From: Limnobacter sp. SAORIC-580
Lineage (GTDB): Bacteria; Pseudomonadota; Gammaproteobacteria; Burkholderiales; Burkholderiaceae_B
Assembly (NCBI RefSeq): GCF_013004065.1
Contig: NZ_CP053084.1
Coordinates: forward strand, 868,001 to 932,000
Length of the DNA stretch: 64,000 bases
Reading direction: 5' to 3'
The number at the start of each line of letters is the position of its first letter. The first letter of the stretch is position 1. A program made the position numbers and the translations under genes. The notes under the pieces are model-generated. The model did no database searches. It saw only the letters and a program-made list of their open reading frames with translations, and was not told the DNA's origin. Shown one piece after another: positions 1 to 64,000 of the stretch.

Positions 1-2
1 TT

Positions 3-1058
3 GAAATGTTGAACCAGCTGTCGGCCACACAACTGGATGAGGACCAGGCGGAGTTGTTCCAAGACCTGGACAAAGCCAATATTGATGTCACCCGCAGCGT
101 AAAAATGCTGATGGATTATGCCGATAGTATGTTGGGCGAGTTGCAACTGGAAGAAGAGGAATTTGACTTGCGCGCGCTTTGGTTGGACCGCTTGAGATTG
201 GTGCAGCGTGCGCACCCCGGTCAAATCCACTTGCTGCAATTGCGTGAGGAATTCGATTTTGACCCTTTGGTGCTGGGCGACAAAATACGCATTGGTCGCA
301 TGATGCATGGTTTGATCGACAACGCCATGAAGTTTTCTGATGCCCACCAGATCAAGGTGCACATTGCATTCAAGGCTGAGCCTTGTGCAGAGCTTTATTT
401 TGAGGTCAGCGATGACGGAATCGGTATGTCCGATTCACTGATTCAATCGATTGGCCAGCCATTTGCCAATCAATCGGTGCGCCGCACCCGTGGGGGCGGT
501 GGCATGGGGGTGGGTTTTTACCTTACTCACAAATATCTTGAAATGATGGGCGGGCAGTTCTCATTGACAAGCCGGCAGGGCGAAGGCACATGCAGCAGTA
601 TTCAACTGCCACTTAAGTTGATGGGCCGGGCCAGTGCACAAGCGGTCTCTGCCGACAGTGCAGGGGGCGATTTGCCTTTGAGTAATTTGCGGCTTTTGCT
701 GGTGGAAGACGACCCCACTGTGGCGAAAATCAATGCCATTCGACTTCGCAAACTGGGTGCCCATGTGGTGGTGGCTGGCAATGGTCAAGTGGCCGTTGAA
801 ATGCTTCAGGACAAAAGCGTGGACATTGCCGCAATCCTGATGGACTTGCACATGCCCGTGATGGATGGTTTCAGCGCAACGCGCCACATTCGGGACATGG
901 TTGAGTATGTAAAAATTCCAATTGTGGCGGTGACTGCGGGTTCGCGTTTGGCTGAATATGCACGTGCCATGGCAGCAGGCATTGATGCCTTTTATTCCAA
1001 ACCCTTTGAGCCCAATGTATTGATTCAATACTTCAAGGCGCGTGGTGTTATTCGCTAG
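3..1058 (+). CDS. Hybrid sensor histidine kinase/response regulator, 5' end outside window
   Basis: C-terminal part of a hybrid two-component kinase. Numbering from the ATG at 6, the ATPase domain shows the N box (DNAMKF, about 105-110), the G1 box DDGIG (136-140) and a glycine-rich G2 box (about 163-170). A receiver domain follows from about 228, with acidic pair D235/D236, phospho-acceptor D280 in LMDLHMPVMDG, T310 and K332. No histidine phosphorylation box is visible and the frame is open to the left edge, so the ATG at 6 is probably internal and the sensor part lies upstream. The input signal cannot be told. It ends just before the hexR promoter. Confidence 0.85.
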   Translation, partial: EMLNQLSATQLDEDQAELFQDLDKANIDVTRSVKMLMDYADSMLGELQLEEEEFDLRALWLDRLRLVQRAHPGQIHLLQLREEFDFDPLVLGDKIRIGRMMHGLIDNAMKFSDAHQIKVHIAFKAEPCAELYFEVSDDGIGMSDSLIQSIGQPFANQSVRRTRGGGGMGVGFYLTHKYLEMMGGQFSLTSRQGEGTCSSIQLPLKLMGRASAQAVSADSAGGDLPLSNLRLLLVEDDPTVAKINAIRLRKLGAHVVVAGNGQVAVEMLQDKSVDIAAILMDLHMPVMDGFSATRHIRDMVEYVKIPIVAVTAGSRLAEYARAMAAGIDAFYSKPFEPNVLIQYFKARGVIR

Positions 1059-1063
1059 TACAA

Positions 1064-1078
1064 TGTAATTTTATTACT
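1064..1078 (+). promoter_or_regulatory. Candidate HexR operator
   Basis: The 15 bases TGTAATTTTATTACT match the known HexR palindrome TGTAAT-N3-ATTACA at all but the last base. The site lies 23 bases before the hexR start, which fits autoregulation. I see no comparable box before pgi. Confidence 0.65.
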
Positions 1079-1100
1079 TCGGGTTTAACCCGGCGTGTGC

Positions 1101-1955
1101 ATGAATTTACTTGATCGAATCCGCATGGAACTGGACCAGTTTTCCAGTGCTGAACAGGCAGTGGCACAGTTGGTGTTGAAAGACCCCAGTGGTTTTCAAA
1201 AAATGCCTGTGACTGAACTGGCCAAACGTGCAGGTGTCAGCAGCCCGTCGGTGGTGCGGTTTTGCCGCTCGCTGGGTTACGAAGGCTTAAGTGATTTCAA
1301 GTTGAAACTGGCCGCCAGTTTGAATGCAGGTGTGCCGTTCATTCACCAGTCGGTGAAAGCTGGCGACAGCGGTGAAACCCTGATTCAAAAAGTACTCGAC
1401 AATGCCATTCACACTCTGCGCACTTTTCGAAACACAGCCCCAGCCAAACCCATCGACAAAGCCACGCAACTGCTTGCAAAAACAATTGCCAAAAAAGGCC
1501 GGCTTGTTTTCTATGGGGTGGGCAATTCAGGCTTTGTGGCGCTGGATGCCGAGCACAAGTTTTTTAGAATGGGTTGCACAGCGCATGCCTACTCCGATGG
1601 GCACTTGCAAATTATGGCTGCATCCATGTTGAACAAGGGCGATTGCCTCATCATCATTTCAAATTCGGGCCGCAGTCAGGATTTGCTCGACGCCACGCAA
1701 ATTGCACGTGCAGCCGGTGCAAGTACCATTGCAATTACGGCGTCGGGTTCGCCTTTGGCACAGGCAGTGCAGGTACATATTCCAGCCGACCACGGTGAGT
1801 ACTATGAGCAGTACAGCCCCATGGTGTCGCGTTTGTTGCACCTGTGCGTGGTGGATGTACTGGCCACGCAAGTGGCCTTGCAACTGGGCGATTCAGTTCA
1901 GAAAAACATGGCACGCTTGAAGAAGAACCTGATCGACAGCCGTTACACCAAATAA
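1101..1955 (+). CDS. hexR: RpiR-family regulator HexR
   Basis: Regulator of central sugar metabolism (Entner-Doudoroff and related genes). Such proteins usually respond to 2-keto-3-deoxy-6-phosphogluconate. The N-terminal helix-turn-helix is clear (about residues 30-65, VTELAKRAGVSSPSVVRFC), followed by a SIS sugar-phosphate domain (about 130-250, with VFYGVGNSG and IIISNSGRSQD). The length of about 284 residues is normal for HexR. I chose the ATG at 1101; a GTG at 1095 in the same frame would add two residues. Its 3' end overlaps the convergent lactonase gene by 13 bases, leaving no room for a terminator. pgi and a sugar lactonase next door, and the HexR-like box upstream, support the call. 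Confidence 0.85.
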   Translation: MNLLDRIRMELDQFSSAEQAVAQLVLKDPSGFQKMPVTELAKRAGVSSPSVVRFCRSLGYEGLSDFKLKLAASLNAGVPFIHQSVKAGDSGETLIQKVLDNAIHTLRTFRNTAPAKPIDKATQLLAKTIAKKGRLVFYGVGNSGFVALDAEHKFFRMGCTAHAYSDGHLQIMAASMLNKGDCLIIISNSGRSQDLLDATQIARAAGASTIAITASGSPLAQAVQVHIPADHGEYYEQYSPMVSRLLHLCVVDVLATQVALQLGDSVQKNMARLKKNLIDSRYTK

Positions 1956-2839
1956 GCCGGATTGGCGAAATTTTCTGACAACGCTTTGAAGCCTGTTTCA
2001 CAGGCAATCAGGCTGGTGTTTTCGAAACCTGGCTTGTTGGGAAACTTCTCATCAGCCTGGGCTGAGCACACCAGCAACACATTGCCCTGTGCGCCGCCAA
2101 AGCAGGGCATGGTGGGCTTTGCCAAGGGCAGTTCAATGCTTTCAATGAATTCGCCGTGCTCGCTAAAGCGGTCCAGCCGGTAGCCCTCCAGAATGGCAAC
2201 CCAGTAGCTGCCATCGGCAGAAAAGCAAGCACCATCCGGTCGAGCAGTGCCCTCTGTGTATTGCTTGATCAATTGCCGATTGCTCAACTCACCGGTCTCG
2301 ATCGAATAATCAAATCGCCAAATGCATTTGTGCCGTGTGTCGCTCAGAAAAACCGAGTCCCCCAGGGGCGAAAAGGCAAGGCCATTGCCCACGATCAAAT
2401 CGTTTATCTTCAGCTTGGCTTGTCCCGCCTCAATACAATACAGGGCGGCAGTGGCCGGGCTGCGGGCATCAACCAGTGTGGATATCCATATTCGGCCCGC
2501 CTGGTCGGCGCCGCCGTCGTTGAAGCGGTGCTTGCTCGAATCGAAAGGAGCATTCAATTTCAGGGTGCAGGTGTCGCCCTCAATCAGCCAGCCACCTTGT
2601 CTGCCCAGTGCCACCCAAGTGTTTTTAGTCTCTGTGGGCAACACACAGCCTATTTCATCTGGCAAATGCAAGGTGCTTAATAACGTGGTGTTGTCCAATG
2701 CTGTGTTCAGCACATCGCTTTGATTCAAGCGGTACAGGGTACGCGTGTTGATGTCTACCCAAGCCCAGCCACCATGCGCATACCGTGGGCTTTCGGCCAG
2801 GCTGCAGGCAGGCAGTGGCAGGGCTTGCCAATTCATCAT
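1943..2839 (-). CDS. SMP-30/gluconolactonase family sugar lactonase
   Basis: Six-bladed beta-propeller of the SMP-30/regucalcin/gluconolactonase family, 298 residues, no signal peptide. Expected metal-ligand segments are present: AESPRY near the N-terminus, FNDGGAD in the middle, GNGLAFSP, and PDGACFSADGSYW. Members open sugar lactones such as glucono- or 6-phosphogluconolactone; the substrate here is not defined by sequence. The start overlaps the pgi stop by 4 bases (ATGA), so the two are translationally coupled. A role as the lactonase step beside pgi and hexR is an inference from neighbours. Confidence 0.8.
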   Translation of the reverse strand: MMNWQALPLPACSLAESPRYAHGGWAWVDINTRTLYRLNQSDVLNTALDNTTLLSTLHLPDEIGCVLPTETKNTWVALGRQGGWLIEGDTCTLKLNAPFDSSKHRFNDGGADQAGRIWISTLVDARSPATAALYCIEAGQAKLKINDLIVGNGLAFSPLGDSVFLSDTRHKCIWRFDYSIETGELSNRQLIKQYTEGTARPDGACFSADGSYWVAILEGYRLDRFSEHGEFIESIELPLAKPTMPCFGGAQGNVLLVCSAQADEKFPNKPGFENTSLIACETGFKALSENFANPAYLV

Positions 2840-4383
2840 GGCGCTGAATTTTTCAGGAAATGGTTGATCAGGTGTGCGGTCACCGGGTTCTCTGCCGGGG
2901 TGTGGCCGGGTGGCACGCTGTGTTCCAGTTGCTCTGCAATGCCCTTGCCCAATTCAACGCCCCACTGGTCAAAGGGATTGATGTTTTGCATGGCAGCCAG
3001 CGCTGCGGTGCGGTGTTCCCAAAGGCACAACAATGCGCCAAGCGAGTAGGGCGTTAGCGAATCGAGAAACACCATTTGAACCGGACGGTGCCCAGGACAC
3101 GATTTGAAATTGGTGGCTGTGTTGCTGAGCTCCTCGGGTGAGTTCAAGCGGCCCACCGAGAAAGCTTCAGACTGCGCCAAGGCATGCGAGAGCAACACTT
3201 GATGGGATTGGACTTCATCATGGTCGGGTTGTACCACTGCGATCAATTCAACCGAACTGGCAATTTTGCTTTGGTGCAGCATCTGGAAAAAAGCATGTTG
3301 CCCATTGGTGCCCACATCGCCCCACAAAATCGGGCAGGCGGGCTTGTCGAGCAACTCACCTTGGTTGTTCACGCCTTTGCCCAGCGATTCCATCCACAGT
3401 TGTTGAAGGTAGGGCACCAACTGGCTCAGGCGGGAATCGTAAGGGCTTAACATCAGCGATGCGGCACCGTGTTCCAGGTTGTACAGGTCGCTTAGCGCAA
3501 GAAGTGTGGGAATGCACTGGCTGGCCTTGCTTTGCAATACATGACCGTCCATCAAGGCGGCGCCTTCAAGCAGTTCATTGAACACCGGGTTGCCGTGCAC
3601 CATGCGCACACCAATCGATACGGGGCCCCACAGTGAATATCTACCGCCCACTGTTTCACTGAATTCAAACACCCGGTCCGCTGCCACGCCCAACTCGATT
3701 GCTTTGTTGGGTTTGCAGGTTGCGGCCACCAGCGCCTTGGGGCGGTACGCTGGCCCCGCAGCATCCAGCCACTTGAAAATATGCTGTGCGTTGTGCAAGG
3801 TTTCACGGGTTGAAAATGATTTGCTGGCAATCACGACCAAAGTGGTTTTCGGGTTCAGTGAGGCCAGCGCGGCTTTCATTTCATGGAAGTCCACATTGGC
3901 GGCAAACCGAATGTTCAGTGCGGGTGCTGCACCCAAATCCAGTTTGCTGAACACATCATTCAACAGCCGGGGGCCGAGGTCTGATCCACCAATGCCCAAA
4001 TGCAACACGCTGTCGTAGCGTTCTCCGTCGGGCGTGGTGTAGCGGCCCGAGCGCACCTGGTCAACAAAGGTTTCCATTTGCTGTTGCACTTGCCTGGTCA
4101 GCGCCAATTCATCGCGACCATTCACCACCAGCGAAACTGGTGAATGGTAGGCCTGCATGTTGCAGGCTGCTCGCAAGGCCCAATGGCCGGCAGGTCGGTG
4201 TTCTGTGCCATTGACCACTTCACCGCTGAACATGCGTTGAATGAAGGTGGACAAATGTTGATGTGCCTGTGTTTTTTCAAAGTTCAACACATGGCTGGCG
4301 CTGTAAAGCTGCCGATCCAGATTGATGTGAACAGGGCCAAGACTGCGGGATAGATAACCGGGGTTCAAAGCAGATGTGTTCAT
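2836..4383 (-). CDS. pgi: Glucose-6-phosphate isomerase
   Basis: Interconverts glucose 6-phosphate and fructose 6-phosphate in the cytoplasm. The 515-residue protein has the family hallmarks: HLGIGGSDLGPRL, the SKSFSTRETL phosphate-binding stretch, GGRYSLWGPVSIG, GVNNQGELLD, and the C-terminal signature NPFDQWGVELGKG. It is slightly shorter than the E. coli enzyme but intact. It is first in a two-gene unit with the SMP-30 lactonase and lies just downstream of the exbD terminator, so its own promoter must sit in or close to 4384-4478. No HexR box is apparent there. Confidence 0.95.
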   Translation of the reverse strand: MNTSALNPGYLSRSLGPVHINLDRQLYSASHVLNFEKTQAHQHLSTFIQRMFSGEVVNGTEHRPAGHWALRAACNMQAYHSPVSLVVNGRDELALTRQVQQQMETFVDQVRSGRYTTPDGERYDSVLHLGIGGSDLGPRLLNDVFSKLDLGAAPALNIRFAANVDFHEMKAALASLNPKTTLVVIASKSFSTRETLHNAQHIFKWLDAAGPAYRPKALVAATCKPNKAIELGVAADRVFEFSETVGGRYSLWGPVSIGVRMVHGNPVFNELLEGAALMDGHVLQSKASQCIPTLLALSDLYNLEHGAASLMLSPYDSRLSQLVPYLQQLWMESLGKGVNNQGELLDKPACPILWGDVGTNGQHAFFQMLHQSKIASSVELIAVVQPDHDEVQSHQVLLSHALAQSEAFSVGRLNSPEELSNTATNFKSCPGHRPVQMVFLDSLTPYSLGALLCLWEHRTAALAAMQNINPFDQWGVELGKGIAEQLEHSVPPGHTPAENPVTAHLINHFLKNSAP

Positions 4384-4395
4384 GAATATGGCAAT

Positions 4396-4427
4396 AAAAA
4401 AAGGCGTTGAATAATCGCTTCAACGCC
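4396..4427 (-). terminator. Rho-independent terminator after exbD
   Basis: On the minus strand GGCGTTGA pairs with TCAACGCC around a 9-base loop and is followed by seven T residues. It closes the tonB-exbB-exbD transcript and separates it from pgi. Confidence 0.85.
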
Positions 4428-4478
4428 CAGTTTCGCATGACTTCAAGAAAGTGTGTTTACTCTGCTCACAAATTTGAA

Positions 4479-4892
4479 TCAGGGTGTGCTTTGGGGTTCA
4501 GTCATGAAGCCCAGTTTCTCGACGCCTGCACGTTGTGCAGCGGCCATGACTTGCACCACTTTTTCGTACTCCACCGCTTTGTCGCCCTGAATTCGCAACT
4601 CGGGCTGTTTCTCTTGCTGCGCCACAGCCTGCAAGCGAAGCTCCAGGTTCTCAAAAGTCAGTGTTTCATCGTTCCACATCAGGCTGCCGTCGCGTTGCAC
4701 GGTGAGTGTGACCACATCGGGTTTCACCTCCGTGGGTTGCTGGCTGGCCTGCGGCAAATCAACTTTCACCGAATGCGTAATCACCGGCACGGTGATGATG
4801 AAAATAATCAGCAGCACCAACATCACGTCCACCAAGGGCGTCATGTTGATTTCACTCATTTCCTGCTGATCGTCGTAAGAATTGAACGACAT
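4479..4892 (-). CDS. exbD: Biopolymer transport protein ExbD
   Basis: Small inner-membrane subunit of the TonB energy-transducing complex. The 137-residue protein has a short cytoplasmic N-terminus, one transmembrane helix (about 20-42) with the essential aspartate in PLVDVMLVLLIIF, and a periplasmic C-terminal domain. It lies 3 bases after exbB and is last in the tonB-exbB-exbD operon, followed by a terminator. Three of the window's TonB-dependent receptors lie within 15 kb and are plausible clients. Confidence 0.93.
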   Translation of the reverse strand: MSFNSYDDQQEMSEINMTPLVDVMLVLLIIFIITVPVITHSVKVDLPQASQQPTEVKPDVVTLTVQRDGSLMWNDETLTFENLELRLQAVAQQEKQPELRIQGDKAVEYEKVVQVMAAAQRAGVEKLGFMTEPQSTP

Positions 4893-4895
4893 GGC

Positions 4896-5615
4896 TTACG
4901 CCTCCTTTTTCAAGGGCATGGTGCGCACTGCAGAGTCTTTCTGCATGGGTGAGCCGGTCAGGAAATAGGCATGCAACTGGCGTGCAAATCGGTTCAGCTT
5001 GCTCAGCAATCCTTTGTTGGCGCGGGTCAGTGCGTTGTAGCCCAACACGGCCGGAATGGCCACTGCCAGGCCAAATGCAGTCATGATCAAGGCCTCGCCC
5101 ACCGGGCCGGCTACTTTGTCGATACTGGCCTGGCCTGAAACACCAATGCCCACCAGCGCATGGTAAATGCCCCACACCGTACCGAACAGGCCAACAAACG
5201 GGGCTGTAGAACCCACGGAAGCCAAAATGGACAGACCAGATTGCAGCTTTTCAGCGGCTTCATCCATGGCGCCGCGCAGCGCTTCGCTGAGCCAGTCGGC
5301 CAGGCTGATTTGCCCGTGCAGGTCGTCTTTGTTCGTGCTGTGATGGTTCACAGCCGCCTGGCCCTCGATCGCCATGTGGTGAAACGGGTTGCCGGTGTCT
5401 TTGCCCAGCACCTGAAGACCTTCTGCAAAGCTGTGGGTGTGCCAGAACTTGTCGACTGCGCCCACATTTTTACGCAGGCGATACAGGCGAATGCTGCGGG
5501 TGATGATGACGTACCAGGACGCAATCGACATGATCAACAGCAGCAGTGCCACGCTTTTGATGACCCAGTCACCTTGGGCCCACATGGCGGCCATACCGTA
5601 AGGGTTGTTTTCCAT
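4896..5615 (-). CDS. exbB: Biopolymer transport protein ExbB
   Basis: Proton-channel subunit of the TonB complex, MotA/TolQ/ExbB family, 239 residues. Three hydrophobic stretches are visible: near residues 18-38, at about 130-155 (TAPFVGLFGTVWGIYHAL) and at about 175-200 (EALIMTAFGLAVAIPAVLGYNAL). The last two carry the conserved glycine and threonine pattern of the channel. It sits between tonB and exbD in a gene order typical of beta-proteobacteria. Confidence 0.93.
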   Translation of the reverse strand: MENNPYGMAAMWAQGDWVIKSVALLLLIMSIASWYVIITRSIRLYRLRKNVGAVDKFWHTHSFAEGLQVLGKDTGNPFHHMAIEGQAAVNHHSTNKDDLHGQISLADWLSEALRGAMDEAAEKLQSGLSILASVGSTAPFVGLFGTVWGIYHALVGIGVSGQASIDKVAGPVGEALIMTAFGLAVAIPAVLGYNALTRANKGLLSKLNRFARQLHAYFLTGSPMQKDSAVRTMPLKKEA

Positions 5616-5645
5616 TTCAATAAACCTCGCTTAAATTCAATGTTC

Positions 5646-6362
5646 TCAGTTATTCAATACGAAAGAAACCGGTTGTACATACCAAAACGGAATTGGTTTG
5701 TCGCCACGCTTGGCGGGCACGTACTTCCAGGTTTTCACAGCCTGAAGGGCTGCGTTGTCCAGTCGCGGAAAGCCGCTTGAGCGGTTCAATTTGATTTCTC
5801 CCACGCTGCCATCGGGAAGAATGTACACATCCAGCATCACCCGGCCTTGCTCACCCAGCCTGCGTGAAAGCGCCGGGTATTGGGGGGCAGGGTTGTTCAG
5901 GTGCGCAGCGTCGGTACGTGGTGGCGTTACAGGTGCAGGTGCCTCCGGCGCAGGCGTGGCCTGTTGCACTGGCGGGGCGGGTGGTGCAGGTGCAGCCGGG
6001 GCCGCTTGTTGCACGGGTTCCGGAGCCACTTCACGCACGGGCTCAGGCTTTGGTGTTGGCTTGGGTGTCGGTTTGGCGACAGGCTTTGGCGTGGGCACGG
6101 GTTTTGGTTCCGGCTTGGGCGGAGGTGGTACAGGCTTGGGTGGCGGTGGTGCAGGCTCTGGTTCGGGCGCCACCAATACACCCACCACACTGGGTGGCGT
6201 AATAACTGGTTCGCTGATGCTGAGTTGTTGCGCCGCCCAAACCAAACCCAGCACGTGCAACAGCACCACACCTGCGAAGGTGACGGTGTTGCTGATTGTT
6301 TGCGTGTTGTTGCTCAAAGGAGCACTCATTGGAACGGACATGGTGTTCAACGTTGTGTTCAT
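5646..6362 (-). CDS. tonB: Energy transducer TonB
   Basis: Spans the periplasm to energise outer-membrane receptors. The 238-residue protein has an N-terminal membrane anchor (about 28-48), a long proline/lysine-rich spacer (about 65-150, repeated PKP and PPP units, then proline/alanine-rich) and a C-terminal TonB fold starting near NNPAPQYPALSRRLGEQG with the YILPDGSVG and LDNAALQAVKTWKY signatures. First gene of the operon; a Fur-like box lies 70 bases upstream. The opposite strand carries long open frames here only because of the repetitive proline codons. Confidence 0.93.
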   Translation of the reverse strand: MNTTLNTMSVPMSAPLSNNTQTISNTVTFAGVVLLHVLGLVWAAQQLSISEPVITPPSVVGVLVAPEPEPAPPPPKPVPPPPKPEPKPVPTPKPVAKPTPKPTPKPEPVREVAPEPVQQAAPAAPAPPAPPVQQATPAPEAPAPVTPPRTDAAHLNNPAPQYPALSRRLGEQGRVMLDVYILPDGSVGEIKLNRSSGFPRLDNAALQAVKTWKYVPAKRGDKPIPFWYVQPVSFVLNN

Positions 6363-6431
6363 TGAGTCAATTGCTTCGATCTTGCTTGCTGACTATTGAA
6401 TCAGCAAGCAATTTTCATGCACTCCAATTTT

Positions 6432-6450
6432 GTGAATGAGAATTAATATC
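6432..6450 (-). promoter_or_regulatory. Fur-like box before tonB
   Basis: GTGAATGAGAATTAATATC matches the 19-base Fur consensus (GATAATGATAATCATTATC) at 14 positions by hand alignment. It lies 70 bases before tonB. The receptor at 6477-8672 ends next to it, so it serves tonB-exbB-exbD. Confidence 0.65.
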
Positions 6451-6476
6451 AAAAAGAGTGTAGCAGATCTTCACGA

Positions 6477-8672
6477 TTAAAATTCAACCGACAGGCTCAC
6501 ATTGACTGTTCTTGGTGTGCTGGTGCCCACGCGCACTGCACCGAATGAGTCGGTGGTGGTGCCTGCCTGTGCAAAGTTGTACTCTTCATCGGTGATATTT
6601 TTCAGGTTCAGCTGCACTTTCCAGCCGTCCGCCTTGTAATACGCCAAGGCGTCCAGTTGCGCCCAGCCATCGTATTTGGCCCGGTTTTCTGTAGATACAA
6701 ACGAACCGGTTTGGGCAAACACGCCAAGCCCCAGCCCCAAGCCCTTGTATTGGCCGCGCTGCACTTCATACACGCCGAACAAACTACCAGAATGTTCGGG
6801 AATGCCGGGCAGGGCATTGCCTTCCTGGCCAGCCAAAGAAGGATCAACCGCCACGAGTTGGTTGTCCAGATAAGCGTAACCGGCAACCACGCGGAAAGAG
6901 TCATTGACCTTGCCGATTGCTTGAATGTCAAAGCCCAGGGTTTGGGTTTCGCCCAGGTTGGTGGACCATTGTTCCCCTGCTGGCAAACCAGACGACGCCG
7001 GGTCGGTAACGGCCACATCGGTTTTGCGCAAATCAAAAATTGCGGCGGTAATATCCAGCTGCTTGTTCAACAACTGTTTTTTGATACCCAATTCATACTG
7101 CTCGGTGCGTTCCGGGTCCAGCGGTGCACCGCCAATGCCGTTGCCCGTTGCGGGGTTAAAGCCTGTGGCAGTGGTTGGGGTAAAACCTTTGGCCCAACTG
7201 CCGTAGTACGACAAGGTGTTGGTGGCCTTGTACACCAGCCCGAATCGGGGGGATACATCGTCGCTGTCCACATTGGCCTGGCGATCTTCAAATTGGGTGC
7301 TGCGCAAACCGGCCAGCAGGTTCCATTTCTCGCCAATTGAAATCAGGTCTTGAATCACCAAACCTTGTTGGCGCGCACTGCTTCCGCCTTGGGTGAATGG
7401 GCCAACGACCACACCCCCAGGTGGAATGCCGCTGTATTGCCCGGTATTGACGTTGTAAGTAATTTGGGTGCCCGATGCAGAAATGGTGTTGTTTACAATG
7501 CGTTCATAGTCGCCTTGTAACAGGAATTTGTGGCCGATGGTTTGCCCAAACAATGTGCCGCCATCGAGTTGCCACTGGTACTTCAGCACCATGCTGTCGC
7601 TTTCGCCCTGGCCACCCTGTTGCGAAGCACGAATGGCCACATCGCCATTGTCTGCAACCACTTGCATATTGGGGCCAAGTGCTCTCGGGCTGGAGTCAAA
7701 CAGGGTTTTGTCGACGCGGGTGCGTGAATAGTTGGCAGTGACCGACGAGCCATTGTCAAAGAAGTGTTCGGCCAGCAAGGCGAATCGATTGTAGTCGCTT
7801 TCGGTGTTTTCGTTCCAGCCGGGAATGCCATAGAACTGGGTGCCGTTCAGGCGACCGCTGTAGGAATAGCCCGTGGCATTGTTGCCGTCGAGTACCTGGC
7901 CACGGTCTTGGGTGTAAGTGTCGGTGATGTATTCGTATTGCGCTGTAACCAGTGTTTGTGGACTCAGCTTCCAGGTCAACGAGGGTGCCACAAGCTGTCG
8001 ATCCCGGACCGTGAAGTCACGGTGACTACCGCTGTCCTCGGACGACACAATGAGTCGGTAAGCGAAGGTATCGCTCAGCGGCCCTGTGAAATCCGCCTCG
8101 ACGCGGTAATAGTCGTCGCTACCGGCAATCACTTCGGCAGCACGGTACTCGGTGAATTTTGGTTTCTTGGTGACATAGTTGATGACACCGCCCGGTTCGC
8201 CTTGGCCGTACAGAATGGCAGCCGGGCCCTTCAATATGTCGTAACGCTCAATGTTGGCGGTTTCAGTGGTGGCAATGTTGGTGGCATTGAACACGTTGTT
8301 GATACGTGCGCCGTCTTTGTAAAGCGATTGGGAGGCATCGAAACCGCGTATTGAAAATTTTTCCTCGCCGCCGTTGCCCTGTTTGAACTTGGTGACCCCG
8401 GCCACGTTTCGCAATGCGTCTTCCACATTGTTGACTTGCTGGTCTTCCAGAATATCGATTGGGATGCTGATGGTGGTCAGCGGTGTGCTCATTGGGTCTG
8501 CTTCAAAGCCCAAGGCTGTGTTGGTGGTCGGCTCTTTGTAAACGCGTTCAAACCCGGTGACCTGAACTTCTTGAAGTGTGGTTGTTTGATTTTGTTGAGT
8601 ACTTTGTGACCATGCAGCCGGGTGACAACCTACAGCTGCGCCAATCGCCACGACCAGCGCGCGTTTTTTCAT
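6477..8672 (-). CDS. TonB-dependent siderophore receptor
   Basis: Outer-membrane ferric-siderophore receptor, 731 residues from the ATG at 8672. That start is preferred because AAAGGA lies 8 bases before it and a signal peptide follows at once (MKKRALVVAIGAAVG, cut near AWSQ). The plug domain (about 45-190) has the FSIRGFDASQSLYKDG and DILKGPAAILYGQGEPGGVIN signatures; the barrel ends with the expected aromatic terminus SVEF. There is no N-terminal signalling domain. The ligand cannot be read from sequence; the plug resembles hydroxamate/catecholate receptors. Upstream lie a structured leader and a Fur-like box. tonB-exbBD follows on the same strand. Confidence 0.9.
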   Translation of the reverse strand: MKKRALVVAIGAAVGCHPAAWSQSTQQNQTTTLQEVQVTGFERVYKEPTTNTALGFEADPMSTPLTTISIPIDILEDQQVNNVEDALRNVAGVTKFKQGNGGEEKFSIRGFDASQSLYKDGARINNVFNATNIATTETANIERYDILKGPAAILYGQGEPGGVINYVTKKPKFTEYRAAEVIAGSDDYYRVEADFTGPLSDTFAYRLIVSSEDSGSHRDFTVRDRQLVAPSLTWKLSPQTLVTAQYEYITDTYTQDRGQVLDGNNATGYSYSGRLNGTQFYGIPGWNENTESDYNRFALLAEHFFDNGSSVTANYSRTRVDKTLFDSSPRALGPNMQVVADNGDVAIRASQQGGQGESDSMVLKYQWQLDGGTLFGQTIGHKFLLQGDYERIVNNTISASGTQITYNVNTGQYSGIPPGGVVVGPFTQGGSSARQQGLVIQDLISIGEKWNLLAGLRSTQFEDRQANVDSDDVSPRFGLVYKATNTLSYYGSWAKGFTPTTATGFNPATGNGIGGAPLDPERTEQYELGIKKQLLNKQLDITAAIFDLRKTDVAVTDPASSGLPAGEQWSTNLGETQTLGFDIQAIGKVNDSFRVVAGYAYLDNQLVAVDPSLAGQEGNALPGIPEHSGSLFGVYEVQRGQYKGLGLGLGVFAQTGSFVSTENRAKYDGWAQLDALAYYKADGWKVQLNLKNITDEEYNFAQAGTTTDSFGAVRVGTSTPRTVNVSLSVEF

Positions 8673-8733
8673 GACAGCAATCCTTTGAGATAAAAGATGC
8701 ACTGGCTTGCGGCGGCTGGCTGGTGCGGAAGGG

Positions 8734-8827
8734 TCTTTCCGAGCGAGGAAGGCCTACCGGTGAGGATGCCAACTGTTGCGAAGAAGGAGATTGATCGGTA
8801 GACCCACGGCAATCTCACTCGGAAAGA
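8734..8827 (-). ncRNA. Structured 5' leader of the siderophore receptor mRNA (candidate cis-regulatory RNA)
   Basis: On the minus strand, 8827-8814 can pair with 8747-8734 over 14 base pairs, and inside it 8804-8796 pairs with 8759-8751 over 9 base pairs. Each stem has one non-Watson-Crick pair. Both are G-U on the minus strand but would be C-A on the plus strand, which points to function as minus-strand RNA in the receptor leader. The apical part is about 36 bases, and 61 bases separate the stem from the start codon. It is no riboswitch class I recognise. This is most of the 300-base gap between the receptor and bfr. Confidence 0.55.
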
Positions 8828-8834
8828 TTGAAAC

Positions 8835-8853
8835 GAGAAGTGTTCTCATTATT
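8835..8853 (-). promoter_or_regulatory. Fur-like box before the siderophore receptor
   Basis: GAGAAGTGTTCTCATTATT agrees with the Fur consensus at 12 of 19 positions and overlaps an A/T-rich stretch (about 8850-8857) that could be the -10 of a minus-strand promoter. Transcription would then start just before the structured leader. Confidence 0.45.
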
Positions 8854-8975
8854 ATTTAGCTTTTTGATTTTGGCAAGTGTTTTTTAAGAGGCGCACCAGA
8901 AAAGGGTTTCGGCTGCCTTGGCCCGCGTTGTACACTGTGACTTGAGTTGATTTTTGAATGCAAGGGAGAAGAACA

Positions 8976-9452
8976 ATGAAGGGTTCGAGCAAAGTGATTG
9001 CGGCGTTGAATGCGCAATTGAAGAATGAGTTGACCGCGATTAACCAGTATTTCCTGCATTCGCGAATTTTCGGCAACTGGGGTCTCGATGTGCTGAAGAA
9101 AAAGGAATACGAGGAATCTATTGGCGAAATGAAGCATGCCGATTTGCTGATTGAGCGTGTACTGATGCTGGATGGTTTGCCCAATTTGCAAGACCTGGGT
9201 AAGTTGATGATTGGCGAAAACACACGCGAGATTCTGGAAAGCGACTTGAAAATGGAAAGCGCGGCCCAGGTGACGATCAAAGACGGCATCAAAGTTTCTG
9301 AAGACGAGCGTGATTATGTTTCTCGCGACATTCTGAAAGAAATTCTGGAAGACACCGAAGAACACATCGATTGGCTGGAAACCCAGCTGAGCTTGATTGA
9401 CAGGGTAGGTTTACAGAATTACGAGCAATCCATGATGGGTGTTTCAGAGTAA
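8976..9452 (+). CDS. bfr: Bacterioferritin
   Basis: Iron-storage protein forming 24-subunit heme-containing shells. Exactly 158 residues from the ATG at 8976, as in E. coli Bfr. A GGGAG ribosome site lies 8 bases before this start, so the ATG at 8958 is not preferred. The four-helix ferritin fold shows ferroxidase ligands in ALNAQLKNELTAINQYFLHS, EMKHADLLIERVL and DILEDTEEHIDWLETQ, and a methionine in the usual heme-ligand region (KMESAAQ). The associated ferredoxin gene bfd follows on the same strand. Confidence 0.95.
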   Translation: MKGSSKVIAALNAQLKNELTAINQYFLHSRIFGNWGLDVLKKKEYEESIGEMKHADLLIERVLMLDGLPNLQDLGKLMIGENTREILESDLKMESAAQVTIKDGIKVSEDERDYVSRDILKEILEDTEEHIDWLETQLSLIDRVGLQNYEQSMMGVSE

Positions 9453-9468
9453 ATCGTCTAACATTTTT

Positions 9469-9542
9469 CAAATTGCGTTGAAAAAATACTTGATTATAGT
9501 AATGCGAATCATTATTATTAATTTCAAGTTCAACGCAATTTG
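9469..9542. repeat. 14-base perfect inverted repeat flanking the bfd Fur box
   Basis: CAAATTGCGTTGAA at 9469-9482 is repeated in reverse complement at 9529-9542, with 46 bases between. The Fur-like box is in the spacer and the right arm touches the bfd ribosome site. It could be a DNA-level operator, or a hairpin that hides the ribosome site in transcripts reading through from bfr. Confidence 0.6.
9498..9516 (+). promoter_or_regulatory. Fur-like box before bfd
   Basis: The core AATGCGAATCATTATT agrees with the Fur consensus at 14 of 19 positions in the best register. It lies 35 bases before the bfd start, as expected for a ferredoxin needed to release iron under starvation. Confidence 0.65.
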
Positions 9543-9551
9543 AGGCCCACC

Positions 9552-9752
9552 GTGATCGTCTGCATTTGTGCCAACGTAAGCGACCGTACCATTTCTGAAG
9601 CCGTGCGCAGCGGTTGTGGATCTGTAGACGACATCACCATGAAAACCGGTGCATGTTCAGGCTGTGGCCAGTGCCGCATGCACTGTCAAAGTGAAATTGA
9701 TGCGCACAACACGCTGATTCAGGTTAGCGAAATGAGCCAGCAAACAGTTTAG
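9552..9752 (+). CDS. bfd: Bacterioferritin-associated ferredoxin
   Basis: Small [2Fe-2S] protein that reduces bacterioferritin to release stored iron. The four cysteines follow the Bfd pattern: C-I-C near the N-terminus (VCICANVSD) and CSGCGQC about 30 residues later. I chose the GTG at 9552 because GAGG ends 6 bases before it and the product then begins at VIVCIC like known Bfd proteins; a TTG at 9540 would add four residues. It is 66 residues long and follows bfr and a Fur-like box. Confidence 0.9.
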   Translation: MIVCICANVSDRTISEAVRSGCGSVDDITMKTGACSGCGQCRMHCQSEIDAHNTLIQVSEMSQQTV

Positions 9753-9785
9753 TAAAGCACTTGGTGGAGCACCTGGCTCCCCTGC

Positions 9786-10535
9786 CTACAATCCAAATTT
9801 CAGTATTCTTGCGGCTGGTCTGCTCACGCTGGGGCCATCCGGGCCTTGTTCAGGGCTTGAGCCTGGTGACTCCGCCAATCTTCTTTTCGCAATATTCCGG
9901 GGCAACACAGTGCCTGCGTCGTGGCGACACTTGTCGAAATAATCCAGCCATGGTTGAACCTTAGCGTTGGCCTGTGTTTGTCCTCCACATTGTTCTACAA
10001 ACTCCTGGTCGGTTCGTCTGGCTTTGTAATCGGCCAGGCAGTCCGCCAACATTCCTGTCTGCAGGCCATGAATGGTATGCGGATTGAATTGGTACTTCAG
10101 AAAACCCGGGGTGCTGGAATGGACAATGTCAATTTTCAGGTCGGGCGCATTGTCGCGCGGCATGTGCAACACATGCGCAAAATTCGCGTCGCGTTTCAAA
10201 TTCAGTCCGCCCAGTGTTTCTGTGTTCGCAAGCTCTACGCGACGAATCGCAGTGTCATTGACAACCACATCTAGATCATGAGGCATTGGCAATGCACACG
10301 TGGCGTTGGGGTGTTCAAGTGCATGAAGGTGCATGCTGGCGCTACCCACCAAAGTGTAGTTACCGCGACCGCCCAGCAGGGTGTCCAGAGCGTGAATTAG
10401 CTTGTTTGCATCGATGCCGGGCAGCGCGCTTTCAAGGGCAGTTGTAATGAGGGGGTTCAGCAGCAAATTTTGAGTGTGATCGGGAGAGTGACAAAGCGAA
10501 GAGGAAATAAGGGGAAATGAAGACGATGCTTCCAT
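9786..10535 (-). CDS. Nucleotidyltransferase-like protein of unknown role
   Basis: 249-residue soluble protein I do not recognise as a named family. Residues about 55-95 read GRGNYTLVGSASMHLHAL followed by PMPHDLDVVVND. A GS motif followed by a D-x-D is the usual core of minimal nucleotidyltransferases, which suggests that fold. The remainder has no further clear motif; the C-terminal 40 residues look disordered (proline and serine rich). No signal peptide. It stands alone between bfd (convergent, 33-base gap) and the divergent FecA-like receptor. Iron regulation is possible but not shown. Confidence 0.6.
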   Translation of the reverse strand: MEASSSFPLISSSLCHSPDHTQNLLLNPLITTALESALPGIDANKLIHALDTLLGGRGNYTLVGSASMHLHALEHPNATCALPMPHDLDVVVNDTAIRRVELANTETLGGLNLKRDANFAHVLHMPRDNAPDLKIDIVHSSTPGFLKYQFNPHTIHGLQTGMLADCLADYKARRTDQEFVEQCGGQTQANAKVQPWLDYFDKCRHDAGTVLPRNIAKRRLAESPGSSPEQGPDGPSVSRPAARILKFGL

Positions 10536-10640
10536 GTTGATCGACCGCAGTTGAATTGATTGTGTAACTTTATTGGAGAGAAGGGTTCAATATTTAACGC
10601 GTTTTGATGGCAGTGGTTATTTTTACATGCAAAATTTAAT

Positions 10641-10659
10641 GATAATAGAAACAATTATC
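10641..10659 (+). promoter_or_regulatory. Fur-like box before the FecA-like receptor
   Basis: GATAATAGAAACAATTATC has perfect outer arms (GATAAT-N7-ATTATC) and matches the Fur consensus at 14 of 19 positions. It ends 17 bases before the receptor ATG, so it would overlap the core promoter. Confidence 0.75.
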
Positions 10660-10676
10660 AATAACTAAAGATAGTC

Positions 10677-12755
10677 ATGTTTAATCCTGTCCACAGCAAA
10701 TATTCCATCAATTTCAAACTCGCACCGGTTGATTGTCTCGCGAGGGCGGTTGCTCTCGCTTGCTTGTCTTTTAGCGGGGTTTCAGTAGCACAGACCCTGG
10801 CACCCGTCACTGTCCAATCCGACTGGTTGGGTCCACCCACCGAGGAAAGTGTGAAAGCCTACACAGGTGCGCGCACGGTGCTTGAGAAAGAAGATCTTGA
10901 GGAACGTGGTGCTTTGAACCTGGAAGATGCCTTGCGCCGTGTGCCGGGTGTTCAAGTACTGGACGAAACCGGCACCGGAATTTTGCCCAACATTGGTGTG
11001 CGTGGTTTGAACCCTTTGCGCAGCGAACGTTTGCAAATTTTGGTGGATGGTTACCCGATTGCCATTGGCCCTTACACCAACGTGGGCCTGTCGCTATTTC
11101 CCGTTACATTGCCCAGCCTTGAAGCTGTAGATTTGGTGCGGGGTGGTGCTGCCGTGCATTACGGGCCGAACAACGTGGGCGGTGTGCTGAATTTGGTGAC
11201 CAAGCCCATTCCCACGAAAACCAGCCAGACCTTCCGCGAGCGCCTTCAAATTTCCGAAGAAACTGGCAACATGCTGACCGACACTTACTACCGAATTGGT
11301 GGTTTTGTGCGTGAAGACCTTGGCTTGCAATTTCAGGCCAACATTGTGGATGGCAAGGGCCAGCGTGATCGTTCAGACACCGAAGTGCGTAACTTCATTG
11401 TGGATGGCGAGTACTACCTGAACCCCGACAACGATTTCAAAGCGCAGTTGCAGTATTACGAAGTGAAGGCTGAATTGCCTGGTGCCTTAAGCCCAGCTGC
11501 CTATGATCAAAACCCAAACCAGTCGCAAAAGCCTTTTGATGCGTACGACGCAGACATGTGGCGCGGCACTTTTACCTGGAATCATTCGTTTTCCGACGAT
11601 TTCAAGCTGACATGGCGCAATTTTGCGCACCAAGCAAATCGCACGTTCTTCTTCAGCCAGTCAGCCACTTTCTCGGATGACCCAGCACAAACGCCAGCGT
11701 TTGTTCTCGATTCCCCACGCGTGTTCAGTGTGCATGGCACGGAACCAAGGTTCACCAAGCAGATAGCCAACCACACAGTGATTGCAGGTGCGCGTTTTGT
11801 TGAAGAAGATGTGCGCTTTGATGTAAGCCGCACCACGCTTGCAACAGGGGCAGTGAATCCGTTCCGCCGCTGGGACTTTACCACCAAGGCGATGGCTTAC
11901 TACGTCAGCGACACCATTGCATTGATGGACGATCGTTTGAAAGTAACGCCGGGCATTCGTTATGAAGATGTTGAAACCCGCTACCGTGATTTGAATACCG
12001 GTACCGAGTTTCAGAACAACCCCGATGAATGGTTGCCTGGCTTGACTGTGGGTTACCAGGCCACGAAAGATGTGTTCGTATTTACCAATGCGCAGCGTTC
12101 ATTGGTGCCGGTGCAAACGGCACAGGTGACGCGCGGTGGTGATGTGGGCAATGAAACCGCCGAGAACTACGAAATCGGTTCACGCTGGCAGATCAACCCG
12201 CAAGCCAATATTGCGGCAACGCTGTTCCGGGTGGATTACAAAGACCAGATCGTTTTCGATACAGGCGCATTCCGCAACCTGGGGGAAACACGCCAAGAAG
12301 GCGTTGAGCTGGAAGGTCGCTGGAACCTGAACAGCCAAACTGAACTGGGAATGAGTTATACCTATCTGGATACGGAGCAATTGTCGGGCGCTGATCAAGG
12401 CAAGGAACTTCGCAATGCACCCACGCACCATTTGGGGTTGGATGCGGTGTACAAGTTTGGCAATTGGACGGCCAACGCAAATGCCCTGTATGTTTCTGAA
12501 AGCTTCAGTGATTCAGCCAACACACAGGTTGAAACTGCCAACGGCAGTGCTGGTGAATTGCCCGCCTACACTTTGGTGAACATGCGCGTGGGGCGTGATT
12601 TCCCGATTGGGCAAGGCAAAAACATGAATCTTGGTTTTGGGATCAATAACCTGTTTGACGAACAGTACTTCTTCCGGGGTGTGGACGTAAGCACAACCGG
12701 TCGCGTACCCGCACCTGGGCGTATGTTGCTGGTAGAAATGCAGCTTGATTTCTAA
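10677..12755 (+). CDS. FecA-like TonB-dependent receptor
   Basis: Outer-membrane receptor of 692 residues that resembles ferric dicitrate receptor FecA in its plug (IGVRGLNPLRSERLQILVDG, VDLVRGGAAVHYGPNNVGGVLNLVTKPIP), but without FecA's N-terminal signalling domain and with no fecIR genes nearby. A signal sequence cut near SVAQ precedes a short TonB-box region (TLAPVTVQSD). The barrel ends in the expected aromatic pattern (MQLDF). Ferric citrate or another carboxylate is an inference from the plug only. A strong Fur-like box overlaps the promoter, and a terminator follows directly. Confidence 0.88.
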   Translation: MFNPVHSKYSINFKLAPVDCLARAVALACLSFSGVSVAQTLAPVTVQSDWLGPPTEESVKAYTGARTVLEKEDLEERGALNLEDALRRVPGVQVLDETGTGILPNIGVRGLNPLRSERLQILVDGYPIAIGPYTNVGLSLFPVTLPSLEAVDLVRGGAAVHYGPNNVGGVLNLVTKPIPTKTSQTFRERLQISEETGNMLTDTYYRIGGFVREDLGLQFQANIVDGKGQRDRSDTEVRNFIVDGEYYLNPDNDFKAQLQYYEVKAELPGALSPAAYDQNPNQSQKPFDAYDADMWRGTFTWNHSFSDDFKLTWRNFAHQANRTFFFSQSATFSDDPAQTPAFVLDSPRVFSVHGTEPRFTKQIANHTVIAGARFVEEDVRFDVSRTTLATGAVNPFRRWDFTTKAMAYYVSDTIALMDDRLKVTPGIRYEDVETRYRDLNTGTEFQNNPDEWLPGLTVGYQATKDVFVFTNAQRSLVPVQTAQVTRGGDVGNETAENYEIGSRWQINPQANIAATLFRVDYKDQIVFDTGAFRNLGETRQEGVELEGRWNLNSQTELGMSYTYLDTEQLSGADQGKELRNAPTHHLGLDAVYKFGNWTANANALYVSESFSDSANTQVETANGSAGELPAYTLVNMRVGRDFPIGQGKNMNLGFGINNLFDEQYFFRGVDVSTTGRVPAPGRMLLVEMQLDF

Positions 12756-12773
12756 TCGCTTGATGCAAGGTCC

Positions 12774-12812
12774 AAAAGCCGGTGGGGAAGCAATTCGTCA
12801 CCGGCTTTTTTT
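12774..12812. terminator. Bidirectional rho-independent terminator
   Basis: AAAGCCGGTG pairs with CACCGGCTTT around a 16-base loop and is flanked by A residues on the left and seven T residues on the right. It can end both the FecA-like gene (plus) and the pentaheme cytochrome gene (minus). Confidence 0.85.
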
Positions 12813-12813
12813 A

Positions 12814-14724
12814 TTACTGGCCGCGTTGTTTGTCCACTTCGACAGACGCAACACCACTGGCCGTGTTGCCCCAGCTTCGGCGAATGTAAGTGACCACCGC
12901 TGCAATGTCGTTGTTGCTCAGTTCTACACGATAAGGTGGCATGCCATGTGGGTAGGGCGCAGCTTGTGTGCTGGGTGAAAACCCGCCGTTGAGCACCATG
13001 CGAATGGCATTGACCGGGTTGGGCGCAATCACATTGACATTGCCCGCCAAGGCCGGGAACTGATTGGCTTTCCCTTCTCCTTGCTTGCCATGACATTCCG
13101 CGCAGGTGTTGGTGTAAATGTTTTCGCCCCGCTGCATCAGTGGCAGCAAGGTACGTTGCCCAAGGCCTGTCGATTCTTTTTCTGAAGGGGCTTGTGCCGG
13201 CAGGCTTTTAAGGTACACCGCCATGGCTTGTATATCGGCGGCCGTGGCAAATTGCAGACTGTGCGCCACCACTTCGGCCATGGGGCCGTATGTTGCGGCA
13301 TGCCGGTTAACTCCGCTTTGCAAGTACTGGGCAATGTCGCTTTCACTCCATTTGCCCAGACCGTGCAGGGAGTGATTGTTCAGCGCTGGTGCAAACCAGT
13401 CCAGTACCGGAATGGTGGCACCGCTTAAATTCAGTTTGTCTTTCAATCCACCCAAAGTGTTCCGTGGTGTGTGGCAAGCCGCGCAATGTCCTGGGCCGTT
13501 GATCAGGTAGGCCCCTCGATTCCACAGTGCTGTTTGCGTGGTATCAGGTTTGAATTCGCCCTCAGTAAAGTACAGTGCTCGCCACACGGCCAGAAGTGGG
13601 CGCTGGTTGAAGGGAAACTGCAAGGAAGGCTTGGGTGTTTTTTGAGCAATCGCGGGCAGGCGCTTTAAGTAAGCGAATAAGTCATCGACTTCAGCCCGGC
13701 TCATTTTGGTGTAGTCGGTGTAGGGAAATGCCGGGTAAAGGTAGTCGCCATTTTTCGAGACACCACTGTGCATGGCTTTGTAAAAATCATCTGCAGTCCA
13801 GCTGCCCAATCCGTGCTCGGCATTGGGGGTTAAGTTGGTGCTGTAAATTTTGCCGAAAGGTGTTTCGATGGCGCGGCCACCAGCATAAGGCTTTTTGGGA
13901 TTGGCTGTGTGACAACCGGCACAATTGCCCAAACGCGCCAAATAGGCGCCGCGTTTTTCTTGCGCTGACAGCACATTCAATGCGATCGGCTCTGGCGATA
14001 CATTGTTGTTACCGGGCACTGCTGTGGTGGTGTGTGTGCCGCATTTCAAAGGAAACTGAATACTGTTGGCCGGTGCGGCTTTTGGGTTTTCAGGTACTGG
14101 CTGTGCGGCCAAATAAGCTGTTGCTGTATTCAATTGCTCGGGGCTGAGTGCTTTCACCAGTGCGTGCATGCAATCGGGGTCGGCGGCTTGGCGCTGCCCG
14201 TTGCGCCATTTGCCCAGTTGCGCGTTCAGGTAATCGCGTGGCAAACCCAGCAAGCCTGGTGTATAGGGCTCAACTCCGGTCAGTGCTTGTCCGTGGCAGG
14301 CCGCGCAGGCGGGAATTTTTTTTGATGCAACACCGTCGAATACCAAACGTTTGCCTTGCTCAAGTTCTGCGGCTGAGGCTGTACTTTTTACGGGTGCAGG
14401 GTAGGGTGGATTTTGCGCAGCAAAGTATCTCGCCATTTGCTGCAAATAATCATTCGACAGATGTTGCACAATGCCGTTCATGGCGGCATGTTGGCGGCCA
14501 CCATCGCGAAATGCGATCAGCTGGTTGTACAGGTAGCCTTCCGGTTTGCCGGCAATGCGCGGGTAATAACCTTCGGCGCTGGCCCGGCCCTCGGCACCAT
14601 GACAGGCCACACAAGCCTGAACACGGTTGGCCATGTCGACTGTGGTGGGTGTTGTATTGCTTTGTGCGTTTGTTGCAAAGCTGGCCAGCAGCAAGAGGGC
14701 GGTGGTGGCAAAACGGGTGGTCAT
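12814..14724 (-). CDS. Pentaheme cytochrome c: cytochrome c4-like part fused to alcohol-dehydrogenase-type triheme part
   Basis: Exported 636-residue cytochrome with five CxxCH sites: CVACH (38-42), CAACH (140-144), CAGCH (268-272), CAACH (414-418) and CAECH (541-545). I start at the ATG at 14724, where a signal peptide begins (MTTRFATTALLLLASFATNAQ). The first two hemes (about 30-210) look like a di-heme cytochrome c4. The last three (about 255-636) follow the layout of cytochrome subunits of membrane alcohol/gluconate dehydrogenases. It would pass electrons from a periplasmic dehydrogenase to a terminal oxidase. The partner is unknown; the gene ends an iron-uptake run, not a dehydrogenase operon. 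Confidence 0.85.
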   Translation of the reverse strand: MTTRFATTALLLLASFATNAQSNTTPTTVDMANRVQACVACHGAEGRASAEGYYPRIAGKPEGYLYNQLIAFRDGGRQHAAMNGIVQHLSNDYLQQMARYFAAQNPPYPAPVKSTASAAELEQGKRLVFDGVASKKIPACAACHGQALTGVEPYTPGLLGLPRDYLNAQLGKWRNGQRQAADPDCMHALVKALSPEQLNTATAYLAAQPVPENPKAAPANSIQFPLKCGTHTTTAVPGNNNVSPEPIALNVLSAQEKRGAYLARLGNCAGCHTANPKKPYAGGRAIETPFGKIYSTNLTPNAEHGLGSWTADDFYKAMHSGVSKNGDYLYPAFPYTDYTKMSRAEVDDLFAYLKRLPAIAQKTPKPSLQFPFNQRPLLAVWRALYFTEGEFKPDTTQTALWNRGAYLINGPGHCAACHTPRNTLGGLKDKLNLSGATIPVLDWFAPALNNHSLHGLGKWSESDIAQYLQSGVNRHAATYGPMAEVVAHSLQFATAADIQAMAVYLKSLPAQAPSEKESTGLGQRTLLPLMQRGENIYTNTCAECHGKQGEGKANQFPALAGNVNVIAPNPVNAIRMVLNGGFSPSTQAAPYPHGMPPYRVELSNNDIAAVVTYIRRSWGNTASGVASVEVDKQRGQ

Positions 14725-14780
14725 GACTACAGCTCGTGTTGAATGTGGGGCAATTATACGCCTACAACACAAGCGACCGC

Positions 14781-15071
14781 TTAACTTGACCGGGCGAGCA
14801 CCCATGCCAAAACAACGGCCAGTGCCGCCGTTGCCATGACCCACACCACCAATCCAAAAGCTATTCCTTGCATGAAGCTGAGTGTGATTGCGCTTAGCAG
14901 CAAGGCGAGCAGGCCAGCGGTGCGGCGTGCCCCCACTGAACGTAAGCCAATCGCATTACAACGTCCAGCCCAACGGCGATGACGAAAATGCGCCTGTTGT
15001 GAAAGTGCGATCAACAGCAAACCTGAAAACAGAAGCGAAAAAGCCAGCGCAACTTGTAGGGTTAGGCGCAT
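14781..15071 (-). CDS. DUF3325-like small membrane protein
   Basis: 96 residues with three hydrophobic helices (about 7-24, 50-68 and 70-92) and a basic segment between the first two. Size, helix layout and position after a PepSY gene match DUF3325 proteins that accompany siderophore receptors. It overlaps the PepSY gene by 10 bases. Function unknown; probably an inner-membrane partner of the PepSY protein. Confidence 0.7.
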   Translation of the reverse strand: MRLTLQVALAFSLLFSGLLLIALSQQAHFRHRRWAGRCNAIGLRSVGARRTAGLLALLLSAITLSFMQGIAFGLVVWVMATAALAVVLAWVLARSS

Positions 15072-16678
15072 TCAAAAGCCTCGTTGGGAGTGACTATTTT
15101 GCAAGCGGTGTATGTGCCCATTGCAACCATGAGAAGCAAACCCATGTCGATGGCCAGTGAATTCATGTCCCCTTGATCAAGGGCGGCTGCGAACATGCCA
15201 CCTGTGTTGATTTGATTGAGCAGCCAAGCCAGCGCACACAGGGCTGTGAACACAACCGTGGGTTGAAACCACTGGCTGCTGCGGTGCGCGGCTGCCTGGT
15301 TTTCCAGCCGTTTGAATCGGACGGCGTTGACAAAAGCCCAGATTATCGTGAGCACCCACACGCCATAAAACACCCATGTTTCGGTGGTTGCGCGGTTAGG
15401 AAGTTGGTTGGGAAGAAGCTGATTTGCCACAAGATACGCGGCAGTGGCAATCATCATGCCGACAGTGCCGCCCACAGTCAGGGCTTGAACCACGGTAAAG
15501 CCTGGCAGTTTTTTCTTGTGGTGTTGAATGCGGCGCGACTCCAGCCAAAACAAAAAACCGGTGTGAATCATGAAGCAGCCCAACAAACCACCCACCACGT
15601 ACAGCACTCGAAGTGCAGTGTGGTCAAACTGTATGAAGTGCAGGCCGTTGATCCAGTGGGTAAAGCTCTTGATGGGTTTGGGTTGATGCGCATGGAGCAG
15701 TTCGCCGGTATGCAACAGCACTGTGTCGGCATGTGTACTCATTGTGATACTGCGCTCGGGAAATACCCTGCGAATTTCGAGTGTGGCGTTGCTGTCGCTC
15801 AAGTTGCGAATATTGATTGAATCGGCACGCGCAGTTTCGCCCAGCGCCTGAGTCCAGGCAGCCTCACGTGCTTGAACCAAAGTTGGCACGGTTTTCAATG
15901 CGGCGATTTGTTGCCCGGGGTCCTCAGTAAAACCGCTGGGAGGCATGTTGATAAAACCACTCATGGCTTTTTGGGAGGCAGCTTTGTCACCATCAAATGC
16001 GGTTAGTGTGGCCCACGGAAAATAGATGGAAAAGAAGATCAGCAGGCCAGTGAATGTGATGATGAAGTGAAAGGGCAGTGCCACCACGCTGCTCAGGTTG
16101 TGCAAGTCAAGAAGGCTGCGCACAGTGTGTTTTTTCGGACGAAACACAAAGAACTCAGCCAGAAGTTTCCGGTGAATGACAATTCCGCTGATCAGCAGGG
16201 CCATCATCGCCAAACCTGCGATCCCGAGCAGAAAATAGCCGACATTGTTCCATGCAATATTGAATTTGTAGTGGAAGGGAAAAAAGAAACCGCTGCCACC
16301 CAACGTGTGTTCGTTGGACACCACTTTGCCCGTGTCGGGGTCCATGAAATAGGCCTTCAAAGTTCGGTCGGGTTTGACAATCCGAATCAGTGTCATGGGC
16401 GTACGTTCGGTGGGTAAGCGCAGTCGTATATTGTCCGACTCGGGCGCCAACTCTCGCGCTTTCAGCAATACGGTTTCAAGTTGTTGGGGGCTCAGTGTGC
16501 AACATTCACCAGCAACACTGCGGCTTTCCGGGTGCATCCAGCGATCGAACTCTTTGTCGAATACGGTGAGCGTACCCATCCAGAACACAGCGAATAGAAG
16601 GAAGCCGATGAAGAGTCCAAACCAGGTGTGAAACCAGGCCATGTGTTGACGAATGGAAGGTGCTTTCTGCTTGCTCAC
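15062..16678 (-). CDS. PepSY-associated inner-membrane protein (PiuB-like)
   Basis: 538-residue membrane protein of the PepSY_TM/PiuB family. Helices are visible at about 18-38 (WFHTWFGLFIGFLLFAVFWM), 148-172, 200-222, 355-378 and several near the C-terminus. Periplasmic PepSY-like segments lie between helices 1 and 2. Conserved histidines occur in the helices (HTWFGL, LHNLSSVVALPFHF, HTGFLF). Relatives are co-transcribed with siderophore receptors and may act as inner-membrane ferric reductases. Its neighbours (receptor, DUF3649, DUF3325) form the usual set. Confidence 0.85.
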   Translation of the reverse strand: MSKQKAPSIRQHMAWFHTWFGLFIGFLLFAVFWMGTLTVFDKEFDRWMHPESRSVAGECCTLSPQQLETVLLKARELAPESDNIRLRLPTERTPMTLIRIVKPDRTLKAYFMDPDTGKVVSNEHTLGGSGFFFPFHYKFNIAWNNVGYFLLGIAGLAMMALLISGIVIHRKLLAEFFVFRPKKHTVRSLLDLHNLSSVVALPFHFIITFTGLLIFFSIYFPWATLTAFDGDKAASQKAMSGFINMPPSGFTEDPGQQIAALKTVPTLVQAREAAWTQALGETARADSINIRNLSDSNATLEIRRVFPERSITMSTHADTVLLHTGELLHAHQPKPIKSFTHWINGLHFIQFDHTALRVLYVVGGLLGCFMIHTGFLFWLESRRIQHHKKKLPGFTVVQALTVGGTVGMMIATAAYLVANQLLPNQLPNRATTETWVFYGVWVLTIIWAFVNAVRFKRLENQAAAHRSSQWFQPTVVFTALCALAWLLNQINTGGMFAAALDQGDMNSLAIDMGLLLMVAMGTYTACKIVTPNEAFECA

Positions 16679-16687
16679 GACTGGGGT

Positions 16688-17002
16688 TTACCAAGGAAAG
16701 TAGATGACGATTGCACACAGCAAACCAAACAACAGTCCCTGGGCACTTAGCCAGGCCAGGCTCGCTGTGCAATAAACCCACAGCATCCAACAAGGCATGG
16801 CCAGGTAGGCCAGCAGCAGGCCAAGGGTCAAGGCTTCGCTTTGCTCCATGCCTGCTTTGAACAGCAAAATGGCCAATGCTGCTGCAAACAGATTGGCCAA
16901 AGCCAACCCCGCAGGAAATGCCAGCAGCAGGCAAACAATTTGCCGACTGCTGATTTTTAGCCACTGTGTTTTAGAAACGGTAGTTTGCACTGAACACCAC
17001 AT
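16688..17002 (-). CDS. DUF3649-like small membrane protein
   Basis: Short hydrophobic protein with two to three helices (the FPAGLALANLFAAALAILLF stretch and the MLWVYCTASLAWLSAQGLLFGLLC region). It lies between a siderophore receptor and a PepSY gene, the normal place for DUF3649 proteins. The start is uncertain: the frame is open into the receptor gene, ATGs occur at 17002 and 17017 (both overlapping the receptor 3' end) and none has a good ribosome site. I list 17002. Function unknown; likely part of the iron-uptake membrane set. Confidence 0.65.
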   Translation of the reverse strand: MWCSVQTTVSKTQWLKISSRQIVCLLLAFPAGLALANLFAAALAILLFKAGMEQSEALTLGLLLAYLAMPCWMLWVYCTASLAWLSAQGLLFGLLCAIVIYFPW

Positions 17003-19088
17003 TGCGTTCGACACCATAGAAACAGTCGCCACGAGACAAACAGGTGGAAACGTATTCGCGGTTGGCCAGATTGGTCGCATTCACTGCGTAGCGCCAATCG
17101 CCAGTTTCATACGAGAGCATGGCGTCCAGCAGCGTCACACTGGGTGTACGCACGTTGTCTACGCCGTCCCAGGATTCGTCAATGAATCGCAAGCCTGCGC
17201 CCCATTGCCAGCCGGGTAAGCCGAGCATGGAAAACTTCTGGCGTCCCCAAAGGCTGAGGGTTTGCTTGGGCACTGTGGCCAATCTTTTGCCTTGACTGTT
17301 GGGCGTGGAATGGCGGGTTACTTTGGCGCTGGTGTAGGCATAGGCCGCCAGAATGTCCACAGTGGGGCTTAGGCGGTGGTTGGCTTCCAGTTCAACACCT
17401 TTGCTTTCCGCTTCGCCAACCTGAATCTGATTGTTGGCTACAGCAGGATCAGCGACGCGGCGGTTGTTTTCCTTGATTTCATAAACAGCAGCAGTGAAAA
17501 GCGACTTGCCATCGGGTGTTTCATATTTCACACCCATTTCCTGTTGTTCAGCTTGTTGAGGCTTGAACGGATTGCCAAAGAAGTCCAGGCCGCCAATTGG
17601 AAGGAACGATTCCGAATAACTGTAGTAAGGCATAGCGCCAAAATCGGTGATGTAACCCAGGCTGGCCTTGTAGGTGTTTGTGGATGTATCCAGGCTAGAG
17701 GCTGGTGCGTTGTCGGTTTCGGATTTGGCCCAGTCACGACGAATACCCACGGTAGAAAGCCAGCGCTTGGCGTACTTCACCTGGTGTTGAGCGTAAATAC
17801 CGGTTTGAGTTTGCAGTGTGCCTGCAATGTCTGCCAGTACAGGCGCAGTGAAATTACCATACACCGGATTGAGATAATCGATCGCGGCAGCACTGCCGCC
17901 CGCACCACGCGCGCCGCCCAAGGCAACTCGCTGGTAATCAAACCCGACAATGCTGGTGTTCTCGAACTCGCCAAAATTCCATTTGGCAGTTAGTTGTGAG
18001 TCAGAGGTGAGGCTGTCAGCCACGTTGTATTGCGAAATGGCCACGCGGTTGATGGTTCGTCCATCTGCATTGATTCGAGGTGTGAATGCCGAGTAAATCG
18101 AGTTATACGACACCGCACTGTCGCTTTGTTTCACTTTCTGGCTGAATGTGAACACATCGTTCAAGCGATGATCAAACTCCAGCCCATACGAGGTTTGCTT
18201 GGCCAGGTACAAGTCGAAGCCTGGCTCGCTGATGAATGTGTCAGTTGGAATGCGGCCATTCGGCCCTTCAAAGCGGGTGCCGATGATCGGGAAAAAGCCG
18301 ACGGATGAACCCGACACATCCCGTTGCACATTCAAATACGCAGTCAGGCTGGTGTCGGCGTTGGGCCTCCAGGTAATGGCGGGTGCGAACAGGTCTCGAT
18401 CATCCGGCACAAAGTTCACTTGGGTGTCACTGTCGCGGGTCAGTGCGATCATTCGGTACAGCAGGGTGCCGTCCTCATTCAGTGGGCCGGTCAAGTCGAG
18501 TGCCAATTGTTTGCGGCCGTATTCGCCCAGCTGCACCCCCACTTCACCAGCCTGTTCGCGTTGTGGGCGCTTGCTGACCATATTCACCAGGCCGCCAAAA
18601 CCACCCTGGCCATACAGCACAGATGAAGGGCCTTTCACCACTTCAACGCGTTCCAGGGTAAACGGGTCGGGGCGTACATTGTTGTAAAAACCAAAAAGCT
18701 GTTTCAAACCATCTTGGTACTGCACAAACGAAGTGCCGCGGATAAAAGCCCAGTCGCCGCGATTGTCAAAGCCATAAGAGCCAGCACTTACGCCTGCGGT
18801 GTAGCCGAGCGCGTCTTGCAGGGTCAGTGCACCCTGATCTTCAATGCGGTCGCGTGTAATCACCGAAATGGATTGCTGGGTTTCAACAACGGGTGTCCCG
18901 GTCTTGGTGGCAGAAAATGTGCTGTTGGCTTTGTACCCGTCCACTGGCGCTGAAGGGCTTGGTTCGGTTTGTACCTGCCCCTCTACTTTGACAGCGGGCA
19001 GGGTGGCAGCTTCTTGAGCGTTTGATAGTTGGGGCCAAAACAGGGTGATTGCGCTGATGGCGCAAGGCAGAATTTTTTTCGGATTCAT
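16971..19088 (-). CDS. TonB-dependent siderophore receptor downstream of hemP
   Basis: 705-residue outer-membrane receptor with a signal peptide cut near LSNAQE. The plug is of siderophore type (QSISVITRDRIEDQGALTLQ, WAFIRGTSFVQYQDGLKQ, VEVVKGPSSVLYGQGGFGG) and the barrel closes with NYRF. No signalling domain. The ligand is undefined. It follows hemP with a 71-base gap and is followed by DUF3649, PepSY and DUF3325 genes, so the six minus-strand genes from hemP to the pentaheme cytochrome probably share one Fur-controlled promoter. Confidence 0.9.
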   Translation of the reverse strand: MNPKKILPCAISAITLFWPQLSNAQEAATLPAVKVEGQVQTEPSPSAPVDGYKANSTFSATKTGTPVVETQQSISVITRDRIEDQGALTLQDALGYTAGVSAGSYGFDNRGDWAFIRGTSFVQYQDGLKQLFGFYNNVRPDPFTLERVEVVKGPSSVLYGQGGFGGLVNMVSKRPQREQAGEVGVQLGEYGRKQLALDLTGPLNEDGTLLYRMIALTRDSDTQVNFVPDDRDLFAPAITWRPNADTSLTAYLNVQRDVSGSSVGFFPIIGTRFEGPNGRIPTDTFISEPGFDLYLAKQTSYGLEFDHRLNDVFTFSQKVKQSDSAVSYNSIYSAFTPRINADGRTINRVAISQYNVADSLTSDSQLTAKWNFGEFENTSIVGFDYQRVALGGARGAGGSAAAIDYLNPVYGNFTAPVLADIAGTLQTQTGIYAQHQVKYAKRWLSTVGIRRDWAKSETDNAPASSLDTSTNTYKASLGYITDFGAMPYYSYSESFLPIGGLDFFGNPFKPQQAEQQEMGVKYETPDGKSLFTAAVYEIKENNRRVADPAVANNQIQVGEAESKGVELEANHRLSPTVDILAAYAYTSAKVTRHSTPNSQGKRLATVPKQTLSLWGRQKFSMLGLPGWQWGAGLRFIDESWDGVDNVRTPSVTLLDAMLSYETGDWRYAVNATNLANREYVSTCLSRGDCFYGVERNVVFSANYRF

Positions 19089-19159
19089 GATGCGGTTTGA
19101 AAAAAACGCTGGCTGGCTATTTGTTTTTTGCTGGCTTGCGGTTTGAGGGTGAGAGAAGA

Positions 19160-19345
19160 TTATTTGGTCAAAATCAGCTTGCCTTGGGCGGTAATTCGCA
19201 AGCGATACTCTGTGTTGTCATGAACAATGGTCCGTTCGCGGCTGCCTTGTGGAAACAGGGTTTTTGTATTCAAAGGCGCTGCGGCCGCTGGCTCAGTGTG
19301 GCTTGCGGGGGGAGTGCCAGTTTTCAGCGTAGATAGGGAATTCAT
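19160..19345 (-). CDS. hemP: Hemin uptake protein HemP-like
   Basis: 61-residue protein ending in the HemP signature: LFPQGSRERTIVHDNTEYRL followed by RITAQGKLILTK. I use the ATG at 19345; the frame is open further upstream but the HemP family is short. HemP proteins are small, strongly Fur-regulated, and sit first in heme or siderophore operons; in some beta-proteobacteria they act as activators of the downstream receptor gene. Here it precedes a siderophore receptor. A Fur-like box lies about 60 to 80 bases upstream. Confidence 0.8.
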   Translation of the reverse strand: MNSLSTLKTGTPPASHTEPAAAAPLNTKTLFPQGSRERTIVHDNTEYRLRITAQGKLILTK

Positions 19346-19407
19346 GGTGGCCCGGAATAAAGTAGATTGCCTGCGTTGAATGAGTCGAAGTGTAACGGAT
19401 GTTCTTA

Positions 19408-19430
19408 TTAATTGCAAATCATTCTCATTA
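19408..19430. promoter_or_regulatory. Fur-like box between hemP and the imelysin operon
   Basis: The stretch contains AATCATTCTCATT, a close match to one half of the Fur palindrome; the other half is degenerate (about 12 of 19 overall). It sits in the divergent region between hemP (minus) and the imelysin operon (plus) and could control both. Confidence 0.55.
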
Positions 19431-19479
19431 AGATTAACATATAGGCTGTTTTTGATTGATTCAAAGGTTTCAGGTCCTT

Positions 19480-20649
19480 ATGACGTACTCGTGGTTCAAC
19501 GCCAAACACAAGGCGATGGTTGTCGGTTTAGCTTTGGCATTTTGCAATGTGGCCGTGGCGGCCCCTACCGATCAAGATGTGGTGAAGGGTTATGGGCAAT
19601 TGGTGTATGCCAATTACACCGATTCAGTGAATGCAGCCCAGAAAATGCAGGCAGCCATTGATGCATTTTTGAAAGCGCCTTCCCAGGCTGGCCTGGATGC
19701 AGCAAAAAAAGCATGGTTGAATGCCCGCGAGTTTTACGGGCAAACAGAGGCTTTCCGTTTTTATGGTGGCCCGATCGACGATGAAAACGGGCCAGAAGGG
19801 CAGATCAATGCCTGGCCGATGGATGAGTCGTATGTGGACTATGTGCAAGGCAATGCACGCAGTGGTTTTATCAACAATCCAAAATTCAAGATTACCCGCG
19901 ATGCCTTGATCGAAGAAAATGAGCGGGGTGGTGAAGAAAACATTGCCACCGGTTGGCACGCCATTGAGTTTTTGCTGTGGGGTCAGGATTTGAATGAGAA
20001 TGGCCCCGGCAATCGGCCTTACACCGATTACGTGAAAGGCAAAGGCCAGAATGCAGAACGCCGCGCTGCTTATTTGCGCGAAATAACCGCCTTGTTGATC
20101 CATGATCTTCAAACAGTGCAATCGGCCTGGGCCCCCAAGAGAACTGACAATTTCCGCGCGAGTTTTGAGAAGGGCGGCAAGGAATCCATTCGCAAAATTC
20201 TGGTGGGTTTGGGTTCACTCTCGCGCGGCGAGCTCGCTGGTGAACGCCTTGAAGTGGCCTTGTTCAGTCAGGATCAAGAGGATGAGCACTCCTGTTTTTC
20301 AGACAACACACACCGCGATGCAGTGACCAATGCGCAAGGTATTTTGAATGTGTGGACTGGCACTTACAAACAGGCCGATGGGGCCGTGTTGAAAGTGCCT
20401 TCTCTGGCCGAGTTGGTGGGGGCACGTGCACCGGAAGTTGCGAAGAAAACCACGCAGCAAATCCAGAATTCAGTGAAGGCCGCAAGTGCCATCCAAGCAC
20501 CCTTTGACCGGGAAATTATTGGTGGTGCAAACGCACCTGGGCCCAAACGCGTGAAAGCCACCGTGGATAGCCTGGTTGAGCAAAGCACCTTGCTGGTTGA
20601 ATCGGCCAATGCAATTGGCATTACCCAACTTACCCTGACCTTGCCCTGA
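19480..20649 (+). CDS. Imelysin-family iron-regulated periplasmic protein
   Basis: 389 residues from the ATG at 19480, with a signal peptide cut near AVAA. The imelysin core has two repeated helical halves and the conserved G-x-H-x-x-E site in GWHAIEFLLWGQD. Relatives (IrpA, ICMP) are iron-regulated cell-envelope proteins; iron binding is proposed, and a true peptidase role is doubtful. It starts a four-gene operon whose stop and start codons overlap (TGATG at 20647). A Fur-like box lies upstream, shared with divergent hemP. Confidence 0.85.
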   Translation: MTYSWFNAKHKAMVVGLALAFCNVAVAAPTDQDVVKGYGQLVYANYTDSVNAAQKMQAAIDAFLKAPSQAGLDAAKKAWLNAREFYGQTEAFRFYGGPIDDENGPEGQINAWPMDESYVDYVQGNARSGFINNPKFKITRDALIEENERGGEENIATGWHAIEFLLWGQDLNENGPGNRPYTDYVKGKGQNAERRAAYLREITALLIHDLQTVQSAWAPKRTDNFRASFEKGGKESIRKILVGLGSLSRGELAGERLEVALFSQDQEDEHSCFSDNTHRDAVTNAQGILNVWTGTYKQADGAVLKVPSLAELVGARAPEVAKKTTQQIQNSVKAASAIQAPFDREIIGGANAPGPKRVKATVDSLVEQSTLLVESANAIGITQLTLTLP

Positions 20650-22058
20650 TGAAAGTAGCTGTTTGTTTGGCAGGGGGAACCCTGTTGCTTGCCGGGGCGG
20701 CATGGGCCGCAGTTGAAGGAATGACTGCCCGCACTGCAGGGGACGTCACCGTGTTTGCCGATGGCCGAAACGCCTTTTCATTTCCCGCCGCCAATTTGCC
20801 CGATGAAGAACGAACGCGATTTGCCATTGGCAATTCATTTTTCAAACGCAACTGGGTACAGGCCCCTGCATCGACCACTGCGCGTGACGGACTGGGTCCG
20901 CATTTCATTGCACGTTCCTGCGGTGGTTGCCACATACAGGACGGTCGAGGAAAGCCGCCCGAAATTCTGGATCGACTGAGCACTGAGCAACCGGTGGACC
21001 TCTTGTTTCGCCTGTCCATTCCCGGTAACGATTCCAAACATGGTGTTGTGCCCGACCCTGTGTATGGCGATCAGTTCAACAACGCTGCCATTGCGGGCGT
21101 GAAGCCTGAAGGCAAGGTGCACATTCAAATTACAGAGTTACGTGGCAAGTACCCGGATGGCACACCCTATGTGTTGAAAAAGCCGAGCTATTCTTTCTCT
21201 GATTTGGGCTATGGCCCCATGCACCCCCAAGTGATGGTGAGCCCTCGAATTGCGCCACAGGTGATTGGCCTGGGCTTGCTGGAAGCCATTGAGGAAAAGG
21301 ATGTTTTGAACAATGCCAAGTGGCAGGCGGCACAGCCCGGCCCAATCAAGGGTGTGCCCAACCGGGTTTGGGATGCGTATGCACAAAAGGACATGTTGGG
21401 CCGCTTTGGCTGGAAGGCCAATGTGGCCACCCTGGCGCATCAAACCGGCGGCGCTTTTCTGGGTGACATCGGCATCACCAGCAGTTTGTTTCCCTCCGAG
21501 AATTGCACACCTGCCCAGAAAGACTGTGTGCAGGCACCCAACGGTTCCGAGAACGGCGAGCCTGAACTCAGCGACAAACTGTTCAACGAGATTGTGTTTT
21601 ATCAAGCCGTGTTGGCACCACCAGCCCGCCGCAACGTGAATGATGCGCAAGTGTTAAAGGGTCAAAAGTTGTTTGAGCAAGCGCAGTGCGCCGTGTGCCA
21701 TCGCCCTTCCTACACCACAGGCAAAGTGCCTTTCCCGGCCTTGAGCAGCAAAGCGTTGGAAGGACAGGAAATTTGGCCCTACACCGATTTGTTGTTGCAT
21801 GACATGGGCGAAGGCCTTGCCGACAATCGCCCCGATTTCAAAGCGAATGGCCGCCAGTGGAAAACACCGCCTTTGTGGGGAATCGGCTTGATTCCCGATG
21901 TGAACAACCACATGCGTTTGTTGCACGATGGTCGCGCCGATGGTGTTGAAGAAGCCATTCTCTGGCACGGTGGTGAAGCCGAGCAAAGCAAGAACCGCTT
22001 CATGAATTTTTCGGCGGAAGATCGTTCAGCACTGATTCGTTTCGTGGAGTCTTTGTAA
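20649..22058 (+). CDS. Di-heme oxidoreductase (DHOR, DUF1111 family)
   Basis: 469 residues with a signal peptide (AVCLAGGTLLLAGAAWA). Two heme sites are visible: SCGGCH near residue 96 and CAVCH near residue 344. The family, annotated as putative thiol oxidoreductase or di-heme oxidoreductase, is related to MauG and cytochrome c peroxidases and is commonly found between imelysin genes. The start codon overlaps the imelysin stop, and its own stop overlaps the next start (TAATG). Probable role: a periplasmic redox step in iron acquisition; the substrate is unknown. Confidence 0.88.
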   Translation: MKVAVCLAGGTLLLAGAAWAAVEGMTARTAGDVTVFADGRNAFSFPAANLPDEERTRFAIGNSFFKRNWVQAPASTTARDGLGPHFIARSCGGCHIQDGRGKPPEILDRLSTEQPVDLLFRLSIPGNDSKHGVVPDPVYGDQFNNAAIAGVKPEGKVHIQITELRGKYPDGTPYVLKKPSYSFSDLGYGPMHPQVMVSPRIAPQVIGLGLLEAIEEKDVLNNAKWQAAQPGPIKGVPNRVWDAYAQKDMLGRFGWKANVATLAHQTGGAFLGDIGITSSLFPSENCTPAQKDCVQAPNGSENGEPELSDKLFNEIVFYQAVLAPPARRNVNDAQVLKGQKLFEQAQCAVCHRPSYTTGKVPFPALSSKALEGQEIWPYTDLLLHDMGEGLADNRPDFKANGRQWKTPPLWGIGLIPDVNNHMRLLHDGRADGVEEAILWHGGEAEQSKNRFMNFSAEDRSALIRFVESL

Positions 22059-23188
22059 TGAATCCCCAACATCAGCATGAATTGAAAACTGGCCTGTTGC
22101 GCGGACTGGTCTGGGTAGTGTTGGCCTTCGTGTTGTTGGTGGTGCTTAATTTTGCCAATTCAGCCGTGGCTGCAAAACCCGTGGACCGAAGCACGATGCT
22201 GTTTCCTTACTACGAGGTGGCAGAGGTATTGAATAGTGTGGCGATACACCACCACAACAAGGACACTGCCGTGCTGCGTGATCAACTCGAGGCGTTGAGT
22301 GTGGCCACGGCGCAATATTGCAAAACGGGTGGAAAAGCGCAGCCTGCCAACATGCAACAGTTACAGGGGCAATATGCTAAGGCCTACCTGGCCTGGCTGG
22401 AACTGTCGGCGGTGGTGATGGGGCCCATGCTGGACAACAACACGGTGCGCCAAATCGATTTTCGACCTTTGCGCCTGAACTTGCTTGAGCGTGCAATCAA
22501 AAAACAGCCGCAAGGCGCGCAAGCCATGGCCCTGATCGGAAGCCCGGCAAAAGGTTTTCCTGCCCTTGAGTATTTGTTGACGCAAAATGATTTCAAATCG
22601 GGCACCCCCCAGTGCAATTACGCGCACGAGGTAGTGCTCGACATTGCACGCACTGTGGCCGGTTTAAGGTGGCAAACCAGTGCAACGCAAGCCAATCAAG
22701 ACGACGCACAGGCGCTGGGTGCAGGCATGCAATTGTATTTCAACCAGTTGGTTGGAGCCACGCACAACCTGGCTTGGGAGCGCATGGAAAAGCCGCTCTT
22801 GAAGAACAAGGATGAAGCCAGAGCAAACATGGCGCCTGCAGGACATTGGCCATTTTCAGAATTTCATTTGACCGAAAAAGCATGGGCTGCACAGTGGCAG
22901 GGCATAGAACATTTGTTGATGGTGACTGGCCAAACTGTGCCGCAGGCCAATACGCAAGTGATCCCGCTGGAGGCTTATTTGCGCGGCTTGGGGAAAATTG
23001 AACTGGCCGACACCTTGGTGAAGTACAGCAGTGCTGTGGCTGTGGCCATGCGGTCCAACGACATCACAAAGCCAGCCAGTGTTGAACAGTCAGTTAAAGC
23101 ACTCAAGGTGCTCAAGGGGTTTTTGGAAAGCGAGGTGGCCAAGGGTTTGAAAGTGTCTATTCAGTTTTCATCTTCTGATGGTGATTGA
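22058..23188 (+). CDS. Second imelysin-family protein
   Basis: 376-residue paralogue of the operon's first gene. An N-terminal hydrophobic helix (about 18-38) is either an anchor or a long signal sequence. The GxHxxE site of the first imelysin appears here as GFPALEYLL, so histidine is replaced by proline, as occurs in one branch of the family. It overlaps the upstream and downstream genes (1 base and 11 bases). It probably works with the di-heme protein and the first imelysin in the periplasm. Confidence 0.82.
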   Translation: MNPQHQHELKTGLLRGLVWVVLAFVLLVVLNFANSAVAAKPVDRSTMLFPYYEVAEVLNSVAIHHHNKDTAVLRDQLEALSVATAQYCKTGGKAQPANMQQLQGQYAKAYLAWLELSAVVMGPMLDNNTVRQIDFRPLRLNLLERAIKKQPQGAQAMALIGSPAKGFPALEYLLTQNDFKSGTPQCNYAHEVVLDIARTVAGLRWQTSATQANQDDAQALGAGMQLYFNQLVGATHNLAWERMEKPLLKNKDEARANMAPAGHWPFSEFHLTEKAWAAQWQGIEHLLMVTGQTVPQANTQVIPLEAYLRGLGKIELADTLVKYSSAVAVAMRSNDITKPASVEQSVKALKVLKGFLESEVAKGLKVSIQFSSSDGD

Positions 23189-24257
23189 TCCAGTGTTGAA
23201 TTCGCGTCGGCAATTTTTGGTTCAAAGCAGTGCGTTGGCCTTGAGCATGGCCTTGCCCCTGCCTGCCGAACTTGCAACCCACACTCGTCAGGCCCGTTTA
23301 TTGGCAGCCTGGCAACTTCCAAATGCGGGCTATCAGGTGGGTGTGCTCAACGCAGCCGGGCTAGGTGCAGCGCTTTCTTATACCGTAACCACGGCAGTCG
23401 ATTTGCCCACACGCCCGCACGGTTTAATGCACCTGCAGGGCGATGAGTATTTGGTGATCGCTCGCCGCCCCGGTGACTGGTTGTTGCGCCTGAATATTCG
23501 CAGTGCTGAAACCTCGCGCGTTTGGCAGGAAGAAGACCGGCATTTGAACGGACACAGCGCCGTGTATGGCGATTGGCTTTACACCACAGAAACCGATGTG
23601 CTCGGCGGCACTGGTGCATTGGCCGTGCGAAACCGCCATACCTTCGAGTTGCTGGATGTGTGGCCCACGCTGGGCAAAGATCCCCATGAAATGCTGGTGC
23701 TGCCCAAGGGTGGGTTGGGCATTGATGAACCTTTTTTGTTGGTGGCCAACGGCGGAATACCTACGCATGCAGACATGGGCAGAACCCAGTTGAATCAACT
23801 GCCCATGGATTCTTCGCTGGTTGCTTTGCATCCCCGAACGGGAAAGGTGTTCAATCAATGGACCTTGAGTGATACGCGACTCAGTTTGCGACACATGGCG
23901 GTACACGCCAGTGGTGTGGTGGGCATTGCCATGCAGGCACACCACGGCAATGCTGCCCTTAGGGATGCTGCACCGGTACTGGCTTTGCTTGATGAAAACG
24001 GACTGCGCACGGTGAATGAATCGGCGGGTGTGAAGGGCTACGCCGGCGACATTGTTGCCACCCCCCAGGGCTTTGTGATCAGCTGCACCAAGAATAATTC
24101 TGCCGGGCATTTCGATATGCAAGGCAACCTATTGCATTCACGGGCTGCGAATGCCGCGTGTGCCTTGGCTGCCGAAGGAGAGCAGGTGTGGCTGGGTAGT
24201 TTAGCTGTTGAGTTCAGCAGGCCATTGGAGCTGGACAATCATTGGCTGCTTATTTAA
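23178..24257 (+). CDS. DUF1513 beta-propeller-like periplasmic protein
   Basis: 359 residues. The N-terminus carries a twin-arginine-like export signal (SRRQFLVQSSALALSMALPL). The body has repeated short beta segments with RPHGLMHL, RPGDWLLRLN, HSAVYGDWLYTTE and KDPHEMLVLP, typical of DUF1513 proteins, which probably form a propeller. It is last in the imelysin operon, a conserved position. Its last 8 bases overlap the convergent quinoprotein gene. The biochemical role is unknown. Confidence 0.82.
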   Translation: MVIDPVLNSRRQFLVQSSALALSMALPLPAELATHTRQARLLAAWQLPNAGYQVGVLNAAGLGAALSYTVTTAVDLPTRPHGLMHLQGDEYLVIARRPGDWLLRLNIRSAETSRVWQEEDRHLNGHSAVYGDWLYTTETDVLGGTGALAVRNRHTFELLDVWPTLGKDPHEMLVLPKGGLGIDEPFLLVANGGIPTHADMGRTQLNQLPMDSSLVALHPRTGKVFNQWTLSDTRLSLRHMAVHASGVVGIAMQAHHGNAALRDAAPVLALLDENGLRTVNESAGVKGYAGDIVATPQGFVISCTKNNSAGHFDMQGNLLHSRAANAACALAAEGEQVWLGSLAVEFSRPLELDNHWLLI

Positions 24258-26022
24258 CCCGCAGTGCCCAAGCCTTGATGGTTTGTCCCTGCTTGAAACC
24301 AAACAGTTTGTTGCCACCCACAGCCACTGCCAAAAACTGTTTTTCATCCACTTCGTAGGCAATGGGTGGTGCATTCACGCCCGCTGAATTGTTGTGTTGC
24401 CACACACGTTTGCCCGTGATTGAATCAAGTGCAAAAAACTCACCACTGCCTTCACCTGAAAAAACCAAACCTGTTTGTGTGCTGAGTACACCACCAATCA
24501 AAGGCGCATTCACTTTGTGTTGCCATACAAGTTTGCCTGTGTCCAAGTGAATGGCTGACAGCAAACCGTATTTTTCTCCATCTTCAATTGGTGACATCGA
24601 AGAATACCTCAGTGCGGGCTTGTTGCCTTTCGCTTTCAGCTCGTGCAATTGATACTTCACCGGCCAGTGAATGCCGGCGATGAACACCATGCGGCGTTGT
24701 TCATCCACTGAAACAGGCGACCAGTTGGAGCCGCCTATAACACCGGGGTAAATCACATTGCCTTGTTCAGTGGGCAGGGTAAACATATTGTGCTGCGGTA
24801 CAAAGGCCTCGCTCTTGAACAACAATTCACCCGTGATGCGATTGTGCACATAAAACCAACCAGTTTTGCCTGCCTGGCCAACAGCTTTCACCGCCTGGCC
24901 CTCATGCCTGGTGGTGAACAACACCGGTGGGCTGGCCACGTCGTAACCCCACATGTCGTGCGGCACTTGCTGGTAAAACCATTTCAGCTTGCCGGTGCGC
25001 ACATCCAGCGCCACCAAGGAGGCGGTGTACAGGTTGTCTCCCGGCCGCGATGAGCCTTCCATTTGCGGTGAAGGGTTGCCCGTGCCGAAATACAAAATGC
25101 CATTGTCCCGGTCAATGGCGGGTGTGCTCCAGGCTGATCCGCCGCCAAATTTCCAGGCATCGGGATATTGAGCTGCTTTGGCTTTTTCTTCCTCAATATT
25201 GCGCGGTAACACCACGCCATCAAGGGTGGCCTTTGTGAATTCTCCCTCCCAACCTTGGTCGGGAACCGTGTCAAATTTCCACGCCATTGCGCCGGTGTTA
25301 ACATCGTAAGCGGCCATAAAACCACGGCGCCCGTAGTTGCCCGCAATACCCACCACCGCACCGAGTGGCGCATCGGGATCGGGCGAGTCCAGGTGCAAGC
25401 CATAGCCCACACCGGTAATGCCCACAATAACCTTGCCATCGAATACCATGGGCGCCATGTTGATGCCTGCACCAGATGCACCCGACACTTCCAGTTTTCC
25501 GCCCTGCGTGTCCAGTTGCGACCCCAGTGTGGCGGCATCTTCCTGCACACCTTGTTCGCCTTTGGTAACATCGATGTCCCAAAGCTTTTGGCCAGTGCGT
25601 GCATCCAGTGCCAGAAGGCGTGAATCGACTGTGCCCATGAATACCTTGCCATCACTCACGGCCACGCCCCGATTGGCGGGGCCGCAGCACATGGGTCGGT
25701 CTTTGATCCTGTTGTGTGTGTAACGCCACAACAATTTTCCAGTGTCGGCTTTCAAGGCCACCACATGGTTAAACGGCAGCGACACAAACATGACGCCGTT
25801 CACCACGATGGGTGTGGCTTGAAAGCTGGATGACACACCCGTGTCAAACTCCCAGGCCAAGTCCAGTTGCCCGACGTTGCCAGGCGTAATTTGTGTTGAC
25901 TGACTGTGCCGCTGATGATCCCAATTGCCGCCAAATACCGGCCATTCTTTGCCTGAACTGGCAAACGTGGCGGTGCAAACAAGTAGTGAGAAAGCGGCGG
26001 CGAGGGCTTGATGCAGCGTCAT
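24250..26022 (-). CDS. PQQ-dependent dehydrogenase-like quinoprotein with altered active site
   Basis: 590-residue exported beta-propeller of the methanol/ethanol quinoprotein family. A signal peptide is cut near TFAS and the adjacent-cysteine ring that stacks on PQQ is present (CC at 112-113, RPMCCGPANRG). GTGN (312-315) is kept. The catalytic segment reads W357-G-Y-D: the usual catalytic aspartate is glycine while the aspartate two residues later remains. The segment that normally supplies the metal-binding glutamate reads AGNYGRRG with asparagine (about 229). There is no cytochrome domain. It may act on a different substrate or be impaired. A copy of the TGTCACAAAA motif lies upstream. Confidence 0.82.
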   Translation of the reverse strand: MTLHQALAAAFSLLVCTATFASSGKEWPVFGGNWDHQRHSQSTQITPGNVGQLDLAWEFDTGVSSSFQATPIVVNGVMFVSLPFNHVVALKADTGKLLWRYTHNRIKDRPMCCGPANRGVAVSDGKVFMGTVDSRLLALDARTGQKLWDIDVTKGEQGVQEDAATLGSQLDTQGGKLEVSGASGAGINMAPMVFDGKVIVGITGVGYGLHLDSPDPDAPLGAVVGIAGNYGRRGFMAAYDVNTGAMAWKFDTVPDQGWEGEFTKATLDGVVLPRNIEEEKAKAAQYPDAWKFGGGSAWSTPAIDRDNGILYFGTGNPSPQMEGSSRPGDNLYTASLVALDVRTGKLKWFYQQVPHDMWGYDVASPPVLFTTRHEGQAVKAVGQAGKTGWFYVHNRITGELLFKSEAFVPQHNMFTLPTEQGNVIYPGVIGGSNWSPVSVDEQRRMVFIAGIHWPVKYQLHELKAKGNKPALRYSSMSPIEDGEKYGLLSAIHLDTGKLVWQHKVNAPLIGGVLSTQTGLVFSGEGSGEFFALDSITGKRVWQHNNSAGVNAPPIAYEVDEKQFLAVAVGGNKLFGFKQGQTIKAWALRVK

Positions 26023-26058
26023 GGTTGTCGTTTTGGATTGGAATTGCCTGAAGAGACA

Positions 26059-26074
26059 AGCAAGGATCAATCCA
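26059..26074 (-). promoter_or_regulatory. Weak sigma-54 -24/-12 candidate before the 24-26 kb quinoprotein
   Basis: Read on the minus strand it is TGGATT-N5-TTGCT: TGG and GC have the right spacing (10 bases between GG and GC) but the -24 element is only half matched. Its place, 37 bases before the start codon, is suitable. Confidence 0.35.
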
Positions 26075-26105
26075 CTGCTGTTGTTGCAAAGTGGCGCACC
26101 GGAGT

Positions 26106-26120
26106 TGTCACAAAAGTGTC
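26106..26120. promoter_or_regulatory. Copy of the TGTCACAAAACTGTC motif
   Basis: TGTCACAAAAGTGTC differs by one base from the 15-base motif found before the XoxF-type dehydrogenase (34046) and the porin (44282). Proposed activator site. Confidence 0.45.
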
Positions 26121-26180
26121 ATCCAATGCGCAGCTGCTTGCGTGTATATTTCGCGTACCCGATTCTATTGGTAAATGATC

Positions 26181-26336
26181 ATGAAGCAACAACTTGAGCT
26201 GTTGAAAGAAATTGAACACAAGCTCGAAGAATTGAGCAAAGACAAGGACCTGAAAGAAAAGCGCCCGCTGGAAGTCAAAGAGATCAAAGGTTTGCGCTTG
26301 GTGGTGTCGTCGATTATTCGCCGCATGGCCAGCTAA
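26181..26336 (+). CDS. Short coiled-coil protein, 51 residues
   Basis: ATG to TAA frame of 51 codons with a regular heptad-like pattern of leucine, isoleucine, lysine and glutamate (MKQQLELLKEIEHKLEEL), followed by a hydrophobic/basic end (GLRLVVSSIIRRMAS). The amino-acid pattern looks selected, not random. No convincing ribosome site is visible. No family recognised. It lies alone between the divergent quinoprotein gene and the convergent MFS gene, 16 bases from the latter's stop. Confidence 0.45.
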   Translation: MKQQLELLKEIEHKLEELSKDKDLKEKRPLEVKEIKGLRLVVSSIIRRMAS

Positions 26337-26352
26337 GCCACGATTAAGCCGT

Positions 26353-27573
26353 TTACTGATAGACCTTCAGACGCTTTGCAATCAACAGTGCGGTCAAGTT
26401 AAACGAGATCGCGATCACGCTGCATATCCAGAAGTTTTCGATCAGACCCTCTGCATTGCGCGAGATCACCATGCCACCCACCAAGGCGGCAAGGCCCATG
26501 GCAGCAGATTGCATGGACGAGTTCAGGGTCATGAATGTGCCCCTGTTTTTCGGATTGCCTGCTGCGCTGACCAAAGCCATGCCTGGAATCATTCTTCCGC
26601 TGACAAACACAAAGAAGAACGTGGTGATCACCAGAATGACTGTCATGCTCAGGCCCGCAGTCACAGTAATCAATGCCATGGGCAACACTGCAACACCGGC
26701 GATGATTTGCAGCATTTTCAATTTGCCAATTCGATCGCTGAGCTTGCCGATGATTTGCGCACTGAACAAGGTCGCCGCGCCGCCAGCCAGATAAATGACC
26801 GGAATGTCCGAAGGCGTCAGCCCTGCATTGATTTGCATGTAAATCGTGATGTACGGAATGATTGAAAACCCGGCGAAGATCATGCAAAACGAAAACAGGA
26901 ACGCACGCAGGTGATTCGAATCGCGAAGCACCTGTGCAATGCCCTGAAGTGGGCCGGTTTCGCCCCGCGCATGCAAATGGCCTTGCAGTGTCGGAATGAC
27001 GTACCAGCCGGCCACCGCCAATACAAAGCTGATGCCGGCAATTCCGAAGAAGGGGGTGTGCCAGTCCGAATTGGCGGCCACGTAAAGACCCAGAGGCACA
27101 CCCATCACCGTAGACACGGAGAATGAGGTCATGATGACACCCATGGCTTTGCCCCTGCGCGCGAAGGGCACCACATCGGCCACAATGGTTTGAATCATCG
27201 CCGATAAAATTCCGCCAAAAAGCCCGGCAGCGATTCTGGCGCTCATCAGCGTTTCATAGGTGGGCGCAAGGCCGCAGGCCAAAGTGGCCACGGTAAACAA
27301 CACATACAAAATCAACAACAATCGGCGCCGTTCAAACCGGTCAATGTACAAGGAGGCCAACAAACCCGAGGCACCGGCCGCGAAAGTGTAGGCGGACACC
27401 AGCAGGCCGAACTTCGCATCGGAAATTGCAAAAGCCTGCGTGAGCTGTGGCCCCAGCGGCATCATGATCATGAAGTCGAGAATGTGGGTGAATTGTATGC
27501 CAGCAAGAATCAGCAGCAACGCCCACTCGCGCTGGGGCGTCATTGTCACTTGGCATGCGGTGGGGCTGTTCAT
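26353..27573 (-). CDS. Major facilitator superfamily transporter
   Basis: 406 residues with about 12 transmembrane helices in two halves. The loop between helices 2 and 3 has the family pattern (SLYIDRFERRRLLL), repeated in weaker form in the second half (GKLSDRIGKLKML). It resembles AraJ-type drug or sugar efflux permeases, but the substrate cannot be inferred. It probably stands alone, 55 bases after the start of the AEC transporter gene on the same strand. Confidence 0.85.
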   Translation of the reverse strand: MNSPTACQVTMTPQREWALLLILAGIQFTHILDFMIMMPLGPQLTQAFAISDAKFGLLVSAYTFAAGASGLLASLYIDRFERRRLLLILYVLFTVATLACGLAPTYETLMSARIAAGLFGGILSAMIQTIVADVVPFARRGKAMGVIMTSFSVSTVMGVPLGLYVAANSDWHTPFFGIAGISFVLAVAGWYVIPTLQGHLHARGETGPLQGIAQVLRDSNHLRAFLFSFCMIFAGFSIIPYITIYMQINAGLTPSDIPVIYLAGGAATLFSAQIIGKLSDRIGKLKMLQIIAGVAVLPMALITVTAGLSMTVILVITTFFFVFVSGRMIPGMALVSAAGNPKNRGTFMTLNSSMQSAAMGLAALVGGMVISRNAEGLIENFWICSVIAISFNLTALLIAKRLKVYQ

Positions 27574-27628
27574 GTACTGCTACCTGTGGATGGTTTTTTG
27601 CTTTTGACCTTGAGTTTAACCCGCTACC

Positions 27629-28573
27629 TTAATGACCCAGGGCGGTGAGTGCATAAATGCCGATCGTCATGGAGACGATGGACACCAGCGTGGTGAGCGC
27701 AATGATGTTGGCGGCCAACTTGCCGTCGCCGCCGGCAGCCACAGCCATTGCGAAGCTGGCGGCTGCAGTGGGGCTTGAGAAAAACATCCAGAGAATGATC
27801 AGGTCTCGCCCTTCAATGCCTATGGCCCATGCAGCAGCGCAGGCCAGCACGGGCAGTATTGCAATTTTAATGGCGCTTGATTGCGTGGCTGACATGCCCG
27901 AGGCCTTGACCCCGGCCAATGAAAGTGTGCCCCCCACACAGATCAGCGCCAGTGGGAGAGTAAGCCCGGCAAAGTACTCGCCCGATTTTAACAGCCACTG
28001 GGGAATGTAAAGCTGGATTGCGCTGGCCAACATGCCCAGCACCACCGCAATAATAAGAGGGTTTTTAAGCAGTTCCTTACCCACTGCGGCTGGGCTGAAT
28101 TTCAGGGTGGGGCTGTAAATAGAGAGAATCAACACCGACAGCACATTGAACAACAAAATGGTAAAGCCAACCAACACACCGCCCACTGACAGGCCGTAGT
28201 CGCCGTAGTAACTGGCCACCAGCGCAAAACTGACCACACCACAATTGCCCCGGAAAGCACCCTGAACAAACACCCCGCGTTGACCATAGGGAACAAAGCG
28301 GGAGGCCCACCACCAGCTGGCCAGAAAACCCGACACCGTTGCAGCACAGAGAAAAAGTACCAATTTGGCATTGAATGCGCTTTGCAGATCGGCCTGCCAA
28401 ATGGACAGGAAGAACAGCGTTGGCATGGTGGCTTTGTAGGTGAGGGTGGAGGCGGTTTGAATGAACGAGTCGTTGATGAGTTTGACCTTGCGTAACAGCA
28501 AGCCCATGAAGACCATCGCGAATACAGGGGCGGTGACTCCCAGAATTTCCGAGAGCACATTGACTTGGGTCAT
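27629..28573 (-). CDS. AEC-family (auxin efflux carrier type) transporter
   Basis: 314 residues with about ten predicted helices in a 5+5 arrangement typical of the AEC/malonate-auxin carrier family; the N-terminal half starts VLSEILGVTAPVFAMVFMGL and the second half has ICVGGTLSLAGV. Family members move small carboxylates such as malonate or export other anions. It is separated from the aldehyde-dehydrogenase/DUF779 unit by 193 bases that include hairpins, so it may be read through from that unit or have its own promoter. Confidence 0.82.
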   Translation of the reverse strand: MTQVNVLSEILGVTAPVFAMVFMGLLLRKVKLINDSFIQTASTLTYKATMPTLFFLSIWQADLQSAFNAKLVLFLCAATVSGFLASWWWASRFVPYGQRGVFVQGAFRGNCGVVSFALVASYYGDYGLSVGGVLVGFTILLFNVLSVLILSIYSPTLKFSPAAVGKELLKNPLIIAVVLGMLASAIQLYIPQWLLKSGEYFAGLTLPLALICVGGTLSLAGVKASGMSATQSSAIKIAILPVLACAAAWAIGIEGRDLIILWMFFSSPTAAASFAMAVAAGGDGKLAANIIALTTLVSIVSMTIGIYALTALGH

Positions 28574-28623
28574 GTTGACAGGTGTCGTTTGAAGTGATGC
28601 GTATTATTTCATTACTGAACTTT

Positions 28624-28684
28624 GGGTCAATTGTGGATGACCCTTGGGGGCTGCGCAGTGCGCAGACACCTTGTAGGTAGCCCC
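28624..28684. other. Hairpin plus three-way-junction-like structure
   Basis: GGGTCA (28624-28629) pairs with TGACCC (28638-28643). Directly after, GGGGCT (28647-28652) pairs with AGCCCC (28679-28684) and encloses two small hairpins, GCGC-AGT-GCGC and ACCT-TGT-AGGT. All pairs are Watson-Crick, so the strand is not decided. It lies in the 193-base gap after DUF779 and before the AEC gene. No T tract, so not a standard terminator. Confidence 0.45.
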
Positions 28685-28766
28685 TCGCTACGAATCAAAC
28701 CGGGCGTATTCAGGCTTTCAGGCGGAGGAGGGCATGCGACTTTGCAAATGCAACTATTGAATGACT

Positions 28767-29150
28767 TTAGTAATCTCGTGAATCCGCATTTTCAACCGGC
28801 AACAACGCCGCAAACTCTTCATCCGAATACAGCCGAGAGCGGGTCAGAAATCGCATGCCACTGGGGCGTTCCAGGCTGAACATTCCACCGTTACCCTTCA
28901 CCACATCAATGGTCAAATGCGTGTGTTCCCAATAGGCAAACTGCGATTTGCTCATGTAAAAGGGCACGCCACCAATGTCCCCCAGCTTGACATCTGATCC
29001 ACCCAAGGGAAACTCGTTGCGAGGAAACAGCATGGGTGCGCTGCCATCACAACAACCGCCACTTTGATGAAAAATCACATCACCATGCTGAGCTTTCAAG
29101 GTCGCGATCAATTCCAGTGCCTGAGGGCTTGCGCTGACTCGGTTTACCAT
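28767..29150 (-). CDS. DUF779 protein linked to aldehyde dehydrogenase
   Basis: 127 residues from the ATG at 29150, chosen because GGAG lies 6 bases before it; the frame is open a further 39 bases. The conserved DUF779 features are present: HQSGGCCDGSAPMLFP, WEHTHLTIDVVKG, and RPSGMRFLTRSRLYSDEE. The family nearly always sits next to acetaldehyde-type dehydrogenases. The paired cysteines and histidines suggest a metal or redox site, but no function is established. It is second in the operon, 76 bases after the dehydrogenase gene. Confidence 0.85.
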   Translation of the reverse strand: MVNRVSASPQALELIATLKAQHGDVIFHQSGGCCDGSAPMLFPRNEFPLGGSDVKLGDIGGVPFYMSKSQFAYWEHTHLTIDVVKGNGGMFSLERPSGMRFLTRSRLYSDEEFAALLPVENADSRDY

Positions 29151-29226
29151 TCTTTTCTCCACATCAATGAAAATGCCGCCCAATCCCATTGGAATTGAGC
29201 GGTGTGAGCCAATTCAATCAATGCGC

Positions 29227-30747
29227 TTAGAAAAAGCCTAAGGAGGTGGGGTTGTAGCTCACCAGCAGGTTTTTGGTTTGCTGGTAGTGGTGCAACATCA
29301 TTTTGTGGTTTTCGCGGCCAATGCCCGATTGCTTGTAGCCACCAAAGGCGGCATGTGCCGGGTAGAGATGGTAACAATTGGTCCACACGCGGCCAGCCTG
29401 AATGGCACGGCCCATTCGGAAAGCGCGCGCGCCATCCCGACTCCACACCCCTGCGCCCAAACCGTACAGTGTGTCGTTGGCAATTTGCAGGGCTTCGGCT
29501 TCGTCTTTAAAGGTAGTCACCGACAACACGGGGCCGAAAATTTCTTCCTGAAAAATACGCATTTTGTTGTGCCCCTGGAACACGGTTGGCTTCACATAGT
29601 AGCCGCCAGCCAAGTCGCCGCTTTGTTTGTTCTGCTCGCCACCAATGAGGCACTTGGCGCCTTCTTGTTTGCCCAGATCGATGTAACTCAGGATTTTCTC
29701 CAGTTGCTCTGAGGAAGCTTGAGCGCCGATCATGGTGCTTTCATCGAGCGGGTTGCCTTGTTTGATTTTGCCTACCCGTTCAATGGCGCGTTCGATGAAG
29801 GCATCGTAAATATCCTCCTGAATCAGTGCGCGTGACGGGCATGTGCACACTTCGCCTTGGTTCAATGCAAACATGGCAAAACCTTCGAGGGTTTTGTCAA
29901 AGAATGCATCGTCTGCGTCCATGATGTCAGAGAAGAAAATATTGGGTGATTTTCCGCCCAATTCCAGCGTGACTGGAATCAGGTTTTGTGCGGCGTATTG
30001 CATGATCAGTCGGCCTGTGGATGTTTCACCGGTGAATGCAATTTTTGAAATACGCGGATTGCTCGCCAGTGGTTTGCCAGCTTCCAGTCCAAACCCATTC
30101 ACGATGTTCAGCACGCCGGGCGGCAGCAAGTCAGCAATCAAATCCATCACCACCAGCAACGATGCTGGTGTTTGTTCTGCAGGCTTTAACACCACACAAT
30201 TGCCGGCAGCCAATGCAGGTGCCAACTTCCAGGCTGCCATGAGAATTGGAAAATTCCAGGGGATGATTTGCCCCACAACACCCAGTGGTTCATTGAAGTG
30301 ATAAGCGTAGGTTTGGTGGTCTATCTCGCAAATGCTGCCTTCTTCGCCGCGAATACAGGCTGCGAAATAACGGAAATGATCGATCGCAAGGGGAATGTCC
30401 GCAGCCATGGTCTCCCGCAGCGGTTTGCCGTTGTCCAGTGTTTCAGCCACGGCGATCAGGCGCAGGTTTTCTTCCATGCGGTCGGCAATGCGGTTCAGAA
30501 TCATGGAGCGTTCTGTGGGTGAGCGTTTGCCCCAAGCGTCTTTCGCTGCATGCGCAGCATCCAGCGCCAGTTCAATGTCTTCAGCTTGAGAGCGAGCAAC
30601 CTTGCAAAGCACTTGGCCTGTGACTGGGGTTAAGTTGTCAAAGTATTGTCCGTTCTTGGGCGCGGCCCATTTGCCGCCGATGAAGTTGTCGTACTTTGCT
30701 TTGAATGGAAAGGCCACGCCCAGTTTTAATTCGTCAACCATATTCAT
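29227..30747 (-). CDS. NAD-dependent aldehyde dehydrogenase (ExaC/AcoD type)
   Basis: Oxidises short-chain aldehydes such as acetaldehyde to acids in the cytoplasm with NAD. The 506 residues show [21 protein letters not shown] and KPAEQTP for cofactor binding, the general-base glutamate in [10 protein letters not shown], and the catalytic cysteine in [13 protein letters not shown]. It resembles ExaC and AcoD, which accompany PQQ ethanol oxidation. I use the ATG at 30747, with AGGAG 8 bases upstream. A sigma-54 promoter at 30792 and DUF779 downstream support a role in the alcohol regulon. Confidence 0.9.
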
Positions 30748-30791
30748 GTCCCTAACTCCTTTTTAATGTTGATGGTGGTAGGGCGCTTTGC

Positions 30792-30806
30792 GCAATGGGC
30801 ATGCCA
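30792..30806 (-). promoter_or_regulatory. Sigma-54 -24/-12 promoter before the aldehyde dehydrogenase
   Basis: On the minus strand: TGGCAT-GCCCA-TTGC, an exact fit to the TGGCAY-N5-TTGC consensus. It is 44 bases before the start codon, leaving about 33 bases of leader. Confidence 0.8.
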
Positions 30807-30922
30807 GCGTCGATTGCCAACAATTTCCGGAAGTTCTTTTCCGAAAGTCGATCTGGCTTGAAAAGCAATCAGGAATAAATTTGCCGGACTTGGAGCAAGG
30901 GTGGCAGAAGGATTTTGAATTT

Positions 30923-30944
30923 ATTATGCAATTATTTGCATAAT
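30923..30944. promoter_or_regulatory. Perfect palindrome upstream of the aldehyde dehydrogenase promoter
   Basis: ATTATGCAA and TTGCATAAT face each other across four bases. It lies about 115 bases upstream of the -24 element, a normal distance for an enhancer-binding protein, but its sequence differs from the two motif types seen at the other sigma-54 promoters. Confidence 0.5.
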
Positions 30945-30984
30945 TTTGTTGCGCTGCACAGTTTTGACACACCAAAAAGGGGGG

Positions 30985-32061
30985 TTAGTTCGCCTGAATT
31001 TCGTTGAGAAACAATTCCAGTGCCTGTGTTCTTCCCAGGTTCAATGGATTGTAGCCTGCCGCATTCTTGACGTGTTCCAACACTTCCGCACTGCGCAACC
31101 AAGGCAGCAAAATGTCCAGTGCCGGGTATTGCAAATCGCTGTTGTGCAACACCAAAAAATAACGCTCTTTGGACACTGCCCTGAATTGCAGGCCGTAATG
31201 GTCAGCCGCAGCTCGAATGCCCAAGCCCAAATCACCGTGTCCCGCTGCAATCGTACAGGCCACTGCCAAATGGGAGTTCTCTTCGTGAAAAAATCCCGGC
31301 AAGTCTTCTGCCTTCAGGCAGGCCTTGGTAATCAAGGCATCAAGTTGGTGGTGAGTGGATGAAGCCGAGTTGCGGTTCACCAGCAGGGCACGCCTTTGGG
31401 CCACATCCTCCAGAGTGGGGGGCTTGGTGGCTGGGCGGCTCATCCAGCCGATGTCGCGCTCGAACAGTTCAATCACACTGAGGTTGGAACCACGCAACCA
31501 GCGCCGCATGATGTGATGGACATGGGAGTGTTCTTCAAGGCCAACAGGCAAGTGGCAGCCGGCCACGCGCACTTCACCGCGGTGCAGTGCCGAGAGCGCC
31601 GCAATACTGCCCGACCAGCGCAGCGACAGTTGAAGCTTTTTGTACAGCGCAGTGTTTTGAAACAAGTTCTGAAGCACCAGGTCGTCGCTCAGCGCAAGGC
31701 TGATCCAGGGTTTGTTTTGATCAACATCCAGCCATTCGGCGTTCAGTTGCTCGCCCACGGTACCCAGGTCGGGTGCCACGCGCACATTGCCTTGCTCCAC
31801 CATCCAGATCAACTTGTGACCGAACCGGGTCAGGCATGCCCCCGCGCGTCCGTGCGTAGCCACCAGTTCTTCACCCAGCATGAGGTTGTATTGCTGGATT
31901 TGCGACCATAAGGTACGGTAAGAGATGCCCAGCGCCTTACAGGCCAGCGAGATTGAACCTTCCGAGTCAATGGTTTTAAGGGTGTTCAACATGCGCTGGT
32001 CCAGTTCAACAAACTGACCATCGTCTTTTTTCCAGCGGGCGGATACTTTTAAATTGAGCAT
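30985..32061 (-). CDS. ModE-like HTH regulator with periplasmic-binding-like sensor domain
   Basis: 358 residues from the ATG at 32061 (the frame extends 90 bases further, into the divergent gene, so the shorter form is preferred). The N-terminal winged helix (about 20-85: MLNTLKTIDSEGSISLACKALGISYRTLW) resembles ModE/LysR-type helices. Residues from about 120 on look like the substrate-binding-like domain also found beside molybdate-related regulators (VRVAGCHLPVGL, AVACTIAAGHGDLGLGIRAAA). Such proteins sense small ligands or oxyanions; tungstate or molybdate is an attractive idea given the tungsten-type enzyme downstream, but unproven. It is divergent from the SoxYZ-like gene. Confidence 0.72.
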   Translation of the reverse strand: MLNLKVSARWKKDDGQFVELDQRMLNTLKTIDSEGSISLACKALGISYRTLWSQIQQYNLMLGEELVATHGRAGACLTRFGHKLIWMVEQGNVRVAPDLGTVGEQLNAEWLDVDQNKPWISLALSDDLVLQNLFQNTALYKKLQLSLRWSGSIAALSALHRGEVRVAGCHLPVGLEEHSHVHHIMRRWLRGSNLSVIELFERDIGWMSRPATKPPTLEDVAQRRALLVNRNSASSTHHQLDALITKACLKAEDLPGFFHEENSHLAVACTIAAGHGDLGLGIRAAADHYGLQFRAVSKERYFLVLHNSDLQYPALDILLPWLRSAEVLEHVKNAAGYNPLNLGRTQALELFLNEIQAN

Positions 32062-32071
32062 TTGCGGATAC

Positions 32072-32087
32072 AGGCATGTCGATTGCT
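32072..32087 (+). promoter_or_regulatory. Sigma-54 -24/-12 candidate before the SoxYZ-like gene
   Basis: AGGCAT-GTCGA-TTGCT has the required GG/GC spacing and matches all but the first consensus base. It lies 41 bases before the start and inside the 66-base divergent gap. Confidence 0.65.
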
Positions 32088-32127
32088 TGCATTCTGACAG
32101 ATTACAAAATGCAGGAGACAAGTAATC

Positions 32128-32979
32128 ATGATGTTCAGCGTTACAAAACAATCGATTAATAAAATGACCCCGCTAGGGGTTTTCTTGAGCGGTTTCTTGC
32201 TGGTGAGCAATTTCTTCGCCAGCCCGGTTCTTGCAGCACCCGCCGAACTTGGCGCAGTCAAAGGCGATTTGACTGGCGGAGACCCGCTGGGTTCCATGCA
32301 GTGGCCTGACATGAAAGGCCAGTTCTTCGATGCCGATGCAAAAACCGTGTTTGATTCTCGCATCAAGGTCACGGTGCCCTTGTTCGCCGAAGATGCCATG
32401 AATGTGCCCGTGTCATTCGATGCTTCCGCACTCGGTAAGGTGAAAAAAATCGTGGTGCTGGTGGACAGAAACCCGATTCGAAAGGTGCTGGAGTTCATTC
32501 CCGAGAAAGCCAAGCCTGCCCTGAATTTTCGTTTCAAGTTGGAGCAAGCCAGCCCCATTCGCGTTGCAGCCCTGACTGAAAATGGTGTGTGGCATGTGGG
32601 CTATGCCTTTATTGAAGCGTCTGGCGGGGGTTGCACCGTGCCTGGCGCAACACGGGCCGATGGCAGCTGGCCACAAACCTTGAACAAGGTGGCTGGCAAA
32701 ATGTTTGATGCCAACCAGTTGCGGGATGACGCACGCCTGCGCGTGCAGGTGTCGCACCCCATGGACACGGGGTTGGTGGCCGGCGTGCCCGCCTTTTACA
32801 TTGAAGAAATGATTTTGCAAGACAAGAACAAACAAGTACTGGCCAAGCTTTACCCCTTTGAGCCTGTGTCGGAGAACCCTTTGTTTTCGTTTGATTTTGA
32901 CAAGAAACCGGTGGGCCCAATCAGCCTGGTAGGGCGCGACAACAACGGCAACCGAATTGATGCAAAGGTTACCCAATGA
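32128..32979 (+). CDS. Quinoprotein-associated SoxYZ-like carrier protein
   Basis: 283-residue exported protein; a long signal sequence is cut near VLAAPA. It joins a SoxY-like and a SoxZ-like half in one chain. The first half carries the equivalent of the SoxY swinging-arm motif as EASGGGCTVPG, with a single cysteine around residue 171. The second half runs VSHPMDTGL to the C-terminus. Proteins of this kind occur with PQQ dehydrogenases and metallo-hydrolase-like partners and may relay sulfur or redox groups; the actual reaction is unknown. It overlaps the next gene by 4 bases. Confidence 0.82.
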   Translation: MMFSVTKQSINKMTPLGVFLSGFLLVSNFFASPVLAAPAELGAVKGDLTGGDPLGSMQWPDMKGQFFDADAKTVFDSRIKVTVPLFAEDAMNVPVSFDASALGKVKKIVVLVDRNPIRKVLEFIPEKAKPALNFRFKLEQASPIRVAALTENGVWHVGYAFIEASGGGCTVPGATRADGSWPQTLNKVAGKMFDANQLRDDARLRVQVSHPMDTGLVAGVPAFYIEEMILQDKNKQVLAKLYPFEPVSENPLFSFDFDKKPVGPISLVGRDNNGNRIDAKVTQ

Positions 32980-33962
32980 ATCTGTTTAAAGCTGTGCGCG
33001 CGATATTTGCCGCATCCACGTTCATTGTTCTTGTTGCCCCTACGCTGGCTGAGCTGCCCAATGTTGCCAAACCAACACCTGACAAAGCTACCCTTGATTA
33101 CGGTTTGAAAGCCACCAAACTGGCGGGTGGCTGGTATGTGATTGCGGGTGCGAACGATGACTTTTCTCAGGCCAATGGCTGCAACATCATCAACACCGGT
33201 TTTTACATGGACGACTCGGGGGTGTACGTCATCAACACCGGAACCTCGCGTATTTATGGCGAGCAACAGCGGACCTTGATCAACTCGGTCAGCAAGAACA
33301 AACCAGTGAAGCAGGTGGTGGCACTGAACCTTCACCCGGATTATTTTTTGGGCAATCAGGCTTACCCGAAAGAGGCGCTTGCCGCCACGAAGTTGACCAT
33401 GCAAGGCATCAAAGCCGAAGCGGCTTTGTATGAAACCAACTTGTACCGTTTGTGTGGCGACTGGATGAAGGGCACTGAAAGCGTATTTCCCGTGCAAACC
33501 ATACTGCCGGGCAACTTCAATAAACTGGGCGATAAGACAATTCAAACCCTTGAATTGAAAGGTCACACCGATTCGGACCTGGTGTTATTTGACCCGGAAA
33601 GCAAAGTGATGTGGGCCGGTGGCCTGGTGTTTTACAAGCGTATTGTGACCACCCCGCATGCCCAGCTGAAACCGTGGATAGAAAGCCTGAAAACACTGCA
33701 AGCCATGAAGCCCAAGGTGGTGGTGCCCAGCCACGGCCCCTTGAGTTGGGGAACTGAGGCCATTGACCAAACCCTGGATTACTTGAGTTGGCTGGACAAA
33801 CGACTGACCGACGCGGCCAATATGGGCGAGGAAATGAATGATGTGATGAAGAAAGGTGCCCCCGAGCGATTCCGAAACTTTGCAGGCTACCCGGCTGAGT
33901 TTTACCGCAATGTGACCAATTTGTACCCTTTGTATGAAAAGCAGGCTTTGGGCGGTTTTTGA
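32976..33962 (+). CDS. Quinoprotein-associated metallo-beta-lactamase-fold protein, degenerate metal site
   Basis: 328-residue exported protein (signal cut near TLAEL). The fold is recognisable from the LNLHPDYFLGNQ, LKGHTDSDLVLFDPESKVMWAGG and VVVPSHGPLSWG segments. The canonical HxHxDH becomes NLHPDY, so two of the histidine positions are changed, and the usual GD before the metal-bridging aspartate is GG. The later histidines (GHT, SHG) remain. It resembles the SoxH-related proteins found in PQQ relay clusters. It forms a pair with the SoxYZ-like gene (ATGA overlap) and has a paralogue at 61631. Confidence 0.8.
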   Translation: MNLFKAVRAIFAASTFIVLVAPTLAELPNVAKPTPDKATLDYGLKATKLAGGWYVIAGANDDFSQANGCNIINTGFYMDDSGVYVINTGTSRIYGEQQRTLINSVSKNKPVKQVVALNLHPDYFLGNQAYPKEALAATKLTMQGIKAEAALYETNLYRLCGDWMKGTESVFPVQTILPGNFNKLGDKTIQTLELKGHTDSDLVLFDPESKVMWAGGLVFYKRIVTTPHAQLKPWIESLKTLQAMKPKVVVPSHGPLSWGTEAIDQTLDYLSWLDKRLTDAANMGEEMNDVMKKGAPERFRNFAGYPAEFYRNVTNLYPLYEKQALGGF

Positions 33963-34045
33963 GCGGAGAGCATAAGGGTTAACGCTGTACCAAGTGTGTC
34001 AAAAAGGGACAGTTTGTGTGTTGCTGAACAGGTGAGCTGTTGCAA

Positions 34046-34060
34046 TGTCACAAAACTGTC
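34046..34060. promoter_or_regulatory. TGTCACAAAACTGTC motif before the XoxF-type gene
   Basis: Identical over 15 bases to the motif before the porin (44282-44296, opposite orientation). TGTCA occurs twice with a period of about one helical turn. It lies some 105 bases upstream of the -24 element, as an activator site should. A related GACAGTTTGTG is at 34008-34018. The 300-base gap 33963-34262 holds these motifs, the sigma-54 promoter and a short leader, and nothing else that I can see. Confidence 0.6.
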
Positions 34061-34163
34061 TCTTTTTTTGCTTATCGCGATCAATGAAATCACTCTAATG
34101 AGGGTGTTTTTGTAACACACTGATTTTATTGAATAAAAAATTTATTTAGATGAAATATTCTAC

Positions 34164-34180
34164 TTGGCATGAAGCTTGCG
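34164..34180 (+). promoter_or_regulatory. Sigma-54 -24/-12 promoter before the XoxF-type dehydrogenase
   Basis: TTGGCAT-GAAGC-TTGCG fits the sigma-54 consensus. Start of transcription would be near 34190, giving a leader of about 70 bases that contains a GCCCC/GGGGC hairpin (34198-34221). A good ribosome site (GAGAGGAG) precedes the ATG at 34263. Confidence 0.85.
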
Positions 34181-34262
34181 CTAGGTTTCTGTGGGTAGCC
34201 CCGACTCTGCAAACGAGGGGCGAGAACCTCAAAGTAACGGATGATGAGAGGAGAAACAAATA

Positions 34263-36008
34263 ATGCGCAAAACTCTGCTTAGCGCGATGGTAGCAACCGC
34301 ACTGGCGATTCCCGCAGTGGCTTCGGCCAATGTGACAGACGCAATGATTCAAAACGATGCCAAATCCACAGGCGACGTATTGTCCTGGGGTATTGGTACA
34401 GAGGGTCAGCGTTACAGCCCATTGAAAGACATCAACGTATCGAACGTGGGCAAGCTGGTTCCAGCGTGGTCATTCTCGTTCGGTGGTGAAAAGCAGCGTG
34501 GCCAGGAAAGCCAGCCGCTGATTCACAACGGCAAGATGTTTGTCACCGGTTCCTATTCACGCATTTACGCACTGGATGCTTCGACAGGTGAAAAGCTGTG
34601 GAAATATGAGCACCGCCTGCCAGAAGGCATTATGCCTTGCTGCGACGTGGTGAACCGCGGTGCCGCCCTGTATGACAACCTGGTGATTTTCTCGACACTG
34701 GATGCCCAGTTGATCGCCCTGGACCAGAACACCGGCAAGGTGGTGTGGAAAGACAAGATTGACGACTATGCAGCGGGTTACTCCAACACTGCTGCACCCA
34801 TCATCGCCAATGGTTTGGTGCTGACAGGTGTATCGGGTGGCGAATTCGGTGTAGTGGGTCGTGTTGAAGCACGCAATGCCAAGACTGGTGAAATGGTATG
34901 GCTGCGCCCAACCGTTGAAGGCCACATGGGTTATACATGGGACAAAGACGGCAACAAGAAGGAAGCTGGAATTTCCGGTACCACCAATGCCACCTGGAAA
35001 GGCGACATGTGGAAAACCGGCGGTGCAGCAACCTGGCTGGGTGGCTCCTATGACAGCAAAACAGGTTTGGCTTACTTCGGTACTGGTAACCCAGCGCCTT
35101 GGAACAGCCACCTGCGCCCTGGCGACAACTTGTATTCCACATCCACAGTGGCAGTTGATGTAAAAACCGGCCAGATCAAGTGGCACTACCAGTCCACACC
35201 GAACGACGGTTGGGACTATGACGGTGTGAACGAGTTCGTGACCTTTGACATGAATGGCAAGCGTGTTGGTGCGAAAGCTGACCGCAACGGCTTCATGTAC
35301 GTGAACGACGCCACCACCGGCAAGCTGGAAAATGCCTTCCCATTTGTGAAGAAAATCACATGGGCCAAGGGCATCGACATGAAGACAGGTCGCCCGATTT
35401 TCGACCCCGCCAACCGCCCTGGTGACCCCACCAAGATTGACGGCAAGAAAGGCGAAACAGTGTTCTCCGCCCCTTCATTCCTGGGTGGCAAGAACCAGCA
35501 GCCAATGGCCTACAGCCCTGACACAGGTCTGTTCTATGTTCCTGCCAACGAGTGGGGCATGGAAATCTGGAACGAGCCAATCACCTACAAGAAGGGTGCG
35601 GCTTACCTGGGCGCCGGTTTCACCATCAAGACTTTGCCTGGCTTTGACTACATCGGCGCACTGCGTGCGATGAACCCCAAGACCGGCAAGATCGAATGGG
35701 AAATCACCAACAACGCGCCTCTGTGGGGTGGTGTTCTGACGACCGGCGGTAACCTGGTGTTCTGGGGTACTCCAGAAGGTTTCCTGAAGGCGGCGGATGC
35801 CAAAACCGGTAAGGAAGTCTGGAAGTTCCAGACGGGTTCAGGCGTGGTTGCTCCTCCCGTAACCTGGAAAGGCAAAGACGGTCAGCAGTACGTGGCTGTT
35901 GTGTCTGGTTGGGGCGGTGCCGTTCCCCTGTGGGGCGGTGATGTAGCCAGCAAGGTGAACTACCTTGAACAAGGTGGTTCCGTGTGGGTATTCAAGCTGA
36001 TGAAGTAA
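34263..36008 (+). CDS. PQQ-dependent alcohol dehydrogenase with lanthanide-type metal site
   Basis: Periplasmic methanol/ethanol-type quinoprotein, 581 residues, signal peptide cut near ASAN. PQQ-contacting adjacent cysteines are at 126-127 (MPCCD). Metal and catalytic positions by alignment: E194 (SGGEFG), N276 (FGTGN), catalytic D318 and an additional D320 in WDYDG. The extra aspartate two residues after the catalytic one is the mark of lanthanide-using enzymes (XoxF, ExaF, PedH); calcium enzymes have a small residue there. Substrate (methanol versus ethanol or longer alcohols) cannot be decided. No cytochrome domain, so the PedF-like cytochrome c at 47109 is the likely electron acceptor. 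Confidence 0.9.
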
Positions 36009-36023
36009 TCAGTTTGTGAAGTA

Positions 36024-36055
36024 CACCAAACTGCCCCTTGTGGGGTGGTTTGGTG
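36024..36055 (+). other. Long hairpin just after the XoxF-type gene
   Basis: CACCAAACTGCCCC pairs with GGGGTGGTTTGGTG around TTGT; the two non-Watson-Crick pairs are G-U on the plus strand. No T tract follows, so it is more likely a 3'-end stabilising hairpin for the dehydrogenase mRNA than a terminator. Confidence 0.55.
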
Positions 36056-36244
36056 AGTAGTGAAGTAGTAGAGCGTTTTAGAAGTGTTGTCATTTTCACC
36101 CCCAAGTTTTCTGCCTGCTCCGCAGGGAACTTATTGACGCAAACGGTTTGATCAAATTGCTCCTTGGGACCTTTTTCCGGCATTGATTGGGAGCTGGAAA
36201 AAGTTGTGGCGGTTTGAGAGTCTCCTAAACGAATGCGTCTTTTC

Positions 36245-36271
36245 TGCCCGGCCTGGTGCCGGGCATTTTTT
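36245..36271 (+). terminator. Rho-independent terminator of the XoxF-type gene
   Basis: TGCCCGGC and GCCGGGCA pair around CTGGT and are followed by six T residues on the plus strand. About 240 bases separate it from the stop codon; I see no gene between. Confidence 0.8.
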
Positions 36272-36283
36272 CGTCTACAGCTT

Positions 36284-37579
36284 TTAGAACTTGTACGACA
36301 CCTGACCAGAAAGAATGAATGCATCACCTTCAGCAGTACCCAGTACTCGCGTTTGCTGACCTGCAGCAGGGTTTCCTTCGGTGCTGTCAATTTTCGCTTT
36401 GTCGGGCATCACGTACTGAAAGGCCACATCAAAGGTGGTGGCTTTGTCGAACTTGTACTGTGAGCCCACTGCAAAAGTAATGCGGTTTTCATCGGGCAAG
36501 CGCACTTTGCGACGCTCATCGGGCACCGGTGTGATGTCGTACGCCAAACCGGCTTTCAGGTTGATGGTGTCGCTGTATTTGTAAATACCGCCCACCGCAA
36601 AACGCCAGCTGTTTTTCCATTCGTAGTCTTGCACTGTCAATGGCGCAGCACCTGCTGGGGCGTTCTGGCGCTGAAAATCCAGCTTTTGAATCGTGCTCCA
36701 TTCAGTCCAGGTGGCGTCGGTCAACAGTTGCCACTTGGGTGTCAGCTCAGTCACCGATGAAATGGCCAGCGAGGCAGGCAGTCGGATCTTGGAAGTGAGT
36801 TCACTGTTGGCGAAAAGAGCCGCAACTGCCGGTGCAACATTGTCGAAGGTGACATTGCCTTCCAGGTCTTGCTCAATTGCTGAGCGGTAGGCAACACCCA
36901 CACGTGTCGCAGGCGTTACCTGACCCATCACGCCCAGGTTAAAGCCGTAACCCCAACCATCGCCGGCAATGGTGGTCAACCCTTCAGTACCGCCAAATGG
37001 CGCGTAGTTGATTTGTGAACTGAGCTTGGCATCCAGCTTTTGTGCAGATACACCCGCGCCCACTGACCATTGTTCATTGACTTTGTACGACGCGGAGGGG
37101 TTGATGTTGACTGATTTGATGTCAGAAGTAACACCCTGAAAGCGACCGTACCAATCGGGCTGGAAATCGGTTTTCAGACCAAAGGGAGTGGCCACAGACA
37201 GGCCAAAGTTGATGCGGTCATTGAAAGGCACAACAAGGTGAAAGTTGGGGATATAGCCTTCATCGCCAAACTCGCCTGTGCTGCTGCCCAAGGGGCGACC
37301 TGGTGCGGCGGTGCTGCCTTCGTTGTTGACCTCGCCGTTCAGGTCAATGTAATGCCCGCCCAACACCACCTGGCGTTCTTTCAGGCGGCTCATGCTGGCT
37401 GGGTTAAACCAGGCTGCGCTGGCGTCTTCGCCAATGGCTGCTTTGCCTGCATAAGCCACACCAGCACCGCTGGCGTTTTGTTCAAGCAGGGCAAACCCGG
37501 CTGCTTGGGCGGTACCCGCAATAGTCAAGCTTGCGATGGCCGCGCAAATCGTTTTGATTTGAAAAGGGGATTGTTTCAT
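36284..37579 (-). CDS. FadL/TodX-family outer-membrane channel
   Basis: 431-residue outer-membrane protein of the OmpP1/FadL/TodX family, used for uptake of long-chain fatty acids, hydrocarbons or other hydrophobic molecules. A signal peptide is cut near AQAAG, directly followed by the family N-terminus GFALLEQNASGAGVAYAGKA and EDASAAWFNPASM. The C-terminal aromatic end (SGQVSYKF) is present. It sits inside the alcohol block but has no sigma-54 element upstream; instead a palindrome resembling TetR-type operators is found, so it may answer to a different regulator. Confidence 0.88.
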   Translation of the reverse strand: MKQSPFQIKTICAAIASLTIAGTAQAAGFALLEQNASGAGVAYAGKAAIGEDASAAWFNPASMSRLKERQVVLGGHYIDLNGEVNNEGSTAAPGRPLGSSTGEFGDEGYIPNFHLVVPFNDRINFGLSVATPFGLKTDFQPDWYGRFQGVTSDIKSVNINPSASYKVNEQWSVGAGVSAQKLDAKLSSQINYAPFGGTEGLTTIAGDGWGYGFNLGVMGQVTPATRVGVAYRSAIEQDLEGNVTFDNVAPAVAALFANSELTSKIRLPASLAISSVTELTPKWQLLTDATWTEWSTIQKLDFQRQNAPAGAAPLTVQDYEWKNSWRFAVGGIYKYSDTINLKAGLAYDITPVPDERRKVRLPDENRITFAVGSQYKFDKATTFDVAFQYVMPDKAKIDSTEGNPAAGQQTRVLGTAEGDAFILSGQVSYKF

Positions 37580-37640
37580 GTCGTCCTCGTGGGTCCGTTT
37601 GTAAGAATGGATGTGTACGAGGGGTATTGTAGGTAAAAAT

Positions 37641-37652
37641 ACGAACGGTCGT
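37641..37652. promoter_or_regulatory. Candidate TetR-type operator before the FadL-like gene
   Basis: ACGAACGGTCGT is an inverted repeat (ACGA-N4-TCGT) of the type bound by TetR-family lipid regulators. It lies 61 bases before the start codon. Confidence 0.35.
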
Positions 37653-37662
37653 GCTTATAAAA

Positions 37663-37681
37663 TATAGAGTTATTCTCTATA
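37663..37681. repeat. Small AT-rich inverted repeat
   Basis: TATAGAG-N5-CTCTATA between the 3' end of the pqq/ABC operon and the FadL promoter. Could be a weak operator or part of a promoter. Confidence 0.35.
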
Positions 37682-37703
37682 AAATCTATTCAAAAATAGT
37701 ATT

Positions 37704-38537
37704 TTATTGATTCAACGGCACTGCTGCACCACTTTGCGAGAACTTCCAGGTGGCGACAATCAGCATCGCCACAGTTGCACCCACAAGAACCAAGGTGGCA
37801 AACATCAAGCCAAATTCTGCGTGGCTGCTGAAGGCGTGGCGAAGCAGGTCCACACAGTAAGAAAATGGATTGACCAAGGCTACCCAGCGCGCCAGTGCGG
37901 GCATGGGGTCGATGGGGTACAAAGCGCCACTGAAAAAGAACACCGGAAAAATCACGAAATTCATCATGACAGCAAAACCATCAATGCTTTTTGCAAAAGT
38001 ACCGCACAGTACACCCAAGGCAGCACAGGCCAAAGCAGCCAAGGCGGCTCCGGGCAGCAGCACGTGCAGTTGTGGCCACAAGGTGCGGCCAACCCAAGGC
38101 AGTATTTCCTGCAAATCAAACCCGAGAGGAAACAGCAAGGTGTACAGGCCTTCAAGAGCCAGCAGCAGGGCGATCAACAGGCCCATTTGCACCAATGCGC
38201 CAATGGCTGCACCCAGTGTTTTTGCGATCAGTATGTGATGGGTTTTGACTGGGGCGGTCACCAGCAAGCGCATGGTGCCTGCGTCTTTGTCCAGCGCAAT
38301 GCTCAGGCCACCCACCATGCCGCCAAACAGCAGTGTCATGCCCACAATGCCAGGCAGCAAACGTGCGGTGTAATCACCACCAGCCAAGGCTTGCATGCCG
38401 CCACCAATAATCCACAACCACAGCACCGGGCGTACCATGGCTGCTGCCAGGCGGTCCCGTTGCTTCAACAGCTTTTGGCTTTCACGGCGTATCACCGCCC
38501 AGTAAAAATGCATCAACATCTCAGTGGGCTCCGCCAT
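37704..38537 (-). CDS. ABC-2 type transporter permease of the PQQ cluster
   Basis: 277 residues with six predicted helices of the ABC-2 export-permease type (for example LLPGIVGMTLLFGGMVGGLS and MMNFVIFPVFFFSGALYPID). It overlaps the ATPase gene by 17 bases and is last in the pqqABCDE-ABC operon. Related ABC pairs occur in PQQ alcohol-dehydrogenase clusters, and some homologous systems have been linked to lanthanide use; the cargo here is unknown. Confidence 0.82.
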   Translation of the reverse strand: MAEPTEMLMHFYWAVIRRESQKLLKQRDRLAAAMVRPVLWLWIIGGGMQALAGGDYTARLLPGIVGMTLLFGGMVGGLSIALDKDAGTMRLLVTAPVKTHHILIAKTLGAAIGALVQMGLLIALLLALEGLYTLLFPLGFDLQEILPWVGRTLWPQLHVLLPGAALAALACAALGVLCGTFAKSIDGFAVMMNFVIFPVFFFSGALYPIDPMPALARWVALVNPFSYCVDLLRHAFSSHAEFGLMFATLVLVGATVAMLIVATWKFSQSGAAVPLNQ

Positions 38538-39306
38538 TCATTTTCCACACAAACCAGTCAGCCAGGGTGGCTGTGCGCACGCTGGTTACACTTTGGTCGG
38601 GCAATTCATCCAGCGCTTGCGCGGGTGTACCAAGCCAATTCAATTCGCCTTGGTGGAGAAACCCCACCCGGTCGCAGCTGTTGGCCTCGTCCATTAAATG
38701 CGTTGCGATAAAAATGGTCAGCCCGTCGATGGCCTGCAAGGTTTTCAGGGTTTGCCACACACTGTTCTTCGACGGTACGTCCAGTGCGGTGGTGGGTTCG
38801 TCGAGTATAAGAACCCCGGGTTTGTGCACCATGGCGCGCGCAATGTCCACCAGTCTTTTTTGTCCACCTGAAAGGCTTCCCACGGTGCGGTTTAACCAGG
38901 CCTGAATTGGAAAAATGGTGTACAAGTGTGCCAGGTTTGCTTTGGCTTGCGTTTTGTTCAAACCTTGCAGGCCTGCCGCAAACAGCAGGTTTTCCTCCAC
39001 GGTCATGAAGCGGTCCAGTGACACCGATTGAAATACAAAGCCCAGGTTTTTGCGGGCCAGGTCGGCTGCCCTGCGGGTGCTGTAACCCAGCACCGAGAGC
39101 TCACCCTGGTCGGGTGTGATCAGGCCGGCTATCAAGCTGATGAGTGTGGTTTTTCCTGCGCCGTTGGGGCCCAGCAGGCCAAACATTTCGCCTGCGTTCA
39201 AATCTAGGCTGACATTGCTCAGTGCCCGCCGTTCTCCCCAGGAGAATGAAAGGCCCTGTGCGTGCAGGCGGATGGTGGTGTCGGTTGCGGTGTTGTTGGT
39301 GTTCAA
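38521..39306 (-). CDS. ABC transporter ATP-binding protein of the PQQ cluster
   Basis: Energises the adjacent permease. Walker A (GPNGAGKTT), signature LSGGQ, and Walker B (VLILDEP) are intact. I place the start at the TTG at 39306, which overlaps the pqqE stop (TTGA); the reading frame stays open upstream but only inside pqqE, and no ATG precedes the ABC core. That gives 261 residues. It resembles the ATPases specific to PQQ-dependent alcohol dehydrogenase clusters (TIGR03864 type). Confidence 0.82.
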
Positions 39307-40499
39307 GAGCCGTTTTTGCTGAGGTGCAAGCTGTTGTGATCGCTGCGATACCATACCACGGGCACCTCGGCGGTGTCGGCCAATGCTTGCTGTTCGGGCT
39401 TTTGAACTTTCAGGTAGTTGTTGGGGTTGTCGCGCCTCTGGGCTGCATCGACGAACGCGATTACTTTTTCATGATCGGGCGATTTGCGGCACACCGGGTC
39501 GGCGTTGGTGGCGTCGCCGGTGATCAGGTAGGCCTGGCAGCGGCAACCGCCGTAATCCTTGGTTTTGTCGGGGCAGGTGCGGCAGGGGTCTTTCATCCAG
39601 GCATCGCCACGGTAGCGGGTGAAACCATCGCTTTCATACCAAATGTGTTCAACCGTGCTGGTTTTTACATTTGGAAATTCAAAGCCCGGCAACATGCGCG
39701 CGGCTTGGCAAGGCAGCGCGGTGCCATCTGGGCTGATGCTGAGAAATACATTGCCCCAGCCGCTCATGCAGGGCTTGGGGGTTTTCTCGAAGTAATCGGG
39801 CACCACGAATAACAGCTTCATGCTGTTGCCCAGTTTTTCGCGCCATGCGGCCACACGTTCTTCGGCGTGCTTTAACTGTTCGTGGGTTGGAATCAGGGCT
39901 GCTTTGTTTTGAAAGGCCCAGCCGTAGTATTGGGTATTGGCCAACTCAAGGTATTCAACGCCCAGCTTCACCGCCAACTCGATGATTGAATCAATGTGAT
40001 CCAGATTCAGCCGGTGCAGCACCACGTTCAGCACCATGGGCCAACCAGCCGCTTTTACAGCGGTGGCAATTTCCAGCTTCCTGGCAAAGGTTTTTGTGTC
40101 GCTGAGTGCATCGTTTGCGGCCTGGGTTGCGTCTTGAAAACTCACTTGAATATGGTCAAGGCCGGCGGCTTTCAAGGCATCCAGCCGTGCGGGTTTCAGG
40201 CCGATGCCTGAGGTGATCAAGTTGGTGTAATAGCCCAGTTCATGCCCATAAGCCACCAGTTCTTCAAGGTCTTCGCGCAGCAGCGGCTCACCACCCGAGA
40301 AGCCCAACTGAACCGCGCCCAGCACGCGGGCCTGTTTCATGGTGTCTTTCCACTCGGCGGTGCTCATTTCATTGGTGTTGGTTTTGTAATCAACAGGGTT
40401 GTAACAAAACACGCAGTGCAGCGGGCAGCGGTAAGTCAGTTCAGCCAACAGCCAAAGGGGGCCAGCAGGTCGTGTGTTGTTGTCGCCAGGGCCTGTCAT
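39303..40499 (-). CDS. pqqE: PQQ biosynthesis radical SAM enzyme PqqE
   Basis: Forms the first carbon-carbon bond between glutamate and tyrosine of PqqA. 398 residues. The radical-SAM cysteines are in [13 protein letters not shown] (C-x3-C-x2-C), SAM-binding glycine/glutamate in [11 protein letters not shown], and the C-terminal SPASM region has the auxiliary-cluster cysteines ([35 protein letters not shown]). The start overlaps the pqqD stop by 4 bases. Confidence 0.95.
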
Positions 40500-40777
40500 G
40501 CGTCCAGCCAGTTTCGGCGTGTGGCTTCCTGCAGCATGCTGCGCACATCGGCTTCCAGTCCGCTTGCGTTGAACTTGGCTTCAAGCGCCGCAACAATGTC
40601 ATTCACCGTTCGGCTGCCATCGCACAACAGTAAAATTTCACTGGCCGATTGGTTCAGTTTCACCATGCCCTCGGGGTACAGCAGCACATGGGTTTTTTGC
40701 GCCTCTTCGTATTGCAGGCGAAACAAGCGGTTCAGTTTCGGGTGTTCCGGCAGGCTTGGAATGGTCTCGGTGTTCAT
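40496..40777 (-). CDS. pqqD: PQQ biosynthesis chaperone PqqD
   Basis: 93-residue chaperone that presents the PqqA peptide to PqqE. I use the ATG at 40777, which overlaps the pqqC stop in an ATGA junction; the frame is open 69 bases further inside pqqC. Characteristic segments: [26 protein letters not shown] core (here [18 protein letters not shown]), [16 protein letters not shown] and [10 protein letters not shown]. Confidence 0.93.
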
Positions 40778-41499
40778 TGTTTTTTCTGTTTTGTTTTGGC
40801 GGGTTTGTCGGGGTAAGACAGCGCAATCGCGTCTGACATGCTCCACAACACGTCCAGTTTAAATTGCAAAATTTCAAGCGCGCGTTCCTGCTGTGCGCGG
40901 GTCTTGAAATAATTCAGCGTTACTTCAAGGCCATGCTCCACATCACGTTGGGCCAGGCTGATTCGTGAGCGAAAGTAATTCAAACCTTCAGGTGCCACCC
41001 ACTTGTAGTCTTTGGGCCAGTTGCTCAAGCGCTGCTTGTGAATTTCCGGTGCAAACATTTCAGTCAGCGACGAGCACACCGCCTCTTGCCAGGGCGCGCG
41101 GCGTGCAAAATTCACATAAGCGTCTACGGCAAAGCGCACACCGGGCAGCACCAGCTGCTGGCCCCACAGCACTTCGCGGTCGATGCCCACGGCTTCGCCC
41201 AAGCGGCTCCAGGCTTCAATGCCGCCAGCATTGCCTTCCCAGCCATCGTGGTCAAGAATGCGTTGCACCCAACGGCGGCGGGTTTCTCGGTCGTCACAAT
41301 TGGCCATCACAGCCGCATCTTTCTGCGGAATGCACACCTGGTAATAAAAGCGGTTGGCCACCCAGCCGCGAAGTTGTTCACGGCTCAGTTTGCCTTCGCG
41401 CATGGCCACATTGAATGGGTGGTGAATGTGGTAGCGGTCGCCCTTGGCGCGCAAGCGTTCTTCGAACTCTTTTTTGCTCCAGGCTTTGTTGCTGCTCAT
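40774..41499 (-). CDS. pqqC: Pyrroloquinoline-quinone synthase PqqC
   Basis: Cofactor-less oxidase that performs the last ring closure and oxidation to PQQ. 241 residues, all-helical. Conserved stretches include [48 protein letters not shown] and the histidine in [12 protein letters not shown]. It overlaps pqqB and pqqD by 4 bases each. Confidence 0.95.
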
Positions 41500-42428
41500 G
41501 CAAGAATCTCCATGCCGTCGTAGGACACTTCAATTCTATTCTCGGCCAGAATGGCGCGCTCGTCGCCATGCTCGTACAAAATCGGGTTGGTGTTGTTGAT
41601 GTGAATCAGGATTTTGCGCTGGTTTTCAAACTGGCGCAGCTGGCTGATCATGCCTGAGCCCCGTTTGCCCGGCTTGTCAGTTTGAGGTAAATGACCCATG
41701 TCGGCAGCCAGTTTTTGCGAGAAACCTTGTGTGATCATTTCATCTTCGGTCCAGAAGGTGCCGTCCACCATCAACACATCGGCTTGTTGCATATAGGGCA
41801 GAATGTCGGGCGTAATTTCTCCAAGTCCAGGGGCGTAAAACACTTTTTTGCCAGTGTTGGTGTCTTCAATCAACAAACCGATGTTGTCGCCACGGCGTTG
41901 GGCGTAGCGGCTGGGGGAGTAGGGGGGGGCTTTGCTGATCAGCGGGATTGATTTGATCTTGATGCTGTCCAGCGGGCTGATTGAGAAAAATTCATCGCAT
42001 TCGGTACACAGTGGAGTCCACTTCACACCGCAATAAAACCCAAGCGTAGGCACCAAGGGTAAACCGTTGGTCAGGTCTTCCCACACAGCGGGGGTGGTGA
42101 ACAGGCGCATGGGTGTTTTCCCTTCGCGCATCATCAACAGGCCGGTGGTGTGGTCAATTTGCGCGTCCATCAAAATGACGGCAGAGATGCCCGTGTCGCG
42201 TGGGCCACGGTTGGGTTGCAGTTCAGGGGTACTTTTGATTTGAGTGAGTATATCGGGCGATGCATTCACCAATATCCAGTTCGCAGACCCGTCGGATATT
42301 GCGATCGACGACTGGGTGCGCGCGGTGTACCCGGGCGCTTTGGCCCGAACAGCCTGGCAGTTGGTGCAGTTGCAGTTCCACTGTGGGAACCCTCCGCCTG
42401 CTGCGGAACCCAGAACTTTGATTTTCAT
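41496..42428 (-). CDS. pqqB: PQQ biosynthesis protein PqqB
   Basis: Metallo-beta-lactamase-fold hydroxylase acting on the Glu-Tyr intermediate. 310 residues from the ATG at 42428, where the product starts [19 protein letters not shown] as in other PqqB proteins. The structural-zinc cysteines are in NCNCTNC, and the family's [16 protein letters not shown] segment is present. It is separated from pqqA by an intrinsic terminator-like hairpin and overlaps pqqC by 4 bases. Confidence 0.95.
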
Positions 42429-42447
42429 AGTTGCTTTTTTCAGGGGT

Positions 42448-42485
42448 AAAAAAAACCCCGCTAGCCTCAAAGGCTATCCGGGGCT
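42448..42485 (-). terminator. Partial terminator between pqqA and pqqB
   Basis: On the minus strand CCCCGGATAGCC pairs with GGCTAGCGGGG around TTTGA, followed by eight T residues. Because pqqB-E have no other obvious promoter, it probably works as an attenuator giving more PqqA peptide than enzymes. Confidence 0.85.
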
Positions 42486-42500
42486 GTGCGAACCGTCAAA

Positions 42501-42575
42501 TTAACGGTTGGCGATGTACATGGTGATTTCGAAACCGAAACGCATGTCAACGAATGATGGTGTAGTCCACTGCAT
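42501..42575 (-). CDS. pqqA: PQQ precursor peptide PqqA
   Basis: 24-residue peptide (MQWTTPSFVDMRFGFEITMY and four more residues) that supplies the glutamate and tyrosine from which PQQ is built; both are present with the required three-residue gap (E-I-T-M-Y). GGAGG lies 8 bases before the ATG. First gene of the pqq operon, under a sigma-54 promoter at 42674. Confidence 0.95.
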   Translation of the reverse strand: MQWTTPSFVDMRFGFEITMYIANR

Positions 42576-42673
42576 GAAATATCCTCCTTTTGCTTTATTA
42601 AAATGCACCTTGGCACATGGCTTGGGTGAAGAACTTGGCTTGCGCCGGTTTGTTTGTCCTCAAGGTTTAAATA

Positions 42674-42688
42674 GCAATTCCTGTGCCT
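42674..42688 (-). promoter_or_regulatory. Sigma-54 -24/-12 promoter before pqqA
   Basis: On the minus strand: AGGCAC-AGGAA-TTGC, correct in spacing and in all but the first consensus base. About 87 bases of leader precede pqqA. Confidence 0.7.
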
Positions 42689-42760
42689 TGCGGGCCTGCA
42701 TGTCGGTATTTTTACAATGTGGGAAATGAGTGTTTGCCAAGGTGTTTTGAATGTTCAAAC

Positions 42761-42777
42761 TGTTGCAGTTTGAAACA
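42761..42777. promoter_or_regulatory. TGTTTCA-N3-TGAAACA type site before pqqA
   Basis: TGTTGCA-GTT-TGAAACA; one base off the palindrome. It lies about 73 bases upstream of the -24 element. Same type of site at 46933 and 48632. Confidence 0.6.
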
Positions 42778-42846
42778 CCATGCAAAAAGGCGCGAACCTT
42801 TTGAGTTCGCGCCTTAGGACAATCGTTAACGGAGGGTGGTTAACGA

Positions 42847-44034
42847 TCAGAAGAACAGGATTGCACCTACGGCGATGGTGTTGGACTCGCCTTTTGCTGC
42901 AGGAGCGCCCAACTGGTAGGTTTGTTCATTGGTGATGTACTCGCCAGCGATGGTCAGACTTGGAGTCAGGTTATGGTAAACGCCCAGAACCATCTGGTTT
43001 GTTTCTTCAAGCATGATGGCATTTGCGGCTCGATCACCGGCTGTGGAATCAAGTGTCGATGAGCCATAGTTAATACCAAACTTGGTGTTGCCAACTTTGT
43101 AGGTTGCTTGTACCAAGTATCCGTCTGAATCACGCTCAGCACCAGCGGCGTCACGACCACCAAAACCAATCAGTGTGGTTCCCAAGCCTTCGCCAGTGAA
43201 GTAGTTACCAGTCAGTGCCAGCGCACCGAGATTAACCGTGCCACCTACTTCGAAGCCGGTGAGGTCAGAGTCTGGAGCGGCAGCAACGCCGGACTGGGAT
43301 TGATTAATCAAGGCTGCCCACAATTTGCCTTTGTCGCCAAGGCTATAGGAGGCCAATGCTTGCATGCCTGGAGAATCATTCTCTTGGGCTGTGGCACCGT
43401 TGAGGTCCTTTGGCTGGAAAACACCGCCTGACAACGTCAGGTTACCGATTGCAGGTGCAGTGTAAGTGATCTGTGGCTGGAATTCAGTGTAAATATAACC
43501 CGATCCGATGCCGCCCAAGGTTGTATTCAATGCACCGTTGTACCCTGAACCACCGCCAACCGCCAACAGAGACATGTCGTTCAGAATCGCATTTTGACCA
43601 AATAGACCGATGTCGCGACCAGCCTTGATCGTACCCATTGATTCGTTTCCGAATTGCAAGAACACGCGACGCTGATCGCCCACGTTTTGACCCACGCCAC
43701 CAGCAGCTCCGTTGTTGTTAGTGGTACCCGGGTCAATGGAGATTACGGCTTTGAGGTCATATCCTGCTTGTTTGGTGGATGCTGTGAAAATGATGAAGCC
43801 AGGTAGCAAACCGTTTTGAATTGATGTCTGGTCTTGACCAGTTCCTGCACCACCGCAAAGACCCAATGCGCCACTGGCAACTGCACCGGCGTTGTCGCAA
43901 CTGGTTGTGTTGTAGTACGCGTTTACTGAACCTGAAAGGTCCATTTCCCATTCGCCAGCCTTGAAGCCGATTGCGTGTGCCGAAGTCCCCATTGCTGCCA
44001 AGATGGAAGCTGCTACTAATTTTTTGCTGATCAT
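42847..44034 (-). CDS. Gram-negative porin of the alcohol regulon
   Basis: 395-residue outer-membrane porin. Signal peptide cut at AHAIG, then the typical WEMDLSGSVNAYYN first strand, repeated alternating beta strands, QFGNESMGTIKAGRDIGLFG in the middle and the aromatic terminus GAILFF. Two cysteines (about residues 46 and 60) in an early loop could form a disulfide, which is uncommon in porins. A sigma-54 promoter and the TGTCACAAAACTGTC motif upstream tie it to the alcohol genes; it may admit alcohols or metal-chelate complexes. Confidence 0.85.
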   Translation of the reverse strand: MISKKLVAASILAAMGTSAHAIGFKAGEWEMDLSGSVNAYYNTTSCDNAGAVASGALGLCGGAGTGQDQTSIQNGLLPGFIIFTASTKQAGYDLKAVISIDPGTTNNNGAAGGVGQNVGDQRRVFLQFGNESMGTIKAGRDIGLFGQNAILNDMSLLAVGGGSGYNGALNTTLGGIGSGYIYTEFQPQITYTAPAIGNLTLSGGVFQPKDLNGATAQENDSPGMQALASYSLGDKGKLWAALINQSQSGVAAAPDSDLTGFEVGGTVNLGALALTGNYFTGEGLGTTLIGFGGRDAAGAERDSDGYLVQATYKVGNTKFGINYGSSTLDSTAGDRAANAIMLEETNQMVLGVYHNLTPSLTIAGEYITNEQTYQLGAPAAKGESNTIAVGAILFF

Positions 44035-44134
44035 AAGATCAACCCTCCAGTTTTAGTTTTTAAAGGTTGTTGCTTGTTTGTCTTCTAAAGCTCGCCAGCA
44101 CACCGCAGAGTAGAACTGGCTTGAAGGGACTAGG

Positions 44135-44149
44135 GCAAAAGACATGCCA
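44135..44149 (-). promoter_or_regulatory. Sigma-54 -24/-12 promoter before the porin
   Basis: On the minus strand: TGGCAT-GTCTT-TTGC, an exact consensus fit. Leader of about 90 bases. The 349-base gap 44035-44383 holds this promoter, the upstream motif at 44282 and the terminator of the activator gene. Confidence 0.85.
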
Positions 44150-44281
44150 GTATTTAAGCTATTGATTTTATTGAATTAAATAAAAATGTAGGGCTTTTGA
44201 TGACAGGGTGAAGCAGTGCAGTTGCTTTGCGTCAGGCGGTACGCTTTGAAACAGAATTGTGTGCGGCTGGAGCAAGTGAAT

Positions 44282-44296
44282 GACAGTTTTGTGACA
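44282..44296. promoter_or_regulatory. TGTCACAAAACTGTC motif before the porin
   Basis: Reverse complement of the motif at 34046-34060, identical over 15 bases. About 133 bases upstream of the porin -24 element. Confidence 0.6.
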
Positions 44297-44317
44297 ACTG
44301 TTCAGTTGGTTTGTGCC

Positions 44318-44346
44318 AAAAAAAACCACCCTGCAGTGGGGTGGTT
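44318..44346 (-). terminator. Rho-independent terminator of the sigma-54 activator gene
   Basis: On the minus strand AACCACCC pairs with GGGTGGTT followed by a run of T residues (A run 44318-44325 on the plus strand). Confidence 0.8.
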
Positions 44347-44383
44347 ATTTAAAGGCAAAGAGTTGTTTGTTAAACGCGATTTT

Positions 44384-46792
44384 TTACTTTGAATTCAAGC
44401 GCCGGTAAATTGTGTTTCTGGAAATACCCAGCATTCTTGCTGCTGCGCTGACATTGCCTCTACAGGTTTCCAGCGCATCTTGAATGGCACGTGATTCAAG
44501 GTCGTCCAAATTGATTGGATTTTCAACTTGAGCCCTTGCAGTGGCCTGTCGTGAACCCAGGTAACCTTGCGCCCTTGCATCATGGGCGCGGGTGTCGTAG
44601 CTGTCTTCTTTGAAGCGCGGTGGCTGCGGCAGTGTACCCATCTGATTTTCCCGGCTGGCGGGTTTTGTACTGTGCGTCCAGCTGTCGAACCGACCTTCCC
44701 TGAACTTGCTGAATGTTTGGTCCAGGCCATTGCCTTTGGGCGTGGCCCCTGGCCGCTGGTGAACCTGCACTTCAAATGGGCTTGGTTTGCTTCTTGCCGG
44801 GAACGCCGGCGCATTGCTGTGAACCTGTGCCGCGATTTTGTTTTGCACTGAAAAATTACTGCGCACGCTGAACTGTGGGCGTGTGTTTGCTGTTGGTGTT
44901 GTTGCACGCGGGTGTTGTTGACGCCCCTCTGTTTCAACAGGTTCTTGCTCCACTGGCCTGGTGGTGTTGTCCAGTCGCAATGCACGCCATTCGTCGAGGA
45001 AGTCATCGGGCAGATGGTCCCACTCAATCGTTTCTGCTTCATCCGTCATCACGCTGGCGGTGCGCAAAATATTGGTCAGTTGGCGAATATTGCCCGGCCA
45101 TGCGTGCGTGGTGAATGCTTTCATCACTTCGCCAGACACACGAATGCGCGGGTTGTGCGATTCATTTTCCAGAATGCGCTGAATGATTTTTTGTAGGTCA
45201 GTGCGCTCGCGCAAGGCGGGAAGACGAACGACCAAGCCATGAAGCCGGTAGTACAAGTCTTCGCGGAACTGTCCCGCGGCGATTTGATCGCGCAAGTTAC
45301 GGTGCGTGGCGCAAATCACTTGCAAGTTCACAGGAATGCTCTTCTGGCTGCCCAGTGGCGTCACCACCCTTTCTTGCAATACCCGCAGCAATCTTGCTTG
45401 CAGTGAAATTGGCATGTCACCGATTTCGTCAAGAAACAGGGTACCGCCGTTGGCTTGTAGAATTCGGCCTTGCGAACCCTTCTTTTTTGCGCCAGTGAAT
45501 GCACCGTCTTCGTATCCAAACAACTCGGATTCAATCAGCGTTTCTGGAATGGATGCGCAATTCACCGCAACAAAAGGCTTGTCGTGTCTTGGCGAATCGT
45601 TGTGTATGGCCTGCGCAAGAATCTCCTTGCCAGTGCCAGTTTCTCCCAGAATCAAAATGGGAATGTCCTTGTCAATCACCTTGCCCACTTTCTCGATGAT
45701 CTTGGCCACTTGCGGGTCGCCTGTGTTCAGGTATTTCAGGCTGGACAGGTGATGACTTTTTTGACAGGTGGTGTTTGCTTTTTGCGTGGCTGGTGCCTGG
45801 TTTTGTAGCACAGCCGCATCGGAATTGTTTTTCACCAAGCCCACAGAGTCAAAAATTCTGCCTCGGCCTACACTGCCCAAGCTGGCACGTGCGGTAACCT
45901 GGTTGCCATTGTGCAAACACAGAATGAGCGGAATGGGGTTACAGGTGCGGTAGTGGTCGATCAAGGCCGACAAAGGCATGCCAAAAAGAGAACTGAAGGT
46001 GTGGCTTTTCAGTGCATTGGCGGACATGCCAAATTGCACCATGGCTGCACGATTGGCAGCCAGAAACTTACCCGCTGGCGAGAAGGCTGCTGCGCCTTCC
46101 ACAACCGAACCCAGAAACTCGCCACGCTGGTGAAATTGAACAATAATTGCGTCTTGAAACGAGCTGTTGAACAAATGGTTTTCAATCATTTGCGCGGACA
46201 TACGCACCAGGCCCATGGTATGGCGGTGGTAGCTGCGATAGTCGCCCGTTACATCAAGCACGCCAATCGCCACACCGTTTGGGTCAAAGATGGGGGCGGC
46301 TGAACAGGTCAGAAAACGGTTCACATCCAGAAAGTGATCTTGCCCGTGAACAACAGTGGGCAATTCCTCAATCAGTGCGGTGCCAATGGCATTGGTGCCT
46401 TTGTGTTCCTCACTCCAGGTGACGCCGGGAGCCAAGGCTACTTTCTGGGCTTTCACCAAAAAATCATCGTCGCCCAGCGATTCAATAATGGTTCCGCTGG
46501 CATCGGTCAACAACACCATGCTGTGGGTGTTAACCACTTGCTCGTACAGGGTTTCCATGAAGGGCAAAGCGCACGATTTTAACCGGTTGTTTTTCTCGAT
46601 CAATTCTTTCAGTGAACTGCTGGGCGGTGGGGCCATGTCCACTTTGGAAGTAGTGTCCAAACCAGCAGCCGTTGAACGCTGATGCGCACGCCGAATGAAT
46701 TCGAGGTGTCCTTCCGTGCCCGGGTCGATCAATTCAATCACTTGGGCGTTGGATGCGAGGCTGCCGCCATCCCGCTCGGATAAGAATGCCAT
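44384..46792 (-). CDS. AcoR-like sigma-54-dependent activator with long linker
   Basis: 802-residue enhancer-binding protein, the probable regulator of this block. GAF-type sensor (about 90-210), a PAS-like stretch (about 235-300), AAA+ domain (about 355-600) with Walker A GETGTGKE (383-390), the sigma-54 contact loop GAFTGA (430-435) and DEIGDMP, and a Fis-type helix-turn-helix (760-802). The start at 46792 has AGGAG 7 bases upstream; the frame extends 120 bases beyond. AcoR relatives are about 650 residues; the excess is a low-complexity linker (about 605-758) rich in Gln, Pro, Arg and Ser between AAA+ and DNA-binding domains. Ligand probably an alcohol or aldehyde. Confidence 0.9.
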   Translation of the reverse strand: MAFLSERDGGSLASNAQVIELIDPGTEGHLEFIRRAHQRSTAAGLDTTSKVDMAPPPSSSLKELIEKNNRLKSCALPFMETLYEQVVNTHSMVLLTDASGTIIESLGDDDFLVKAQKVALAPGVTWSEEHKGTNAIGTALIEELPTVVHGQDHFLDVNRFLTCSAAPIFDPNGVAIGVLDVTGDYRSYHRHTMGLVRMSAQMIENHLFNSSFQDAIIVQFHQRGEFLGSVVEGAAAFSPAGKFLAANRAAMVQFGMSANALKSHTFSSLFGMPLSALIDHYRTCNPIPLILCLHNGNQVTARASLGSVGRGRIFDSVGLVKNNSDAAVLQNQAPATQKANTTCQKSHHLSSLKYLNTGDPQVAKIIEKVGKVIDKDIPILILGETGTGKEILAQAIHNDSPRHDKPFVAVNCASIPETLIESELFGYEDGAFTGAKKKGSQGRILQANGGTLFLDEIGDMPISLQARLLRVLQERVVTPLGSQKSIPVNLQVICATHRNLRDQIAAGQFREDLYYRLHGLVVRLPALRERTDLQKIIQRILENESHNPRIRVSGEVMKAFTTHAWPGNIRQLTNILRTASVMTDEAETIEWDHLPDDFLDEWRALRLDNTTRPVEQEPVETEGRQQHPRATTPTANTRPQFSVRSNFSVQNKIAAQVHSNAPAFPARSKPSPFEVQVHQRPGATPKGNGLDQTFSKFREGRFDSWTHSTKPASRENQMGTLPQPPRFKEDSYDTRAHDARAQGYLGSRQATARAQVENPINLDDLESRAIQDALETCRGNVSAAARMLGISRNTIYRRLNSK

Positions 46793-46930
46793 CCATGTCT
46801 CCTGCTTCTTGTGGTGCTGCGTTTTATAAGTATGGTTTTGGGTGCAACTTGAAGCGCTGAATGTTTTTGCTTGTATTGATATTTCAGCTGCTATGTTGCC
46901 CAATGCAAGCACTGTGCCAACTCAATCCAA

Positions 46931-46951
46931 TGTGTTTCAGAATGAAACACA
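46931..46951. promoter_or_regulatory. Palindromic activator site TGTTTCA-N3-TGAAACA
   Basis: Perfect inverted repeat with 9-base arms (TGTGTTTCA / TGAAACACA) around GAA. It lies about 97 bases upstream of the cytochrome -24 element and also upstream of the divergent activator gene, so it may serve both. The 316-base gap 46793-47108 also holds a TTGTCACAA half-motif at 47003-47011. Confidence 0.65.
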
Positions 46952-47047
46952 TTTTGATAAAAAGTAGCACAGATCAGGAAGCCGCACCATAGAGTTCGCG
47001 ATTTGTCACAATTGGTAAAACTAATTCACAAATCCAAATGAATAGGG

Positions 47048-47063
47048 TGGCATGGGGATTGCA
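47048..47063 (+). promoter_or_regulatory. Sigma-54 -24/-12 promoter before the cytochrome c gene
   Basis: TGGCAT-GGGGA-TTGCA, an exact consensus fit, 45 bases before the start codon. Confidence 0.88.
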
Positions 47064-47108
47064 GTAGCTACCCTGTGTTGAATCATTCTTAGAAATACAG
47101 GAGTTGTG

Positions 47109-47564
47109 ATGTTAGTTCGTAAAGCCCTTGTGGCAACCATTTTTTCAATTGCTGCTTCAGTGGCATTGGCTCACGGTGATGTAACCCCGCAGGTTGTGGA
47201 TGTGTCCACGCTCAAGCCATTGGGCGATGACATGCTGGAAACCAATCCGTATGTTGGTGACAAGGAAGCCATTCGTGTGGGCAGCTCAGCCTACAACCAG
47301 AACTGCGCCCGGTGCCATGGCCTTGAGGCGGTGAGTGGGGGAATTTCTCCAGACTTGCGCAAAATGAACACTGAGTGCGATTCTTTTGCGGGCAAGAAAG
47401 CCAAGGAGCAATGCAAGGTGGAAATTGACACCTACTACCGCAATTCGGTACTGGGCGGCAAAGTTCGTGGTGACCGCGTCTACATGCCTGCGTTTGCGGG
47501 TATTTTGAGTCAGGAAGCCATTTGGGCCATCAAGGCATATGTTGAAACTCGGAAGTACGAATAA
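47109..47564 (+). CDS. Cytochrome c-550 (PedF/ExaB-like)
   Basis: 151-residue periplasmic monoheme cytochrome; signal peptide cut after VALAHG. Single heme site CARCH (about residue 62) and distal methionine likely in RVYMPAFAGIL. Resembles the cytochrome c-550 that accepts electrons from PQQ ethanol dehydrogenases. I use the ATG at 47109, five bases after AGGAG, over the GTG at 47106. Two cysteines in NTECDSF and KEQCKVE could form a disulfide. It is first in a sigma-54-controlled pair with the binding protein gene. Confidence 0.88.
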   Translation: MLVRKALVATIFSIAASVALAHGDVTPQVVDVSTLKPLGDDMLETNPYVGDKEAIRVGSSAYNQNCARCHGLEAVSGGISPDLRKMNTECDSFAGKKAKEQCKVEIDTYYRNSVLGGKVRGDRVYMPAFAGILSQEAIWAIKAYVETRKYE

Positions 47565-47681
47565 CTCGACATATGGGCATGTGGGGCGGGTCCGTTGTTT
47601 GAAACAACAGGCCCCTCCTGTCTGTTTCAGTATCCATTCAAAATAAAAAGTGCATCCAAGGCACGGCTTTCAGGAGACCTT

Positions 47682-48557
47682 ATGAAGAATTCGTTCAATC
47701 CAATGTGTAAATTACCTTTGATCAAATGGTTTGGTGCTGTTGCGCTGGGCTTTTCCTTTCAGCTTGGCGCTGCCGCACAAGAGTTAAGTGACTGGGCCAA
47801 GGTGCAGGCCTCTGGCGTGTTGACTGTGGCGGTGTACAACTACTTGGCACCTTATTCACATGAAGGCAAAGGCATTGACGTGGACATTGCCAAAGCCTTG
47901 GCGGCCAAGCTGGGTTTGGGCTTGCGGGTGCGCGCTTTTACTGAGGATGAAGAGTTCTCCGACGACATTCGAAACATGGTGACGCGTGGCCATTACCTGG
48001 CAGGTGCGCCCGCCGATATTTTGATGCATGCACCCGTTGATGCTTACATTATGCAGAAGGAGGACCAGGCCCTGTTCTTTTCTCCTTACACCCGCGACGA
48101 TATTTTCGTGGCACGTAATATCAAGAAACTGCCAACATTGGACAGCCTGAAACCGTTCTCGGAAACAGGCAACAAAATTGGCGCTGAAGCAGCAGCCCTC
48201 CCCAGCATCATGTTGGCTGGCGCCGATGGTGCCGCGTATGCAAACAATCTGGTGAACTTCAAGACGCCCAAAGAAGCGGTTGATGCCATGGTGAATGGCG
48301 AACTGGTGGCAGTCATGGCCACGCGTGCCGAGTTGGAGTGGGCGCTGCACCAGCACCCAGATAAAAAAGCAGATTATTTTGTGGCCAAAGTGCCGCACAA
48401 TGCACTGCCACCCAAAGGTTGGGCTGTGGGCATGGCCACCAAGAAAAGCAACAAAGAGTTGGCTGAAAAACTGACAGTGGCCATGAATGAGTTGAAGGAA
48501 AGTGGTGAGCTGGAAAAGATTTTTTCCAATTATGGTGTGAAGTACATGAGACCTTGA
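47682..48557 (+). CDS. Quinoprotein-associated periplasmic substrate-binding-like protein (MxaJ/XoxJ type)
   Basis: 291 residues from the ATG at 47682 (AGGAG 7 bases before it); signal peptide cut near GAAAQE. A bacterial solute-binding fold of the amino-acid type (WAKVQASGVLTVAVYNYLAPYS, GIDVDIAKALAAKLGL, SNYGVKYMRP-like end). Members that go with PQQ dehydrogenases (XoxJ, MxaJ) may help load PQQ or metal, not import nutrients. No ABC permease for it is adjacent. Follows the cytochrome gene by 117 bases; a TTGTTTGAAACAA hairpin lies between. Confidence 0.82.
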   Translation: MKNSFNPMCKLPLIKWFGAVALGFSFQLGAAAQELSDWAKVQASGVLTVAVYNYLAPYSHEGKGIDVDIAKALAAKLGLGLRVRAFTEDEEFSDDIRNMVTRGHYLAGAPADILMHAPVDAYIMQKEDQALFFSPYTRDDIFVARNIKKLPTLDSLKPFSETGNKIGAEAAALPSIMLAGADGAAYANNLVNFKTPKEAVDAMVNGELVAVMATRAELEWALHQHPDKKADYFVAKVPHNALPPKGWAVGMATKKSNKELAEKLTVAMNELKESGELEKIFSNYGVKYMRP

Positions 48558-48591
48558 TTTGACCTGAATTCATTCTGGTTTATGTGTACTT

Positions 48592-48620
48592 AAAGCCCTG
48601 CGCAATCGCAGGGCTTTTTT
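48592..48620 (+). terminator. Rho-independent terminator after the cytochrome/binding-protein pair
   Basis: AAAGCCCTGCG pairs with CGCAGGGCTTT around CAAT, ending in a run of six T residues. Confidence 0.9.
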
Positions 48621-48631
48621 GTTGCAACAAG

Positions 48632-48648
48632 TGTTCCATTTTGAAACA
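48632..48648. promoter_or_regulatory. TGTTTCA-N3-TGAAACA type site before the aor operon
   Basis: TGTTCCA-TTT-TGAAACA, one base off the palindrome, about 81 bases upstream of the -24 element. Confidence 0.6.
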
Positions 48649-48728
48649 GCTGTGTTGCATCGGGAAAACCCCATGTGCAAAAACTCGGAAAAGTGTTGCC
48701 GAGAGCCGCTGAAATTTTCTTTTCAAGT

Positions 48729-48744
48729 TGGCAGGCTTATTGCA
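48729..48744 (+). promoter_or_regulatory. Sigma-54 -24/-12 promoter before the aor operon
   Basis: TGGCAG-GCTTA-TTGCA, consensus except one base in the -24 element. About 47 bases of leader before aorA. Confidence 0.85.
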
Positions 48745-48802
48745 TAAGAAGGCATGTATGTAGTGCCCAAAACAAATAACCAAAGAAGCGAGGAACAACG
48801 GG

Positions 48803-49276
48803 ATGCAAAAATCTCTTCACATCACGCCTGACAAATGCACGGGCTGCCTTCAGTGTGAAATGGCGTGTAGCTATGAGAATTATCAGGTGTTCAACACCTC
48901 ACTGTCACGAATTAAGGTATTCGACTTTCATCACACCGGCAAGAAAGTGCCTTACACCTGCACCCAGTGCGATGAGGCTTGGTGTTTGCATGCCTGCCCG
49001 GTTGAAGCCATCACCATGGACAAAACCAATGGCGTGAAAGTGGTGTCAGAAGACACCTGCGTGGGTTGCAAAGTGTGCACAATCGCCTGCCCGTTTGGCA
49101 CGGTGAACTATGTTCAGGAAACCGGCAAGGTTCAAAAGTGCGACCTGTGCGGCGGCGACCCCGCCTGTGCAACTGCCTGCCCAACCGGCGCAATCACTTT
49201 TGTGGATTCCAACTGGACTGGTTTGGACAAAATGAAGCAGTGGGCCGAGAAGCTGAGCAACCAGGCTCACGCGTAA
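48803..49276 (+). CDS. aorA: Four-cluster ferredoxin subunit (AorA-like)
   Basis: 157-residue polyferredoxin with four cysteine groups: CTGCLQCEMAC, CTQCDEAWCLHAC, CVGCKVCTIAC and CDLCGGDPACATAC, sixteen cysteines in all, enough for four [4Fe-4S] clusters. It is the electron-transfer subunit in AorABC-type aldehyde oxidoreductases of facultative anaerobes such as Aromatoleum, linking the tungsten subunit to the flavin subunit. First gene of the operon, 43 bases before aorB. Confidence 0.85.
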   Translation: MQKSLHITPDKCTGCLQCEMACSYENYQVFNTSLSRIKVFDFHHTGKKVPYTCTQCDEAWCLHACPVEAITMDKTNGVKVVSEDTCVGCKVCTIACPFGTVNYVQETGKVQKCDLCGGDPACATACPTGAITFVDSNWTGLDKMKQWAEKLSNQAHA

Positions 49277-49319
49277 CTCGTTGACCATTGAATAGAACAG
49301 AGAGAAGGGAGTAATACAA

Positions 49320-51167
49320 ATGGCATGGACCGGTAAAGTACTGCGCGTGAACCTGACAGCAGGCACCTGCACCAGCGAAGACTTGAGAATGGATTGGGCG
49401 AAAAGCTACCTTGGCCAGCGTGGTTTGGCCACCAAGTACTTTGTGGAAGAAGTGAATGCGAAAGTGGATCCACTTTCGCCCGAAAACAAGATTATTTATG
49501 CAACAGGCCCGCTGACAGGCACCATGGCCTCCACTGGCGGCCGCTATTCAGTGATCACCAAGGGCCCGCTGACTGGCGCAATTGCCTGCTCAAATTCAGG
49601 TGGCTACTTTGGCAATGAATTGAAGAGTGCTGGTTGGGACATGGTGATCATGGAAGGCAAATCGCCCAAGCCTGTGTACCTGCTAATTGAAAATGAAAGT
49701 GCGAAATTGATGGATGCTTCTGATCTGTGGGGCAAGAGCGTGTGGGACACCGAGCCTGCCATCAAAACCAAACACCAGGACCCGCTGATGCGTGTGTGCT
49801 CAATCGGCAAGGCCGGTGAGAACCAGGTGCTGTATGCAGCCATTGTGAACGACTTGCACCGCGCGGCTGGCCGTTCAGGCGTTGGCGCTGTGATGGGTTC
49901 CAAGAACGTGAAAGCAATCGCAGTGCGTGGCACCAAGGGCGTTGGCAATATTTCCAACCCCAAGGAATTCATGAAGGTGACTTACGAGAAGAAAAAAATT
50001 CTCGCTGAGAACGCCGTGACCGGTACTGGCCTGCCCACCTACGGCACCCAGGTCTTGATGAACGTGATCAACGAGATGGGTGCCATGCCCACCAACAATC
50101 ACCGCGATGTTATTTTTGATGGCGCCAAAGACATTTCTGGCGAGAAAATGCACGAGCCCCGCAAAACCGATGGCAAGGCCAACCTGGTCACCAACCAGGC
50201 CTGTTTTGGTTGCACCATTGCTTGCGGACGCATTTCCAAAATTGACGAAACCCACTTCACCGTAGAAAACAAGCCGCAGTACCATGGTGCATCTGGCGGT
50301 TTGGAATACGAAGCAGCCTGGGCTTTGGGTTCATCGAACGGTGTGAACGATCTGGAAGCACTCACGTATGTGAACTTTCTGTGCAACGAGCATGGCATTG
50401 ATCCGATTTCTTTGGGCGCCACTGTTTCAGCCGTGATGGAATTGTATGAAATGGGCGTGTTGACTGAAGCACAACTTGGCTGCAAGGCGCCATTTGGTTC
50501 CGCGCAAGCATTGGTGAAGCTCAGTGAAGACACGTGCAATGGCGAAGGTTTTGGCATTGAAATTGGCCAGGGCTCCAAGCGCTTGACGGCCAAGTATGGC
50601 CACCCCGAATTGTCGATGAGCGTAAAGGGTCAGGAATTCCCGGCCTACGACTCTCGCGGTATTCAGGGTATGGGTTTGGCGTATGCCACTTCCAACCGCG
50701 GTGCCTGCCACTTGCGTGGTTACACCGTGGCATCGGAAGTGCTGGGTATTCCGGTGAAAACCGACCCCTTGGTGACCGATGGAAAGCCAGCTTTGGTGAA
50801 AGCATTCCAGGATGCAACAGCCGTGTTCGACTCAGCCGGTATTTGCGTGTTCACCAGCTTTGCCTGGACGCTGGCTGATGTGCAACCACAGGTTGCTGCT
50901 GCATGTGGCGATGAGTTCGACATGGCGAATCTGGAAACCATGGGTGAACGCATCTGGAACATGGAACGCCAGTTCAACCTGGAAGCCGGTTTCACCAAGG
51001 CTGACGACGACCTGCCTGCACGTTTGAAGAAAGACGCAGCGAAAGTGGGTCCTGCCAAAGGCCTGGTCAACGGCATCGACAAAATGCTGCCTGAGTACTT
51101 CGAGCTGCGTGGCTGGGACACCGAGGGTCGCCCAACTTCAGCAACACTGGAGCGCTTGGGGCTATGA
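49320..51167 (+). CDS. aorB: Tungsten-type aldehyde:ferredoxin oxidoreductase, catalytic subunit (AorB-like)
   Basis: 615-residue AOR-family enzyme oxidising aldehydes to acids with a tungsto-bispterin cofactor. The N-terminal domain begins MAWTGKVLRVNLTAG, normal for AOR. The cluster cysteines are in QACFGCTIACGR and in GACHLRGY near residue 462; cofactor-binding stretches include GPLTGTMASTGGRYSV, GFGIEIGQGSKRL and DSRGIQGMGLAYATSN. Length and order match AorB of beta-proteobacteria. A clear GGGAG ribosome site precedes the ATG. ATGA overlap with aorC. Confidence 0.88.
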   Translation: MAWTGKVLRVNLTAGTCTSEDLRMDWAKSYLGQRGLATKYFVEEVNAKVDPLSPENKIIYATGPLTGTMASTGGRYSVITKGPLTGAIACSNSGGYFGNELKSAGWDMVIMEGKSPKPVYLLIENESAKLMDASDLWGKSVWDTEPAIKTKHQDPLMRVCSIGKAGENQVLYAAIVNDLHRAAGRSGVGAVMGSKNVKAIAVRGTKGVGNISNPKEFMKVTYEKKKILAENAVTGTGLPTYGTQVLMNVINEMGAMPTNNHRDVIFDGAKDISGEKMHEPRKTDGKANLVTNQACFGCTIACGRISKIDETHFTVENKPQYHGASGGLEYEAAWALGSSNGVNDLEALTYVNFLCNEHGIDPISLGATVSAVMELYEMGVLTEAQLGCKAPFGSAQALVKLSEDTCNGEGFGIEIGQGSKRLTAKYGHPELSMSVKGQEFPAYDSRGIQGMGLAYATSNRGACHLRGYTVASEVLGIPVKTDPLVTDGKPALVKAFQDATAVFDSAGICVFTSFAWTLADVQPQVAAACGDEFDMANLETMGERIWNMERQFNLEAGFTKADDDLPARLKKDAAKVGPAKGLVNGIDKMLPEYFELRGWDTEGRPTSATLERLGL

Positions 51168-52537
51168 CTGTAACCACTCCAACACGGCACGTTATCTTGG
51201 GTAACGGGCCTGCGGGGGTGGTCGCTGCCGAGCAAATTCGCAAGCAGCGGCCACGCGATTCAATCGTGATGGTGGGTGCCGAACCGGAACCCCCATACTC
51301 CCGCATGGCTATTCCATACCTGCTGATTGGCAAGGTGGGTGAAAAGGGCACTTACCTTCGCAAAGACCCCGACCATTTCAAGAAGCAGAATATTCAAGAA
51401 ATTCGCGCACGCGCCACCAGGCTGGACACGGCAGGCAAGAAAGTTCACCTGGACAATGGCGATGTGCTTGAATACGACAAGCTGCTGATTGCCACTGGTG
51501 CGCGGCCAATTTCACCCCCCATTCCTGGGGTGAATTTGCCAGGCGTACACCCTTGCTGGACACTGGAAAATGCACGGCAAATTATCGAGCTGGCCAAGCC
51601 CGGCTCGCGCGTGTTGCAAATGGGTGCGGGTTTTATCGGCTGCATCATCATGGAAGCACTGGCCTTGCGCGGCGTGAAGTTGACTGTGGTTGAAATGGGC
51701 AACCGCATGGTGCCCCGCATGATGACTGAAGGTGCGGGTTCCATGATTCGCGACTGGTGTATCAAGAAAGGCGTGAATGTGCATTGTTCAACGAAAGTTG
51801 AAGCCATTGAAGTGGGTAGCCAGGCTCAACAGCAAAGTCTGATTGAGAAAATTGGCTCTGCGATTGGTTTCGGCACGGCAGTGGCTGCGAAAGACGGTGC
51901 ACCTTTGCGTGCAAAACTTTCAAACGGTGAAGTGCTGGAAGTGGACTTGGTGATTTCTGCCACGGGTGTGAAACCCAACCTTGACTTTCTCGAAGGCAGT
52001 GGCTTGCAGGTGGATCAGGGCTTGCTGGTGGACGATCACATGCAAACCAATATTGCCGATGTGTACGCCGCTGGCGATGTAGCACAGGTTCGCGATTTCT
52101 CAACCGGTGAGAAAACCGTGAACATGATTCAACCGGCTGCGGCTGATGATGCACGCATTGCCGCCCAAAACATGATGGGGCAGGGCACACAAACACAAGG
52201 CAGTTTGGCGATGAACGTGCTGGATACCTTGGGTTTGATCGCTGCCTCGTTTGGGCAGTGGTGGGGTGCAGAGGGTGGGCAAAGCGTCGAGTTGCAAAAC
52301 AAGGACGAATTTTCCTACATGCGTTTGGAGTTTCTTGGCGATGTACTGATTGGTGCAACCAGTTTGGGGCTAACGAACCATGTTGGCGTCATGCGGGGTC
52401 TGATTCAGGGCAAAATCCACTTGGGCGAATGGAAAGACCATTTGCTCGAAGATCCAACCCGATTAATGGAAGCCTATCTGGCTTGCGCTCAGTCACAAAG
52501 TACATGGAAATTACCCTCAAGCTCTTTGCAACACTGA
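51164..52537 (+). CDS. aorC: FAD/NAD(P) oxidoreductase subunit (AorC-like)
   Basis: 457 residues with an N-terminal FAD Rossmann motif (ILGNGPAGVVAAEQIR), an NAD motif about 150 residues on (VLQMGAGFIGCIIMEAL), and the second FAD stretch in VYAAGDVAQ. In AorABC enzymes this subunit passes electrons between the ferredoxin subunit and NAD. The ATGA overlap with aorB supports a fixed stoichiometry. It overlaps the MoaD-like gene by 34 bases. Confidence 0.87.
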   Translation: MTVTTPTRHVILGNGPAGVVAAEQIRKQRPRDSIVMVGAEPEPPYSRMAIPYLLIGKVGEKGTYLRKDPDHFKKQNIQEIRARATRLDTAGKKVHLDNGDVLEYDKLLIATGARPISPPIPGVNLPGVHPCWTLENARQIIELAKPGSRVLQMGAGFIGCIIMEALALRGVKLTVVEMGNRMVPRMMTEGAGSMIRDWCIKKGVNVHCSTKVEAIEVGSQAQQQSLIEKIGSAIGFGTAVAAKDGAPLRAKLSNGEVLEVDLVISATGVKPNLDFLEGSGLQVDQGLLVDDHMQTNIADVYAAGDVAQVRDFSTGEKTVNMIQPAAADDARIAAQNMMGQGTQTQGSLAMNVLDTLGLIAASFGQWWGAEGGQSVELQNKDEFSYMRLEFLGDVLIGATSLGLTNHVGVMRGLIQGKIHLGEWKDHLLEDPTRLMEAYLACAQSQSTWKLPSSSLQH

Positions 52538-52755
52538 CCGACTATTTGCCAACGAACCGCGTGGACAACGCGGTTCGCTTGCAGATAAAAGAGGGCAGCA
52601 CCGTGCAACAAATCATTGACCAGTTTCATCTTCCGGAGAAGCTTACACACTTGGTACTTGTGAACGGTGTGTATGTGGATCCAGCCGATCGAGCCAGCAA
52701 AGTATTAACACCCGACGATGTGTTGGCCATTTGGCCTCCCATTGCGGGCGGTTAG
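52504..52755 (+). CDS. MoaD/ThiS-like sulfur carrier of the aor operon
   Basis: 83 residues with a beta-grasp fold pattern and the C-terminal di-glycine (PPIAGG) that carries thiocarboxylate sulfur. I take the ATG at 52504 (MEITLKLFATLTDYLP), inside the 3' end of aorC; longer frames upstream are out-of-frame shadows of that gene. In aor operons such carriers are thought to supply sulfur for the tungsten-pterin cofactor. Confidence 0.85.
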   Translation: MEITLKLFATLTDYLPTNRVDNAVRLQIKEGSTVQQIIDQFHLPEKLTHLVLVNGVYVDPADRASKVLTPDDVLAIWPPIAGG

Positions 52756-52761
52756 TTTCGC

Positions 52762-53064
52762 ATGGCCATTTTCAACACCGACAAAGCGCTGGATATGTCG
52801 TGCACCGAGCGCGAGTTGCGTCGCTGGGTACACATGATTGCTGAACTCTTTCCAATGACTTCCGAGCAGGCTGGTCATGCGGATTTTGAAGTGCAGGGTG
52901 GTACTGCGCGAATTGCCTGGAAAGAAATGCCAGACCGCGTGATTGCTTTGGTGCGTTTAAAACGCATGGAAGTGACGCTGGCGTTTTCTGATGGTGTGCC
53001 TGCTGATGCGAGGGCGCATTTCTCGAAGCAGTTTCAGATGCACACCTTGAGGGGTGGGGGCTGA
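52762..53064 (+). CDS. Unknown 100-residue protein, last gene of the aor operon
   Basis: Short soluble protein with no recognised domain; mixed alpha/beta composition (RELRRWVHMIAELF helix, then DFEVQGGTARIAWK and DRVIALVRLKRMEVTLAF strands). It follows the MoaD-like gene by 6 bases, so it is probably in the aor transcript and may help assembly of the enzyme or cofactor. That role is inference from position only. Confidence 0.65.
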   Translation: MAIFNTDKALDMSCTERELRRWVHMIAELFPMTSEQAGHADFEVQGGTARIAWKEMPDRVIALVRLKRMEVTLAFSDGVPADARAHFSKQFQMHTLRGGG

Positions 53065-53095
53065 GGCTGGCGGTTGGTGATTGATGATTGGTATT

Positions 53096-53282
53096 GGCGA
53101 GGCTTGTGTGTGGCAACGGTTGGCCTAAGCAATGCTTCTGATTCCGGCTTGATGCTTCTGGCTTGGGGCATGCGAAACGCTTAAGCGCCTTCGCATCGGT
53201 TCCTTTCGGAACCGCCCCGCGCTGCGAAGCCGCCGGGAAGCCTTGCAAAGCCGGCCAACCGTTGCTACACACAAGCCTCACC
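53096..53282. repeat. Large inverted repeat with nested hairpins
   Basis: 53099-53125 and 53253-53279 are reverse complements over 27 bases with one mismatch (a G-U pair on the plus strand). The 127 bases between hold CGGTTCC-TTTC-GGAACCG (53197-53214) and a CGCTTAAGCG palindrome (53178-53187). It fills the 245-base gap between the convergent aor operon and DUF1850 gene. Candidates: a REP/BIME-type element, a MITE without visible target duplication, or a termination region. No coding sequence seen. Confidence 0.65.
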
Positions 53283-53309
53283 TGCCCACACCGCACACTA
53301 AACAATCGG

Positions 53310-53705
53310 CTATCTGCTCGCTTGGATGGTAAACAACTCAACGCCCCGATCTTCGAACTTCGCAAAATCAATGCACTTGCTTGTTTCGCGAGTCACCGAA
53401 TCCAGCGCGCAAAGCATCCAGTTGTCGGGCGTCAATTCTGAATTGGCCAGTGAGATGGCAGGTACAGTCAACGGCGATTCAGGTGCCCAGCGATACCAGC
53501 CGTTCTCAAGCACTGCATTGGGTGCCGGGTCGATTCCTGCACCACTGCCTTTGACAAATGTTTCTTTCAATACCAGTTGTTCATCTTTCAGCTGCCAGTG
53601 TTCAACCCACTCGGTTTTTTCCACCGAGTGAGTCCAGCTCAGGGAAAACAGCAAACCTGCAAGGCAGGCCGCTGATTTCCCGGCGATGAATACACACAGG
53701 CTCAT
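53310..53705 (-). CDS. DUF1850 protein linked to TRAP transporter
   Basis: 131 residues from the ATG at 53705, which overlaps the TRAP permease stop (ATGA). An N-terminal hydrophobic stretch (about 8-25) is a signal or anchor. The DUF1850 pattern is clear: SWTHSVEKTEWVEHW, KGSGAGIDPAP and the DNWMLCAL segment. This family regularly follows TAXI-TRAP permeases; its role is unknown. Confidence 0.85.
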   Translation of the reverse strand: MSLCVFIAGKSAACLAGLLFSLSWTHSVEKTEWVEHWQLKDEQLVLKETFVKGSGAGIDPAPNAVLENGWYRWAPESPLTVPAISLANSELTPDNWMLCALDSVTRETSKCIDFAKFEDRGVELFTIQASR

Positions 53706-55804
53706 GCAGGCTGCAGCTTGCCTTTCACTGCGCGCACGTTGCGCCAAGCCAGGTAGCCAAACACCACAGACAGGGCAAAGCCGATTTCATCGGTGATGGG
53801 CAAGGCTGCAATAAGCGTGAACGATGCAACCATCGCCAGCACTCGCATCCACACCGGTAACTTCGCGCCCAAATAACCAATGACTGCCGCGCCCCACAGG
53901 CTGATCGCCAGCACTGTTTTAATCACGATGTAGATAACAGCAGGAATATAGCCAATTTCACTTGCAAGAGGGCCACCGTCCTGAAGCATCAATGAGGGGG
54001 TGTAAACCGCCATAAAAGGAATGACAAAACCTGCTGCAGCAATTTTCACCGCCTCCATGGAAATGGTCAGTCCGCGCTCTTTGGCGATCGGTGCGGCTGC
54101 AAAACAGGCCAATGCCACAGGGGGGGTCAGGTCGGCCAGAATGCCGAAATAGAACACGAACATGTGGCTGACAATCAAAGGTACACCAAGCTGTTCAAGC
54201 GCTGGGCCTGCAATGCTGGAGGTAATGATGTAATTGGGAATGGTTGGAATACCCATGCCCAATACAATACAGGTGAGCATGGTCAGCACCAGTGAAAGGA
54301 ACAAACTATTTTCGCCCACGCTGACCACAAACTGACCGAATGTATTGGCTGCACCAGTCAGTGTCATGGTGCCGATGATAATACCCACCATGGCGCATGC
54401 CACACCCACAGGCAGAGCCGATTTTGCACCATCGGCCAGTGAATCACGGCAAGCAGCCAGGGTTTCCCGACCACCTTTTTTCAGAGCGTTCACAGCGATC
54501 AACGCAATGATTGCCCCCGCGATTACCCAAATGCCGAATTGCAGGAAAGCAGCACACACCACACCCAATCCAATCCAGAACAACACCCGAATTACGGTGT
54601 TTGGCAAGCCAATTGCGATGGATGCGCCCAGAATAAGTACCACAGTAAAGGCAAGGCCTACAGTGCCGGCAAACAAGGGCGTGTAGCCACCCACCAACAA
54701 CCACACCAGTGCCACCAGGGGAATGACGAGGTACCACTGTTCTTTCACGGCTTTTAAAGGGGAAGGCAAGTCTTTTTTATCCAAGCCTTTCAAGCCATGT
54801 TTGCCGGCTTCCAGGTGCACCATCCAGAAGGCACCAAAGAAATACAGAATGGCCGGAATGATCGCTGCCTTCACAATTTCGGAATACGCCACACCCAGCG
54901 TTTCGGCCATGATGAAAGCCACTGCGCCCATGACCGGTGGCATCAACTGACCACCCATGGAGGCGGTGGATTCAACCCCGCCAGCGAAAGCGGCTCGGTA
55001 GCCGAATTTTTTCATCAAGGGAATTGTGAATTGACCAGTTGTAACCACGTTGGCCACGCCTGAACCTGAAATGGTACCCATGAGTGCCGAGGACACCACA
55101 GCCACTTTGGCAGCACCGCCCTGTGCGTGGCCCACCAGGCCCAGCGCGAAGTCGGTGAACAGCTTGATCATGCCAGCTTTTTCGAGAAAAGCACCAAACA
55201 AAATAAACAGGAAAATATACGATGCCGACACATAGGTCGGGATGCCATAAATACCTTCTGTGCCGTAGGCCATGTGTTCGATCACTTGGTGGAAGTCGTA
55301 TCCCCGGTGGTCAAATGGCGCCGGCAGGTATTGGCCGAACAGGCAATAGGCGAAAAATGTGCCGCAAATAATCGGCAGGGCAGGGCCCATTAAAAGCCAG
55401 GTGGCCACAAACACAGTGGCAATGGCGATCACACCCAGGTAAATGTCCAATTCGGTGGGGTCGCCAGCGCGAATTAGCAAGGGTTCGTACTCTACCCATT
55501 GGTAGCCCGCTACTCCGAGCGCGGCCAAGGCCAGCACCCAGGCAATCGCCTTCACGGCAGCATTCTTGTTGATGGCAATCAAGGGAAATGTGAGCAGCAG
55601 CAAAAAGCCCACGTGGCACGCCCGTTGAACCTGACTGGGTAAATCAAACAAGTGTGCAGCTGTTGCAATCTGAAATGTCGAGAATAAAACAGCAATCCAG
55701 AAGAGCAGGCGGCCCTCAAATGAACGCGTGAACCCGGCGGATGTTGGGTCGTGAAAGCCAGAGTTGGCTTCTGTGGCTACGGCTGAATCGGGAGTATTGG
55801 ACAT
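53702..55804 (-). CDS. Fused TRAP transporter permease (4TM-12TM type)
   Basis: 700-residue membrane protein combining the small (DctQ-like) and large (DctM-like) TRAP subunits, about 17 to 18 helices. The large-subunit signatures SALMGTISGSGVANVVTTGQF, MPPVMGAVAFIMAE and VLGMGIPTIPNYIITSS are typical of TAXI-type systems. It works with the TAXI binding protein encoded just upstream, driven by ion gradients. The substrate is not defined (dicarboxylates or glutamate in related systems). Order: binding protein, hairpin, permease, DUF1850. Confidence 0.92.
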   Translation of the reverse strand: MSNTPDSAVATEANSGFHDPTSAGFTRSFEGRLLFWIAVLFSTFQIATAAHLFDLPSQVQRACHVGFLLLLTFPLIAINKNAAVKAIAWVLALAALGVAGYQWVEYEPLLIRAGDPTELDIYLGVIAIATVFVATWLLMGPALPIICGTFFAYCLFGQYLPAPFDHRGYDFHQVIEHMAYGTEGIYGIPTYVSASYIFLFILFGAFLEKAGMIKLFTDFALGLVGHAQGGAAKVAVVSSALMGTISGSGVANVVTTGQFTIPLMKKFGYRAAFAGGVESTASMGGQLMPPVMGAVAFIMAETLGVAYSEIVKAAIIPAILYFFGAFWMVHLEAGKHGLKGLDKKDLPSPLKAVKEQWYLVIPLVALVWLLVGGYTPLFAGTVGLAFTVVLILGASIAIGLPNTVIRVLFWIGLGVVCAAFLQFGIWVIAGAIIALIAVNALKKGGRETLAACRDSLADGAKSALPVGVACAMVGIIIGTMTLTGAANTFGQFVVSVGENSLFLSLVLTMLTCIVLGMGIPTIPNYIITSSIAGPALEQLGVPLIVSHMFVFYFGILADLTPPVALACFAAAPIAKERGLTISMEAVKIAAAGFVIPFMAVYTPSLMLQDGGPLASEIGYIPAVIYIVIKTVLAISLWGAAVIGYLGAKLPVWMRVLAMVASFTLIAALPITDEIGFALSVVFGYLAWRNVRAVKGKLQPA

Positions 55805-55849
55805 AGACGAAAAGCCCTGAACGGGCCCACAAGGTAACTGAGGTTGAAA

Positions 55850-55872
55850 GCCACACCCCGGCGGAGTGTGGC
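55850..55872 (-). other. Intergenic hairpin in the TRAP operon
   Basis: GCCACAC pairs with GTGTGGC around 9 bases. No T tract follows. It lies between the binding-protein and permease genes, where such hairpins often protect the upstream mRNA and allow more binding protein. Confidence 0.5.
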
Positions 55873-55909
55873 AGGTGCTACTTGCTAATTGCTTCGCAGG
55901 TTTGCCTGC

Positions 55910-56866
55910 TTACTTGATCAAACCTTTTTCGCGGTAAAACTTTTCTGCACCGGGGTGCAGTGGTACTGGCATGCCTTGCAAGGCATTTTCAAACTTGATG
56001 GCTTCAGCCGCTTTGTGGGCAGAGCGCAGAGCAGCCAGGTTTTCCCACAGAAGTTTGGTCATTTGATAGGCAGTTTCGTCAGACACTTCGGAGTGCGTAA
56101 TCAGGAAGTTCACGATCGCCGCAGTGGGAACGTCTTTGGTTTGACCCTGATAAGTGCCTGCCGGAATGGTGCCGGGTACGTAAGGCGCGCCCAGCTTTTT
56201 AACCACGTCGGGAGGCACAGCAACCATGCTCACTTCCATAGAGGCAGACAAGTCTTTCAGTGAGGCTACCCCCAAGCCTGCCGATTGCAAAGTGGCGTCC
56301 AGTTGACGGTTTTTCATCAACTCGACCGATTCTGCGTAAGGCAAGTACTCGGTCTTGCCGAGGTCTTTGTAGCTCATGCCAGCAGCACCCAAAATGGCAC
56401 GGGCATTCAATTCAGTGCCCGATTTGGCGGCACCCACTGATAGACCTTTGCCCTTTAGTTGGTCCAGAGAAGTAATGCCAGACGATTTGGATGCCACAAT
56501 TTGTACGTAGTTGGGGTAAATGGCAGCAATGCCACGCAGTTTGTTCAGGGGGGCTTTGAAGCCTGCATCTGCATCGCCTTCCCAGGCCAGCTTCACGGAG
56601 TCGCCCAGAGAAATGCCCAATTCACCACGGCCTTGTTGCAGCAGGTTCAGGTTTTCAACAGATGCTTTGGTGGCTTGAACCTGGGTGCGTGCACCTTTGA
56701 TGTTGTCGCCATACACTTTGGACAAGGCAACACCGATCGGGTAATAAATACCAGACGTACCGCCGGTCAGAATGTTGATGAATTCGGCTTTGGCGGGTGT
56801 GGCAGCGAGTGCCAAGCCTGTAATGGCCGCTGCCAGAATGGCCGTTTTTGCTTTGCGTAGCATCAT
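55910..56866 (-). CDS. TAXI-family TRAP solute-binding protein
   Basis: 318 residues from the first ATG of an ATGATG pair at 56866, with AGGAGG 8 bases upstream. A signal peptide is cut near KAEF, followed by the TAXI hallmark NILTGGTSGIYYPIGVALS. Further conserved segments: GELGISLGDS, SVGAAKSGTE, and MTKLLWENLAAL. The ligand is unknown. First gene of the TRAP operon. Confidence 0.92.
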   Translation of the reverse strand: MMLRKAKTAILAAAITGLALAATPAKAEFINILTGGTSGIYYPIGVALSKVYGDNIKGARTQVQATKASVENLNLLQQGRGELGISLGDSVKLAWEGDADAGFKAPLNKLRGIAAIYPNYVQIVASKSSGITSLDQLKGKGLSVGAAKSGTELNARAILGAAGMSYKDLGKTEYLPYAESVELMKNRQLDATLQSAGLGVASLKDLSASMEVSMVAVPPDVVKKLGAPYVPGTIPAGTYQGQTKDVPTAAIVNFLITHSEVSDETAYQMTKLLWENLAALRSAHKAAEAIKFENALQGMPVPLHPGAEKFYREKGLIK

Positions 56867-57005
56867 GCGTAATTCCTCCTGAGAAAGTGTTGTCGTATTT
56901 TGGTTGTGGGTTGAATATCCCCGAGAACGCAACAGGTTGCAAGGCAAAGCAGCCGATTTTTAGGCAAAATACGGGAAAATACGAATGAGGAAAACGTGAG
57001 TATCT

Positions 57006-57716
57006 TTACTTGCCAAAACCGGGTGGTTTTCTTCCAAAACCCTGGCTCCAGGCCCAGAAAGCCAGTTCGAAGTCTGTTTGTACACCCAGCTTTTGACGAA
57101 TTTGTGACAGGTTGTTGCTCACGGTTTTGCCGCTGATTCCCAAGCTGACTCCCACCTGTTCAATGGTGTGCCCTTCGACCAGCAGCCTTACCACATCCAC
57201 TTCTCTGGGGGTCAATCCGCAGGTCAGTGTGGTCGCCGGTTCTTGCGTTGCATGGGTGTGCTGTTGCAGGTTCTCCTGGGCGTACTGTGGCCCGGTGCTG
57301 TTGAACATGCCTTGGCTTTGAACGTCACCGGATACAAATGTTTGTTCGCCCAGTGCCATTCGAATGCCTTGAATCAACTCTTCGGGTTCGCTGGACTTGG
57401 TCACGTAGGCCCGCGCACCCTGTTCCAGTGCCTTGGCGGCCACCACTGGGCTGTCGTGCATGGAAAGCACCACCAAAGCCAGTTTGGGCCATTTCAAACG
57501 CACCCGTTTAATCAGTTCCAGCCCGCTTTGCCCCGGCATGCTGATGTCCAGTACCAATGCATCGCAGGCATGCGTTTTCAGCAAGGCGAAGGCCTGGTCT
57601 GCATTGCCTGCCTCGCCGACAACGATCAGGTCGGTTTCAGAGTCAATAAAGCGTTTGTAACCCGCGCGAACTGCCGCGTGGTCATCTACCAGAATTATTC
57701 TGGATTCAAGGGGCAT
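57006..57716 (-). CDS. NarL/LuxR-type response regulator
   Basis: 236 residues. Receiver domain: acidic pair in LVDDHAAVRAG, phospho-acceptor aspartate in ALVLDISMPGQSG (about 56), lysine in AYVTKSSEPEE (about 106). LuxR-type helix-turn-helix at the C-terminus (LTPREVDVVRLLVEGHTIEQ, SGKTVSNNLSQIRQKLGV). It overlaps the kinase gene by 11 bases, so the two are a cognate pair. Targets unknown; they may control the adjacent TRAP operon or the receptor at 59081. Confidence 0.9.
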   Translation of the reverse strand: MPLESRIILVDDHAAVRAGYKRFIDSETDLIVVGEAGNADQAFALLKTHACDALVLDISMPGQSGLELIKRVRLKWPKLALVVLSMHDSPVVAAKALEQGARAYVTKSSEPEELIQGIRMALGEQTFVSGDVQSQGMFNSTGPQYAQENLQQHTHATQEPATTLTCGLTPREVDVVRLLVEGHTIEQVGVSLGISGKTVSNNLSQIRQKLGVQTDFELAFWAWSQGFGRKPPGFGK

Positions 57717-58863
57717 GATTTACCTCCACAACCGGAATATGGCATCGCAGCACGAACCGGTCTTCTTCTATGGCCCAGACCACATGGCCTTGCAGGATGG
57801 CCATTCTTTCGCGAATACCGGTTAGGCCCAAAGAGGGATTGACGGCAGCAGACGAGGCAACACCATCGTTTTCCACAATCAAGATGAATTCATGGGCCTG
57901 CTCATCGAAACCAGCCAATACTTTCAACTTTTTGGTATTGGCATGTCGGGCCGCATTGGTAAGCGCTTCCTGCAAGGTGCGATAAACGGCAATGGGCGCC
58001 TCTTTCGGAAGGGCAGGGGTGTTGGGTGCCCAGGCAAAGTCAACGTACCAGCCATGGCGCTTGGCCCAGTTGTCCAGCAGGTCCAGCGCCGCATCGCGAA
58101 GTGAAACTTCAAGCAACAGGTGTGGTTTCAGTTCGCGCAGCGAACTGCGCAGCCAGCCCATCATTTCCTGCGCCTGGTCGTGCACGGCCTTTGCGGCCTC
58201 TTGTGTATTTGCCTGTGTACTTTTCACCAGAAAAGCAGAGTTCACCGAAATGGAAGTCAGCGATTGTCCAAAGTAGTCGTGCAAATCCTGTGCAATCGTC
58301 TGGCGTTCACGTTCTTGAAGGTCCACCACACGGTTTAGCAGCGCGCGGCTTTTCTTTTGCTCGGTGTTCAGGGTTTGAATCAGCTGTGAAACGCTGTCGT
58401 GAATTCGTTTGAACTCCTCGATCCTGAATTCTTCAGTGTTTTCCAAGGTGGGGGCTGGTCTTGTTGGGTCGCGCTCCGATTCTTCATAATCGCGCAGCCA
58501 TTGAACCAGTTGCTGCAAAGGTTTGTTCAAGGCGGGCCGAAGGGAATACCACACTACCACGCCGCTGCCCGCTGCCATCAGCAGCAACATGGTGCTGATT
58601 AAATAGAGTTCTCGTCGGGTTTCCCGGCGTTCCTGCTCGGCTTTTCGTTCGGCAAGCTGTTGGCGCAGGCGTTGTAGTTCCAGATTGCCCAGGGGTTCGG
58701 CATTCGAAAGCCCGCGGTGCAAGTCATCAACCAACTCAGAGGCGGCCGCATACTCGGTTTGCACGTCCAGCCGGCCCATGGTGAACACGACCAACACGCA
58801 GCATGCAGCCCAAAGGCCAAGCCAGGTGAGCAATCGTCTAACCAGCAACTCGCTTAAACGCAT
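57706..58863 (-). CDS. NarX-type sensor histidine kinase
   Basis: 385 residues from the ATG at 58863; the frame extends upstream only with a non-standard start. Two membrane helices (about 8-30 and 85-110) flank a short periplasmic part of about 55 residues, followed by a coiled linker. The HisKA_3 phospho-acceptor box is RERQTIAQDLHDYFGQ, and the ATPase domain shows EALTNAARHANT and GLTGIRERMAIL. The tiny periplasmic domain has no recognisable ligand site. Confidence 0.88.
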   Translation of the reverse strand: MRLSELLVRRLLTWLGLWAACCVLVVFTMGRLDVQTEYAAASELVDDLHRGLSNAEPLGNLELQRLRQQLAERKAEQERRETRRELYLISTMLLLMAAGSGVVVWYSLRPALNKPLQQLVQWLRDYEESERDPTRPAPTLENTEEFRIEEFKRIHDSVSQLIQTLNTEQKKSRALLNRVVDLQERERQTIAQDLHDYFGQSLTSISVNSAFLVKSTQANTQEAAKAVHDQAQEMMGWLRSSLRELKPHLLLEVSLRDAALDLLDNWAKRHGWYVDFAWAPNTPALPKEAPIAVYRTLQEALTNAARHANTKKLKVLAGFDEQAHEFILIVENDGVASSAAVNPSLGLTGIRERMAILQGHVVWAIEEDRFVLRCHIPVVEVNHAP

Positions 58864-58990
58864 GGGTTGAATTGTTTGTTTGAATAGCCACAATGTGCAC
58901 CAGAAACGGCTTGCATAGAAGAGGTGAAATCCTTTTCGGGAAAACTTCCCTGTCGAAATCTGGCAATATTATGAAATATAGACAAGACAA

Positions 58991-59046
58991 GTCGCGCGGT
59001 TGCCTGGCCAATCTCCATGGCGCGCAGAGCAGGCCAATCGCGGGAC
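58991..59046 (+). other. Imperfect stem-loop in the leader of the 59 kb receptor
   Basis: 58991-59004 can pair with 59032-59046 (12 pairs of 14, one G-U, two mismatches on the plus strand). The octamer GGCCAATC occurs twice (59006 and 59032), one copy in the loop and one in the stem. It could be a leader structure or a direct-repeat operator. No Fur-like box is seen between 58864 and 59080. Confidence 0.35.
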
Positions 59047-59080
59047 TTCACAATTACAAATCCAAATCAAAGGGCTGTGT

Positions 59081-61564
59081 ATGTTTGCGCGTCAGCATTC
59101 GCATTGGTGCACCCGTGTTGTTGCACTTTCTGTTTCATCATTCCTCGTCCCGGTGTACGCCCAGCAGCTGGAAGAAATCGAAGTGATTTCTACGACGCCC
59201 CTGCCTGGTGCTGTGATATCTGTTGATCAAGCACCTTTCAGCGTTAAAAAAATAGACTCTCTGGAGCAAAATTCGAGCAGGGAGTCGATCAGCCGCAGTC
59301 TGTTTCGCGGCATCAGCGGTGTTCAGGTGACCGACAACCAGGGCAATCCGTATCAGTCTGACGTGACCTATCGCGGTTTTTCGGTAACACCCCTGTTGGG
59401 GACACCGCCCGGCTTGTCGGTGTATGTGGACGGCGTGCGCCAGAATGAAACCTTTGGCGATGTGGTGCGGTTTGATGCCATACCCCAGTCGGCTTTGAAA
59501 GAAGTTGCTGTGCTACCGGGCACCATGCCGCAATTCGGTTTGAATTCGCTGGGCGGAGCCATTGTGATGCAAACCAAAAGTGGCCGCGATTTTCAGGGCA
59601 CACAAGTGGATGCTGAACTGGGCGATTCCGGGCGAACCCGTTTCGGCATTCAGAAAGGTTGGGTCGATGAACCCACTCAACGCGATTTTTATGTGAACTT
59701 TAATTCATTTAACGAAGATGGTTGGCGGGTGCTGTCACCGAGTTCTGTCATTCAGTTGTTTGGCAAAATGGGCATTGTTTCCGGTGACACTCAGACCAAT
59801 TTCAGCTTGGCGCTTTATGAGTCTGACCTGAACGGAAATGGCGTAGTGCCCCGCAGTTTTTACGAACAGAATCGTGCCCAGTCGTACACCTATTTTGACA
59901 ACACTCAAAACACCGGTGGGCAGTTTGCGGTGGACTTCACGCGCTACTTGCAAAGCGGAGCTGAACTGACAGCGAACGCCTATTACCGCAGCTCCAAATC
60001 CACCACATTCAACGGCGATGGCAATGAGAACGAAGACTACCGCTTCGGCGTGGCTGAGTTCGAACCTGACCGTGCAGAAGTGGAAGGCAACCTGGGCCCG
60101 GGCACTTACAACGTGACTTGCAGCGCACCGGCTTCTACCGCTTACGCGCCGGGAACGGTGACTTTTGATGAAAACGACCCTGCTGCCATGGAACCTGACA
60201 GTGCCGATTGCCCTGGAGCAAACAACCGCGGTGTGTTGAATCAGGATGTGGTGGGATTGGGCTTGCAGTATGCCTTGGCACCATTCGGTGCGCACAAGGT
60301 GTTGTTGGGCATCCAGCTTGAATTCGGGAAATCGGATTTCAGGCGCAGCTATGCCTTGGGCGTGTTCAACAATGACCGCACGGTGCGTGAATTGTACGCA
60401 CCGATTGAGCAAGTGAATGTGGAGGCGAACAACCGCCAATTTGGCGTGTATGCCCAAGACGTGTGGACTTTGAATGACAAAACCACGGTTTTATTGGGTG
60501 GCCGCTACAACCACGCCTCGGTGAAAACCACAGATCGTTTAAGCCCGGTTTTGATCAATGAGGAAGGCGAGGCCAGCCCAGGCTTGAACAACGATTACAC
60601 CTACCAACGTTTTAATCCGTCTGTGGGGATTGCCTATCAAACGGCTGCGCGCAGCACCTGGTATGCCAGTGCGGGCACCAGCAACCGGGTGCCCACACCG
60701 GTTGAACTGGCTTGTTCTGACCCGGAATTTCCATGCTTGTTACCGAATGCAATGGCTGCCGACCCGTTTCTTGAGCAAGTGATCACCACCACGGTCGAGG
60801 GTGGCTATCGAACCCGTTGGGCTGGCGGTAACAACCAGTATGGTTTCTCTTTCAATATATTTCATGCCAATAACAAAAACGACATTTTGTTCGTCACCGA
60901 TGGTGCGGGTTCTGGCGGTTTTTTTCAGAACTACGGAAAAACCCGCAGACAGGGTGTTGAACTGGATTTTGACTGGGAAACACACGTGTGGAATTTCGGT
61001 GCCAGCTACCAGTACCTGGATGCGACGTTTCAAAGTGCAGCCCGACTGGCCAGCGAAGGGAACAGCAGTGCGGTGGATTTGAACGGTGACCCGGCCGTAG
61101 AAGGTGGTTTCATTCAAGTGCAACCGGGCAACAAAATTCCCGGCCTGGCCGAACACAATGTGAAATTATCATTGGGTTACAAGGCCAGCGATGCGACCAC
61201 GCTGTTTGTTGACATGCAGGCGCAAAGCGAGCAGTACGCGCGTGGCAATGAAAACAACCAGCACCAGGCGGGTATCGTGAATATTCCGGGCGATGGGCCA
61301 GTTGAGTTTAAGGACAATGGTCGTATTCCCGGTTTTGCCGTGTTCAATCTGGGTGTGAACCATGCCTTGAATAAAAACCTCACCTTGATTGCACGTTTAA
61401 ACAATCTGTTTGACCGTGAATATTTCAATGGTGCTTTGTTGGGCGGCAATATTTTTGATCGCAACGGTGCCTTGGTGGACGATGAAGGTGACATTACCTA
61501 TGAATCTTTTCTGGCGCCAGGTACCCCCCGAAATGCGTGGGTGGGGGTCAGTCTGAAGTTCTAG
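59081..61564 (+). CDS. Large TonB-dependent receptor without Fur control
   Basis: 827 residues from the ATG at 59081; signal peptide cut near PVYAQQ. The plug carries YRGFSVTPLLGTPPGLSVYV and GDVVRFDAIPQSALKEVAVL with MPQFGLNSLGGAIVMQTKSG; this arrangement differs from the siderophore receptors earlier in the window. The barrel has several large loops and ends in VGVSLKF. No Fur-like box is visible upstream and the next gene is a metallohydrolase-like quinoprotein partner. Uptake of a lanthanide chelate or PQQ is therefore possible, but a sugar, siderophore or other ligand cannot be excluded. Confidence 0.85.
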   Translation: MFARQHSHWCTRVVALSVSSFLVPVYAQQLEEIEVISTTPLPGAVISVDQAPFSVKKIDSLEQNSSRESISRSLFRGISGVQVTDNQGNPYQSDVTYRGFSVTPLLGTPPGLSVYVDGVRQNETFGDVVRFDAIPQSALKEVAVLPGTMPQFGLNSLGGAIVMQTKSGRDFQGTQVDAELGDSGRTRFGIQKGWVDEPTQRDFYVNFNSFNEDGWRVLSPSSVIQLFGKMGIVSGDTQTNFSLALYESDLNGNGVVPRSFYEQNRAQSYTYFDNTQNTGGQFAVDFTRYLQSGAELTANAYYRSSKSTTFNGDGNENEDYRFGVAEFEPDRAEVEGNLGPGTYNVTCSAPASTAYAPGTVTFDENDPAAMEPDSADCPGANNRGVLNQDVVGLGLQYALAPFGAHKVLLGIQLEFGKSDFRRSYALGVFNNDRTVRELYAPIEQVNVEANNRQFGVYAQDVWTLNDKTTVLLGGRYNHASVKTTDRLSPVLINEEGEASPGLNNDYTYQRFNPSVGIAYQTAARSTWYASAGTSNRVPTPVELACSDPEFPCLLPNAMAADPFLEQVITTTVEGGYRTRWAGGNNQYGFSFNIFHANNKNDILFVTDGAGSGGFFQNYGKTRRQGVELDFDWETHVWNFGASYQYLDATFQSAARLASEGNSSAVDLNGDPAVEGGFIQVQPGNKIPGLAEHNVKLSLGYKASDATTLFVDMQAQSEQYARGNENNQHQAGIVNIPGDGPVEFKDNGRIPGFAVFNLGVNHALNKNLTLIARLNNLFDREYFNGALLGGNIFDRNGALVDDEGDITYESFLAPGTPRNAWVGVSLKF

Positions 61565-61577
61565 CATTTTGAGGCAA

Positions 61578-61628
61578 GGCCTGAATCGGCTATCCTTTTG
61601 GGGTTGTGTTGATTCAGGCTTTGTTTTC
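61578..61628 (+). terminator. Long-loop hairpin with T-rich tail after the receptor
   Basis: GCCTGAATC (61579-61587) pairs with GATTCAGGC (61611-61619) across 23 bases, then TTTGTTTT. It ends 3 bases before the next start codon, so it could be a terminator or an attenuator of the next gene. Confidence 0.55.
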
Positions 61629-61630
61629 AC

Positions 61631-62647
61631 ATGTCTTTGAACGTTCGAAATCTTGTCCCTGCTGTTTTTTTGTCTCTATTGGCGCCGCTGGCTCAGGCCC
61701 AGTCAGGCGATTGCTGGCAGCAGCACCGTGCTACGGTCTATGAGTGGACTTGTGCTGGTCAAAGCCTGCCCGCAGAAGGGCAGGATTTTGCACTGTCGAT
61801 TGTGGTGGTTGATTCGCCCAAAGCCTTGATGGTGATTGATTCCGGCGCAACTGCCGCCGTGGGCGAAAGTGCGGCCGCTGCAATTCGTTCCAAATTCGGT
61901 ACCAAGCCGGTGTGGGTTTTGAATACGCAACCCAAGCCTGAACATGTGTTGGGCAATGTCGGTTTTCGGGCTGCTTTTGCCAGCACACTTGCTCCGGGCG
62001 AGAATTTTTCAAGCCGTATTGTGGCTGGCAAACGCACCGCTGATTTGATGCGCGAGCGTTGCCCCACCTGCATTGACAACTTTTCCGAAAGAATGGGAAG
62101 CGATTCTGTAAAAGGCACGGAGTCCCTGGTTCCGGGCCGTATTTTACGAACCAAGACAGGTCACCTGGGTTTGCTGCACAACGATTGGGTGCCCTGGAAA
62201 TTTCGCTTCTACAACGATCTGGAAACCGAAGAGGCGTTGGTGTTGCGCAATCAGGAACTGAAATTGTGGTGGGTAGGCTCGGCTGTTCAAAACAGGGACA
62301 TTCCCGATTTGTACGATGGCAATGTGGTGGAGCGAATCAATTTTTTGGGTCGCTTGAAGGCGCGAATGGCGGCAGATGACACAGTATTGACTTCATTTGG
62401 CGTTTTGGGCCGCGACTGGATAGAACGCAACCTGAACTACTTTGTGCGTGTTCAACAAGCAGTATTGTATGGGCTTGAGGATGGTGTCAGTGAGGTGGAG
62501 CTGATTGAGCAGATTAGTGCGCAAATTGGTGAGTTTAAAAACATTGTTTATGTTCAAACCGACCCCAACGTGAATGCCAAAGCACTTGAAACACACCAGT
62601 TGAACATTCAACGCATTTTCCGCCAAACAGAGCCATTTGCTTTTTAG
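61631..62647 (+). CDS. Metallo-beta-lactamase-fold protein with degenerate metal site (paralogue of the 33 kb gene)
   Basis: 338-residue exported protein, signal peptide cut near AQAQSG. The fold is traceable but the HxHxDH motif is replaced by QPKPEH (LNTQPKPEHVLGN). A CPTC pair lies near residue 148 and is absent from the 33 kb paralogue; both share the KGTES(L/V)xP stretch. It is close to the SoxH-like proteins associated with PQQ enzymes. With a lost zinc site, it may have become a binding or scaffolding protein. It follows the TonB receptor and a hairpin. Confidence 0.75.
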   Translation: MSLNVRNLVPAVFLSLLAPLAQAQSGDCWQQHRATVYEWTCAGQSLPAEGQDFALSIVVVDSPKALMVIDSGATAAVGESAAAAIRSKFGTKPVWVLNTQPKPEHVLGNVGFRAAFASTLAPGENFSSRIVAGKRTADLMRERCPTCIDNFSERMGSDSVKGTESLVPGRILRTKTGHLGLLHNDWVPWKFRFYNDLETEEALVLRNQELKLWWVGSAVQNRDIPDLYDGNVVERINFLGRLKARMAADDTVLTSFGVLGRDWIERNLNYFVRVQQAVLYGLEDGVSEVELIEQISAQIGEFKNIVYVQTDPNVNAKALETHQLNIQRIFRQTEPFAF

Positions 62648-62733
62648 AGCCTCTGCTGGAATGTAGCTTGCTAGTAGTCTTTTGAACTGTTGCAAACTGG
62701 GACAGGCAAATAACAACACAGGGACTACTTGCA

Positions 62734-63384
62734 TTGACTACCAACAAAACACACACCCTGTTTTTACTGTGGGTGTTGCTGATCAGCCTTACTGGCTTTG
62801 GCCTGTACATGACTTGGCACAAAGGCCTTTTTCAATGGATTATCCTGACTGACAACACCCGTATTTGTGTGGTGATCGTGCTGGCATTTGTTGTGGGCAG
62901 TGCCCTTGCAGGCTGGCGAAGCATTTATTTGAGTAGGCAGACCCAGTATTTTGAGCAAATTCGTGGTGGTTTCTCCGACTTCAAACTGGGTCAATCCATT
63001 TGCCACGATTACCTCACTCATCCCCTGGCACATCCTAGCGAAGGTCAATTGATGGCTGAGGTGATGGCAGAACGCGCGCGCGGTACGCACCAGGTGGGCT
63101 GGTTTGTCACGGGGCTTATGATCAAGTTGGGTTTGTTGGGTACCGTGGTTGGTTTCATCATGATGCTCAGTAGCCTGGAAGGTTTGGAGCAGCTTGATAT
63201 TTCGGACATCAAGACTTTGATGCAGCAAATGACCCAGGGCATGGGTGTGGCCATGAACACCACCTTGGTGGGTTTGATTGGCAGCATTTTGTTGGGTGTA
63301 CAGTTTTTGATGCTGGATCGCCACGCCGACAAACTGATAGCAGCCACTGTGGACTATGCACACCGAAACGTGAAAGCGAGCTGA
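62734..63384 (+). CDS. MotA/TolQ/ExbB-like proton channel subunit
   Basis: 216 residues. TTG start at 62734 with an AGGGA-like ribosome site. Helices at about 7-25, 42-60, 122-148 and 168-192. The third and fourth carry the channel signature: GLLGTVVGFIMML and AMNTTLVGLIGSILLGVQF. Shorter than MotA and with a different cytoplasmic domain from the exbB gene at 4.9 kb. The next gene supplies an ExbD/MotB-like partner, so they are likely an ion-driven motor pair of unknown load. Confidence 0.8.
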   Translation: MTTNKTHTLFLLWVLLISLTGFGLYMTWHKGLFQWIILTDNTRICVVIVLAFVVGSALAGWRSIYLSRQTQYFEQIRGGFSDFKLGQSICHDYLTHPLAHPSEGQLMAEVMAERARGTHQVGWFVTGLMIKLGLLGTVVGFIMMLSSLEGLEQLDISDIKTLMQQMTQGMGVAMNTTLVGLIGSILLGVQFLMLDRHADKLIAATVDYAHRNVKAS

Positions 63385-63389
63385 GCAGC

Positions 63390-63998
63390 ATGCCGCTTTT
63401 CAATCACAAGCCAGACTTTGAGCTGGACCCGTTCACCGACCTGATTTTCAACGCCTTGTTGATTTTCACTTTTCTGTTTCTGATGGCCTTGTTGCTGCTG
63501 AACCCGCCTGCCAAAAGCGGAATTATTGATCCCAAGGCCGAGTTTTTGGTGACGGTAAGCTGGCCAGACAACGACCCCAACGACATTGATGTGTGGGCCG
63601 CCGGACCCGCTGGAGCGCAGGTGTGGTTTATGCGCCCCCAAGACGGCTTGTTGCACCTGGACCGGGACGACCGCGGCCTGGCCAACGACACGCAGGAGAT
63701 TGAAGGGCAGGTGTTTGTGAACCCCCTGAACCAGGAGGTGTTGACCATTCGGGGTCGTCCTCCCGGGGAGTACGTGGTCAACGTGCACTACTACAAAACC
63801 GAAAACAAATTGCCAGTGCCAGTGAACGTTTATGTTGCAGAGGTAAACCCGAAATTGAAAGTGTTGCATTACTCCACAGTCAACCTGCAGCAAGAGGGCG
63901 ATGAAGCCACTGCGGTTCGGTTCACGATTGATGCAAATGGCACGGTGAGCAACATCAATCAACTTGAAAAATCTTTGGTGAAGGCAGACGGAAAATGA
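63390..63998 (+). CDS. ExbD/MotB-like subunit with unknown periplasmic domain
   Basis: 202 residues. A short cytoplasmic start, then one helix (about 17-40) containing the proton-carrying aspartate pattern of ExbD (DPFTDLIFNALLIFTF). The periplasmic part (about 45-200) has beta-rich segments (AEFLVTVSWPDNDPNDIDVW, RGRPPGEYVVNVHYYKTENK) that are not the usual ExbD or OmpA domain. Five bases after the channel gene. Its stop overlaps an ATG at 63995, where a further gene probably starts beyond the window. Confidence 0.75.
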   Translation: MPLFNHKPDFELDPFTDLIFNALLIFTFLFLMALLLLNPPAKSGIIDPKAEFLVTVSWPDNDPNDIDVWAAGPAGAQVWFMRPQDGLLHLDRDDRGLANDTQEIEGQVFVNPLNQEVLTIRGRPPGEYVVNVHYYKTENKLPVPVNVYVAEVNPKLKVLHYSTVNLQQEGDEATAVRFTIDANGTVSNINQLEKSLVKADGK

Positions 63999-64000
63999 AT
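63995..64000 (+). CDS. Start of a further gene, cut by window edge
   Basis: ATG overlapping the TGA of the previous gene (ATGA), the same junction style used throughout this window. Only two codons are inside, so nothing can be said of the product. Confidence 0.35.

Follow-up and report, generated by a model that had tools for sequence, protein, structure and literature searches.

The window analysed here, a 64-kb stretch of the Limnobacter sp. SAORIC-580 genome, contains a 23-kb cluster of alcohol and aldehyde oxidation genes (26059..48744 as first noted; 22.7 kb for statistics). Genes were called with our own crude codon-usage caller, and pqqA was added by hand for the promoter-region count. 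The plus strand encodes a quinoprotein-associated SoxYZ-like carrier with zinc metallohydrolase 1 (32128..33962; TIGR04557 and TIGR04558 above cut-off), a PedH/ExaF-type quinoprotein alcohol dehydrogenase with a DYD motif (34263..36008), cytochrome c-550 PedF with a family 3 solute-binding protein (47106..48557; TIGR04494 above cut-off, PF00497) and AorABC, a predicted tungsten aldehyde oxidoreductase of the Aromatoleum three-subunit type (48803..52537; AFOR_N, AFOR_C, ferredoxin and pyridine-nucleotide domains), whose operon ends in a MoaD/ThiS-like small protein (52504..52755; PF02597). On the minus strand lie genes for a second PQQ-type beta-propeller enzyme (24250..26022; WGYD where others have WDxD), the acetaldehyde dehydrogenase ExaC (29227..30747; NF050026 above cut-off), pqqA and pqqB, C, D and E with two ABC transporter genes (37704..42575; NCBIfam, pqqA peptide read), a porin (42847..44034; PF13609) and a transcriptional activator. 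A DUF779 gene (PF05610) comes after exaC.

Among PDB structures, the quinoprotein resembles 6zcv most closely (800 bits, against 664 for 1flg and 394 for the XoxF structure 6dam); we take 6zcv to be PedH and 1flg to be ExaA. In lanthanide quinoproteins a further Asp stands two positions beyond the catalytic one, and the motif here reads GWDYDG, compared with GWDFDG in 6zcv and AWDFSG in 1flg. The extra Asp fits the PedH/ExaF type and predicts lanthanide use; the enzyme is of PedH type rather than XoxF-type as first described. The best PDB match of AorB was 8c0z (1029 bits), presumably AORAa of Aromatoleum aromaticum. Genes for AorA, AorB, AorC and the MoaD-like protein share one operon, the arrangement of the AORAa type.

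The activator (44384..46792, minus strand; 802 aa) contains GAF, sigma-54 AAA+ and HTH_8 domains; its reading frame is open from 46912 and the likely start is the ATG at 46792. The GAF domain, the GAFTGA-bearing AAA+ domain and the Fis-type HTH agree with its initial naming as AcoR-like. Relatives are named 'regulator of acetoin/glycerol metabolism'. The label was kept at AcoR-like because no acetoin dehydrogenase was found among the annotated genes of the window.

Sigma-54 elements are concentrated at the promoters of the cluster

The seven TGGCAY-N5-TTGC elements listed in the initial annotation were all recovered, four as exact matches and three with one mismatch. Exact matches precede exaC (TGGCATGCCCATTGC, 30792..30806, minus strand; 16.1-18.4 bits in 10/10 genomes compared), the PedH-type gene (TGGCATGAAGCTTGC, 34165..34179, plus strand; conserved in the genus), the porin gene (TGGCATGTCTTTTGC, 44135..44149, minus strand; 14.5-17.7 bits in 12/12 genomes compared) and pedF (TGGCATGGGGATTGC, 47048..47062, plus strand; conserved in the genus). 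In the elements of soxYZ (AGGCATGTCGATTGC, 32072..32086, plus strand; 14.4-15.0 bits in 11/12 genomes) and pqqA (AGGCACAGGAATTGC, 42674..42688, minus strand; conserved in the genus) A replaces the first T, and in that of aor (TGGCAGGCTTATTGC, 48729..48743, plus strand; conserved in the genus) G replaces Y. The soxYZ element was not found in genome G159, where the gene start is uncertain. The weak element noted at 26059, before the second quinoprotein gene, corresponds to TGGATTGATCCTTGC (26060..26074, minus strand), and its promoter region scores 8.9. An additional exact match lies upstream of the activator gene (TGGCACAGTGCTTGC, 46905..46919, minus strand; 18.9 bits). G066 and G147 keep this element intact, in G112 it is broken, and it was not seen in G131 or G034; autoregulation of the activator through it is possible. 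FadL (36284-37579) had no conserved sigma-54 element in the genus comparison.

Plain counting of the consensus proved uninformative: with one mismatch allowed, the window held 34 matches against 26.3 expected, a number reached in 7/100 shuffles. Exact matches and especially their positions are not chance. The 3.30-Mb genome contains 45 exact matches, compared with 3 for a reversed-pattern control; 11 of them stand in intergenic DNA 10-250 bp before a gene, and 5/11 fall in the 22.7-kb cluster (Poisson P = 2e-8). The exaC element recurs letter for letter at 3,199,380, which is not one of these 11 places. Promoter regions were also scored with a matrix (cut-off: score >=12) whose weights follow the consensus reportedly given by Barrios et al. 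1999. Eight of the 16 promoter regions in the cluster reached the cut-off, compared with 1/184 in twenty 20-kb stretches of the same genome (Fisher one-sided P = 2e-9) and 1/19 in the rest of the window; the weak 26060 element, at 8.9, is not among the eight. The hit-density comparison, named in the initial annotation as one that could refute the regulon, came out in its favour on this 400-kb sample of the genome. In the elements before the operons, GG and GC are spaced 10 bp apart, as in a sigma-54 regulon, and the genome encodes RpoN (TIGR02395, 453 bits, above cut-off).

A UAS palindrome is shared by a subset of the operons

A second shared signal, which is missing from the initial annotation, ties operons of the cluster to one regulator. 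The palindrome TGTTTCA-N3-TGAAACA, or a close variant of it, is located 81-162 bp upstream of the -24 of four operons: pedF (TGTTTCAGAATGAAACA, 46933..46949, between the activator gene and pedF, 107 bp from the -24), aor (TGTTCCATTTTGAAACA, 48632..48648, 89 bp), pqqA (TGTTTCAAACTGCAACA read on the minus strand, 42761..42777, 81 bp) and the PedH-type gene (TGTGTCAAAAAGGGACA, 33995..34011, 162 bp; 14.2 bits). The pedF site is the sole exact TGTTTCAN3TGAAACA in the genome. The looser pattern TGTNNCAN3TGNNACA occurs at 8 places in the 3.3-Mb genome, 4 of them within the window; the fifth led to acs, which encodes acetyl-CoA synthetase, the next step of the pathway, and the remaining three (457318, 1459950 and 1817566) fall within unrelated genes or at their starts. 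One-mismatch matches at 257781 and 418542 are both within genes, and a relaxed search (<=2 mismatches) returned 28 places versus 10 in the control, most of them without explanation.

Training sites for the UAS matrix came from the cluster and its orthologues. Leave-one-promoter-out matrices recovered the sites of pedF, pqqA and aor. For these three, the 400-kb background held no site with an equal or higher score; the number of such sites was 1-2 for acs, 0-1 for exbB and 3-10 for the PedH-type gene. The cluster contains 4 pairs of UAS and -24/-12 element, the 400-kb background 0. The shared UAS is present before pqqA, pedF, aor, acs and exbB, and in weaker form before the PedH-type gene and the second quinoprotein gene. 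Clear palindromes (>=12 bits) were found before exaC in 1/10, porin in 0/12 and soxYZ in 0/12 genomes compared.

Further candidate targets lie outside the core operons

At acs (2.28 Mb) both the UAS and the sigma-54 element are identical in G112, while the intervening sequence has diverged. The exbB gene (62734..63384, plus strand; ExbB/TolQ-type proton channel, PF01618), downstream of a TonB receptor gene, sits outside the cluster yet has both elements. Its sigma-54-like element (TGGAATGTAGCTTGC, 62657..62671, plus strand; 14.1 bits) reads TGGAAY then GCTTGC with the same spacing in 5/5 genomes compared (own included), at a 60% identity threshold that left out the exbB-like gene of G034 (58%). 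The initial statement that no such element precedes the iron genes does not hold for exbB. The exbB UAS (TGTTGCAAACTGGGACA, 62688..62704; 19.5-25.8 bits in 5/5 genomes) lies between the sigma-54 element and the gene, and this placement downstream of the -12 is unusual. The UAS-like sequence of the second quinoprotein gene (TGCGCCACTTTGCAACA, 26082-26098) is only 16 bp from the -24, again an unusual position; an orthologue located elsewhere in G112 is preceded by the same element set. A 400-kb scan of G112 gave 5 UAS/-24 pairs, and acs and the second quinoprotein gene were the only ones explained.

Two other repeats in the cluster were considered as activator sites and rejected. The shared motif TGTCACAAAASTGTCA was assigned to a Pho-box-like repeat because the best matching site elsewhere precedes phoB. 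The Pho box consensus is the direct repeat CTGTCAY-N4-CTGTCAY. Upstream of the porin gene, TTGTCACAAAACTGTCAT (44280..44297, minus strand) matches it with <=2 mismatches in 10/12 genomes and is one of the two best sites genome-wide, the other being that before phoB. Weaker repeats with 2 mismatches each are found at the two quinoprotein promoters (34045-34062 and 26105-26122, both plus strand); chance hits abound at 2 mismatches, with 35 hits in all versus 24 in the control. The perfect palindrome ATTATGCA-N6-TGCATAAT upstream of exaC, the sole genome match at <=2 mismatches, travels with a ModE-like gene: it adjoins that gene in 11 of the 12 genomes where the gene occurs, among them the exaC-lacking G066 and G156. 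The exception is G159, where the palindrome is absent at a relocated exaC; G157 has neither palindrome nor ModE-like gene in its stretch.

The elements follow the activator across the genus

Promoters were compared across the genus after dropping rows with <55% identity or <45% coverage. Both elements precede aor, pedF and pqqA in 13/13 activator-bearing genus genomes (own included) and the PedH-type gene in 12/12 genus genomes carrying it. The aor sigma-54 element reads TGGCAGGNTTATTGCA (TGGCAAACTTATTGCA in G159; G156 was read by eye), and the pedF UAS scores >=12.7 in all 13. The PedH-type UAS scores 12.5-25.3 in the 12 genomes and is not distinctive taken alone; in G131, G034 and G159 it is shifted in place and still present. 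Elements are kept in up to 13 genus genomes as their flanks diverge.

In one congener, G090, the activator, exaC and the PedH-type gene are all missing, but aorABC is retained (AorB 98% identical). Upstream of its aorA, neither element was found (sigma-54 7.1, UAS -4.2). We infer that G090 represents a natural knock-out in which the elements were lost, rather than a primitive absence.

In other genera, 80 loci were named, of which 18 were examined for element pairs and 26 for neighbours. At four loci (L001-L004) a relative of the activator is grouped with exaC, pedF, pqq genes, the PedH-type gene, acs or aor. Upstream of exaC, 5/7 readable loci have a palindrome (10.8-18.0) together with a -24/-12 element, and the palindrome is poor in L004 (7.5) and L022 (-1.2). 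In L004 pedF alone has a clear palindrome (17.3; PedH-type gene -1.5, pqqA 5.2, acs 7.5), and the aorA of L003 has neither element. The palindrome of the G012 quinoprotein scored 4.6. Some distant activator relatives (L002, L008, L010 and L014) have palindromes of the same type beside them.

A model for joint activation of the alcohol oxidation genes

The sequences directly show the elements, how enriched and how conserved they are, and that both are missing together in G090. We consider it highly likely that the AcoR-like activator (44384-46792) controls these operons as one sigma-54 regulon, and the alcohol-burning enzymes, tungsten and lanthanide-type included, are very probably switched on together by this one protein. 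The initial proposal of a single regulon is supported for the palindrome-bearing operons by the shared palindrome, the 13-genome conservation, the absence in G090 and the discovery of acs via the palindrome; exaC, porin and soxYZ would join it by virtue of their -24/-12 elements and linkage, and exaC also through the loci of activator relatives. A common regulator for the tungsten enzyme and the lanthanide-type quinoprotein, initially a conjecture, gains support from the palindrome found at both promoters, in weaker form at that of the quinoprotein.

In the proposed mechanism, the GAF sensor domain would bind a signal from alcohol or aldehyde catabolism and the activator would bind TGTNNCA-N3-TGNNACA, mostly ~80-160 bp upstream. 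The GAFTGA loop would then contact sigma-54 polymerase at the -24/-12 element and the promoter would open. In one step this would turn on the PedH-type quinoprotein, PQQ synthesis, cytochrome c-550, the tungsten enzyme and acs, and probably the ExbB energiser; exaC, soxYZ-soxH, the porin and the second quinoprotein are less certain targets.

It is possible, if not our favoured account, that all of these operons depend on sigma-54 but on more than one enhancer-binding protein. Here the cluster activator would drive pqqA, pedF, aor, the PedH-type gene, acs and exbB, another would drive exaC, porin and soxYZ, and exaC might also answer to the neighbouring ModE-like regulator. The weak or absent UAS before these three operons, the separate perfect palindrome upstream of exaC and, on a first look, 13 candidate activator relatives in the genome all fit such a division. 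However, that palindrome goes with the ModE-like gene and not with exaC, and in other genera it is exaC that neighbours the activator relative, with a same-type palindrome at most readable loci. Alternatively, the palindrome might be bound by a regulator encoded elsewhere, leaving the cluster activator to control its neighbour genes alone, since the Fis-type HTH domains of other AcoR-class activators encoded in the genome would be expected to resemble one another. We regard this as improbable, given that the only perfect site adjoins the activator gene, that activator and aor UAS are jointly absent in G090, and that even distant activator relatives can have such palindromes beside them. Random matching, in a genome whose base composition is balanced, would account for the near-expected one-mismatch count but is practically irreconcilable with the promoter-region enrichment and the conservation across the genus.

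Extending the single-activator model, we tentatively suggest, as quite possible though short of probable, that the AcoR-family protein is the master switch of an alcohol-to-acetyl-CoA pathway that relies on two rare metals. It would command the PedH-type lanthanide quinoprotein, PQQ synthesis, electron carriers, the tungsten enzyme, acs and a TonB/ExbB energiser that may import lanthanide or PQQ. PhoB would add a phosphate-starvation input at the porin and two quinoprotein promoters, and the ModE-like regulator may influence whether ExaC or the tungsten enzyme is used.

Discussion

Work on lanthanide enzymes and work on tungsten enzymes are usually separate, and the tungsten enzymes have mainly been studied in anaerobes. 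Here both appear in an apparent single catabolic programme of a betaproteobacterium, with a named activator, a predicted binding site and a list of predicted targets. The timing of rare-metal enzyme use thereby becomes a single-gene question, for which G090 offers a natural comparison. In the accessible parts of the open literature we found no paper that places a tungsten aldehyde oxidoreductase and a PQQ alcohol dehydrogenase under a common regulator.

Individual components have parallels, described here from the accessible portions of each source. The ped cluster of Pseudomonas putida shares the PedH-type enzyme, PedF-type cytochrome and PQQ-linked periplasmic alcohol oxidation, and is under two-component LuxR-type control involving PedS2/PedR2 and AgmR (PMC6115532, PMC12997753). 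One of these two papers leaves the sigma factor of pedE open, and sigma-54-dependent CbrB is listed among the relevant proteins outside the ped cluster (PMC6115532/PMC12997753). The quinoprotein alcohol dehydrogenase gene exaA of Azospirillum brasilense is under sigma-54, as here, but its regulator is a LuxR-type response regulator and not of AcoR type (as cited in PMC6115532). For the tungsten enzyme, A. aromaticum has AorABC and MoaD-like genes, as here, and the words sigma and promoter are absent from the main text of the AORAa paper (PMC6365974). In Clostridiales, control of aor by AorR and sigma-54 is predicted, with aor-moaD as target in Clostridium and Geosporobacter (PMC6615313); an enhancer-binding protein is thus predicted to act with sigma-54 there as here, but no link to PQQ enzymes is described in the portions seen. 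Ralstonia solanacearum requires rpoN1 for growth on ethanol, and its AcoR-type activator is predicted to drive ExaC from a sigma-54 promoter (Rsc3129/Rsc3128; PMC4676750). Whereas one predicted target is described for that system, the activator described here would govern many operons, among them those for PQQ synthesis, the PedH-type quinoprotein, the tungsten enzyme and acs.

Gene content of an alcohol-oxidation cluster

The genome is a single contig of 3,297,222 bases, from which the window takes bases 868001-932000. Close relatives of the activator encoded here bear the name Limnobacter, which makes a Limnobacter species the very probable source. Alcohol-oxidation genes, named through NCBIfam and Pfam, occupy 24-53 kb of the window. 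They encode two PQQ-type beta-propeller enzymes, the acetaldehyde dehydrogenase ExaC with a DUF779 protein, a SoxYZ-like carrier with its metallohydrolase, a FadL-type protein and a porin, PqqB-E with two ABC transporter proteins (pqqA was read separately from the sequence), a GAF-AAA-Fis activator, the cytochrome c-550 PedF with a solute-binding protein, and AorABC. The activator gene (44384-46792, minus strand) probably starts at 46792, which would give a protein of 802 aa, and rpoN was found in the genome. Between exaC and soxYZ lies a gene (30985-32061, minus strand) for a regulator that combines a ModE-type HTH with a PBP-like domain; through it the cluster might be tied to the supply of molybdate or tungstate. 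Genes for a LuxR-type response regulator and a histidine kinase (57006-58893, minus strand) adjoin the cluster, with weak likeness to the ErdR family (61 bits).

The quinoprotein encoded at 34263-36008 (plus strand) had been labelled XoxF-type in the initial annotation. This label was not upheld, as the nearest solved structure is that of PedH (6zcv, 800 bits), followed by that of ExaA (1flg, 664 bits), with the XoxF structure 6dam reaching only 394 bits. An extra aspartate marks lanthanide quinoproteins, and alignment to the structures places this residue in the PedH-type enzyme. AorB matched the tungsten AOR structure 8c0z at 1029 bits. We infer lanthanide use by the PedH-type quinoprotein and tungsten use by Aor. 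The second quinoprotein (24250-26022, minus strand) carries WGYD where others show WDxD, such that its catalytic aspartate appears to be replaced by glycine.

Sigma-54 promoter elements are concentrated in the cluster

Sigma-54 (-24/-12) elements had been proposed upstream of seven operons, with a weaker one at 26059, and all of these were found in the sequence. Loose counting was unremarkable (34 in the window versus 26.3 expected). Exact matches to TGGCAYN5TTGC stand out, with 45 genome-wide compared to 3 for a reversed-pattern control. Eleven of them occupy intergenic positions 10-250 bp upstream of a gene, five of these within the cluster. Using a matrix with weights written from the published consensus, a score of at least 12 was reached by 8 of the cluster's 16 promoter regions and by 1 of 19 elsewhere in the window, compared to 1 of 184 in a 400-kb background made up of twenty 20-kb stretches from around the genome. 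Such elements are not equally dense in this background sample.

The activator is present in 13 of 16 genomes of the genus, own included, and AorB in 14 of 16. Comparison upstream of orthologues located a -24/-12 element before aor in all 13 genomes with the activator (in G156 it was identified by eye, the script having chosen another site), before pedF and pqqA in 13/13 each, before the PedH-type gene in 12/12, before the porin gene in all 12 compared and before exaC in 10/10. For soxYZ the element was found in 11 of 12 genomes, the exception being G159, where the gene start is uncertain.

A shared palindrome is a candidate activator site

A 17-base palindrome, TGTTTCA-N3-TGAAACA, is located upstream of pedF, pqqA and aor. 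Allowing at most one mismatch it occurs at five places in the genome, three of them in the cluster. The relaxed form TGTNNCA-N3-TGNNACA occurs at eight places versus two for its control, and four of the eight fall in the window, at pqqA, pedF, aor and exbB. Scanned with a matrix built from these sites and their orthologues, the cluster gave four promoters at which a palindrome pairs with a -24/-12 element, at distances of 81, 89, 107 and 162 bp; the 400-kb background gave no such pair. Leave-one-out matrices recovered the pedF, pqqA and aor sites, and nothing in the background reached their scores; the palindrome of the PedH-type gene is weaker, with 3-10 background sites scoring equally high. 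Spacings between palindrome and element are mostly repeated in the genus. Before the PedH-type gene the palindrome sits at 62, 48 and 82 bp in G131, G034 and G159, respectively, versus 162 bp, and the retention of a site whose position has changed speaks for selection and not just common descent.

One congener, G090 (99% complete), serves as a natural knock-out: neither the activator nor the PedH-type gene nor exaC found a match in this genome. Within 32 kb round its aor genes, MFS, auxin carrier, TRAP and aorABC genes were seen and other module genes were not found. Its AorB is 98% identical to that of the genome studied here. Upstream of G090 aorA neither element was detected (best sigma-54 score 7.1, palindrome -4.2), and by eye the region carries TTGCAC-N17-TATACA, which resembles a sigma-70 promoter. 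Three further genomes (G066, G156 and G157) hold the activator, the PedH-type gene and aor with no match to exaC, so aor may take over the job of exaC there.

In the genus comparison no clear palindrome was found before exaC, porin or soxYZ, despite their conserved -24/-12 elements. That exaC is under the same activator we infer from other genera and from the AcoR-ExaC prediction in Ralstonia. In other genera a relative of the activator adjoins exaC, and a palindrome of the same type precedes exaC in five of seven readable loci. A Pseudoduganella locus has the acetyl-CoA synthetase gene acs directly after the PedH-type gene. A Variovorax locus groups the activator gene with acs, exaC, pedF, pqqB-E and the PedH-type gene; -24/-12 elements of 12.7-15.6 bits precede exaC, pedF, pqqA, the PedH-type gene and acs, and a clear palindrome is found at pedF only (17.3, the others scoring -1.5 to 7.5). 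A further locus, L003, has next to the activator a same-strand run of pedF, a solute-binding gene, aorA and aorB, in which aorA lacks a -24/-12 element and palindrome of its own.

Candidate further members of the proposed regulon

One of the eight palindromes lies 195 bp before acs at 2.28 Mb (identity assigned from its sequence), with the sigma-54 element CTGGAACGCGAATTGCT between them. Palindrome and element are identical in the congener G112, where the intervening sequence has diverged. Before exbB (62734), TGGAATGTAGCTTGC and the palindrome are present in 5/5 genomes compared, the palindrome being downstream of the promoter, an unusual position. Genes for a TonB receptor, a metallohydrolase-like protein and ExbB occur together at 59000-63998 (plus strand). 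The metallohydrolase-like protein matches TIGR04558/4559 (quinoprotein-relay) at about 42 bits, far below the cut-off, and the set is possibly an uptake system in the service of the quinoproteins and not of iron.

The second quinoprotein gene is preceded by a weak -24/-12 element and by a palindrome that scores 10.2 here and 14.0-16.1 in three relatives. Because the same set precedes the G112 orthologue at a different genome place, the weak site at 26059 is supported. A 400-kb scan of G112 returned five palindrome/-24/-12 pairs, only two of which are explained, and thus lone unconserved pairs mean little.

Possible phosphate and ModE-linked inputs

Pho-box-like direct repeats are found in the promoters of the porin gene (44280-44297, minus strand), the PedH-type gene (34045-34062, plus strand) and the second quinoprotein gene (26105-26122, plus strand). 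These promoters share TGTCACAAAASTGTCA, a pattern drawn from the three and occurring at only three genome places with at most one mismatch; set against the Pho box consensus, it fits a Pho box. The top two genome matches to CTGTCAYNWNNCTGTCAY lie before phoB (identity assigned from its sequence) and before the cluster porin gene, whose promoter is within two mismatches of the Pho box in 10 of 12 genomes. Phosphate control is likely for the porin and conceivable for the two quinoprotein genes.

Upstream of exaC, the ModE-like gene carries at its 3′ end a perfect palindrome, ATTATGCA-N6-TGCATAAT (30923-30944), the sole such place in the genome at up to two mismatches. Within the same tolerance it is found at this position in 11 of 12 genomes with the gene, even those lacking exaC, and may be a site of the ModE-like regulator.

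Comparison with known systems

Sigma-54 control of single parts is already in print. Control of ExaC by AcoR via sigma-54 was predicted in Ralstonia (PMC4676750), sigma-54 control of exaA in Azospirillum is cited in PMC6115532, and sigma-54 control of aor was predicted in Clostridiales (PMC6615313). No description of one activator for PQQ alcohol oxidation, exaC and aor together was found in the open library searched.
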